From Arctopsyche grandis (Eukaryota; Arthropoda; Insecta; Trichoptera; Hydropsychidae), in assembly GCF_051622035.1 (NCBI RefSeq), contig NC_135355.1:39165986-39229985 (forward strand): a stretch of 64,000 nucleotides of DNA, in the 5' to 3' direction. The notes beneath the pieces were generated by a model. The model did not search any database, was not told the DNA's origin, and saw nothing but the letters and a program-made list of their open reading frames with translations. Below are positions 1 to 64,000 of this stretch, piece after piece. Each line of letters begins with the position of its first letter. Positions within the stretch are counted from its first letter, which is position 1. The translations under genes and the position numbers were made by a program.

Positions 1-61
1 TTTCTTCTACGATTCCTGTCAATTAAAATTACAGTATTATACGACATTACATTTCATTATT

Positions 62-805
62 TATTTATAGTTAGTATTGGATCATTGTGGCTTTACAGGA
101 AGAACCTAATGCGCCACAATGACCTACACTTAAATTAAGAAAATAATGATGAGCGCAGGTCACCAGATAAATATGTTAAAATAATATCCGAGAAGTCGAA
201 TAGCTCTTGGTATAGGAACCATTCGAAAAAGAACTGTGCGAGCAGGAGGTACAACCATCAAATGATGATGTCTACCACGCACATAATTATTAGGGACATA
301 AAGTCCCAATTGTTCCAGCAACAACGGGCATGATGTATTACCACGCAGTAGCTGGAGAACGAAACGAATTAACGAGAAGTTTCTCCGAAGTTCAAGGGAA
401 TTATACCCAAGCATGCCCAAAAGGAAAGGAGTAGGATAGAGATATGGGTAGTACCCATACTCTTTCTTATATAGAAAACGAAGGAATGCTTTTTGCACTT
501 TTTCGATAATAAGAGAGTAGTTTGCTTCATGCGGATTCCACACAATCGCATTATACTCTAGCTTACTTCTAACAAGCGAGTTGAAAAGCAAGCGAGAAGA
601 CAAGGCATTGGAGAATAACCTAGCATATCTCAAGACTAATCCAAGTCGACGAAAGGAAACGTCAGCGACTGTCTTGATGTGGTTGTGAAAGGTGAATTGA
701 GGATCAAAAATGATACCAAAAATGATAGATTCCACACGCTTCAACAACACGGATCCAATGTAATATCCGTGACAATAGAGCGAATTCGCACGTCCATAAT
801 TCATA
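62..805 (-). mobile_element. 5'-truncated LINE (lineage A) in an mRpS31 intron
   Basis: The minus strand encodes the C-terminal part of a non-LTR reverse transcriptase protein (160-804). It is closely similar to the longer copy at 28832-30791, with the same run FRRLGLVLRYA and the motif YNAIVWNPHEANYS. The 3' end carries a 10-bp stem with a 21-nt loop (82-122) and a TAAATAAATAA-type tail ending near base 62. The copy is 5' truncated and starts about 25 bp inside the intron after the last visible mRpS31 exon. Assignment to the Jockey/CR1-like LINEs is inferred from the reverse transcriptase style. Confidence 0.85.
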
Positions 806-830
806 ATTACATATGTGTATTAAAGCATAC

Positions 831-1862
831 CTTGTTCATTATCAATAGGGAACTTCCATATTTTTCCTTGATTTGTCCATTGAATCATTTTATCGAAATA
901 ATTTTCAGGCGGGTGTGCTATTGCTACATTGTTTTCATACTCTTCTAGATCCTTCCATATCGCCAGTTCCACTCCTGCAGAACCTTCGAAATCTTTCGTG
1001 AATATACCGAGAGGCTTTCCATCGAGTAGGTGGACTGATTGTATTTTAAATCTGCAATGATACGACATTTTCAAAGCCTATACTTGTTAGAAATCTGATG
1101 ACACCACCGATAACTACGCATAGTCTACCTCGATGTAAATGAGGCTGGATTTGTTCTGGTGTTGTAAGATTCTCCGACGTTTTTAGACATGGCACTTCTC
1201 ACCTGCTGCGACCTCGTGACTTTGGCGACGTATTCGTTGGTGCTTTCAGTATTGTCGATCTGCATGCCGTCTATTAATTGGCTGAAAAGTTTAAAAGATT
1301 TCAGTTGAAAGATTTTCATTAGGTGAGGATAAGAGTTGGGCACTTTTTGAATTTACCCCCAGTTCAAATTTGTGATTTGGTTTGGAACTTCTGTTGCCTT
1401 TGCAATGAGCTCTTTTTCAACGTTGGGATCGTCTCCGAAGGATTTCGCCACTGATGCAGCTGCGTCTTTGATATTTTTCACTGTAAATAACATTTCCAGT
1501 TCTTATAAATGGCATTTCTGAAATATATATGTACATATATAAAATGGGGACTTACTAGATTCTTCAAATTCTGATTTGATATTGGATCTCTTTTGTTTTT
1601 GGAAGCCGTAGTTTTCGACAGGTAGCTTCGGTTTGGACACATTTTGGGGTTGAGCATTGGCTTCGATCATGCTTTTGAGGATGTCGTTGATTTTGTTGGT
1701 AAGTTCCTCTTTTGATTTAGGTTTTTCTTCATTTGACGGTTCTGCGGATGAAACGGGATCACCGTCTCCCGAAGATTTTGAACAAAAAGTCCTAGTTATA
1801 TTTTTTTTAATATTATCCACGAATATGGGCCTGTGTAGAAATTGATCTCGATAAGAATACAT
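831..1862 (-). CDS. mRpS31: Mitochondrial ribosomal protein S31 (mS31), 3' end outside window
   Basis: This is a component of the small subunit of the mitochondrial ribosome. Four exons are visible on the minus strand: 1862-1556, 1480-1357, 1281-1129 and 1051-831. All have GT/AG borders and phases that join (1, 2, 2, 1), giving about 268 codons. The diagnostic part is the end: a Q-L-I-D-G-M segment, then FKIQSVHLLDGKPLGIF, then MIQWTNQGKIWKFPIDNEQG, which matches the conserved IQWT-EGK-W-(F/Y)PI-NE core of MRPS31. The N-terminus (MYSYRDQFLHRP..., basic, few acidic residues) fits a mitochondrial presequence. The in-frame ATG at 1862 is preferred; the same frame stays open eight codons further but has no earlier ATG. 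At least one more exon must lie left of base 1, because the last exon stops at phase 1 and the C-terminal helical part of the family is missing. Confidence 0.85.
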
Positions 1863-2206
1863 TTGTATGAAATTAATTATAATCAATTTATGTATTACCT
1901 AAATGTTCGCAAATGTAGCATTTTTAGCTTTTAATTAGGCTTAGTTTTATAAGATTTGATCGACCGATCTAACTCTGGTCGGAAAATAACATTGACGGAA
2001 ACATAACCTCAAAAATGATATAAAACGATTTTATACAGCCATTGCGAAGTATCATTTTTTTCACGAATCTTCAGCTGAAATTGATTATAAAAGTAGTTAT
2101 TCGATATTTTTAATGCATAGATTTATCATGAAATAAGAGAAACTATCGTTATGAATATAATTTATTTTGAAATAAAGATAAAGTAAAAATGATAAACGTT
2201 GACTAA
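1863..2206. other. Upstream region of mRpS31, no gene seen
   Basis: AT-rich sequence 5' of mRpS31. No long open frame with coding character and no clear TATA or initiator element is recognisable. The mRpS31 promoter is presumably here. Confidence 0.4.
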
Positions 2207-2426
2207 AGGTCTATTTCATACTTATCCAGCACGATCCGTATCCTGCAGGTGTCATGTAAGTGCGGTTAGTATTCAATGGTACATTCTATATGGACGCGCA
2301 TGAATGCGTAAATGCGCATGCCCGAATAGAGTATGAATACGTCCATATAATGTACCAAATAATACTATCCGCACTTGCATGACACCTGCAGGATACGGGT
2401 CGTGCTGGATAGGTATGAACAGACCT
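2207..2426. mobile_element. Palindromic MITE with TAA target duplication (PIF/Harbinger-like)
   Basis: The two halves are near-perfect inverted repeats. The left end AGGTCTATTTCATACTTATC mirrors the right end (reverse complement AGGTCTGTTCATACCTATC), and both arms contain CCTGCAGGTGTCATG. TAA flanks the element on both sides (2204-2206 and 2427-2429). It is 220 bp with no coding capacity. The superfamily is inferred from the 3-bp TAA duplication only. Confidence 0.75.
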
Positions 2427-2429
2427 TAA

Positions 2430-3250
2430 CTTGAATATTTTTTGCTAATGAAACATAAAAAAACCTTGTAAAAAATTCATAACATCTTAATGGACTCAGG
2501 TTTACCAGCAAAAAATACATTATTTTTCTAGTCGTTGGAATAACCCGATCTTTCAACTTTCTTAAAAAAAAGCACTGCACGTATATTTAAATAATCAAAA
2601 ATATATATGGAGGTTATTTTAATTGTTTTACTGTGGTTATTTTGTAATAATACGTCGTACAGTTTATACAGAATACGTAAATAGTTTATTATTAATTTTT
2701 CAATTTAACCATCATGTTTTTCAAACTAATTTTCCTGTCTTAATTATTTTCTTGGTGAGGGAATAAATTGCAACCTTCTCGCAATCCTCACCGAAAAGTA
2801 TTGCTAAAAATCAAATTTGATCTTTTTTACAATGAAAATTCGATTTTTTAACGTTACTGAAAAAGAGAAGCTTTTTTTATTTGAAAAAAATCAAACAAGT
2901 ATTTAATTTACTGGCTTATTCTAAATACTAATATTTTTGAGTATTTGTATTTTTGAGTACTGTAAATTTTACAGAAATATAGTCGCATGCAGTTCATTTT
3001 ACTATAGTTCTGAGGCTTAAAAACAATGATCTCTTCGGAAGGCTGCGAACACTTAATTGAAGAAAAGCCTGTTATAGAAGAATGGCGCCTATATTATATT
3101 ACAAAAAATATCAATAATCAAAACAAAGAAAGGAGGGGGGGGGGGGGCAAATAACGTCCTTGATTAATTAAGGCGAGGTTGCTTTGAGGGTCGTGTCTCT
3201 GGATATGCTTGAATTGCGACATGTATAATTTGGTAAACGGATTATTCCGC
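2430..3250. other. AT-rich intergenic DNA, nothing recognised
   Basis: No coding frame, RNA gene or terminal repeat could be supported. A run of G sits near 3136-3147. Confidence 0.4.
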
Positions 3251-3252
3251 GA

Positions 3253-3690
3253 AAGGTGATCTCTCGCACGTAACTAAAATCTCAATCACGGAAAATCTGG
3301 CACCCAATAACTCCATCTAAGCCACGCGAAATATTGAACCAACGAGAACTCGAGTGCCAGATATTCCGCATTCGCGATTTTTGTGGCAACGATTATCGTG
3401 CACGCGACCTAAATTTGCGCAAAAATTCGTTTACCATTTGATTCCTATGATTTCCTACAAGATGACGGTTTTTGTTATTTCGGTAATTGGATTATTAGTC
3501 ACATCACGATCGTCCAAAAGACAATTTTTGCCAAAAAAATCGCTAATACGGAATATTTGGCACTCGAGTTTGAGTGTTAGTGTGATAGTTATCGTTAGTA
3601 TGATGGACTTTTCGGCTGCCAGATGTTCCGTTATAGAGATTTTAATGACTTTTGGGCGAGCGCTTTGTGACCAATAATCATCGAACCGTT
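3253..3690. repeat. Long imperfect inverted repeat, probable MITE
   Basis: The arms pair at several levels. CTCGAGTGCCAGATATTCCG near 3348 mirrors 3545-3568, where the complement reads CTCGAGTGCCAAATATTCCG. An outer block around 3275-3305 (ACTAAAATCTC...GGAAAATCTGGCA) mirrors 3617-3650. Symmetry with no coding sense suggests a decayed palindromic element. Its exact ends and target duplication are not clear. Confidence 0.5.
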
Positions 3691-3770
3691 ATTTAGATAT
3701 CTTGCAAAACTTTCAAAAGTAATCGGTGGGGCTAGTTTAAAACGAGTCTTATACAAGTCGCACAAGTAAT

Positions 3771-4740
3771 TTATTTATATATAATTTTAGCTATTAGCTA
3801 ATTTAAAAAAATACATCTTAATAACTTAAATATAAAATTCTATATTTAACTTATATGTACTGTCCCTCACAGAGGTGTCTCTTCGCTCCTTGGAAGAATG
3901 CATCCATGGTCTTAGAAGACCTGATGCACTCAGGGAAGGCATTATACATTAGCACACCCCTGCGAAAGACACCCTCAGCTGTCTTTCTTTTTTTTTTATT
4001 CTACTTACAACTAAATTATTCTTATTTCTAGTCAGGCGCGGCTCGTGCATAGGAACTGTGGCGCTGCAGCACCCCCAGAAAAAAATACAAAAATCACATT
4101 TGTATACATTTACAACTTGTGAATATTGTGGCGGCTCGCTTATACGACATGGTCGAGTTTGGTTGCCTTCCTGCGAGTGGGAACCAACTCGGCTGGGTTC
4201 GGAGAGTCACTACTCACTCTGCCTTTAGCTGTCATATAATAAACACGTGCATTAACATGCCAGTCGTCTCATTCGTTCATCCTCCATAATATAATTTAAA
4301 TAAGAATGATTAGATATTTGACATACATATTCATTATTAATGAGTATGTCAAATATATCTAAATACAAGTTGCAAATGCGATTTTTTCTGGGGGTGCTGC
4401 AGCGCCGCAGTTCCTATGCACGAGCCGCGCCTGTTTCTAGTGTAATGATTATGAATATCTCCATTTCTTATTTTATAATCCTTAAAATAATCGGGTAATA
4501 ACTCATGATCTAACAAACGATAATGTATTTAGCTTTAAACTATTACTAATACACAACCATCCCAATTCATCTAACATACTTGTAATACTTTTTAATCTAC
4601 CAACATTCAAATTACCTCTCATAGCTTTATTTTTTTGTAAGTTTTGTATTTTCCCTAAGAGATTGTAATTGTAATGAGAAGAGTGATAACACGCTACTGC
4701 TCGTCGGTATTTAGAATAGTCTTTGCGGTAAAGATAATTG
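3771..4740 (-). mobile_element. LINE (lineage B) 3' fragment, interrupted by a hAT element
   Basis: The minus strand gives a typical LINE C-terminus: LPDYFKDYKIRNGDIHNHYT, then RGVLMYNAFPECIRSSKTMDAF, ending KRHLCEGQYI and stop. Further upstream are GWLCISNSLKLNTLSFV-type residues. The same C-terminus recurs at 63720-64000. The fragment is split by the hAT element at 4033-4433; the 63.9-kb copy shows the uninterrupted site. It ends just upstream of the GC-rich PDI promoter, and its left (5') border is approximate. Confidence 0.75.
4033..4433. mobile_element. hAT-type non-autonomous element, perfect 8-bp duplication
   Basis: Terminal inverted repeats of nearly 50 bp begin CAGGCGCGGCTCGTGCATAG. 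TTTCTAGT is duplicated on both sides (4025-4032 and 4434-4441), and the uninterrupted site is seen at about 63974. The interior (about 4131-4270) contains a block starting TGTGGCGGCTCGC with an AATAAA, part of which resembles 19190-19275; it may be an older LTR fossil captured inside. Confidence 0.9.
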
Positions 4741-4956
4741 GAGAGATTGAGAGGTTGCAGACGTGGCGAAAGTGGAGATACGGGGCAGCCGGCCGTGAAT
4801 CCACGTGTTGCGACTATTGGGGGGGGTTCGGTGGAGGGGGTCCGGCCAATGGGGTTTGGCCAGCGGGACACGTCCGTCACTTGCCGGCGTGAGGCTGCCG
4901 GGGAAAGTCGTCTCGTTCCGGTTTCCTAGTCGTTTCACTCGGTTCATCAGCTGAAG
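4741..4956 (+). promoter_or_regulatory. GC-rich promoter/5' UTR of the PDI gene, with a possible ER-stress element
   Basis: This is a sharp island of high GC in AT-rich surroundings, directly before the PDI start. It contains CCACGTG (4801-4807) and CCAAT at 4846-4850, followed after exactly nine bases by CCAGC (4860-4864). The metazoan ER-stress element is CCAAT-N9-CCACG, so spacing and CCAAT fit but the second half-site is only a 3/5 match. Regulation by the unfolded-protein response is expected for this family; the site itself is an inference. Confidence 0.4.
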
Positions 4957-7900
4957 ATGCAGCACTCGTTCCTGTGGATGATGGCGACGGCCGCCGTCGT
5001 GGCTCTGACAGTCGTGGCGGCCACCGAAGAAGACGTCCTCGACCTGACGGATGCCGACTTCACTTCTGGCGTCACGGAAACCGACACCACGCTAGTCATG
5101 TTCTACGCACCTTGGTACTATTCCACTATTTCACTCTTCAACTATTCTGATACACTCACTCACTCACTCAACACCTTGGACAGTCTAATCAAATTGATCA
5201 ATAGAACGAATTACCGTTAGCTCTACCTATGTATATGAGTACATCATCACTACAACTCATGTTCTGATCAACTATTCAAACCAATCTGCTTTTGATCAAT
5301 ATAAACTGTACAAATCTTCAAATTATTCAATTAAACAATGAATTACATTTTTTTTTGTATTTTTAAACTACATATATATATGTACTTATGTTCATTATTT
5401 TATGTACTTTTTATATAGGAATTAAAAAAAATAACCTAAATTCGCATCATTCCTTCTATTCTAAAGTACGTTCCATTTTTGCATCGTGTGCATTTCAATA
5501 TCTTTTGCTGACTCAGTTAAGTGAATAATCGAAGATTAAGCACTTCCGTATCATTTGATAACTGCTTATAAGTTTATCGTATTTTTTTACTAAACCATAC
5601 CAAAACCAAAAGCACTAAGCTGTGATAATTTTTTTGAGAAACTGAAATAAAAATATCGTAAATTTTCTATACAGTCAGTACTAAAAATAATCAAAAAAAA
5701 TTTTGATCACTTTCTTCGTTTCCTCAAGCTTTCCTCGTGCCTTCTGACTTCCATAATACAATCCACCGACAGCCTACAGCTCAAAGTGACTCGGCTGCAA
5801 TATCCTAGTAGCAGTTCTGACCTGCTCATTCCATCTAGTTGGAAATCTTCGTCTTCTTCTGCTGCCTAGAATGAGTAATTTTCCTGTTCATGCCTCACAA
5901 TGTATCTAAAGAACTTGAACATACGCCCGAGACAGATAGATGATGATCTTTCGCCAACCTTCAACTCTTCAGGAGATTCTAAACCACCATATGCAGCATC
6001 TACACCTTTTTCTAGCTCAAACCAGACATACTTTCTAAGACGAGTCGTTCTAAATTTCAATATTGAACCTTTCACCACTCCGATTCGTCTTTTTATTTCA
6101 GTCTCACACCCTCCGTCGTCTGATAACTTTCTGATGAACTTCAAGAATCCACCATTATAATATTGGTTTTCGCTCTGTTGATCTCGAGTCATAGTATTGT
6201 TGCGTTGGGGTGGATGGAGGATCCAAGTAAAAGGCCAAAGTCGTTTCACAGCATTTATTGGTGATTAAGGAGATACACACACTGGCAATGCTCCGTCCAA
6301 AATGTCTTGATTTCGCCTAAGTACCGCCTTATAACAGATAGGTCGCTCAGGGCATCTTCGACGTCCAGTTACTTCCCTATTGTTTAGGCATGTACCCGGA
6401 TATGTATTCCCACGACACTCAGTCCCACGCTATCGCTGTCACTTCCGAAAAGGGATCAATAGCGTCCAATTCGGTGGCCATTGTTTAGCCTACTTGCACT
6501 TAGTCTGGAGATAATCCTTGAAACCAATTATAATGGTCACACAGTCTCTGGGATGCTACTCGGCCTAATCCGATTGCACTTACTCGGCGGTGTACGTAAC
6601 AGTATTTTGCTTTCATATTGCAGACAATGGAGTAGATTTCTTCTCCATTGTCATTTCTAACATCTAGGATTCGGTCTACTCCTCGCAGTCCTATGCGAAG
6701 TTGAAAGCAGCATTAAGGAACCATCAGTTCTTTAATTTGATCTGACTATCTTATAAAATACTGTCCTCTCGCTCACCTTTCCTCTACTGTTCTAGAGACT
6801 CTCATATTTCTTACTTAAACAGGCCTGCTTCTAAGGCTGATGAAACGTTTAATGTGACCTTATTATATTCATAAGTCAACGTATGTATTATTACGTATGT
6901 ACAATTGGTGGTGGTTTGAAACACAAATGTCGACTTTAACCAAAAATCAATGGAACAAAACTGCACTCCTACTTGCTTATGTTTAGAAAAGCTCTTTGAA
7001 ATGAACTTGACTATCACTTCTTCTTCTTTCTCGTTTGCTGAATGCTGAGTGTTGTAGTCATTTCTATCGTCTGTAATCCGGTGGACGATCGTTCTCCATT
7101 CCTCACAGTCTTGTGCCAAGTTAAAAGCAACATTAAATAACCATCCTGTCAGTTCTTTAATTTGATCTGACCATCTTATAAAATACTTCCTTTCGCTCGC
7201 CTTTATATACATATATGGAGTTGGGGTAATTTCTATCATTTGGAATCTGATGAACGATCTGCCTCTACTCCTCCTGGTCCTGTGCCAAGTTGAAAGCAGC
7301 GTTTAGGCTTGATCTCATCAGTTGTTTAATTTGATCTGACCGTAGATAGATTTTAATATTTACTCAAGTAACCAGATATGTTAATTAACACAAAGTATAA
7401 TTTTAAACAATAAAATACATAATATATCTCGTAGTTTTGGCTTAATTGTCAAATAATCGTTCTTCATACAATTGAGATGTATCGTCTCAATTGTATGAAG
7501 ACGTGACGTCACATAATTGAGGTTTCAGTATGGTTCCACAAAAAACGAATTTTGACTGGTATATATTCATTTTAAGCAAATTAAATAGATGGCATTCAAC
7601 TCTCAGTAATATATTCAACCAATTTTGAACCTTAAAACAGTTGAAATAGGCGCATATAAGCCTCAAAATCCTGTGCAAAGTTCAGAAACTCTATGAAAGA
7701 CAGCCGTAGGCAAACGGTTAAACATCTACTATATACATACATTTTAATTAAAAACATCTACATTAAGGCAGTCACGGAAACCATTAAATGTAAAGCCTCA
7801 TTTCTATACTATAAATAACTTTTTACATTTAAAGTTATAAAATTTAATCGTCGCGATAATTATGCGAATGTATTGTTACATTTTACAGCCACGACTGCAC

Positions 7901-10900
7901 TAAAATCACTCGCATACATATGTAAGCTTTAATTTTTTCACTCCGCTGATAACAAACAATGATAATAATACATTCACAACCTAATCACACACACAACAGA
8001 CGGCACAATATCTTCACCAACACCTACATAACTAATCAGAATTAATTACACTATCATATGTATGTATATTATATGACAAAAATATCGTATTCGCTTTGCA
8101 GGTGTGGACATTGCAAACGTTTGAAACCGGAATATGCTAAAGCGGCAGAACTTCTCAAAGCCAATGACCCACCCATCGCTTTAGCAAAGGTCGATTGTAC
8201 CGAAGGCGGCAAGGATACCTGCGGAAAGTACTCCGTGTCCGGATATCCGACGCTGAAGATCTTCCGCAACGGTGAAGTCTCTCAAGACTACGGAGGCCCC
8301 CGCGAAGCCAGTAAGAATCGTCCAGAACTTTTGTATCTCGCGTCCATTCCCGATTGTATTAATTGATTATTTTTACAGGTGGTATTGTGAAGTACATGCG
8401 AGCTCAAGTCGGACCCAGTTCAAAGGATTTGAAGTCGCTGAAGGATTTCGAAGACTTCATCGCCAAGGATGAGGTCGCCGTCGTTGGATTCTTCGAAAAG
8501 GAGACCGACTTGAAGGGTTCGTTCCTTAAACTGGCCGATAAGCTGCGGGAGAAGGTTCGATTCGCTCACTCTTCGTTGCCTGAAGTGCTCAAAGCCGGCG
8601 ACCAAACGTTAGTATACGTCGGCACATTGAATGTTATAACATGTATGAATGTTGTTGAAAATATAATGTGCTTCTCTTCACAGCAATGGAATTGTTTTGT
8701 TCCGTCCCAAACTGATGTCGAATAAATTCGAAGACGATAAGGTCGTTTATTCCGGCAGCGATGACTCAATTGATATCAACAAGTTCATCACTCAAAATTT
8801 GTAAGCTGGATTTCATGCAGTGTGTCTGTATGTGCTAAATAGTACACGCTTTCATTGTGTAAAATTGTTATTTTAGCCACGGATTGGTCGGATATCGCAC
8901 GCGTGACTCCGCTCCGGACTTCAAAAAGCCTCTCGTCATCGCATTCTACAGTGTTGATTATGTTAAAAACCCCAAAGGCACCAACTATTGGAGAAACAGG
9001 ATTCTTAAAGTTTGTATAGTATTTTTTTGCTTCAAAATAATATATACAAAAACGGAAGGATGTATGTTTGTAAGTATGTGGCGAGTGCATCGACAATTAT
9101 GGAGATTTCAATTATTATTATATTGATTTTGAGTCCAATTCTGACTACGGTTTCAACATCGGGTCTAACTTTGGCTCCTATTACGGTTCTGACTTTGGTT
9201 CCTATTACGGTTCTGACTTCGTTTCCGATTTCAGTTGAGACTTTGGTTCTTCCTACGATTCAGTTGTGACTTTGGTTCCTACTACGATTCAGTTGTGGTT
9301 CCTATTACGATTCCGACTTCAATTGTGACTTCAGTTTCAACTTTGGTTTTGACATTGGTTCCGAGTTCGGTTGCGACTTTGGTTTCGACATTGGTTCTGA
9401 CATCGGTTTTGACTTGGTTCCTACTATAGTTCTGACTTTTGTTCTAACTTTGGCTCCGACTTCGGTTGTGATGTCAGTTCCGACTTAATTCATGACTTCG
9501 GTTTCTACTATGATTCCGACTTTGGTTGCGTCTTCAATTCCGACTTCAGATGTGACCTCAGTTCTTACTATAGTTCCGACTCCGGTTGCAGCTTTGGTTC
9601 CAACTTCAGTTACAACTACGATTATGATGGCAATTGTTGTTGTTTGTTATTTTCACACGGCTTCGCTCGGTATTTGTAATATAAACAGCTTAAACATGGC
9701 TAATCTAATATTTCCAATAAAATTCATTTGATGTTATATAAAATTTATTTGAATTGAAAAAAAATTATATTCAACGATATCGATATCGTCGTCATAGAAA
9801 CATTTTTTTCAATGCTCCCAACTAAAATTTAAACCTTACAAAGTCTCTTTCGAAATTATATATTAGATGACTTATTTTAATTCATGTATCAGTTCCTTTT
9901 CCAAAACCAACCGTTGAAATATCAACGGGCACAACACTTGTCTTACAATATGAAACGAGCAATTCATGTATAATTGTAAATCTCATTTTGTATATAAAGA
10001 TTTTGATGAAATTGGATAAATCCATTATTTTGAATATGCCAAAGTGATTTTTCAAGTCAATACTTTGAAAAAACTCATCCGTCCAAGTATTATATATTAA
10101 ACTGTATTTTTTCTTTAATGTGGGATTTAGTTTTCTGACCTGGAAGACTGTATCTATGAATGATTAGGTTGGCATGCGTGAGTTTAAGAATGGTTAAGTT
10201 GTCATCTTGTAAACGTAACGCGTCGAACGACAGACCGTTGCGGCGCTCCGTCTATTAAACAATGTTTTAAACTGCTCAACGTGTCGTTTTGTCTCCTGCC
10301 AAACAGATCCTACAAAAATATGTTTTTTTTTAGGTTGCTAAAGAGTATTCCGATGAATTTACATTCGCCATCAGCTCTAAGGATGACTTCACCCACGAAC
10401 TCAACGAATTCGGATTAGATTATGTCAAGGGAGACAAACCAGTTGTCTGCGCTTACAATGACGTAGATCAAAAGTTCATCATGGAGAAAGAATTCAGGTT
10501 TATATTCCACATAATACACACACACACATTTAACTTTAAACGTTGATATTTACGACACGTTTATATTTAACAGCGTCGAAAACTTCCAAGACTTCCTCTC
10601 TCAGTTGAAAAACGGAGACCTCGATTCGTACGTCAAATCCGAGCCCATTCCTGAATCCAACGACGCCCCCGTCAAAGTAGCTGTCGGCAAAAACTTCGAA
10701 GAAATCGTCACCAAGAACGGCAAAGACACCTTGATTGAATTCTACGCACCGTGGTGCGGACATTGCAAGAAACTCACCCCAATCTACGACGAGCTCGGTG
10801 AAAAGGTCGGTGTGAAGTTACATTTTTGTATATATCTGTAATTTAATTGTAAGAGTTTGATTACATTATTGCTGATTACGTTTCAGATGAAAGATGAAGA

Positions 10901-11206
10901 TATCGCCATTGTGAAAATGGACGCGTCGAGCAATGATGTACCACCACCGTTCAAGGTTCACGGATTCCCCACTATCTACTGGGCGTCCAAGGACGATAAG
11001 AAGAATCCCATCACATATGAAGTGCTTAATCAATCCGTATTGCTATTCGTTGTATGTATGTATTTATGTGCCGGTTTTAATTCGTTGATATTTGGTTGTA
11101 GGGTGGTCGAGAGGTAGACGACTTTGTCAAGTACATCGCCAAGCAGGCCACAGACGAACTCAAGGGTTACGACAGGAAGGGTAGTCCCAAGAAGACTGAA
11201 CTGTAA
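4957..11206 (+). CDS. Protein disulfide isomerase A3 / ERp60-like, complete, nine exons
   Basis: This is an ER-lumen thiol oxidoreductase that forms and reshuffles disulfides in glycoproteins. Exons: 4957-5114, 8102-8310, 8379-8607, 8684-8800, 8877-9009, 10334-10497, 10574-10805, 10887-11021 and 11102-11206. All junctions are GT-AG and keep frame, giving 493 residues, normal for the family. The order is: signal peptide ([20 protein letters not shown]), a thioredoxin domain with WCGHC at about 54-57, b and b' domains (with [14 protein letters not shown], typical of PDIA3), a second thioredoxin domain with CGHC at about 398-401, then a basic tail ending KTEL, a KDEL-type retrieval signal. The two-CGHC a-b-b'-a' layout plus the NYWRNR motif favours PDIA3/ERp57/ERp60 over PDIA1. 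Intron 1 (3 kb) and intron 5 (1.3 kb) hold repeats. The first CGHC is split by intron 1 inside the Trp codon. Confidence 0.93.
6198..6601 (-). mobile_element. Solo LTR fossil (Ty3/gypsy-like) in PDI intron 1
   Basis: About 404 bp, bounded by TGTTGCG... and ...TACGTAACA, with GTAT duplicated on both sides (6194-6197 and 6602-6605). Relatives of the same LTR lie at 44261-44781 and 48355-48729. No internal region is present. Confidence 0.75.
6640..7350 (-). mobile_element. Remnants of a third LINE (lineage C), three partial repeats
   Basis: Three related blocks (about 6640-6775, 7055-7205 and 7230-7350) share CAGTTCTTTAATTTGATCTGAC and AAGTTGAAAGCAGC-like stretches. On the minus strand they encode [15 protein letters not shown] and [12 protein letters not shown], resembling the RW-DDI...W-R C-terminal motif of many LINE proteins. 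They look like local tandem copies of one decayed fragment. Confidence 0.5.
7351..7722. repeat. Dispersed repeat shared with 61.2-61.6 kb (piggyBac-like MITE remnant)
   Basis: The sequence is homologous, in opposite orientation, to 61240-61570. It ends in GCAAACGGTTAA; the reverse complement TTAACCGTTTGCCTACGG resembles the TTAACCCTTTGCC ends of piggyBac elements. A local palindrome (ACAATTGAGA/TCTCAATTGT) lies near 7465-7500. The 62-63-codon open frame here is shared by the two copies but looks non-coding. Confidence 0.45.
9124..9640 (+). repeat. Degenerate minisatellite in PDI intron 5
   Basis: Dozens of imperfect tandem copies of a roughly 9-18-bp unit based on GACTTTGGTTCC / GACTTCGGTT. 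The array makes several overlapping open frames with T-L-V-P/T-S-V repeats; these are by-products. Confidence 0.8.
10120..10314. mobile_element. Possible short solo LTR fossil in PDI intron 5
   Basis: About 195 bp bounded by TGTGGGAT and ATCCTACA (an 8-bp imperfect inverted pair), with more GC than the surrounding intron. No convincing target duplication was found, so this is tentative. Confidence 0.35.
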
Positions 11207-11433
11207 AGTGTGAAGGCAGTGCATTTATTTTGTATCTCCTGGTAACATTTACCAGCTTAAAATACATGTGTGAATAGAATCTGTTTGTACGGTAATTTTA
11301 AGGAACACTTTTAGAAATCAAAAAAAAAAATAGTCGTAATTAAGAAGGTTGTCAATTCCATAAATACTGTGTTATTTTGTTACGCGTGTCTCGTAAAGGT
11401 GCAACACTTTTCAATTTATTTTTTTTCTTTTGA

Positions 11434-11439
11434 AATAAA
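11434..11439 (+). promoter_or_regulatory. Likely PDI polyadenylation signal
   Basis: AATAAA lies about 228 bp after the PDI stop codon and is followed by T-rich DNA. It is the best candidate in the 3' region before the LTR at 11503. Confidence 0.45.
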
Positions 11440-11502
11440 TCATTTTTTTACAAAACATTTGTTTTTCTCTATTGAGTATATCTTCTATATAATATACATA
11501 TA

Positions 11503-11729
11503 TGTGGTAGAGAATCCTGACAGATGACGCTGTTCAGGACCACGGTTGGGATGTGGCGGTTGAGGTGAAGACCAAACACGTGCGTTTTTAGTCATGCTGT
11601 TTATTAGACGATACGTGCGGAGGCTTAGCGACCAACCGCGCGGAGCACAGGTCCAATTGCGACTAACCGTTACATCTCTACCTCTTTTCATCCCCATACA
11701 TCAACCTTTCGTTCAATTCCAACCCTACA
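11503..11729 (-). mobile_element. Solo LTR fossil, second family (Ty3/gypsy-like)
   Basis: 227 bp bounded by TGTGGTAGAG and CCAACCCTACA, with TATA on both sides. It is the same family as 61692-61965, in opposite orientation. Confidence 0.75.
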
Positions 11730-11742
11730 TATACATATATAT

Positions 11743-12568
11743 GGGTCTACCTCACGGGACCGAAAGTGAAAAGCCCGAAAACGCAAATATCGGAAGGCAA
11801 AGATCGAAAATCGAAAGATCTTAAGTCGAAAGATAAAAAAAGGGTGCATGGTAAACGGTACTATTTATATATAATATATATGAGTAGCATGCCGAGAAAA
11901 CCAGTTTTAGCGTGAAGGGTGATCACGAGTGACCGATCTAGAGCGACCAGTTGTCCTGTGACCGGTTCACATTTGACTAGTAATCACCGAACCTTTTTAA
12001 ACATGGGATTAGCCGTTATCCATCACTGTCAAGCTTATATCAATACAAAGACAAAATATCACCGAAAATGATCCAGGGGGTGATTTTTGGGACTGGGTGC
12101 TGCAGGGATGGCTAGGCATGCTTGAATTTTTTTTTGCATGTATTACTAAAGAGTCTTGGATTCATTTAGGAATTACTTTTTCGGGGGGGGGGTGTATTAA
12201 AGTAAAAAATGAGTATCTATATGAATTTTAAGGGTGACCGTGAAAAAGTTGAAAATATTCGTTTATCATGCATACATATGAAAAACGGTTAGTATACTCG
12301 TATATATCAGTGGCGTGCGGTAAAAGTCTCTCCCCCCCGTACATCCTCACTTAATTTGCGCGAGCAAGATACAACAGGAACATGAGGAACAGGCTTTTCC
12401 TCACGTATCCTGCGCGCGCACATTAAACAAGGCTGTATGACCAAAAGAGAGATAATTTCAACGCATGCCACTCATATATTATTTTTTTTGATCTTTCGAT
12501 TTTCGATCTTTGCCTTCCGATATTGTGCTTTTTCGACCTTTTCACTTTCGGTGCCGTGAGGTAGACCC
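11743..12568. mobile_element. Foldback/TIR element with about 80-bp inverted ends
   Basis: Both ends begin GGGTCTACCTCACGG and continue through CGAAAGTGAAAAG to a GATCGAAAATCGAAAGATC motif, in inverted orientation. A smaller element starting CAGTGGCGTGCGG (about 12311-12471, ending ACGCATGCCACT) sits inside near the right arm and looks like a hAT-type MITE. A shortened relative of the whole element occurs at about 35434-35635. No clear target duplication, so the superfamily is unknown. Confidence 0.65.
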
Positions 12569-12879
12569 GAATTTTAACTATTTCTTTTAATCATTTTTTT
12601 ATTAATATATTTTTATCAATAAAATTATTAGTAAAATAATTTTAAAGGATAAACGAGTTTTTCAAATATCTTTCAATGTAAGGCAAACAACAAAACAAAA
12701 TATATTTGGAAGTTAACATTTCTTATCCTTGGAAAAATCGACGTAACAATATACCTAACATTGTCCTAAAAATATTCAATATTCTATTTTTGTTGGTTTA
12801 GTATTTTAATTCAAATTCATAATAACACATTAAACAACATGGATAGTCCCGTTCAATTCTAAGGGGGGGGGTCTACTCC

Positions 12880-13516
12880 CCCCCAAATGCCTATAGTACT
12901 TTTATAAATCTCTATCTATGAAACTTGAACTTATCCAAAGACGCTTTCTCCGACTGCTTTATAAGGAGCAATACGGGATTTACCCATATTTATTTCCTTC
13001 ACAATTCGTCATGGGTATGGTCGGCTACACTTCTCTTGACCACAGGAGGAGTGTTGCCCTCATCAAGTTCTTGTTTTCCATATTTAGAGGCTATATCTCC
13101 TGTCCGTCTATCCTGACTGAGTTGGACCTTCATGCTCCGGAGAGTGTGATATGGACCCGCCATCGTCCCCTTTTTCACACTCCTGGCTAGAACTGTGGCT
13201 TTTAGTTATTCTCCCATTCTCCGTTTCGTAAATTCACTGGATGGTGCTATTGACATTTGTCACATCTCTCTTCATTCTCTGCACCACTTCCCAAGTTACG
13301 GAAGTCGCGACCATTTAGAAAGGTTGACTTAGTTTATTTAATTATGAATTTATTAAGAATTTTTTTTTCTATGTAATATTTTATTTATTTATCTTTTCAT
13401 GTACTTTTTTCCTTTTGTCCTTTCTTAATCTTTTTAGCACACTCGTCGCTTTGGAGCAATCTGTTAGACGAATGTGCTTGATTAATTGATGTTGTATAAT
13501 AAAAAATAAAAAAAAA
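12880..13516 (+). mobile_element. LINE fragment related to lineage A (A2)
   Basis: The frame at 12918-13190 gives IQRRFLRLLYKEQYGIYPY, then GMVGYTSLDHRRSVALIKFL and CPSILTELDLHAPE, the same domain as lineage A but divergent. The 3' end has a stem-loop at 13436-13478 (arms AGCACACTCGTC/GACGAATGTGCT) and an A-rich AATAAAAAATAAA tail. Confidence 0.8.
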
Positions 13517-13861
13517 TACTCATTATCTTTAACTGACTCCTAGGATCGATTTCTATAAGTATAATTAAAAATTAAAATAAAAAAGAAGGAATTTGGTGAA
13601 GGAGGAGGAAGCATGTTATAAACATAAGAGATAGAAATTCTGTATTTCTAAAGTCACAACACACCATTGCAATGTATCCATAGTAACTATCGAACATACA
13701 CAACAAACGCTAGTATTGTAGCAGCTGTTTTCAATGTGAATAAAAATGAATATCATCAGGAAAGTATCATCACCTCAAGGGTAATCCATTGATATTTAAA
13801 TTAATTCTTAATACAGTACACAAAAGAATCCTGGTTACCTGTGCATTGTAGGAATCAAAGT
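13517..13861 (+). other. Upstream region of the AHI1-like gene
   Basis: No gene recognised. A possible splice acceptor (GTGCATTGTAG) lies 10 bp before the AHI1 start, so the gene may have a non-coding first exon in or before this stretch. Confidence 0.35.
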
Positions 13862-16800
13862 ATGTACTCGTCCCAGCGTCAGTTGTTCGACGATGATAAC
13901 ACATCAGACGATATAGTGGTTGGCACCATACACAATCTAAAACCGAAATCATTCGTCAACAACGCTTTTGAGATAGACGAAACCAAAGCTCCAGTGCAAG
14001 CATTCGTCGAAAGACAAGAATTGGAAATAATCGACGACGATGAAAACACGTCTTGCGACATACAGAAAATATCTAGCAGTTCAGACATTCAAGAGATGAT
14101 TCGAGACGCTTCCAAAAACGGAGGTCTTCCAGGGGTTCACAGACGCAAAACTAGAAAGCAGAAGCGGGGTTTGGATGTTGAGTCTAACTTGTCATCGCCT
14201 TCGATTTCCAATTCAAAAGTTAACATCGATTCTGACAGGAAATTTAGCATCAAACAAGCGTTGAAACCTTTGAATGTCTCTGACGATGAGTTGCTTGTCG
14301 GGAAGATCGCCGATTCAAATATCGAAAATACAGACGAGTCCTCAGAACTCTCTGTGAAGCGAAAAGCTAAATCGAAAAAGAAATCTAAACGCAAAGAGCG
14401 CGACTCGTCTCAAACTGAAGATTATGAAATGACACCTGTAAAGCATAATAAAACTAAGGAGAAACACACCAAAGGCGATCAAGACTCAAAAATCATTGGT
14501 AAAAATATAACACGCATTCTTGACTTTATATGCTATTTCAAAATTAACATCTTGACTTCAATTAAAATTAGATTCCACAGAAATTGAATTGACAATGCTT
14601 GGTATAAGTCTTCTTGCATATCTAGTAATTAAATGCATTCAAATTTACAACTTGAGATACTGATTTTCCGAATAGTTCAATTCAATTCAGTGGCGTAACT
14701 ACTGTGACGTAGGGGTATGCGGTACATGCGATCTCCAAATATTAATATATATATGTATGTATATAAAAAATAAATAAAAACAAAGTCTTAACACATAGGA
14801 TACCACGGGCTATTGCTAAAGAAACAGGCGTGCGGCGGGGAGAATTTGCGCTAATCTTTGCATAAAACTGTAACTGTTTAAAATGTCATATCTCTTTTAC
14901 CAGTAAACGTATAAAAGTGAAATTTGAAATGCAGTTTCGTATGGACTATCTTAAAATTTCGTAATTGTAAAATCAGTAAAAGTCAAACTGTGAGTCGCGT
15001 ACTAATAAAATAAATAATTAAAATGTGTATAAATATGGCAAATATACATATTTTATAAATAAACAAAAAAAATCTAGCAGCAGTGAACCTTTGTGTAACA
15101 AAAACAACAAATGTCGTTATTTGAAACCTATAAATACAATGCAGTCAGATGCAATTCCATATGCGCTTTGGAATTGCCGACATCCAACAAGGTTAATCCT
15201 CTTTCGTCATAAATAACAATATCAGTGAGAGAATTTTAGGACATCGGCAAAATCTAAGAGGAACATAAAACAGATGTGAGAAAAAAAAAAGGTCCCCCCA
15301 AAATGTGTTTATTACCTAGTGCAGTGGTTAGTAACCAGGAGTCAAGTGTAGGCAATAAATTACCGAAGAAATATAAAAGGGCACATAGTAAACAATGGTG
15401 ATATTTTCTTCAGAACATGAATATAAAAAAAATCAAACATATTTATTCAACTAAAAACACAAAAAAAGCACTCACCCAGCAAACTGCACCCCTTATGTAG
15501 ATATTCACATTTGATTGATTGGTAGATATTTACACAATATTTATTTAAAAGTTTCCTTTATATTATAATATATTATCGATAAACTCACTTTATGTATATT
15601 TTTATTATTTACACACACACACGTTATTTAAACACAATATGAAATTCGTACACTAATGAAATTTTATATCTAATATTTTTTTTTTGTATGGTAGTCTTGA
15701 TAACACTTTCCAACATGTAGTGGAATTTTACATTGTTTACACATAAAAGCACTCAGTTTACGAATTTTTAGTTTTGCACACACTCGACAATTACGTCTCA
15801 CTAATTTATTCGTTTTTTCATTAGTTATTTTCACTAATTCATGATCTTTTATGAAACCACGTAGTCTTTCGTTCGGATCAATGCTGGGAGTCCTCGTCAT
15901 GACAGAAGTTGAAGGTATATTGGAATGTGTGTCTGATGTACCTGGTGTATTGGAAATGTTACTCTGAAGCCATGCCTCTGCGACTTTCAGCATAAACTCT
16001 TGGAATTTCCAATTCGTCCCATTCAACTTTTTGTGGATATGATAAGCGTTCAAAATTCCGCAATGCATCAGATACATTGCGGCTTTCTTCGTCCACTTGA
16101 TGGTTTTCCGTGAAACGGGGTTGTACGATAGGTACTGATCCGCGAGATCGACTCCACCCATAAATTTATTATAGTCCATGATGCTGATTGGCTTCTTGAT
16201 GGGTTGATTTGTTTTCCTGTCGATTTTGCCAGTTTCTACAATTTGCGCCTGATGGATGGTTGAAATAATTCTGACGTCTCGTTTTTTGTTTGTCTTCCAA
16301 ATTTGAATCAATATATCCCCCTTTCTTCGATGTATTGATTCATGAATTTGTAAGCGGGCGTTTTTCAAAATTTGCGGTAAGCCACGATTTTTTCTAATAG
16401 TTCCGCATATTCTTGTTTTAGCTCCCAATAAATTGGTAGCTAAATTAACGCTATTGTAATAATTATCAGCGTAGACATTGTACCATTTATTTAAGTACGG
16501 AGATAACAAATCGGTGATAGTGTTATTCAAAGAAGTACCTACACCCGAATACAATTTGAAATTACAAATATAGCCACTTTTTGCTTCACATATCATCCTA
16601 TTTAGAATCCCGTACTTAACGATCTTCATAGGGTTATACACCTTGCATTTGAGGCGCCCCCTCCACGGTATCATGCCTTCGTCCAAAGACAGGTTTTGCG
16701 TCGGTGTGTACGTCTCTTGAAACTTTTTCGTGAAGTAGTCTATTATGTTTTGAATTTTAATTAGGCGATTTGGACTGCCGGTCGGAATCTTCTCATTGTC

Positions 16801-19800
16801 AGAAAAGTGGAGATACCTTAAAATCTGCTGAAATCTATTTCTGCTCATCGTCTTTCGAAAATATGGAGTTTCGATAAGAGGATTGGTGCTCCAATAGTCG
16901 CTGATGGAATTTTTTCTGACAATAGCCATTATCAGAACTAATCCGAACCATTTTTTTAGCTCGGGAACGAGAACATCTCTCCATTTTCGCGAGTGTGTGG
17001 AAGTTGGATATTTGATATTATTTTTGGCATAATATCGGTTTGTCTCCTCGGCTATAATACCAAATAAATCATCTCCAATGAAGAGTGAAGTCACGTCTCC
17101 CACGTTAGATGGATTATCAGGAAAAATGTTCAATCCTGGTAGTCCTTCAAAGCTGTTGAGATTTCTAGGAGGATCAAATTCGGACCAATCCAATGTCACA
17201 TCAGGGATACCTTCTTCTGAAGAATTTTCAGATTCTGACTGGTTGACACGTGGTTCTGAAGTTTCTGACTCAGAATCTCCACTTTCTTGGACATAAGCCT
17301 CATCGATGTCTTCTTCACCTTCGCTAGGAGGTTGAGAAAGTTGGTCTTCGAAAGTCTCGTCAAAAAATGAATCTTCTCTCTCAGCCATTTTATAACGATA
17401 ACACAAAACAGAAAACACGAAATTTCACAATAAAATCAGAGTTTTATAAAATAGTCACAAAAACACAAAATCCATTTATAACAATAACACAACAGAAAAC
17501 ACGAAATTTCACAATATAATCCAAAAGAGTTTCACAAAAACACAAAATCCAAAAAATAGAATCCAAAAAGCATCGAAAATCAAAATAGTCAAAGATATCA
17601 AATAGAACACGAAATCTAAAAAATAACGCGTATATTTATCGATAAACGTTTCCTCGTCACGGTCAGAAAAGGACTGAAATGATCTCGACCTTTCTGAAAA
17701 TATAGCACCCTTATTTTTTTCTACCTATATCTTTTCTACGAATTAGTAAATATGTCAATAGAAAAAAAATCTGTTATGCATATGTGAACATATGTGAGCT
17801 TTCGCTGGTTTCGAACCTCTGAAAAGGTCGATGACGATCTGTTCTATTATTTTTACAAGCCTCCTATACGCTTTAGTTAAATAAAATAAAATTTGAGACA
17901 TCTTCGGCATAACCAAAGAAATATTTTGTAAATTTAAAGAAATATTTGGTACATTTGCTATAGTCCAGTTTCTAACCTTCTGGATTTTTCAGTATCGACT
18001 ATTTTTAAATTATTTTAGTTAAATATCACCAACGACATCTTTTACTAAGCCCCGATATGAATAAATTACAAGAAATACGAGGTTCAACGTGTTTTTTCTT
18101 TATATGAAGTAGGAGTGACGCAACGCACAAATTTGTGCGCACGGTAGCCAGAGGAAGTTTTTCAAACGCACAAATTTGTGCGCACGGTATCCTGCGTGTT
18201 AATTGAATTTTTTTTCAATTGAAAACAGTTAGAAGTATGTATAAAAAAATCTACTTGTTCTGCGAACTTGAAATATTATTATGAATAAGTTTATAAAATG
18301 TCTTTAAAATATGTGATTGTATAATTTTCGAATTTACATACATATATGTAGGCTAAGAAGGACATTTAAAATTAGTAAGTTTATTTATTTCATTAAAAAA
18401 AATGGGGGGGGGGGGGGGGCATTTGGTAAATTTTTCTTGCGGGACAAATTTTTCTAGTTACGCCACTGATTCAATTCAAACTAATGTACAACTAATTGGA
18501 ATTGTTTTCTGAATTAGTTTAGATATCATTAAATTATGTCTATTTTTAATCTTTAACTTTTAAAAGTTCATTTGTACAGCTTCTCTTCATACTTTTCAGA
18601 AGATAATATGCACATTAAGTTAAAAAGTCAGCTTTTAATTGTTAACCTTTTATTTAAATAACTGTTTTACTATATTTTGATGTTAAGGGTAAAAATATTG
18701 ATTAAAATTATTAGTTTTCTTGAATAAAAATCTTCAATACATATTTTTAGATTTCATTTTCAATTGTAAATAGTAATTTCATCTTCATATTTCAGGTGTT
18801 CATATTGTAGGCAGTGAAGTTTTGGAAAAGCATTTATTTTTAAACAAGCCATTAGTAAGAGTGTACGTCGTGGATAACCAAACAGAGACTGTAATTTTTA
18901 CTGGAAATTCGATAGACAAATCTGCGGCTCAAACAAAACCATTTGATTTTCGTGAGAAATGGTAAGAATCATATGCGATGTGTTACAAAAATGTATTTAT
19001 TTTTTCATTACACTTGTAAATATTTTAATTGATCGATTCTCAACCTACATACATATGTATGTTATTTGGAGAAACTCTTTTATAATTTCTTAAAATCTCA
19101 GGGAAGCTCTCTTATAAACCATTGAGCATATTATGGGGGGCGAAAGGAATTAAATGACAGTATTGTTGTAAACATGTCTGTTAAATATGACGGGTGAAAA
19201 GTAAAGTAGTAGCCACCAACATGGTCGAATCGGTCCCAAATCGCAGAATGGCAACCTAAACTCGACCATGTCGTTGAGTCTTTGCAATATTATTATAGAA
19301 ATATGTACTTCTATTTTCATAGAGGAGTTTTCTTTCTTCAGTGAATCTTACTAACATTAAATTCTGGAAACCGTGGATATAGTTTTATGATTGAGAATTT
19401 CTATGTATATTTGATAACACTGTTCGACAAATGACGACTTTTTTATTGGTTCAGAGACGAGATATTACTTTTCTTATAGATATATGCCCAGTAAACACGA
19501 ATCTGGTAATAAAAAATGTTGATTGGCTCGAGATTCGGAGATATATGTGTTTTTCAAATAGCGCGATTTTTCTATATCTTCGTGTTGTTTTGTCGATGTC
19601 TCAAAATCTGTCAATTTCCTGTTCAAAATGAATATTGGAATCTATAGTCGGGTATTTTATCTTTCATTTGTATATTATCTTTCATAACTTTGCAGCTTTC
19701 AAATCTCTCTAAATAGTCGTCCAGTTCAAATCAAAAGTCAAAAGTACGTATTTTCACTTGCGATTTTTTATCACTATTAATATTATTTTATATTGAGTTT

Positions 19801-22800
19801 TTTCTGTTGAAACATGTTAATTGGGATAGTGTTCTAGCCATACTATTTTTTGTTTTCGTTTAAAAGGGTTAATTGGAAGTGTGCTGAATTTTAAATCGGT
19901 AAAATTGTGAGCTAAAAGCTCGTACTAGTATTTACACGAATCTGAATTGAATTAATAGGGATAATATATTAAATTGTCTTTATATGAGAATTAAATAAAA
20001 TTCCACTTAGAAAAATGTCGAATCTTGAGCCAATCAACATTTTTTATTACCAGATTTTACTATAAGAAAAGTCATATCTCGTCTCTGAACCATTTTTCGT
20101 GTCGAACAGTGTAATTGAGATACGTTCTACCTTGGATAGTAAAATTTGACGATTACATTTAAAATAACCTATGTACATATATACAAAATACATACATATT
20201 TATTATATATTCATTCTTTAAGCACGATAATTCCAAAATGGAATGAAATATTACTATTGGATAATACAATAATAGAAGATATGAAATTACTTAAAAATAT
20301 AATAATATTATTTGAGATTGTTGATGAAGTTCAAATGACCGATGAAACATCAGGTGTGTTTATATTTATTTACATAGAATATACTTGTGGAAAATAGTAG
20401 TGATTTATTTATTTATTAGAGCAGTTGATATTTTTTTTCTATATTTTAGGTACTAAATCTTTCGAGTCAGTGTCGTGGGCCTTCATCAAACCTTTAGGTC
20501 ATGATGGTTGTTCAAATATGAACAAAAAACTAAAATTACAACTGTACGAAATCGACCAGTCTCATAATAATAAGACCAACGTATACGAATGGTGGAAATC
20601 GAAACCTTGGAAGAAATATCCCAGCGTTTTAAACGTCATCGTGATGAGTTTGAAATGCAAAGACTATTCAGATAAGATAAACAGTATAAAACTGGCAATA
20701 ATGAGCAACAACAGAGACGAAGCAAACGTAAGAAGTAAAAAATATTTGACGAATTGCGAAAAAGTATATACTTTCGACAGTTTAAATATACAAAAAAGGT
20801 CTTCGGAAGAATGTGTCGAAATTCCCAATACAATCATTTCAACGCTAAACAACGCTGATGGAAATACTACGATTGTAAAGTTTAGCCCGTGCGGAAAATA
20901 CTTGGCATATTCTGCTTTAGAAAACGACAAATATGTTATAAATGTTTATAAGGTTTGTGAATGATTCTGATTTAATATTTTTCTGTGCCTCCCCCCCCCC
21001 CCATTTTTTCTCGAAAAAAGAAGTACATATTAAAAATATTATATATTATATAAACTTTATGCATATATACGTAGTATTTATTTTTACAAACGTTTCACTT
21101 ACGATTACAATTCAGGAAAAAATTTGCCTCTTATCCGTTCGTTTTCATACTTTGCAATATTGCTCATTTTGGTCGTCAATATAAGCAAATGGATCCTCCG
21201 CCATTACGATAGAGGTAAAATATCGTTTAATACGCGTTTGAAGTTTGCAAATTTGAAATCTGGGTGACATCTATGTAGTCTTTAGATACATAGATGGCGG
21301 TAGTAAAATAAAATTATTGGTATTTTTATTCAAAATAATAATTTATATATCTTAATTACAACATCAAGATGGTGACGAGCTTTTGAGAGGAGATGCACAA
21401 CTCGACTAAATCCATATTCATGTAAACGCCTTCCCAACCTTATTTAAAAAATATTTGGCACAAGTTCTTGATAAGGTCTCGATATCTGCCAACTATTTAA
21501 GCAGTTTTCACCATCTAGTATATTTTCACAACCTAGTATATTATCCGAAATGCAAACGTATATTCAGTTTGATGACAAATAAAACATTTGAGCACTTATA
21601 TCGATATTATTTAAATATAATTTTTTTATAATTTTATTTTGACTTTTTGATATTTATTTTATTTTATTTTTTTTTATTTTTTTATTTTACATATATACCA
21701 GGAAGGCCTTACAGGTAAATCCCAATGCGCCTTCCTGGCCAATTACAAATACAGCATTTTTATTATAAGTCGTTGAATTGCGAGACACTGAAAAAACTCG
21801 CAAATTAACGAGACATCTATGAATTGTACATAAATTTTTATTGTACATCAATCAAATTTTTCAAATAGTGGTGACATAGTAGGTAGGAAGGATTTTTAGC
21901 CAATTTTTTTTTCCGGGAACCGTTTCAACAATGAAATCAGAGAAAATTGGCAAACTCTGATAGGAAACGATCAACCTGGAGTCACAAATCCAGGTCTGAC
22001 CAACAGCATACTCTGAAAAATTCATTTTCATTCAGGGATAGAACCCGGCACCTTCTTGACGGTAAGCAGAAGCTTAACGTCCGAGCTATGCTGCTGGCTT
22101 TTTATATATATTTTTTAATTTTATTCCCCTGGGGCTCGTTATGCCTCCCCAAAAGAAGAATTTTGGTTTGTGCCTCCTTTGAGAGGGTCTGGGCCTCCCA
22201 AAGGGGTCATGTGGACCCATGTTGAGAAACGTTGTATTCGTTGGCCTTCATTTTACCAAAAGTACTTTATTTTACAAGTCTAATATTTCTCTATTAAAAC
22301 TGTAGAATAAACATAAACAATCTTAAAGAGTCTTAGCTCTAAATTAGTGCAATTATTTATTTTATTCACTATAAACTCACAGCCAGCAGCATAGCTCGAT
22401 TGTTAAGCTTCTGCTTAGTGTCGTGAGGTGCCGGGTTCGATCCCAGGGCCGGGCCTCGAGTGAAAATGAAATTTTCAGAGTATGCTGCTGGTTAGACCTG
22501 GATTTGTTGATCGTTTCCTATCAGAGTTTGCCAATTTTCTCTCTGATTTCATTGTTGAAACGGTTCCCGGTAAAAATTGGCCAAAATCCTTCCTATATAC
22601 GTATATACAATATGTTACCAATAATTTGTGTTTGATTAATGTGCAATCAATAAGTTTGTGTACGATTTGATAGATGTCTCATTGATTTGCGAGTTTTTCA
22701 GTGTCTCGTAATTCAGTTACTTATATAATGAATAAAAAAATGCTGCAATATTTGTAATTGGCCAGGAAGATGCATTGGGGTTGCCTGTAATGCCTTCCTG

Positions 22801-25800
22801 GTATGTGTTGTCATAAAAAATTAAAAGACTTGCACTTTTGGTATGAACGGGCATATATGGGCGTTTAGTATTGACATTTTCAATTTTAGATACCAGAGTT
22901 TGAAGAGGTCACCAAACTATCATGTCATAAGGGTTTGATTTATGATATCTGCTGGAACATTTCCTCGACCCAATTGATTACAGCGTCTGCAGATAACCTG
23001 GCATATATATGGAACATATCTGATCGAGAAAAGTGCACAAAACAAAAGCTGTACCATCCAACGTTTGTTTACGCGGCAAAATTTTGCAAATCAAACGAAA
23101 ATATCATAGCAACCGGATGCTATGATAAGATTATTCGCATTTGGGTATTGGAGTCTAATGTGGATGCTAAATATAGACTGTCAGACGAACTCGTTGGTCA
23201 TAATGGATATGTTAATACTATATGTTTCTTGGATTATAGTGAAATGTTTTATTCGGGCGATAGTGACGGAGCCATATTCAAGTGGGCGAAAGGAAAAGAT
23301 GGTTGGGTCAAGTTGTTGTAAGTAAAAATGTATTTTTTTCGATGCGGTGCAAACGATCGACAAGCGCCAGACAGACTGAACCACAGATTAACTGTACGTG
23401 TACCTTATGCGTGCGCAATGCTCGCACTTATAGTAAGTGAAATCTACCCGAAGTCCCGACATACCTACCCTGTATACGTTCTGTGCTTCTGATACTTTAG
23501 TTCCGAATTTTGCCTTATTAAACTCGCCAGAAAGATCCAACTCAATTTTAATAATTGCATCTGTGCACATCGAAAGGTTACTCGTCGTCTGATGTACAAT
23601 CTATCATGCGTGTAGTCGAGAATTGCGTTTAAAGCAGCCATCCAGTTAATCTGTGGTTCAGTATGTCTGGCGCTTGTCGATCGTTTGCACCAAACCCTTC
23701 TTAAAGTATTGTATTGTAAATACAGATTCATATATATATGTATGTATATTTTAGGGATATAAACGTTGCAGAGTTTAAGGGTAAAATTATCAACGATCTT
23801 GTGCTATTCAATGATAATCAACGCGTGTTAGTTGTGATGAGAAATGATACTTCTTGGTCAATGAATGCTAACTCCTCAACTACATTCACATGTTACAAAA
23901 ATGGAATTCTCAATAGGTGGGTGTTTATATATCTATATAAAATGGAATTTGCAGTATGTTTATATGGTTAATTTTAAGGAAGAACCTTGTGATACTACTG
24001 AGTGCTTTTTTTTACCTTCGATGGTACTTCTGTTCAATAGTATTATATTCGTTTCATATCAATTGCCGTAAGAAGGTTTATAAGCTGATAAGAAAACTCA
24101 ATTAGAAACAAACATTAAAATGATATAGGAAAAAAAAATTAAAAACGATAAATGTAAGGTAATCTTTTAAGGTCTCGCCTTGAATTTGCCTCAATTAACT
24201 GGTGAGCTTTTTATATAATATATCCCATATTAATTGTATTGAAAAAGTCCAACTAAAATTTATCAAATCCGTTTTCTTATCTACCTACGCCTATATGTAC
24301 TACTGTTTCCGATATTTTAAAACTCCTATCCTTTAACAATCTTTCTGTCAGGCGATGACTCACTGAATTCCTTTTTAAGCTCCTAAATGGTTTCCTTGAT
24401 TGTCCCGATTTACTGAGTAAGCTCGGTTTCAGGATCCCAGTAAGGTATACTAGAAACTCTACACTCTTTTCACTTAATACTTTAAAAAACAAATCCCTAA
24501 AATATTCTTATCTACAGCGTGTTTATCGTATGTCTAACGGGGAGCTGAATGACGTTGATCTATTCGGTATTTCCTTCAGGACTGTCATCAGTAGAGGTAG
24601 GACCGGAAGCGCGCCGTCTATTGTTCCATTATTGTAAATGCTTTGTAAAAAAGGTTCGGCAAACCTTTAACAATGTATTTACAACATGTGAACAATGAAC
24701 AGCGCGCTCTGGGTCCGCTCTTTAGTCATCAGGAGAGTCTTGATTGATTGATTCATTTTCTATTTCTATTATATAATCTTTATCCAATATTATATCACTT
24801 TATGTTTAGTTATATACTGTTTTATTTAGTCATGTTTTAGTTTTTATTATTTTGTTTTTCATTTGTTTGTCTATATATACCATTTTACGTAATTTGAAAA
24901 AATCTATAATTGGGCTGAGGTGTTATTTTATTTTGTTACATTTATTCTTTACTTTTATGCATTTCTACATTTGTTGTCTGTTGATTTTTCAATAAATAAA
25001 TAAGTAAATAAAGGTTGTGGCTATTTGCAGGTACTATATCTGCGAATTATTGGCTATTTGCAGGTACTGTATCTGCGAATTATTGGCTATTTGCAGGTAC
25101 TATATCTGCGACAGGCGCAAAGTCTTCTGCGCATGAGCGTGAACTTATAATCCGATTAGAATTTCTCACATTTAATGTTTTTAGACTTGTTTAATGAATC
25201 GTTCATTATACATGAGGCAAATAAATTTTGCACTTATTATAATAGATTTATATCATTTAGCTAGTTCGCGGTTTGTACTTGTATGTAGGTATTATACGTT
25301 GTATATGATAATAATTTTCTAATAATTAATAATATTAACTAATTTGGATTATATGTTTTACTCTACGTCACTTTACGAGTTCGAACTAAATTTTAAGAGG
25401 TTTAAAACAAAATTTTAATAGTAAACACGCTGACAGTGACAGTTCACGCGCATGCGCAGAAAGCTTTGCGCCTGTCGCAGATATAGTACCTGCAAATAGC
25501 CACAACCATAAATAAATGAACAATAAAAGAAAATTTTGGTGTAGTGTAAGTGCACTGACTATTTTTACCTGGATAATTTTTTGTTTCATTGGATTTTAGA
25601 TATCAGGCAAGAGGATGTCTGTCTCCCTGTGGAACATTCGTTTTAATAGGAAGTAATATTTGGAACGCTGCAACTGGAGAATTGTGCGCAATGATCAGCC
25701 CTGCTCAATTCGATCATCATCCAATCATGTCACTTGATTTTCATCCATTTTATAATCTCACGGCATTGTCATGCGGTCGAAAAAATTCCCCGCTTGTTCT

Positions 25801-26407
25801 ATGTTATCACGTGCACAAGCCAGATATCGATCCTAATATGGGAATGGAAATATACGTGTCGAATATGATAAATTGCAATGAAGTAGATGCAAGCGATAGC
25901 AAGTTATCATTCAAAGGGGCAGTCGACAAAACAAGTGGTGAAATATTAAAATTTAATAATAAAAAGCCAAATAGAAATATCAAGTTGTGGGATTTGCTGC
26001 GCAAAATGGACGATTTGCTAAATAGGGCCAAACAAAACGGTGCAGATACTCATAAAATCACTATGAATAAAAGGGAAGATAGAGTTAGTATAGAAGAAAT
26101 TGAGAATTGTAATGAAAAGAGTCCAAAGAGTGGAAGTTCTAATGTTCTTTCTGTAAATTTGACTGATTTTTATGAAAAGATGAACAAGTTGAATGTGCAA
26201 AGTTGTGAACTTGATTCTTCGAGTCTTACCGAATCTCACGAAACTTATACTTTGGAAAATGAGAAGCCAATTAATGTGAAGAAAGATAAAAAGAAAAAGA
26301 AATATACCGAGAATGAACCTGAAGGCTCGTCGACTCTAAGCAATGATGAATCAATTGATGATGATCAAAATACCTACACAATATCTAAGAGGATAATCAC
26401 GAAATGA
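13862..26407 (+). CDS. AHI1: Jouberin (AHI1)-like ciliary WD40 protein, seven coding exons
   Basis: AHI1 is a scaffold of the ciliary transition zone. Coding exons: 13862-14498, 18796-18961, 20223-20353, 20450-20952, 22890-23317, 23755-23916 and 25600-26407. All are GT-AG and in phase, giving 944 residues. Layout: a long acidic/basic disordered N-terminus (1-212, with KRKAKSKKKSKRKERD); a conserved pre-WD40 region with KPLVRVYVVDNQTE, VSWAFIKPLGHDG, LKLQLYEI and VYEWWKSKPWKKYPS, specific to AHI1; WD40 repeats from about 455 to 740 (HKGLIYDICWN, HPTFVYAAKF...ATGCYDKIIRIW, HNGYVNTICF); then a charged tail ending in a Lys-rich block. The vertebrate C-terminal SH3 domain is absent. The start is the first ATG; an upstream GTG in the same frame is not used as a start. 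The 4.3-kb intron 1 is mostly transposon. The 3' end was copied downstream as pseudogene fragments. Confidence 0.88.
14792..18198 (-). mobile_element. Full-length piggyBac-family transposon nested in the hAT element
   Basis: TTAA flanks both sides (14788-14791 and 18199-18202). Ends read CACATAGGATACC at the left and GGTATCCTGCGTG at the right. Two 24-bp subterminal repeats, ACGCACAAATTTGTGCGCAC + GGTA, lie at 18123-18146 and 18166-18189, next to the right end. The element is 3407 bp and encodes one uninterrupted transposase, so it looks young. Confidence 0.93.
15670..17388 (-). CDS. piggyBac-type transposase, apparently intact
   Basis: This 572-residue cut-and-paste transposase of a TTAA-specific element starts at ATG 17388 (MAEREDSFFDETF). 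Frame upstream is open but begins with GTG. Features in order: an acidic N-terminus (EEDIDEAY, SESETSEPR); the DDE_Tnp_1_7 domain with the three catalytic Asp regions, NLSLDEGMIPWRGRLK, WYNVYADNYYNSVNLA and FMGGVDLADQYLSYNP; and a C-terminal Cys/His-rich binding domain, CRVCAK...CKQCKIPLH...CYQDYH. All these are present with no stop. The length is normal for the family. Its terminal repeats and TTAA sites surround it (14792-18198). Confidence 0.93.
   Translation of the reverse strand: MAEREDSFFDETFEDQLSQPPSEGEEDIDEAYVQESGDSESETSEPRVNQSESENSSEEGIPDVTLDWSEFDPPRNLNSFEGLPGLNIFPDNPSNVGDVTSLFIGDDLFGIIAEETNRYYAKNNIKYPTSTHSRKWRDVLVPELKKWFGLVLIMAIVRKNSISDYWSTNPLIETPYFRKTMSRNRFQQILRYLHFSDNEKIPTGSPNRLIKIQNIIDYFTKKFQETYTPTQNLSLDEGMIPWRGRLKCKVYNPMKIVKYGILNRMICEAKSGYICNFKLYSGVGTSLNNTITDLLSPYLNKWYNVYADNYYNSVNLATNLLGAKTRICGTIRKNRGLPQILKNARLQIHESIHRRKGDILIQIWKTNKKRDVRIISTIHQAQIVETGKIDRKTNQPIKKPISIMDYNKFMGGVDLADQYLSYNPVSRKTIKWTKKAAMYLMHCGILNAYHIHKKLNGTNWKFQEFMLKVAEAWLQSNISNTPGTSDTHSNIPSTSVMTRTPSIDPNERLRGFIKDHELVKITNEKTNKLVRRNCRVCAKLKIRKLSAFMCKQCKIPLHVGKCYQDYHTKKKY
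19170..19283 (-). repeat. LTR-like fragment in AHI1 intron 2
   Basis: The minus strand reads CGACATGGTCGAGTTTAGGT followed by TGCCATTCTGCGA, similar to 4151-4190 inside the hAT element. It is a fossil fragment; borders are not defined. Confidence 0.35.
19418..20111. mobile_element. TIR element with long inverted arms and TAA duplication
   Basis: The ends CACTGTTCGACA/TGTCGAACAGTG are followed by arms of over 100 bp that both contain GGTTCAGAGACGAGATAT and AAAAAATGTTGATTGGCTC. TAA flanks both sides (19415-19417 and 20112-20114). It is non-coding and lies in AHI1 intron 2. Confidence 0.8.
21090..21320 (-). repeat. Repeat carrying a degenerate exon-like segment, in AHI1 intron 4
   Basis: On the minus strand this block is homologous to 57930-58165. 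Both contain ATGGCGGAGGATCC and encode MAEDPF-YIDDQNEQY, followed by a consensus splice donor (plus 21098-21103). This copy carries in-frame stops. Its origin is unknown. Confidence 0.5.
21695..22100 (-). mobile_element. tRNA-derived SINE, copy 1
   Basis: The head (minus strand) is GCCAGCAGCATAGCTCGGAC with TAAGCTTCTGCTTACCG, and a box-B-like GCCGGGTTCTATCCC. The 3' end has a perfect 10-bp stem (21698-21707 with 21729-21738) and 21-nt loop. It is inverted relative to copy 2. Confidence 0.8.
22383..22803 (+). mobile_element. tRNA-derived SINE, copy 2
   Basis: It has a tRNA-like head with a box-A-like TAGCTCGATTG (22392-22402) and a consensus box B GGTTCGATCCC (22434-22444). A unique body follows, then the 3' stem-loop with CCAGGAAG and GCCTTCCTGG arms (22762-22801). 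It is a SINE and not a tRNA gene, because it has no cloverleaf and a long tail. Confidence 0.85.
23340..23697. mobile_element. MITE with about 50-bp TIRs, copy 1 (AHI1 intron 5)
   Basis: Arms contain GGTGCAAACGATCGACAAGC and CCAGACAGACTGAACCACAG in inverted orientation at the two ends. A second copy lies at 36431-36790, where the empty site is known. No clear target duplication here. Confidence 0.75.
24150..25012 (+). mobile_element. LINE fragment (lineage-A type), split by a hAT MITE (AHI1 intron 6)
   Basis: The plus strand encodes LFKLLNGFLDCPDLLSKLGF, then RIPVRYTRNSTLFSL and YSYLQRVYRMSNGELNDVDL, the usual C-terminal end of these LINE proteins. Stops and a frameshift upstream show decay. 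The tail is AATAAATAAATAAGTAAATAAA. A 133-bp MITE interrupts it at 24592-24724. Confidence 0.75.
24592..24724. mobile_element. hAT-type MITE inside the LINE
   Basis: TIRs are TAGAGGTAGGACCGGAAGCG and (complement) TAAAGAGCGGACCCAGAGCG. GTCATCAG is duplicated exactly (24584-24591 and 24725-24732). The halves are almost a single palindrome. Confidence 0.9.
25013..25507. mobile_element. MULE-like foldback element, copy 1
   Basis: Ends are GGTTGTGGCTATTTGCAGGT and its inverse. The flanks GTAAATAAA/ATAAATAAA match at 8 of 9 positions. The left arm carries three tandem copies of a roughly 33-bp unit (GGCTATTTGCAGGTACTATA + TCTGCGAATTATT); the right arm has one. The core has further inverted sequence (GACAGGCGCAAAG / CTTTGCGCCTGTC). 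It lies in AHI1 intron 6. Confidence 0.85.
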
Positions 26408-27819
26408 TATCTTGATTTGTATAAATATACCTATACTTTTATAAAAATATATACAGTATTTGAGAAAATATTTTTGTTTTATTAGAAATATTCAGTTGAA
26501 ATCGGTCATTGCTAGTCATTATATCATTATATAAGTCATAACTCATCAGTGATGACTCAAATCTATCAACCTTTTTTTTAATCTTTACATACATACGCTC
26601 AATTAGGGCTAATATGCTTACAGAAACAATAATTAATTTAAAACCGAAAATAGTACCTGTTTTAAATAAACGTAAACTTTTTACACACTTGTCTACTGAC
26701 CTAAGATTGATTAAACCTGCAACGTAAACTCTAACAGAGTATATGTACTTTGCCGTTCCAAATCAATTCACCAGTCTGTGTGTGTCTGGTTACTGGCTCA
26801 GAGGACACAAGAGATTATTGTTCATAATGAAGAGGATTTTTGTGTTTTTTATTATAAACATTTGTTATTTGTGAGTTTTTCACTTCATCATAAAACATTT
26901 TTTATTAATCTCATACAATACGATTGATAAAACGCAAATTTATTGCGTTTTCATCTTAAAAAGCTATACTTTTTATTATATTTATTTCAAAATTGAATAC
27001 ATACTGCTTTTAAAAAAAGAGATGCCGGCACTCGGAATACTTGTCAAGCTTTTTATTAAAGAAAATTTTATCCAGCTTTTCCTATGCCATTAATTGCAAA
27101 AATATTGTACATGATTTATCATAAATTTTTTTAAAGAAAAAAAAGGTGCCGGAACGTTATAAAAAAAACACTGCCTATATATATACATATATGTATGTAT
27201 ATTGTTTTTTAAATTGATGTTGACGGATAGATCAATTTAAAAAAATTAAAAAGACGAGAAAAGTTGTAATTTAGTAATGATATTTATATTCCATATTAAA
27301 AATATCTTTGTTGGACAATTTTTTAGATATACATATGTATTTATATCACACCAACAATAGGATCAAAAATATTTTCTGTTGAACACACATGTCTTTAATA
27401 TAAATTACTAAACAAACACATTCGTCAAATTACCAAGTCAGATTTGTCAAAAATATTGCTCTGAAAATGAAAGAAACTGTTATCCATATTAGTAGACTTA
27501 AAAATTAGACTATAAATTATGAGCAAGGTTTTTTAAGTACCGCGCTAGCAGATATTTAATACGATACCTGTGATTTTTCCATTCAATGTGTTTCTCTTCT
27601 TTATACATATAGTATATTGTTTTGTACTTTTCTGAGTGCAAATCTATCTTAAGATAAGCTTATGATACTTAAAATTGTTATTAAATAAACATTATAGCTA
27701 GTGTTTTCCATGTTCTATAATATAAGGATATGTATGTATAATATCGATAATGGATAATGGATCCATTACATAAATTATTGTTATGTTACAACTGTTTGAG
27801 ATCAATGTTGGTGTTCTAG
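26408..27819 (+). other. Spacer between AHI1 and GH1 copy 1
   Basis: AT-rich. It must contain the AHI1 3' end and the first exon and promoter of the GH1 gene, but neither could be defined. The whole stretch has a diverged counterpart at 34457-36840. Confidence 0.4.
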
Positions 27820-30284
27820 ATATGCTGCAGAGTATCCTTATACGAAATTTCCTGAAAATTTCACATTTGGAGTATCAACAGCTGCATATCAAATCGAAGG
27901 AGCATGGAATTTATCCGGTATTTTAACAAACTAATAGTTGTATATGAAATGAACTCTGAATTAAAAAATAGAAAATTCTTTTCATATGTAAATTTGAAAT
28001 AAAATGGCGTTTAAATTTGTAGGTAAATCAGAGAATTGCTGGGACAGGCTGTCACATTCTAGACCAGAATTGATTTTCGACGGTACAAATGGAGATGTTG
28101 CTGTCGACTCTTACAATCGATATGCTGAAGATGTTGAAGCGTTGAAATATTTAGGAGTGGATTTTTACCGATTTTCCTTGTCATGGGCTCGAATTTTACC
28201 CACTGGAAGAGCAGATTTTATAAATCCAGAAGGCGTTCAATATTATAATAATCTGATCAACTTATTACTGGAAAATAACATTAAACCCCTAGTAATTTCA
28301 ATTTCAATACAATAGAACACAATGAAAAGCGATTTAGTCTAAAATCACTTTAATTACAGGTCACCCTCTTCCATTGGGATCTTCCTCAGACTCTGCAGGA
28401 CCTCGGCGGCTGGTCAAATCCATTGATGATTGAATATTTTGAAGATTACTCTCGCATATGTTATGAAAACTTCGGGGACCGAGTTAAATCTTGGATTACA
28501 TTTAACGAGCCGTATGAAATTTGCGAAGAAGGTTATGGAGATGAGAAAAAAGCTCCAGCTCTCGATAGTCATGGGGTTGGGAATTATCTATGTGGCGACA
28601 CCCTGTTGAAAGCTCATGCAAAGTCCTACCATCTCTACGATCAGAGCTATCGTCCATCTCAAAAAGGAACTGTGATGATAAGCATCAACTCTATTTGGTA
28701 CATTCCGACTGATAAAGAAAATCAAGAGCAGGTAGTTCTAGCTGAAACTGCCAATCAGTTCAAAGTGAGTATCATACTCTTAAACCTTTTACAAGGTGGC
28801 TTTATTTAACGATTGAATATATGTATGTATAATTAGGCCTGACAGTGTGCCCCCTGACGTATTAAAGGCATACTGTAATTCGCTCTTAGAGCCTCTTCAG
28901 TTTATTTTTAACCTTATTCTTGGTTCTGGTAATTATCCTGAAAAATGGAAATTATCTAGAGTCATTCCTATTCATAAAAGTGGCTCTAAAAATGAGGTTG
29001 AAAATTACAGACCTATTGCTATCATCTCGGCTATTTCCAAAATTTTTGATAATAACCTTCACCGTTTGATTCTTTTGCAGTTCAAAAGATTGTTGTGTGA
29101 TGAGCAGCATGGTTTTTCACCATATCGTTCCACTACCACTAATCTTGCCTGCTTTTCATATTATACCATGTCTAAAGTTGACCTTGGACAACAAGTTGAT
29201 GTAGCCTACTTTGACTTTCGAAAAGCATTTGATCTTGTCAATAATGACGCTCTTATGATCAGATTAGCTGAAGTGGGCTTTTCTCCACGTCTTCTTAAAC
29301 TCTTTGCTTCTTATCTTAGTGATAGAAAGCAATTTGTTAGATATGGTATTTATGAATCTCCTTCATTTTTTACGCGATCTGGTGTAACTCAGGGGTCCAC
29401 CTTAGGCCCTTTACTATTTACAATATTCATTAATAATTTCCCTAAAGTACTACGCAATGCTTCATGTCTCTTGTTTGCAGACGACGTTAAATTATTCTTT
29501 GCTGTTAAGGATGAGAGGCAAGTCTCTCTCCTTCAAGCGGATATTAACGCTGTTTTAGAGTTCAGTTCCAGTTTAGGGCTTGAACTGAATACTAGTAAAT
29601 GTGCCATTATGAGTTATGGACGTGCGAATTCGCTCTATTGTCACGGATATTCCATTGGATCCGTATTGTTGAAGCGTGTGGAATCTATGGTCCACTTAGG
29701 TATCACTTTTGATCCTCAATTCACCTTTCACAACCACATCAAGACAGTCGCTGACGTTTCTTTTCGTCGACTTGGATTTGTCTTGAGATATGCTGGATTA
29801 TTCTCCAACCCCTTGTCTTCTCGCTTGCTTTTCAACTCGCTTGTTAGAAGTAAGCTAGAGTATAATGCGATTGTGAGGAATCCGCACGAAGCAAACTACT
29901 CTCTTATTATCGAAAAAGTGCAAAAAGCATTTTTTCGTTTTCTATATAAGAAGGAGTTTGGGTATTACCCATATATATATCCTACTCCTTTCCTTTTGGG
30001 CATGCTTGGGTATAATTCCCTTGAACTTTGGAGAAACTTCTCGTTAATTCGTTTCGTTCTCCAGCTACTGCGAGGTAATACGTCATGCCCGTTGTTGCTG
30101 GAACAGTTGGGACTTTATGTACCTAATAATTATGTGCGTGGTAGATATCATAATTTAATGGTTGTACCTCCTGCTCGCACAGTTCTTTTTCGAATGGCTC
30201 CTATACCTAGAGCTATTCGACTTCTCAATGAAATCGTTGCTGCCGTCCCTCAATGCGATATTTTCCACCTCGGTGAGCGTAGAT

Positions 30285-30381
<97 letters not shown>

Positions 30382-32223
30382 TTAACATATTTATCTGGTA
30401 ATGAGTGGAATCTTAATCTACTCTCTTCTATTTGGGCCTCGCTGTGATTTTATTTTTTATTCTAATTTTGTTTTATTTTATTTTACTTTTTCTTTCTCCT
30501 TTGTACATTTTTATGTACTATTTTAATTTTGTTCAATGTAAACAAAGAATGAGATTTATGGATTTTATTTTTGATTTTTACACTTTTGTTAATTTTTTTT
30601 TCTGATGTATTATTTTCCTTTTGTTACTTTTTATTATTATTTTATTTTACCATGTTTTCTGCTTATGCTTTTTTCCTTTATTTTATATTTTACTTGTTTT
30701 TATATCTTTATGAAATGAAGGCCATTGTGGCGCATTAGGCTCTTCCTGTAATGCTAAAATAGTCCAAAACTATTAATAAATAAATAAATAATCTTCAAAT
30801 AATATGCCGATTTTCAAGCTATTAGTCATCTAATTTTTTCTGCCTTATTGTATATATATATGTAACAGTGATTTCAAAACATACTAATATGAAATATCTT
30901 AATTTCAGTTTGGTTGGTTTGCACATCCGATCTATTCAGCTGAAGGTGGATATCCAAAAGTAATGATAGAACAAATCGGCAACAGAAGTAAGGAGGAAGG
31001 ACTTTTTCGTTCTCGCCTTCCGGAAATGAGTGAAGAATGGAAAAATCTCATCCGGGGAACTGCTGATGCTCTTGGTATAAATCACTACACCACCCACATG
31101 GTTACCCATGGATTGGATCCATCTGCCAAGTCTCCATCCTGGTTGAAAGACATCGGTGCCGTATTTTCCATGGAAATTGGAGAGCCTTCAGCTTCTAATT
31201 GGCTTCGAGTATGTACATAGAGTTCAATCATTCAATCAGATACAAATTAAGATAACAACGTTCTGATAAATTAGTATATGTAATTGGATGTATTATAGGT
31301 TGTACCCGAGGGTTTCGGCGATATGCTGCGATGGGCGCAAAAAGAATATAACAATCCAGAAATTATTATTACTGAAAATGGCGTTTCTGATAATGGAACA
31401 CTGTCGGATGAAATCAGAATTCGTTATTTTAATGTGCGTTCAAAATAAGTTTCTATATAAAGAAATCTTTTCATATAAAGAACAACAGATACTTATTTGC
31501 TTTTTTGGTTTCAGGACTACTTAGCCGAGTTATTGAAAGCGGTATATGATGATAAAGTTCGTGTGACTGGTTATACTGCATGGACGCTAGTGGATAATTT
31601 TGAATGGCTAGCTGGATTTTCGTAAGCATTGGCATAAAATCAAACTAAAAAACTGGTTTAAAATAATTTTAATGCCGTATTTTAACTTATATGCCTAACT
31701 TATATTTTAGAGAGAGATTTGGATTTTATTCAGTGAATATTACTGATCCTAGTCTACCCAGAAGACCAAAGAAATCTGTGGATATGTATAAAAATCTTTT
31801 GGCATCGAGAGAATTGAGCAATGAATTTAAAATATCAGAAAAACAAGTTAGTATAAATATAAAGTAATTTTAATTTAATGAAAAACTAATTTTCCTTTCT
31901 ATTTACTAATTTTACTAACATACATATAATATCCAAGATTTTTTTTTTCGTGTAATGATTATTTTGAGCAATAGTTTGATAATTAAAAAAATGTTAGAAT
32001 TGAGCAATGAATTTAAAATATCAGAAAAACAAGTTAGTATAAATATAAAGTAATCGTAATTTAATGAAAAACTAATTTTGTTTTCTATTTATTAATTTTT
32101 ACTAACAAACATATAATATCTAAGATTTTTTTTTGTTTTTCGTGTAATGATTATTTTGAGCCATAGTTTGGTAATTAAAACATAGATAAAGTAAAAATGT
32201 TGTGTATTTATTTTCAGGTGTGA
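27820..32223 (+). CDS. GH1 beta-glucosidase/myrosinase-like, copy 1 (first exon not found)
   Basis: This retaining glycosidase of family GH1 hydrolyses beta-glucosides; insect relatives are annotated as myrosinase or lactase-phlorizin-hydrolase-like. Exons: 27820-27917, 28023-28291, 28360-28764, 30909-31208, 31299-31433, 31515-31621, 31711-31846 and 32218-32223 (last codon plus stop). All are GT-AG and in phase. Landmarks: FPENFTFGVSTAAYQIEGAW at the start, YRFSLSWARILPTG, LFHWDLPQTLQDLGGW, the acid/base Glu in WITFNEPYEIC, the nucleophile Glu in PEIIITENGVSD, and WTLVDNFEWLAGFSERFG near the end. The first visible exon begins at phase 2 and has no in-frame ATG, so an upstream exon with the signal peptide is missing. 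A lineage-A LINE (28832-30791) occupies intron 3 without harming the exons. Confidence 0.88.
28832..30791 (+). mobile_element. LINE lineage A with most of the reverse transcriptase domain, in GH1-1 intron 3
   Basis: An open frame of about 510 codons (28847-30385) encodes a reverse transcriptase: YRPIAIISAISKIF, DVAYFDFRKAFDLVNNDAL, GVTQGSTLGPLLF and the active-site block LLFADDVKLF (FADD). The endonuclease is missing, so it is 5' truncated. A long (TA)n tract interrupts its end. The 3' tail is TAATAAATAAATAAATAA. The paralogous intron at 37.8 kb shows the site without this LINE. Confidence 0.93.
30291..30377. repeat. (TA)n microsatellite inside the LINE
   Basis: About 85 bp of nearly pure TA. 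It creates an artificial Tyr-Ile run in the LINE frame. Confidence 0.95.
31825..32215 (+). repeat. Local tandem duplication at the GH1-1 penultimate exon
   Basis: The end of exon 31711-31846 with its donor and following intron (from GAATTGAGCAATGAATTT to about 31990) is repeated at about 31998-32165, including a second copy of the splice donor. GH1 copy 2 has only one copy, so it is specific to copy 1. Confidence 0.85.
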
Positions 32224-32743
32224 GAAATTATAAATAAAGAAAAGAAATTTATCTATAAATATTATAACCAAGTGCCCGTTTGAATAATGTGATAATTTAT
32301 AACAAATGTTTATACTATTTTGATTACTATTTTTTATTTTAATCTTTTTCACAAAATCACATTTATTTCCATTAATTTATGTGAATTTATTAATTTTAAA
32401 TTTGTTATTATGAAAAGGAATTTATTCAACTTTTTGTTATTTCGGTTAACTCTTTGTTTCTTTAAATTAAAAAAAAAATTACATACCAAGATATGCTTTC
32501 TTTCTTCCTCTTCCTATTCTTCTTTTTCTTACTTTTTTATATTACTTTAAGAACTTCAGTAATTTTTATATGTGTATTATATATATTTTTGAAATTTCAA
32601 TTTATTTGTAGCAATATTGCAATGCAGAGATTGTTAAAGATGATCAAAAAACCCAGTGCTAATTATTTTATTTCAACAATTCTCTATTAATATGATAATA
32701 TGATGTTTTTAAATTGTGTTAAAAAAAATAAATAAATATATAT

Positions 32744-32746
<3 letters not shown>

Positions 32747-32818
<72 letters not shown>
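32747..32818. repeat. (TA)n microsatellite
   Basis: About 70 bp of TA, lying close to the junction of the two duplicated 7-kb units. Confidence 0.95.
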
Positions 32819-32822
<4 letters not shown>

Positions 32823-32863
32823 CTTAATTAATTAATTAATATTTCATTATTTCAATATTTCAT

Positions 32864-33237
32864 GATTTTCATCCACTTTATAATCTCACGACATTATCAT
32901 GCGATCGAAAAAATTCCCCACTTGTTCTATGTTATCACGTGCACAAGCCAGATATTGATCCTAATTTGGGAGTGGAAATATACGTGTCGAATATGATAAA
33001 TTGCAATAAAGTAGATGCGAGCGATAGCAAGTTATCATTCAAAGGGGCAGTCGACAAATCGAGCGGTGAAATATTAAAATGCCAGATAGAAATATCAAGT
33101 TGTGGGATTTGATGCGCAAAATGGACGATTTGCTAAATAGGGCCAAACAAAACGGTGCAGCTACTCATAAAATCACTATGAATAAAAGCGAAGATAGAGT
33201 TAGTATGGAAGAAATTGAGAATTGTAATGAAAAGAGT
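32864..33237 (+). pseudogene. AHI1 last-exon fragment, duplicate part 1
   Basis: Matches AHI1 exon 7 from about 25733 to 26130 (LDFHPFYNLT through CNEKS) with a roughly 20-bp deletion and scattered changes. It has no upstream exons. It marks the left border of the tandem copy. Confidence 0.9.
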
Positions 33238-33956
33238 CTTTAGTCGTGAAGGTGCGACGTTCGTTGTAGTGGTCACCAATTTAGTCGTGAAGGTGCGACG
33301 TTCGTTGTAGGAGTCACCAATTTAGTACGCGAGACAGATGTGTTGACCGTGTCCCGGTCTAAGAAAACACCGTTTGTGTTTGTAAGAGCATCGTTTTATT
33401 TTTGTTCAATTGTTACAATGGTTATTGTATGTACGAAGAAGTTGAGCTTCGGAGAAGTGAGCTGGTTGAACTCCAGAGGTTCACTCTGGCGTCTGGAGCT
33501 GCTGCGTCGGTTTATATACGTTCTGGCTTGAAGCGTGCCGTGTGCAGATGCTTTGTCTTCATCTCCAGGATACGTGTTTTATCCGTGTGTTGACCTGTTT
33601 TCGCGGCACGTGTTTTCGGGACACGTGTGTTGATCTGTTTTCGGGGCGCGTGTTTTATAGCTATGGCATCGTTTGTTTAATAGCTATGGGGTCAGCGCCA
33701 GGACGTTGTTCATTTAAGAATGCGGTCGTGTACCACGTGTAAACGTCTTTCAGGACACGTGTTACAGTTTCCTGATGACATCACTGTTGGGTTTCGTTCG
33801 TTTGACGATTGAGCGATGAACTCTTTCTTCTGGAATGGTAAAAGGGGACGTTGCCCTTGAGTTATGCATGTTTGTACAGGAGCGATGATGATTGGTGTGA
33901 AATGTATGAGATCACTGGTTTTGATTCGTAATAGCACAAGTCGTGCTATATTCCTA
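33238..33956 (-). mobile_element. LTR-like fossil between the two AHI1 fragments
   Basis: A block unlike its AT-rich surroundings begins with two 41-bp tandem copies of a TTTAGTCGTGAAGGTGCGAC unit that ends TCACCAA. On the minus strand it has a TATATAAA box near 33510-33520 and AATAAA near 33390, in the order expected for an LTR. Family and exact ends are not settled. Confidence 0.5.
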
Positions 33957-34456
33957 TTATCATTCAAAGGGGCAGTCGGCAAAACAAGTGGTGAAATATT
34001 AAAATTTAATAATAAAAAGCCAAATAGAAATATCAAGTTGTGGGATTTGCTGCGCAAAATGGACGATTTGTTAAATAGGGCCAAACAAAACGGTGCAGAT
34101 ACTCATAAAATCACTATGAATAAAAGCGAAGATAGAGTTAGTATAGAAGAAATTGATAATTGTAATGAAAAAAGTCCAAAGAGTGGAAGTTCTAATGTTC
34201 TTTCTGTACATTTGACTGATTTTTATGAAAAGATGAACAAGTTGAATGTGCAAAGTTGTGAATTTGATTCTTCGAGTCTTACCGAATCTCACGAAACTTA
34301 TACTTTTGAAAATGAGAAGCCAATCAATGTGTAAAAAGATAAAGGAAAATAAATATACCGAGTTGAACCTGAAGGTTCGTCGACTCTAAGCAATGCTGAA
34401 TCAATTGATGATGATCAAAATACCTATACAATATCTAAGAGAATAATTACGAAATG
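33957..34456 (+). pseudogene. AHI1 last-exon fragment, duplicate part 2
   Basis: Matches AHI1 exon 7 from about 25903 to the stop codon and overlaps part 1 by over 200 bp, so this piece is present twice after the duplication. A premature stop follows KPINV. It is not expected to encode a protein. Confidence 0.9.
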
Positions 34457-35433
34457 ATATCTAGATTTGATAGGTTTTTCTTAATGGAATTGTAAATTAT
34501 TTGGGTCAAATTGTTTGTGCTACCTAAAGTAATGACTGTTAATGTTTCTTTCATTTAACTTTATTTAATATATAAATATACCTATACTTTTATAAAAATA
34601 TATACAATAAATGTATTTGAGAAAATACTTTTGTTTTATTAAAAATATTCAGTTGAAATTGGTCATTACTAGTCATTATATTATTATATCGGTCATCAGT
34701 GATGACCCAAATCTATCAACCCGTTTTTAAATCTTCACATTTTGATAAAATATTTACATACACACGCTCAATTAGGGCTAATATGCTTACAGAAACAATA
34801 ATTCATTTAAAACCGAAAATAGTACTTTATTTAAATAAACTTAAACTTTTTACACACTTGTCTACTGACCCAAGATTGATTAAACCTGCAACGTGAACTC
34901 TAACGGAATATATGTACTTTGCCGTTCCAAATCAATTCACCAGTCTGTGTGTGTCTCGTTACTGGCTCAGACGACACAAGAGATTATTGTTCACAATGAA
35001 GAGGATTTTTGTGTTTTTTATCATAAACATTTGTTATTTGTGAGTTTTTCACTACATCATAAAACATTTTTTTATTAATCCCATACAATACGATTGATAA
35101 AACACAAATTTATTGCGTTTTCATCTTAAATAGCTATACTTTTCATTATATTTACTTCAAAATTAAATATATAGTGCTATGCTTTTAAAAAAAGAGATGC
35201 CGGCACTCGGAATACTTGTCAAGCTTTTTATTAAAGAAAATTTTATCTAAATATGCTTTAAATGAAATTTAAAGTAGCTTTTCCTATGCCATTAATTACA
35301 AAAATATTGTACATGATTTATCCTAAATTTTTTTAAAGAAAAAAAAGGTGCCGGAACGTTATTATGTATGTATATTACAAAAAAGGGTGTTAAAAAAAGT
35401 AAAAAAAGTTATGGGTGTACGTGACGAGCCAGA

Positions 35434-35635
35434 TTGTTAAATTACAGAAAACACAAATATCGGAAGGCAAAGATCGAAAATCGAAAGATCTTAAGTCGAA
35501 AGATCAAAAAAAAAGGGTGCATGGTAAACGGTACATACTCACTTAATTTGCGCGAGCAGGGTACAACAGGAACAAGAGGAACAGGCTTTTCCTCCCGTAT
35601 TCTGCGCGCGCACATTATGTACGTGGTATGTTATA
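35434..35635. mobile_element. Shortened relative of the 11.7-kb foldback element
   Basis: Shares ACAAATATCGGAAGGCAAAG, GATCGAAAATCGAAAGATC and GGGTGCATGGTAAACGGTAC with 11743-12568, then joins directly to the segment matching 12345-12425 (CTCACTTAATTTGCGCGAGC). It is an internal-deletion form. Absent from the paralogous spacer at about 27180. Confidence 0.7.
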
Positions 35636-36430
35636 TATTGGTTTTTCAATTGATGATAAATCAATTTAAATAAATAAAACAAAACGAGAAAAGTTGTATT
35701 TCAATAATGATATTCATATTCCATATTAAAAATATCTTTGTTGGACAATTTTTTAGATAAACATATGTACATATGTATTTATGTCACACCATAAATGGGG
35801 CCAAAAATACTCGTATGTTCTGTTGAACACACATGTCTTTAATATACATTACTAAACAAACACATGGTATGATTTTCGTCACATTACCAAGTCAGATTTA
35901 TCAAAAATATTGCTCTGAAAATGAAATAAACTGTTATCCATATTAGTAGACTTAAAAATTCGACTATAAATTATGAGCAAGAATTTTTAAGGACTTTTTT
36001 CCATTCAATGTGTTTCTGTTCTTTATACATATACATATATTGTTTTGTACTTTTCCGAGTGCATTAATACATAAATTTATCCATCAAAGTTAACTTAGCC
36101 TACATTTAGCAATTTTTATCCATTGCCATGTTTTATACAATGATAAAATATACCTATGTAGTTTTAAATTAAACTCTATAATGCGTTTATAAATTGAAAT
36201 TGTAGTTTTTGTTAATATTTTGCATGTGCAGATTAATATTCTATCAATATCACCTAACAAACTTTGCAAGGGGCTATCTATCGAAAGATAAAATCTGTTT
36301 TAAGATAAGCTTATGATATTTCAAATTGTTATTAAATACCCATTATTGCCAGTGTTTTCCATATTCTATATGATAAGGAACACAATATGTATAATATCGA
36401 TAATGGATAATAAATCATTACATAAATTAT

Positions 36431-36790
36431 GGGTTTGGTGCAAACGATCGAAAAGCGCCAGACAGATTGAACCACAGATTAACTGGATGGCTGCTTTAAA
36501 CGCAATTCTCGACTTCACGAATGATAGATTGCACATCAGATGATGAGTAACCTTTCGATGTATACAGATGCAATTATTAAAATTGAGTTGGATCTTTCTG
36601 GCGAGTTTAATAAGGCAAAATTCTGAACTAAAGTATCAGAAGCACAGAACGTATACAGGGTAGGTGTATGTCGGGACTTCGGGTAGATTTCGCTTAGTGT
36701 AAGTGCGAGCAGTGCGCACGCATAAGGTACACGTGTCGTTAATCTGTGGTTCAGTCTGTCTGGCGCTTTTCGATCGTTTGCACCGCATCG
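36431..36790. mobile_element. MITE with about 50-bp TIRs, copy 2
   Basis: Same family as 23340-23697. Flanks ATAAATTAT and ATAAATTTT match at 8 of 9 positions, and the paralogue at about 27770-27785 shows the empty site with a single ATAAATTAT. A 9-bp duplication would fit a MULE-type element. Confidence 0.8.
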
Positions 36791-36840
36791 ATAAATTTTA
36801 GTTATGTTTCAACTGTTTGAGATCAATGTTGATATTCTAG

Positions 36841-39625
36841 ATATGCTGCAGAGTATCCTTATACGAAATTTCCTGAAAATTTCACATTTGGAGTAGCAAC
36901 AGCTGCACATCAAATCGAAGGAGCATGGAATTTATCCGGTATTTTAACAAACTAATACTTGCATATGAATTGAATGCTGAATTGAGAAATAAAAAATCCT
37001 TATCATATGTAAATTTTAAAATAAAATGGCGTTTAAATTTGTAGGTAAAACAGAGAATTGCTGGGACAGGCTGTCACATTCTAGACCAGAATTGATTTTT
37101 GACGGTACAAATGGAGATGTTGCTGTCGACTCTTACAATCGATATGCTGAAGATGTTGAAGCATTGAAATATTTAGGAGTGGATTTTTACCGATTTTCAT
37201 TGTCATGGGCTCGAATTTTACCCACTGGAAGAGCAGATTTTATAAATCCAGAAGGCGTTCAATATTATAATAATCTGATCAACTTATTACTGGAAAATAA
37301 CATTAAACCTCTAGTAATTACAATTTCAATACAATAGAACACAATGAAAAGCGATTTAGGCTAAAATCACTTTAATTACAGGTCACCCTCTTCCATTGGG
37401 ATCTTCCTCAGACTCTGCAGGGCCTCGGAGGCTGGTCAAATCCACTCATGATTGAATATTTTGAAGATTACTCTCGCATATGTTATGAAAATTTCGGGGA
37501 CCGAGTTAAATCTTGGATTACGTTCAACGAGCCGTATGAAATTTGCGAAGATGGTTATGGAGATGAGAAAAAAGCTCCAGCTCTCGACAGTCATGGGGTT
37601 GGGAATTATCTATGTGGCGACACCCTGTTGAAAGCTCATGCAAAGTCCTACCATCTCTACGATCAGAGCTATCGTCCATCTCAAAAAGGAACTGTGATGA
37701 TAAGCATCAACTCTATTTGGTATATTCCGACCGATAAAGAAAATCAAGAGCAGGTAGTTCTAGCTGAAACTGCCAATCAGTTCAAAGTGAGTATCATACT
37801 CTTAAACCTTTTACAAGGGGGCTTTATTTAACTATTGAATATATGTAGGTTGTGGCTATTTGCAGGTACTATATCTGCAAATTATTGGCTATTTGTAGAT
37901 ACTATATATGCGACAGGCGCAAAGCCTTGTGCGCATGCGCGTGAACTTATAATCCGATTATAATTTCTTACATTTAATGTATGCTAGACTTGTTTAATCA
38001 ATCGTTCATTATACACGAGGCAAATAAATTTCGCAAATTATTATAATAGATGAATATCATTTAGCTAGTTCGCGGCTTGTACTTGTATGTAGGTATTATA
38101 CCTTGTATATGATAATAATTTTCTAACAATTAATAATATTAACTAATTTGGATTATATTTTTTACTCTACGTCATTTCACGAGTTCGAAATAAATTTTAA
38201 GAGGTTTAAAACAAAATTTTAACAGTAAACACGCTGACAGTGACAGTTCACACGCATGCGCAGAAGGATTTGCACCCGTCGCAGATATAGTACCTGCAAA
38301 TAGCCAATAATTCGCAGATATAGTACCTGTAAATAGTCAATAATTTGTAGATATAGTACCTGCAAATAGCCACAACCATATATGTATGTATACTTTTTAA
38401 ATAATATGCTGATTTCAAACTATTAGTCATCTAATTTTTTCTGCCTTATTGTATATGTGTACATATGTAACAGTGATATCAGAACATACTAATATGAAAT
38501 ATCTTAATTTCAGTTTGGTTGGTTTGCACATCCGATCTATTCAGCTGAAGGTGGATATCCAAAAGTAATGATAGAACAAATCGGCAACAGAAGTAAGGAG
38601 GAAGGACTTTTTCGTTCTCGCCTTCCGGAAATGAGTGAAGAATGGAAAAATCTCATCCGGGGAACTGCTGATGCTCTTGGTATAAATCACTACACCACCC
38701 ACATGGTTACCCCTGGATTGGATCCAACTGCCAAGTCTCCATCATGGTTGAAAGACATCGGTGCCGTAATTTCCATGGAAATTGGAGAGCCTTCTGCTTC
38801 TAAGTGGCTTCGAGTATGTACAAACAGTTCAATCATTCAATCAGATACAAATTAAGAAAACAACGTTCTGGTGAAGTAGTATATGTAATTGGATGTATTA
38901 TAGGTTGTACCAGAGGGTTTCGGCGATATGCTGCGATGGGCGCAAAAACGATATAACGATCCAGAAATTATTATTACTGAAAATGGCGTTTCTGATTATG
39001 GAACACTGTCGGATGAAAGCAGAATTCGTTATTTTAATGTGCGCTCAAAATAAGTTTTTATATAAAAAAATGTTTTCATATAAAGAACAACAGATACTTA
39101 TTTCCTTTTTTGGTTTCAGGACTACTTAGCCGAGTTATTGAAAGCGGTATATGATGATAAAGTTCGTGTGACTGGTTATACTGCATGGACGCTAGTGGAT
39201 AATTTTGAATGGCTAGCTGGTTTTTCGTAAGCATTGGCATAAAATCAAACTAAAAAACTGGTTTAAAATAATTTTAATGCCGTATTTTAACTTATATGCC
39301 GTAACTTATATTTTAGAGAGAGATTTGGATTTTATTCAGTGAATATTACTGATCCTAGTCTACCCAGAAGACCAAAGAAATCTGCGGATATGTATAAAAA
39401 TCTTTTGGCATCGAGAGAATTGAGTAATGAATTTAAAATATCAGAAAAACAAGTAAGTATAAATATAAAGTAATTTTAATTTAATGAAAAACTAATTTTC
39501 CTTTCTATTTACTAATTTTACTAACATACATACATATAATATCCAAGATTTTTTTTCGTGTAATGATTATTTTGAGCAATACTTTGGTAATTAAAAAAAT
39601 GTTATGTATTTATTTTCAGGTGTGA
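36841..39625 (+). CDS. GH1 beta-glucosidase/myrosinase-like, copy 2 (first exon not found)
   Basis: Tandem paralogue of 27820-32223 with the same eight exons: 36841-36938, 37045-37313, 37382-37786, 38514-38813, 38904-39038, 39120-39226, 39317-39452 and 39620-39625. About 14 residues differ over roughly 480. Both catalytic Glu motifs (TFNEP and ITENG) are kept, and the frame is open, so both copies look functional. Differences include AAYQIEG to AAHQIEG beside the conserved glycone-binding Gln, LQDLGGW to LQGLGGW, and several changes in the MVTPGLDPTAKS loop. Intron 3 contains a MULE-like foldback element (37848-38377) in place of the LINE found in copy 1. As in copy 1, the signal-peptide exon is not located. 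Confidence 0.87.
37848..38377. mobile_element. MULE-like foldback element, copy 2
   Basis: Same family as 25013-25507. ATATATGTA is duplicated exactly (37839-37847 and 38378-38386). Here the left arm has two of the roughly 33-bp units and the right arm three, the opposite balance to copy 1. Confidence 0.9.
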
Positions 39626-40058
39626 GAAATTATAACGAAGTACCTTTTTTGAATAAAGTGATAGTTTATAACAAATGTTTATACGATTACTATTTTTTAT
39701 TTTAATCTTTTTCACAAAATCGCATTTACTTCCATTAATTAAAGTTAATTTATTTATTTTAAATTTGTTATTATTCAACTTATTGTTTTTTTTTGTGTTA
39801 ACTCTTTGTTTATTTAAATTAAAAAAATTTACATATATGCTTTCTTTCTTCCTCTTCCTCTTTTTCTTTTTCTTACTTTTTTATATTACTTTAAGAACTT
39901 CAGTAACTTGTATATATGTACATACATATGTATATAGATATTATCAAAATTTCAATTTATTTGCAGCAATATTGCAATGCAGAGATTGTTAAAGATGATC
40001 AAAAAACCCAGTGCTAATTATTTTATTTCAACAATTATCTATTAATATGATGTTTTTC

Positions 40059-40284
40059 AATTGTTGAAAAACACAGCTTTCCAATTTCCAATTTCCAGAT
40101 GACTTGTAGTTTTTTGTTAGTAATAAAAAAATATTTTCCTATTATTGGTGCAATCATTTTGATACTTATTACAATTTAAGAGTAATTATTTTTATTTACA
40201 TATTATGAAAATATAATAATTATAATACACGTACATATTTGTTATAACATTTACATCATTGAATGTGAAATTATCTCATTTCTA
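40059..40284. other. Convergent 3' spacer between GH1-2 and CYP4-A
   Basis: AT-rich. The homology between the duplicated units ends near 40058. The 3' ends of both neighbours lie here. Confidence 0.4.
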
Positions 40285-43200
40285 CTAATTTCTTGGAATA
40301 AATTTAACTTTAATAGGGTCTCTAGCTCTAAGGATTATATCCAGTGAAAAATATATATCTTCAGGACGTGTCACTGCTTCCAATTTGAAATTCTTTAAAA
40401 TGGCCGAAATAACGGCTTTCTCTTCCAAAATTGCAAATTTTTGACCTAAAAACAACCGTAAAATTACATCAAGGGTAACTTGATAATATTTAAGTTGATT
40501 ACACTCATATTATTACCGATACAATTCCTTGGTCCAGCGCTGAAAGGTATATAAGCAAACGGATGTCTATTGGTGCAATTATCAGGTAAAAATCTATCTG
40601 GTTCAAACTTATCTGGATTGGGGTAAAGTTCAGCATCCCTGTGCATATCAAATATGTGAATGTTGCAAGAAGAGCCCGCAGGTAAAAGATAGTCTCCTTA
40701 AAATTGAAAATAGTTAGATAAAACCTGTCTTGATATGGGTACTAATCATAGATATAGAATACCATAGATACGCCCTGATGCTATAAGCCGATCGCCCTGT
40801 TGGAACATGCACACACAAAAAAAAGTACAGAGCATGCACACTCTCTCTCAGTAGGTAGTTAGCTTCTAAGTAGGAAGGTCGATTGACATTTTTCGTAAAT
40901 GCCAATGTGTTCAGTGAAATTGTGTTACAATTACTCAAGAAAACATAAAAAGGCGGATGGCATCACATATCATAAATAAGAATTAATATATAATGTCTTC
41001 AATTATAGTAGTATTTTAACATAAATGAAATATCGGCGCGATGTATGTAGTGTTGTATGCAGTGATTGAGCAGCGGTCGACAACCTCTGCCACAGATGTC
41101 TCTAAATGCACGCGTATATCTTGTTGGCACTGAAGGAAATTCAGACATCGACATTAAGTTTAAAACTACAAACAATGAACTAAATATTAAAGTGTTAGCT
41201 TTAATCTTCATCGAAATTTGTATGTAATGGCATATCTAGGTTATTCTACATCTATGGTACTAATTCTAAATCATACTTAATTGTAAATCTTCAGAAATTT
41301 CTCTGCCAATAAAAGGAACACTAGGATAGAGCCTCAAAGCTTCTTTGATACATCTTTCTAAATAACGCATATTATTAAGATCTTCAATTGTAACCGTTTG
41401 TGATGAATCCAACAGTATACTATCGACTTCTTCTGCGGCTAATTTTTGAGCTTCGGGATTATTGGCCAGAAGCATTATACAAAATGTTATCGCCATTGTT
41501 GTAGTGTCGTGACCCTAATTGCATAAAAAACTACATGAAATTAAGATAAAATTGTTATTATACTTGTCTTCATACATACCTCAAACATGAATGTGTCTAC
41601 TTCTTCCCGAATTCCCATTTCGTTGATTTTTCCTTCAGATTCTGCTGAAAGTAACAAATCTAACATGGCTAGCCTTTTCTTTGAAGTGCTAGTGTATTCA
41701 TCTTGGTTGCTCACGACGATTTTGTCTCCGGAGACATTTCTCTCTTGGCGCCGTTCCCTGATGACATTTGTGGTGAAACTATGTAAAGTATTCAGCACTT
41801 TTCTTTGTTTTTGTGCTGTCGGTGTAAAGTAAAAAGCTATTGGCGAATGCAACCATATTCTGAAGAGGCGATGCACCAAGTATTCTCCCATTTCGTATAT
41901 TCCTTTCTTATATTCGACCACAGATTTTTGTGTAGAGTCCAGATTTGTTCCCATAGCAGTTTCTGTAAATTTAATACGCTGTAATTTATTTACTTTGTGC
42001 TTATGATAAACATTGGTAGGCAATGGCGTAATTACTTCGTCTAAAGAAATGATTTTAAAACAATTTCCAACCATAGATATAGAATACATAGATACGCCCT
42101 GACGCTCTAAGCCGATCACCCTGTTGGTGCATGCACACACAAAAGAAAGTACAGTGCATGCATACTCTCTCTCAGTAGCTAGTTAGCTTCTAAGTCGGAA
42201 AATGCCAACGTATTCAGTGAAATTGTGTTACATTTACTCAAGAAAACATAAAAAAGGTGGATGGCATCTCATATCATAAGTAAGAATTAATATATCATGT
42301 CTTCAATTATAGTAGTATTTTAACATATAATGAAATATATATGTAGTGTTAAATGCAGTGATATGTAGAACAGCGGTCGACAACCTCTGCCACAGGTGTC
42401 TCTAAATGCACGCGTATATCTTGTTGGCACTGAAGGAAATTCAGAAATCGACACTAAGTTTAAAACTACAAACAATGAACTAAATATTAAAGTGTCAGCT
42501 TTAAAATTGATCCTTGTGGAAGTTACTAATGTTTAAATATTGTAATAGTTAATGATGGTGTTATTATAGTAACATAAATTTGTAGTTTAATATAGTGTGT
42601 ATAGCTAAATATTTTTTTCTTAATATGGCTTTATTAGTTTGGTTTACTGTCACGCGGAGTGTCCATTAAAATAAAGTTATAAATAAAATAAAACTTCAGT
42701 GCATGTACATATGTACATAAACTGGTTGCTGACCACTGCTTTTTTTGCGTTCCTTCCTTTTTTTTCATCACTTCCCCGCTAGTTAAGCCCCCGGACCCCT
42801 CAGTTGGTGGCGACAACATCTCCGACCAAAAGTGTACCTAATGGCTTATCTAGGTTATTCTACATCTATGTTTATAAAACTAAAAGTTATTTTACAGTTA
42901 TTACAAAGCCTAAATTGAACTTTTTTGGTGTCCTTTAACTTTTTAATGTTTTCTAATCTTGTGTCAAACTCAGTGTTTTATGGGCATATTGTCAAAATAC
43001 ATATACAAATATGTATATTATATTGAAATAATTTTACCACAAATTGAATGCAATGCAAAGTCTGTGATATAAGGTAAGATATCTACTCCTTGACTTTCAG
43101 TTTTCTTCAACTTTTCGACGAGCTGATCACTCTGTTCCACAAAAGTTCTTGTGAATTGTTTTAAGATATTGAAGTGGAATGCTGGCGTCAAAATTTTTCT

Positions 43201-43803
43201 CCGACTGTGCCATTTATCACCTGAATTGATTATAATACATTCTTAATCTGCATACAATATTAATGGAATCATGGTTCAATAGTTACCAGTGCTCGTTAGA
43301 AGGCCGTCATTCAACCATGGATGTATAAAATAATATATGCGATTTTTAGTTATATGTTTTTGACTAGTTAGCACCATCTATTATGTATTATATTTGGTAT
43401 ATAATGTACAAAATAAATTTAATAATACATATTTGTATAGTATTTTCGAAAATTTAAAGGGTATACCTCGATATCGTATGGATTATATAAGTTCACATTA
43501 GAATTGTTGATGATCCAAAGTCTGTATATTCCTTTGTATTTGTTGGCGAGTGCTCTCATACGATAAAATAAGGGAACTGTGAAATCATATTATTTACTTT
43601 TTTTTGCTTACAATTATAAATTAGTAAATAATACAGTGAATAAAATGCTAACCTTGGGTGACTACAAAATCCAAAGAATTTCCAACAATTGGAAGAATCT
43701 TTGGTCCAGGAATTTTATTGAATAGTCTCGCACTATCATTATTGTGTATATAGCTGTGCAAACCATAAAGAACAAGAAGAACACAAAACAATACGAAAAA
43801 CAT
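40285..43803 (-). CDS. Cytochrome P450, CYP4 family (gene A), complete, eight exons
   Basis: This is a microsomal haem monooxygenase; CYP4 enzymes act on fatty acids, hormones or xenobiotics. Exons (minus): 43803-43653, 43576-43467, 43377-43287, 43220-43038, 41962-41580, 41514-41277, 40696-40517 and 40445-40285, giving 498 residues. An N-terminal membrane anchor (MFFVLFCVLLVLYGL) is followed by the Pro-rich hinge (KIPGPKILPIVGN), RRKILTPAFHF, the CYP4 I-helix FMFE-GHDTTTMA (Glu about 306; this Glu binds haem covalently in many CYP4s), EALR of the ExxR motif (364-367), DKFEPDRF, and the haem loop [10 protein letters not shown] (Cys about 444). All key residues are present. Two TIR elements of one family lie in its introns. 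Gene B upstream is its closest neighbour and likely a tandem paralogue. Confidence 0.93.
40747..41256. mobile_element. TIR element CATAGATRTAG, short form, in a CYP4-A intron
   Basis: Ends CATAGATATAGAATA... and ...TATTCTACATCTATG are inverted. GTACTAAT is duplicated exactly (40739-40746 and 41257-41264). 510 bp. Non-autonomous, with hAT-like duplication length. Confidence 0.88.
42072..42870. mobile_element. TIR element CATAGATRTAG, long form, in a CYP4-A intron
   Basis: Same ends as 40747-41256 but about 300 bp longer, with an extra block containing GCCCCCGGACCCCTCAGTTG. No target duplication is visible. Confidence 0.8.
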
Positions 43804-44260
43804 GATTTTAAGTACGAAAAAACTACTAGATTAATAGCAATTCAAAATCCAACTGAGAGCGTGTAAAAACGTTATCGATGATAAGAAGATTAATTATATA
43901 AATAAATCAGATTGCTATGATTATTTCGATTTTCAGATTTTATTATATGTATATGCATATACATATGTACATACACATTTTTATCGATAACGAATATTTT
44001 TAGTCGTTGTCCAAAGCTCACTACAATCATTACAATCATGACAATGGAGCGCATATTGAGTACGTTGTAATCAACTAAAAATTGCTTTGCTATCTTTTCA
44101 ATCTCATTTGACCATTTTTCAATACGATGTAATAGTTATGAAATGTAATTCAAATTGCTCATTTTCATAAATTTTTTATTTTATAACGTACACATTTTAA
44201 ATTAAATAAATAATACAATTATAAAATTTAATGACATACAGTTAAATTTATTAAAAATAT

Positions 44261-44781
44261 TGTTACGTATACTCGGATTAGGCCGAGTAGCATCCCAGAA
44301 ACTGTGTGACCGTTATAATTGGTTTCAAGGATTATCTCTAGACTTTAAGTGCATGTAGGCTAATCAATGGCCACCGAAGTGGCCGCCAATTGGTCCCTTC
44401 GCATTGTTGCGTAGAGGTGGGTGGAGGATCCAAGTAAAAGGCCAAAGTCGTTTCACAGCATTTATTGGTGATTAAGGAGATACACGCACTGGCAGTTTTC
44501 CGTCCAGAATGTCTTGATATCGCCTAAGTACCGCCTTATAACGGATAGGTCGCTCAGGGCATCTCCGACGTCCGGTATTCCCACGACACCTAGTCCCACG
44601 GTATCGGCCACTTCTGCGAAGGGACCAATTGGCGGCCACTTCGGTGGCTATTGTTTAGCCTACATGCACTTAGAGTCTAGAGATAATCCTTGAAACCAAT
44701 TATAACGGTCACACAGTTTCTGGGATGCTACTCAGCATAATCCGATTGTACTTACTCGGCCTAATCCGAGAGTACGTAACA
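44261..44781. mobile_element. Composite LTR fossil: LTR head joined to an inverted LTR
   Basis: 44261-44404 is the start of the gypsy-like LTR in plus orientation; 44405-44781 is a full LTR of the same family in minus orientation. The whole is flanked by ATAT on both sides (44257-44260 and 44782-44785). Family as at 6198 and 48355. Confidence 0.7.
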
Positions 44782-44836
44782 ATATCATATATTTAAACAG
44801 CAATGGTTTTTTTCTTTATAATAATATACATATACA

Positions 44837-45335
44837 CAGGGCTGGCTCAAACGTTGGTTCCTCAGGATTTTTGCGGCACCACGCTTTGAAATTTTTTGAT
44901 AAATATATTATACTAGTACTGTGCCCGTTGATTTCGACGGGTGACCTTGGAAAGAAATTGATACACTAATTAAATTACATGTTATATGTATGTATATAAA
45001 TATTAACTGAACCCGACATGCGTTGCAATGCCAGAATAGGGCATGCAATTCCCGTTCCCGTTCCCGTTTCAAGTGATGGTTGGAGCTCTACTAACGTCTC
45101 TTCAACGCCGTGTAGTCATAAAAAACTGGTAACTTGGTTACCAACGAACTCATTTTCTTGACTACATAATGGCGCTTCAAACTTTCGCGTCGGTAAAATC
45201 GTAATTACGAATATTATTATTAAGAAGTTTTTCCCGTTTTTTTTTCACAGTAAGCTTCCCGGACATGTAAATCAGATATATACAGGGGGTTCCACAAAAG
45301 GTTCTGTGGAACCCCCCTCCCCCCAACTGGCCCTG
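44837..45335. mobile_element. hAT-type element between the two CYP4 genes, with an older insert
   Basis: Ends CAGGGCTGGCTCAA and (complement) CAGGGCCAGTTGGG. CATATACA is duplicated exactly (44829-44836 and 45336-45343). The interior includes a copy of the CATGCGTTGCAATGCC / CCCGTTCCCGTTCCCG repeat also found at 52670-53285. Confidence 0.88.
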
Positions 45336-45838
45336 CATATACATATTTTATTTTTTACATATTAGCCACAGTGACATTACACAGTACTCATAACACAAAT
45401 AAAGGCATTTAAAACACCCGTGCTTGACGTTTATAATTGATAAAATCAACCACGGGCGTTGCTCCACAACCACTCAACTAGTTCAGCTCAGCTTATACTA
45501 AACAGGTCAATTTCATGAGCAGATATATCGCTCTAGATATTGGAGACGTTGCCAACATATTTGTGCGAGCCACAGGAGGAGAAAACAAATCACAATGTGT
45601 AAATCAATATATACATGAAAGTACACTACAGTACGTGAAAGATCCTATGTTGAAATTTATCAAAAATTAGTTATTTACACCGCTTTGTTTGAAATATTAA
45701 ATGATAATATGATTACTTTCTCACATTTCATTTGCAACTTTTTTTTGCTTTCTGAACTCAACTTTTTGATATCTGTTTTTTTTTAATTGCATGTAAAGTT
45801 GGTAGAAAGGACTTATCCAGTTCTGAAAAGTATATTTA
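45336..45838. other. 3' flank of CYP4-B, no gene seen
   Basis: AT-rich sequence without a supported feature. Confidence 0.35.
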
Positions 45839-52145
<6,307 letters not shown>

Positions 52146-52151
52146 AGTCAC

Positions 52152-52537
52152 AGAGTCGACTTAGCGGAGAGGCTGCACAACCAACACTGGCGCTCTCTAC
52201 TTACAACTGGCATGTCTATTTATGTATACAATTTTTTTTATTTTGAACATGCTACTGTTGATATGTAATTGCACACGTTTAAGTAAAATATAACGATTGC
52301 GCTGTCGTAATTTATTTGGTTCGAATTGTAGTAATCATAGTAGCAAAGTGCAAAAATGATTGTATGCACCTACATATGATTTGCTTTGTTATGTTGCAAA
52401 TATTATACATATGTGCATATATACAATAATCCAAAAATTGCATTATATTTATTGATACTTGCAACTGCATAAAACTTTTTCCAACACTGTAATAAACAGT
52501 GTTTCTTAAATCCTTAACATATACATATGTATGTAGC
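52152..52537. other. Upstream region of CYP4-B
   Basis: AT-rich. No promoter motif could be chosen with confidence. Confidence 0.35.
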
Positions 52538-54015
52538 TAGAGACACGTATTTTGGGCATCTATTTTTGTCAATTTTAGCATTTTAGCTTTTTAGGGCATT
52601 GAAAATGCTAAATTTTAGCGACTATTTTTATGAAGAGTTTAATTTTAAATAATAAAATTTATATACATACTAGCTGAACCCTACATGCGTTGCAATGCCA
52701 TAATAACGCATGCAATTCCCGCTCCTGTTCCCGTTTTCATTCCCATTCTCGTTCCCGTTCCCATTTGTCGGAAAAACGCAGACAGCGAACTAATTTGAAA
52801 TTGTTGCGTTGCAATGACACTCATTCCCGTTTTTCACGTTTCCGTTCCCGTTTTTTTTCACAGTAATCTTCCCGGACATGCACACAACAAATCCTGAAAG
52901 TTACATCGTAATCACTTCAGTGGCTTAGGAGCCTATTCGAGACACACACACACACAGACATTCATTTATATATATATATATATACTAGCTGAACCCTGGC
53001 ATGCGTTGCAATGCCATAATAACACATGCAATTCCCGTTCCCGTTCCCATTTGTCGGAAAAACGCAGGTAGTGAACACATTTGAAATTATTGCGTTGCAA
53101 TGACACTCATTCCGTTTTTCCCGTTTCCGTTCCCGTTTTTCCCCGTTTTTTTTCACAGTAATCTTCCCAGACATGCACACAACAAATCCTGAAAGTTTCA
53201 TCGTAATCGGCTCAGTGGTTTAGCAGCCTATTCGAGACACACACACACACACACAGACATTAATTTTTATACATATATTTATATAGATATAGAATATAGA
53301 AGATATACAATTTAAAGACAACATAACAATTAAAAAGTAATAGAAAAATTCAAAAATGTTTTGGAATTAAAATTTCAATGAAAAAAACATGAATATAAAA
53401 ATACAAAGACAAAAAATATGAATATAAAAATATAATACCAATTAAAATTTATTAAAACTCAACATGGAGCATATTTCTAAATATTCTTTTTTGAGATGTG
53501 TGCGACGATCGGTAACAATTATATTGTATTTACTAAAATACCTTTCAGCATCCACAAAAGCAGTTGGTTGGTTTCGACAGGAAAAACACCGTCTATGGTA
53601 AACTGCAAGCTCTGTTTTATCCCCTCAATTTCTTCACATAATAAATGGGCAAAGGGCCTGGCCGCACCGTGCAACTTTGTCGGCCGACTTGTTTTGTGCG
53701 ACACGAAAAAATGTATGGAAATGTGTGCGACAAACAAATTGACGAGTGTGGCATGTCCCATCTACCTACATATGCATTGGTCTGGTCGCCCTCAACCAAG
53801 TTGTTCGCGAGTTGAGCGGTGCGGCCCGGCCCAAAGGGATATGAAGACCCTTCTAAATTGTCTATTAATTTTATAAATGTTATGCAAATTTCACTTTTGT
53901 TTGTTATTTTAGCATCTATTCGCATATTTAACGAATTTAGCATCTATTAGCATTTATTCCAAATTTTAGCATCAATTAAGCATTAATAGCAAAATGCCCA
54001 AAATACGTGTCTCTA
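52538..54015. mobile_element. hAT-type element (TAGAGACACGTATTTTGGGC), long copy with inserts
   Basis: Both ends are TAGAGACACGTATTTTGGGC in inverted orientation. Flanks TATGTAGC/CATATAGC match at 6 of 8. It contains two copies of the CATGCGTTGCAATGCC repeat (52670-53285). On the minus strand it has a stretch encoding CEEIEGIKQSLQFTIDGVFP that is shared with the copy at 54037-54532, perhaps from the parent transposase. Confidence 0.8.
52670..53285 (+). mobile_element. Two tandem SINE/RTE-like repeats
   Basis: Each begins TAGCTGAACCC near CATGCGTTGCAATGCC, runs through CCCGTTCCCGTTTCC tracts and ends GCCTATTCGAGACACACACA with a (TA)n-type tail. A third partial copy is in 44995-45270. Assignment to RTE-mobilised repeats is by style only. 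Confidence 0.55.
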
Positions 54016-54036
54016 CATATAGCCATGTCCAATTAG

Positions 54037-54532
54037 TAGAGACACGTATTTTGGGCATCTATTTTTGTCAATTTTAGCATTTTCATTTTGTGTTTTAGCG
54101 TTTTAGGGCATTGAAAATGTTCAATTTTAGCATCTATTTTTATGAAGAGTTTAAGTTTAATGTTTGGAGGAGTAGATTTGTCTCATTTAGTATTTTTATA
54201 GCAGCCTTTTGGATACACAGCTCCAACTGTATATTTTGTTTACAGTAGTCGACAAAAGCAGTTGCTTGGTTTCGACAGGAAAAACACCGTCTATGGTAAG
54301 CTGCAAGCTCTGTTTTATCCCCTCAATTTCTCCACATAATAAATGGGCAAAGGGGAAGGAAGTCACTTCTAAATTGTCTATTAATTTTATAAATTTTATG
54401 CAAATTTCACTTTTGTTTGTTATTTTAACATCTATTCGCATATTTTACGAATTTAGCATATATTAGCATCTATTCCGAATTATAGCATCGATTAAGCATT
54501 AATAGCAAAATGGCCCAAAATACGTGTTTCTA
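54037..54532. mobile_element. hAT-type element (TAGAGACACGTATTTTGGGC), short copy
   Basis: Same ends as 52538-54015. CCAATTAG is duplicated exactly (54029-54036 and 54533-54540). The minus strand keeps CGEIEGIKQSLQLTIDGVFP. It lies 21 bp from the long copy. Confidence 0.9.
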
Positions 54533-54884
54533 CCAATTAGTAATATTTTTAGGCCAATATTGAGTTCAATGGCATTTTCCTGTTATAACTTATGTACATA
54601 TAGAAACGGAATGGAATTCTTATGTATGTCCCTATGCATAGTGTTGAAGTGAAAGTTGTTCATTTGTGATAAATACTTTAGAATATAAATAAATAGACAA
54701 GTAGTTATCGTGGTATAAGGAAACTAAGTTGATGTAGTTATGAAAAAAGGATCTTACTTTTATATAGTAACCCACTACTTACAAATTGAAATTTCTACAA
54801 TATTTACATATACATATGTACATACATATATGAGAGTTTGGGTACTATACACTACTGTATGCCAGTGCATTTGTACTGGGAACT

Positions 54885-55100
54885 TTGGGTTATGTAACCT
54901 TATCTTCCAGAAGGAATATCCGATTGATATCTCACTTCTACATATATAAACTATTAAGAGGTGAGATAAGCAATCCGACAGTGCTTGAAGAATTGAAGCT
55001 ATCGGCTCCCATACGTTTCCACGATTTTCGCACCACGATTTTTTCAGGTGATGAAGGCGAGAACCGGCATCCTCAGTTAACAGAAATTCTGTGAACGAGT
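54885..55100 (+). mobile_element. Short LINE C-terminal fragment
   Basis: The plus strand encodes LLRGEISNPTVLEELKLSAP and IRFHDFRTTIF, resembling the C-terminal domain of lineage A (LLRGNTSCPLLLEQLGL). Strongly truncated. Confidence 0.55.
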
Positions 55101-55304
55101 TGTCAGGTAACAGGTATATATATGTATGTAAAATAAAATAAAATATTAAATATTATAGTCCATACATTGTACATATGTATAGCCATTGTATATTAGCCCC
55201 TAGCTGCCACTACAGCTTTCCCAAGAAAAAACCTGAGATCAAACTTTTGTACATTAGTACCAAAGACCATCATGATTATATTTACATGAAACATGAGTTG
55301 AAAC

Positions 55305-56128
55305 CATAGATGTAGAATAACCTAGATATGCCTTTACATACAAATTTTGTTGGAGATCTTGTCGCCACTATCTGAGGGGTGCGGGGGGTTTAACTAGCGG
55401 GGAAGTGGTGAAAAAAAAGGAAGGAACGCAAAAAACGCAGAGGTCAGCAACCAATTTATGTACATATGTACATGCACTGAAGTTTTATTTTATTTATAAC
55501 TTTATTTTATTGGAAACTCTGCGTGACAGTAAACCAAACTAATAAAGCATATTAAGAAAAAAATATTTAGCTATACACACTATATTAAACTACAAATGTA
55601 TGTTACTATAATAAAACCATCATTAACTATTACAATATTTAAACATTAGTAACTTCGACAAGGATCAATTTGAAAGCTGACACTTTAATATTTAGTTCAT
55701 TGTTTGTAGTTTTAAACTTAATGTCTATTTCTGAATTTCTTTCAGTGCCAACAAGATATACGCGTGCATTTAGAGACATCTGTGGCAGAGGTTGTCGACC
55801 TCTGTTCAATCACTGCATACAACACTACATACATCGCGCCGATATCTCATTATATGTTAAAATACTACTATAATTGAAGACATTATATATTAATTCTTAC
55901 TTATGATATGTGATGCCATCCGCCTTTATATGTTTTCTTGAGTAATTGTAACACAATTTCACTGAATACGTTGGCATTTTTGAAAAAAGTCAATCGACCT
56001 TCCGACTTAGAAGCTAATTAGCTACTGAGAGAGAGTGTGCATGCACTGTACTTTCTTTTGTGTATGCATGCACCAACAGGGTGATCGGCTTAGAGCGTCA
56101 GGGCGTATCTATGTATTCTATATCTATG
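55305..56128. mobile_element. TIR element CATAGATRTAG, long form, inverted
   Basis: 824 bp with the same ends as at 40747 and 42072. GTTGAAAC is duplicated exactly (55297-55304 and 56129-56136). It carries the same open stretch (SVPTRYTRAFRDICGRGCRP) as the short copy. Confidence 0.9.
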
Positions 56129-56138
56129 GTTGAAACCT

Positions 56139-56520
56139 CTGTCACTGCGGAAACCGCTAGAGCAGCTCCATTGTATGTAGATGTTCTTCTTCCAATTCAT
56201 CAAGCAAAACTAAAGAATCCAACGCAGTACGCCTCAATATTACTTCTGCTTTACTCAATTCAACCGAGAAGGTCGACTGTCGAACCCACGAGCATGTGTA
56301 TGGCGAACGATTCAGTGTGTTTGCGCCTTTAGAGTTTGTATTTAAGCAGATAATTCCTGTCGCTGAGAAAGAGCTACGAAAAACGAGTCGCTAGAGACAT
56401 GTTTGCCGAAAAATCTCAGAGTCGGCGAGGAGTTTTACCGTAGTGTGCGTTGATTAAAAGTAATCGGGAAGTATAAAAATAAATAAACGATGTATTTTTG
56501 AGAAGTAGTCTGTGTATTTT
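56139..56520 (+). repeat. LTR-like fossil block
   Basis: Less AT-rich than its surroundings, beginning TGTCACTGCGGAAACCGCTA, with a TATTTAAG box near 56338 and AATAAATAAA near 56478, the order expected in an LTR. Ends and family are uncertain. Confidence 0.4.
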
Positions 56521-58000
56521 GTATTTTGAAATTATCATTTTATTTAGGTATATACAGCAGTTATTCAATTATTCTTGCCACATAAATACTGAAAATTATA
56601 TCTAAAAAAAAAAAAAAATAGGTATACATACTTTTGCATTATCAATATTATAAAATTATTGAAAAACTGTAAATATTCACAAAAAATTAACGATGAGAAC
56701 TCTACTTAGACGTACATACTTAAAAACAAAAAATTAAAATAAGGCACTTTAGATAAATCTAAACAACGTAAATCGATTGCTCAACACATCAGTCTGTAGA
56801 AGCAAATCTATTTTATAATATCTATGAATAGGTGTATATATAAATGTATCCCTGATCACTCACAATGCAAATTCTCAACACGATATGCTAAATTTTACAT
56901 TTTTAATCTAAGTAATAAAAATATTACAAATTGGTAAATAATCAGTAATTCATATGTATGTATATGCAAATTTCAGGCATCCCGTAAATCTAGTGATGCC
57001 TGCTATTTTAAAATTCATTGAAAATATCAAATAAGAGTATAATTTATGATAAAAATTATAGACTAATCATAATAAATGTTGATAATATGTATGTATGTCA
57101 TAAAAATAGATTTTGACCGTTTTATATTAAAAATATGAGCCATATGGAGGTTGATACGAAAAATATAATATATATATATATATGTATGTTTTTTATTATT
57201 ATTATAGATAACACATTGTCTTTGCATATTTCTTATATAATGCTGTTGTGAATTTAGCATTGAAAAACATTCATCGCTCCGGAATAAGAAGATAAAAATT
57301 AACAATATTATTAATGATGATTTTAATCGTACGGTGACTATGAATGGCATTTCAAAACCAAATATTATGTAATTACCGTGAAAATTTTAAATTTAATTTC
57401 AATTAATTCAGTCAAAACTATAAAGCTGTATTACAATTACAATAATAATGAATGACTTTGTAAAAATTTATATCTAAAAGTAAAAAATAATACGTACAAA
57501 TAAGCGAAGTTTTCTACAAAGTAATTAAAATCGTCTTTTATATCTAAATCATTATAAAAACACTTTCGATATAATTCAACAGGAAACAAATAAAGAATAC
57601 ATGTTAAGACACCCGAGAGATTAATTTAGAATATGTGTATATATAATATGTAGATTGCAGGACGTTTTGACATATGTACGTAAATACAAAGTTTAAGCAA
57701 TGCACCTTTCTATATATGAATATGTATATTTATAAAATGTACAAATATAATAAAATTGTAAACTTTAACGTGGGAAGGTTTGATGACATTGATTGCTTCG
57801 TTCTAAAATTTAATAACAGTAACAATTCCTTTTTAAAATGGCACTTTATTTCTGTCGGTTGGAAAATGCTTACATTTGAGCGGAATAAATACTACAGATC
57901 GATCAGGAATAGTGTGTATGGTAAAAATAATTTGTATATAAAATTATTATTTTGAATAACGCCATCTATGTATAAAATTAATGACTACCAAACGTCACTG
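56521..58000. other. AT-rich intergenic DNA, nothing recognised
   Basis: No coding frame with composition or motif support, and no terminal repeats noticed. Confidence 0.45.
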
Positions 58001-58165
58001 AGATTAAAAATTTTCGGACTTGAAACGATATTTTATCTCTATCGTAATGGCGGAGGATCCATTTACTTATATTGATGATCAAAATGAGCAATATGGCAAA
58101 GTATTGAAACGATCGGATAAGAGGCAAACTTTTTCCTTAATTGTTATCGTAAGTGAAACGTAAAG
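57930..58165 (+). repeat. Repeat with an open exon-like segment (MAEDPFTYIDDQNEQYG)
   Basis: ATG at 58047 opens 34 codons (MAEDPFTYIDDQNEQYG, then KVLKRSDKRQTFSLIVI) and meets a perfect GTAAGT donor at a codon boundary (58149). The homologous block at 21090-21320 shares the upstream 100 bp as well. It could be the first exon of an unknown gene or the start of a transposon gene. No downstream exon could be named. Confidence 0.5.
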
Positions 58166-59694
58166 GAGGTATGTAATAATAAAAAAGGCGTTTTTAAATT
58201 CCAATCTCACTTTAAAACTATGTAATATAACATTACGTATGATTTGAAATACTGAAACGTTCCAATGAAAATAATATTTCATGTTCAATTCAACTCTTCC
58301 ATAATAAATTCTAAAATTTTCGAATTGTACATATGTATATAAAACCGAAATTTAAATGCATTAAAAAGGTTTAACTTTTAAATGAATTCTGTGTAGTAAA
58401 AAAAGATACACATTTACAATATGTGTAAATGTAAATACTGAAAGTAAATGTTTTTAGGTACATTTTAGGCACTTTATTGCGAAAATATATTTATTTGTGA
58501 TTCTTCAACTATTACTTTTGATAAGTAGTAGACTTATTGGCTAAACAAGATTTTCAGAAAATCACAAAAACAAAAGAAATATTTTGACAATCGTTTTAAA
58601 AAAAATTTTTAGCATCTAAAAAATAGATACATTTCAACATACAATATTTAAGTCACTCAATATATCACCTGTTTTAATTATTTATTTAGAAAATGAACAT
58701 AGAATGACAATAATGATTTATAAACGAGATGATAAATTAATCCACAATCACTCGTCTGTACATTTAAAATAGATTCCGACCGTTCAGTGACTTCTTTTCA
58801 GTCATAATCAATTTCCACAAGCACGTACCAATTACACGGGCTTTATATTAAAATGCAGCACTTATTATTGATTCAAATTTAATACAATATTACGGTCTAA
58901 TTTTGACTAGTCAGGTTCCAAGCGAAATTGACTTTGATGTGTGTGTATAATACATTTTAAAATAAATATATTCAAAGCCTAGTAGTATTAATATGTACTT
59001 GTGCATCAATTAATGAACAGGCAAAGAAGAATTTTTATATTTCATACATTCAACAATGCTTAAACGTTACACACATACAAGACTATATACATTTTGATGA
59101 TAAAATAATCTTTCGACGGAGTAAAAAAGCTTCGAGATCACCTCCAAACAGACACATATGGAGATGAACAAGCCATATAATAAAAATCTCTCACTACATA
59201 ATATAAAAATCAGTGCAGCTAAGCAAACACTCTCAAAAGAGCGGAGAGTGCACCGTTATACACCAAAACATTATTTCTTCCAAAAAATGCAGATAAAATT
59301 CAAGCTTTCATCCGTGCATAGACATACATATATAAAAGTATGCTTTATAATATACATACGTAGAGAAATAAAATTGTATAATATTACACACTAGTACATA
59401 TACACATGTACAAGAGCGATTAAAATCTCGTGTAAATAAAACGTTCATAGATGTAATAAAAAAAGTGATACATATGTTCATATGTATGCGTATAAATTCA
59501 AAAATGATTAAGTGAATAAATATTTAATATTAAAAATATCATTTTCATATCTAATAAGACATATTTAAGGCATAGATGAAATGGACGGTACATGTATTAT
59601 TATTGCTCTTTATATTTACTTAACTTATCACTCTTATATTGCCATTTGTGAAAAATCTCATAAATTTGAACTAACATTATATAATTTCAATTTG

Positions 59695-59698
<4 letters not shown>

Positions 59699-59761
<63 letters not shown>
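59699..59761. repeat. (TA)n microsatellite
   Basis: About 60 bp of TA repeats; the Tyr-Ile frames across it are artefacts. Confidence 0.95.
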
Positions 59762-59763
<2 letters not shown>

Positions 59764-59875
59764 GGATTCAGATAGGGAGGATTGTCGTCAGTTCTGCCAA
59801 CTCATAACAGTGTACACTCATGTGTACCACTGTTTGCCATTACCCCTCAATATTACATTCATTCACATCAATTCC

Positions 59876-59996
<121 letters not shown>

Positions 59997-60891
59997 TTTA
60001 TATACCTAAACTAACTAAAAACAAAAATATACATTGAAATTTACGTGTTTCATTTTCAAATATTTTTACAATGCATTAGTTCAATTCTAAAATGGAATAT
60101 TAACATTAAATGATTTTTTTACGTGATGATGCGACCGACGACGATGTTAAAAATCTTATTTGCATTGTAAAAGTAAGTGAAAATAATAATAAAAAAAAAA
60201 ATACACTTAAAAGATTATAACCAACGTCAAATACATATTATAAAATTGTATACATACATAGTAATAGAACATATAAAAACATACATAGAAAATATTGATT
60301 ATTAATCTGAGTCGCTAACGAGTAATAGAAATGAATACATTTTAGGTAATCTTAAGATCATTTTTAAAAATGTATAAAACGCTAAAATAAAAAATACTCT
60401 TCAGTACACTAACATACGTCACATCCTCCGTTACAATAGCAATCATCACTATACAAGTAAAAATCTCAATAACTTGCCTTCCTTTTACGTAATATATATT
60501 CAAAAAATATATTGTTAGTAAAATTCAAAATCAGGCACAAACTTAAGGCACCTACAATGGGTCACAGCTTCTTAAAAAATAGTTGCCACAATTATATATA
60601 TATATATTTATAATAATATATATGTATATTTTTCTCAGTAGTAAGACGCTGCCACTTGTTATTTATTAACGTACGTATATTTATGTATTTTACAGCACCG
60701 TGTCGCGAAAACTTAGCCACAGGATCGCGATCAAAAACTGGCATGTGTGTGTGTGTAATATATATGCGTGTATATTATGTATAATTTCACTCTGTCTCCG
60801 ACAAATACGCAGCGATATTTGCATACACTATTTTCAAACGTAATACAAACAAACGAAATGTACAATTTTATGAAATTCAATAGTAATATCT

Positions 60892-63691
<2,800 letters not shown>

Positions 63692-63719
63692 CTAAAACAG
63701 ACATATATATTTATTTATT

Positions 63720-64000
63720 TATTTATATATTATCTTAGCTATCAAGCTAATTTAAAAAATACATCTTAATTACTTAACTCTAAAATTTATAATTAACTTA
63801 TATGTACTGTCCGTCACAGAGGTGTCTCTTCGCACCTCGCAAGAATGCATCCATGGTTTTAGCAGACCTGATGCACTCAGGGAGAGCATTATACATGAGC
63901 ACACCCCTGTGAAAAACACCCCCAGCTGTCTTATTTTTTCTTACTCTACTTACAACTAGTTTGTCCTTATTTCTAGTATAAAAACTATGTTTATCTCTAT
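63720..64000 (-). mobile_element. LINE lineage B 3' end, runs off the window
   Basis: The minus strand encodes HSFYTRNKDKLVVSRVRKNK, then GGVFHRGVLMYNALPECIRS and ends KRHLCDGQYI and stop. Homologous to 3771-4740 and free of the hAT insert found there. It lies in the yki intron upstream of exon 63691-63389. Confidence 0.85.

Follow-up and report, generated by a model that had tools for sequence, protein, structure and literature searches.

A compensated 3' hairpin with a near-constant core shared by diverged LINEs and SINEs of the trichopteran Arctopsyche grandis

LINEs and putatively tRNA-derived SINEs in the genome of Arctopsyche grandis end in one type of hairpin. Its outer stem differs from family to family with its pairing kept, and its core, made up of an internal loop and an apical stem, is almost fixed. 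This hairpin is very probably the 3' RNA recognition element of a stringent-type group of non-LTR retrotransposons. Compensation between the families makes an RNA signal at the 3' end well supported, and its function is suggested by precedent in other LINEs. The preliminary description of the window (the whole stretch of 64,000 nucleotides analysed) had proposed an RNA signal read by a LINE reverse transcriptase (RT) and had named LINE A as the partner of the SINE. A structured 3' signal was indeed recovered in two LINE families and a SINE, and it is the choice of LINE A as the partner that was not supported.

The hairpins of LINE A, LINE A2 and SINE copy 1 were all found in the window where they had been described. 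That of LINE A copy 1, at 82-122 on the minus strand, has arms TCATTGTGGC and GCCACAATGA forming 10 bp with 21 nt between them (covariance model hit 79-124, 54.3 bits). It belongs to a 3' part of the element at 57-819 (minus strand), which includes the C-terminal part of the RT ORF at 160-819 and an A/T tail at 57-81. The copy is shortened before its 3' end. The outermost pair is T-A, as compared with C-G in the LINE A consensus across the genome, CCATTGTGGC/GCCACAATGG; hence the T-A pair is private to this copy, and it is a compensated change in its own right. LINE A copy 2, which was absent from the preliminary description, lies at 28817-30787 on the plus strand and is 94% identical to copy 1 over 621 bp. 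It is incomplete on the 5' side and includes an RT ORF upstream of the tail, with RVT_1 in 28838-30286 (Pfam E 3.3e-28), an internal (TA)n array, a 3' UTR and a tail, and the 3' arm of its stem-loop at 30720-30765 (plus strand) has decayed. The LINE A2 copy at 12897-13519 (plus strand, 3' part) consists of a C-terminal ORF piece ~40% identical to LINE A, a 3' UTR and a tail. Its hairpin at 13436-13478 (plus strand), AGCACACTCGTC/GACGAATGTGCT with 19 nt between the arms, forms 11 of 12 pairs. All 12 bp of the stem pair in the consensus of the family, so the single C-A mismatch is due to decay.

SINE copy 1 (21698-22105, minus strand) is composed of a tRNA-like head, a central domain and a 3' hairpin at 21698-21738 with arms CCAGGAAGGC and GCCTTCCTGG and 21 nt between them. 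SINE copy 2 (22382-22804, plus strand; hairpin 22760-22804) is inverted relative to copy 1, and the stem of the SINE copy that ends at 22801 consists of eight pairs followed by a mismatch and a wobble. A further SINE, copy 3 (48267-48975, minus strand; hairpin 48275-48319), is an addition to the earlier listing, has another tail variant and is split by other sequence. In the SINE head, a B-box-like GGTTCGATCC and an A-box-like TAGCTCGGTTG were recognised by eye, and ARAGORN reported no tRNA in 21000-23500. When seven SINE copies were checked for target-site duplications, shared words of 6-10 nt were found, with none in one copy and with the 5' end misplaced in at least two.

Perfect 10-bp hairpins with loops of 17-23 nt were counted on both strands of the window and of 40 dinucleotide shuffles of it. 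The shuffled windows contained a mean of 2.7 such hairpins. The window itself contained 930, corresponding to 465 places on both strands, and 453 of the 465 places are at least 75% A+T. The motif was borne by 2 of the 930, namely those of LINE A copy 1 and SINE copy 1, and by none in the 40 shuffles; a chance origin of the motif hairpins was therefore rejected. Folding z scores of six tail sequences ranged from -5.2 to -7.6 (1000 mononucleotide shuffles each). Rfam covariance models, among which UnaL2 is presumably represented, matched none of the hairpins at E <= 1, the sole match across the whole window being a sub-threshold snoR10 at 62625-62693.

Copies of each family were sought in the genome (475,669,232 bases in 189 contigs) by similarity searches in which the best 40 candidates each were scored. 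A LINE A probe from the end of the ORF, excluding the hairpin, gave 3186 first-look candidates, and the 39 scored besides its own place were 95-97% identical. The loop pattern was present within 3 edits in 24 of 30 fetched loci, the window copy being among the 30. A best match to the LINE A tail was placed in 29 of them, including one that pairs at 0 of ten positions, and all ten stem pairs were intact in 20 of the 29 copies. For A2 (hairpin again excluded from the probe) there were 692 candidates, those scored besides its own place being 88-94% identical with one 31-nt piece not counted; the tail could be located in 28 of the 30 loci, and 15 of the 28 have all ten pairs. The central domain of the SINE, designated S1, gave 1068 candidates. 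A search of 20 small regions recovered its tail within 9 edits in 18, and among 28 loci the tail could be placed in 26. One of these 26 (L072) carries a hairpin of type D after a SINE tail that is broken.

A further type of SINE, S2, which has another tRNA-like head, gave 1628 candidates, of which the best 40 scored 96-100% over the probe; its hairpin was detected at E <= 0.0021 in 14 of the 16 copies fetched. A hairpin in a flank led to an older family, D. This family gave 91 candidates, and the best 40 scored were 79-95% identical besides its own place (mostly 79-89%), eight of the 40 lying in one cluster. In the 0.9 kb upstream of 20 fetched D copies, a search for RT returned one 51-aa stretch, in L095. 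As judged by its tail, D is probably a LINE.

The RTs of LINE A and LINE A2 are related, sharing 40% identity over 436 aa, and one tail architecture thus spans diverged LINEs. Peptide patterns of the LINE A RT gave 61 matches in the viral_contigs collection and 227 in genome_contigs, none of which was confirmed by tblastn. A scan with the loop pattern returned no contig from genome_contigs and one from viral_contigs, where the match lies inside a 705-aa ORF without an outer stem and was taken as chance. Topic searches of the literature brought up no paper whose title or abstract showed it to deal with these families, and the six tail sequences were without match in the paper texts searched.

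The consensus tails are GGCCATTGTGGC-GCATTAGGTTCTTCCTGTAAT-GCCACAATGGTCC for LINE A, GGCCAGGAAGGC-GCATTGGGGTTGCCTGTAAT-GCCTTCCTGGTAT for SINE S1, AGCACACTCGTC-GCTTTGGAGCAATCTGTTA-GACGAGTGTGCT for A2, and GGCCATAGTG(A/G)C-GCTTTGGGGCAACCTGTAAA-GTCACTATGGTC for D. All four adopt a common fold consisting of an outer stem of 10-12 bp, an internal loop of 3-4 nt per side, an apical stem of 4 bp and a tip of 4-5 nt, and an A/T-rich tandem tail follows the hairpin. The apical stem is conserved as UAGG or UGGG with CCUG, and in A2 as UGGA with UCUG. Together with the internal loop, it makes up the near-fixed core GCWTTRGR...YCTGTWA. The tips are TTCTT in A, AATT in A', GTTG in SINE S1, GTTA in SINE S2, and GCAA in both A2 and D. 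Thus, the loop that had been described as constant is so in its internal loop and apical stem, but its 4-5 nt tip varies between families.

The stems were also said to have changed with pairing kept, and the consensuses of genomic copies bear this out. The inner ten pairs are formed 10/10 in the consensus tails of A (29 copies), A2 (28), the SINE (26) and D (21). At the second pair of D, A or G stands opposite T in similar parts, and A was used in the comparisons. LINE A differs from SINE S1 by four double changes versus no one-sided ones, and from A2 by seven versus none; S1 and D differ by five double changes, and A and D by two. With G at the A/G column of D, this pair would differ from that of A and S1 on one side only (G-C to G-U). 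Across 28 family comparisons, wherever two families differ at a pair that is standard in each of them, both sides of the pair have changed. The hairpins A2b and E, each known as a single copy, have one unpaired position each. When eight substitutions were placed at random in the stem of LINE A, it stayed fully paired in 3460 of 10,637,099 simulations.

Covariation on genomic copies, put forward in the preliminary description as the way to check the idea, is well above that of shuffled alignments between families. In the nine rows behind the covariance model, one of which had a spacer base added by hand, there are 24 double changes as compared with 6.7 after shuffling, a value reached by 0 of 500 shuffles; the number of pair types was reached by 20 of 500. 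The larger alignment (A3) was drawn from 47 hand-chosen sources and fitted to the structure of the model, and is biased towards it; 56 distinct hairpins were retained out of its 71 matches, with five rows dropped. Of their 552 outer-stem cells, 91.5% pair, as compared with 31-48% when the partners are slid. They show 140 double and 34 one-sided changes; the shuffled mean is 40 double changes and the maximum 57, so that 0 of 500 shuffles reach 140. When all 71 rows (60 distinct) are used, 92.6% are paired and there are 156 double changes versus 43 in shuffles. One of five measures in this set, the 10 pairs with a double change, is reached by 71 of 500 shuffles.

Within families the pattern is the reverse. 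One-sided and compensated changes number 16 and 0 in A, 29 and 0 in A2, 30 and 0 in the SINE, and 49 and 3 in D, giving 124 versus 3 in 104 copies, window LINE A copy 1 not included. Such one-sided changes are expected from the decay of dead copies and lend no support to the signal. Since copies within families mostly decay one-sidedly, the evidence for compensation consists of four to five lineages and not of hundreds of copies.

Preserved pairing can also arise at the level of DNA. Quasi-palindrome correction, in which template switching of DNA or cDNA copies a mutation in one arm across to the other, is known in principle and would keep the stem paired without selection on RNA. The changes between LINE A and the SINE affect four adjacent pairs, as if from one tract conversion, and the private outer pair of LINE A copy 1 in the window is of the kind that this process would leave. 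However, template switching should act within families as well, where the 83 copies of A, A2 and the SINE have 75 one-sided and 0 compensated changes (LINE A copy 1 of the window excluded), and it leaves the conserved unpaired internal loop unexplained. This origin of the compensation is very improbable. It is also quite improbable that the hairpin is an RNA element for another role needed by LINE and SINE RNAs, such as 3' end formation, stability or export, although its strong folding and its site directly before the A-rich tail would suit such a role. LINEs are presumably transcribed by pol II and SINEs by pol III, so common processing is a less natural explanation than a common reverse transcriptase; in addition, known stringent LINEs use the same position (PMC4176376).

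The preferred reading is thus that of a recognition element. The ORF2 protein of each LINE lineage would bind its own RNA at the hairpin before target-primed reverse transcription. The outer stem would be required as a helix, and would for that reason drift by compensatory changes, with the internal loop and apical stem held as a contact surface. The putatively tRNA-derived SINEs, bearing their own version of the hairpin, would be copied by some LINE of the group. We infer from these features that the hairpin is bound by protein, needed for retrotransposition and used in mobilisation of the SINEs.

The LINE that copies the SINEs had been proposed to be LINE A. This proposal is not supported; the core is shared, but LINE A and the SINE have different bases at four of ten stem pairs, and neither their tips nor their terminal repeats agree. 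The hairpins adjoin short A/T repeats and not plain poly(A), and in these repeats A-runs of 2-6 were counted. Runs of 2-3 between T account for 96% of 102 units in LINE A (tract present in 25 of 29 copies) and for 93% of 41 units in D. Runs of at least 4 make up 50% of 46 units in S1 and 88% of 26 in S2, and A2 has mixed runs of 2-6 (79 units, tract in 24 of 27 copies) with at least 4 in 54%. Thus, the A-rich repeats of the SINEs look more like those of A2 than like those of LINE A.

It is nevertheless conceivable, if unlikely, that the ORF2 protein of LINE A accepts the SINE hairpin through the near-identical internal loop and apical stem and so mobilises the SINE. The S1 and LINE A consensuses are identical at GGCCA....GGCGCATTRGG....CCTGTAATGCC....TGG except at R, LINE A is abundant, as judged by its candidates and their high identity, and zebrafish LINEs tolerate a foreign stem (PMC4176376). 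Against this stand the difference between the LINE A and SINE repeats and that between the tips TTCTT and GTTG, loop changes not being tolerated in the zebrafish precedent (PMC4176376).

A LINE with the tail of the SINE was sought with a pattern in which the SINE stem is not preceded by T, meant to skip ordinary SINEs. There were 58 exact matches, and 20 were read (12 of the 21 with A before the stem, 3 of the 5 with G and 5 of the 32 with C). Fourteen of the 20 follow a SINE body. Three (L138, L147 and L148) share with the SINE only the last 40-65 nt before the hairpin, and L147 has a second such piece farther upstream. The remaining three (L129, L134 and L137) are a bare hairpin with a tail, and their upstream sequences look mutually unrelated, as 5' truncation at the stem would leave them. 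Among the 20 matches read out of 58 there was no LINE bearing the tail of the SINE, the pattern being a narrow one that would miss a LINE with T before the stem or in another context. In the 345 nt upstream of the matches read there was no RT match at E <= 1, which does not exclude a LINE because the LINE A ORF ends farther from the hairpin. A LINE at L125, with a SINE-like tail directly after it, was considered as the partner and rejected; its own (AAATA)n end precedes an apparent 5'-truncated SINE piece, and the arrangement looks nested by eye. When three other LINE pieces near fetched loci were traced in the 3' direction, a hairpin match was obtained only in L125.

A tentative extension is a modular 3' code unlike that of zebrafish L2. 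The core might serve as the docking site of the whole group, with the outer stem free to change and the tip and terminal repeat conferring specificity for the lineage. In that case the SINEs, which have several tRNA-like heads and one tail type, might depend on some LINE besides the abundant LINE A, perhaps one that is rare or extinct. Three parts of the hairpin can in any case be told apart, of which the stem drifts, the core is fixed and the tip varies, and this division is precise enough to be testable. The outcome for LINE A is also a caution against taking a LINE for the partner of a SINE because it is abundant and similar in its tail.

The families described here are a clean new example of an already known principle. 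In Lepidoptera, partners of SINEs have been assigned by similarity of tails (PMC3272025, PMC8010984, PMC6685494). HaSE1 of Helicoverpa armigera is tRNA-derived, as the present SINEs may also be, and like them has a conserved central domain and a LINE-like 3' end; its partner is the RTE LINE HaRTE1.1, to which it is 82% identical over 43 bp, and the repeats there are TGA (PMC3272025), whereas A/T repeats and a covarying hairpin are found here. The 3' tail of ZenoSINE in heliconiine butterflies likewise resembles that of a LINE family, Zenon, a partnership proposed from sequence similarity in an account whose main text does not use the words hairpin, stem or secondary structure (PMC6685494). Among insects, 3' stem-loops have experimental support in SART1 and R2 (PMC5135761).

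The eel UnaL2 resembles the present case in that a LINE and a SINE have a common 3' hairpin, which is needed there for retrotransposition (PMC4176376). The UnaL2 hairpin has another sequence, and altered stem sequences are reported to lower its retrotransposition strongly, whereas stems differ between families here; hence stems need not be free to change in every such element (PMC4176376). A further likeness is to ZfL2-1 and ZfL2-2 of zebrafish, which have a 3' stem-loop with an exchangeable stem. A foreign stem leaves about half of the activity of ZfL2-1 and still permits retrotransposition of ZfL2-2, in which a broken stem abolishes activity (PMC4176376). Loop changes abolish or strongly reduce retrotransposition in zebrafish L2, the loop being read specifically, and the binding region lies between EN and RT (PMC4176376). 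The specific part in ZfL2 is reported to be the loop; in the present hairpins, as judged from their sequences, it is the internal loop with the apical stem that is near-invariant, and the tip is variable. With these differences, the present hairpins fit the mechanism of stringent-type LINEs by analogy with zebrafish L2 (PMC4176376). Within one genome, diverged LINEs and SINEs carry a single 3' hairpin in no fewer than four versions of its stem, and these natural compensatory changes therefore resemble the stem-swap experiments made with the zebrafish elements.

The central domain (around GTTTGCCAATTT...CATTGTTGAAACGGTTCC) and a hairpin tail of one type are both common to SINEs with differing tRNA-like heads, namely those at genomic loci L060, L067, L031 and L065 and those within window positions 21698-22804. 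These elements form one SINE superfamily in the A. grandis genome.

At locus L072, a hairpin tail of the type found in D, an older family, lies directly behind a SINE body, the own tail of which is broken; this arrangement may be due to nested insertion or to tail exchange. At loci L129, L134 and L137, a SINE-type hairpin and its tail stand bare, with no part of a SINE body preceding them, a pattern resembling a halt of reverse transcription at the stem base. A further LINE piece at 24190-25012 (+), distantly related to the A2 LINE family, has a tail of A/T repeats, and the covariance model of the shared 3' hairpin gave no match to this piece.

Two blocks of the window, at 25.2-31.2 and 32.8-39.5 kb, are repeats of each other, with pieces sharing 91-98% identity, and the repeated block includes exons of a glycosyl hydrolase family 1 gene and portions of another gene. 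The second copy of LINE A is present in only one of the blocks; therefore, the other may hold the empty insertion site. This copy contains a long (TA)n array (30285-30377), and similar simple repeats occur near 32.7 kb and near 59.7-60.0 kb.

The sub-threshold snoR10 match at 62625-62693 (+), at 35.6 bits versus a gathering threshold of 65, is probably due to chance. An uninterrupted 584-aa transposase ORF at 15670-17424 (-) encodes a DDE_Tnp_1_7 domain (E 7e-80), and zf-Tnp_2 was also matched, weakly, slightly below the cut-off. The ORF is possibly a recent insertion, and the transposase is presumably piggyBac-like.
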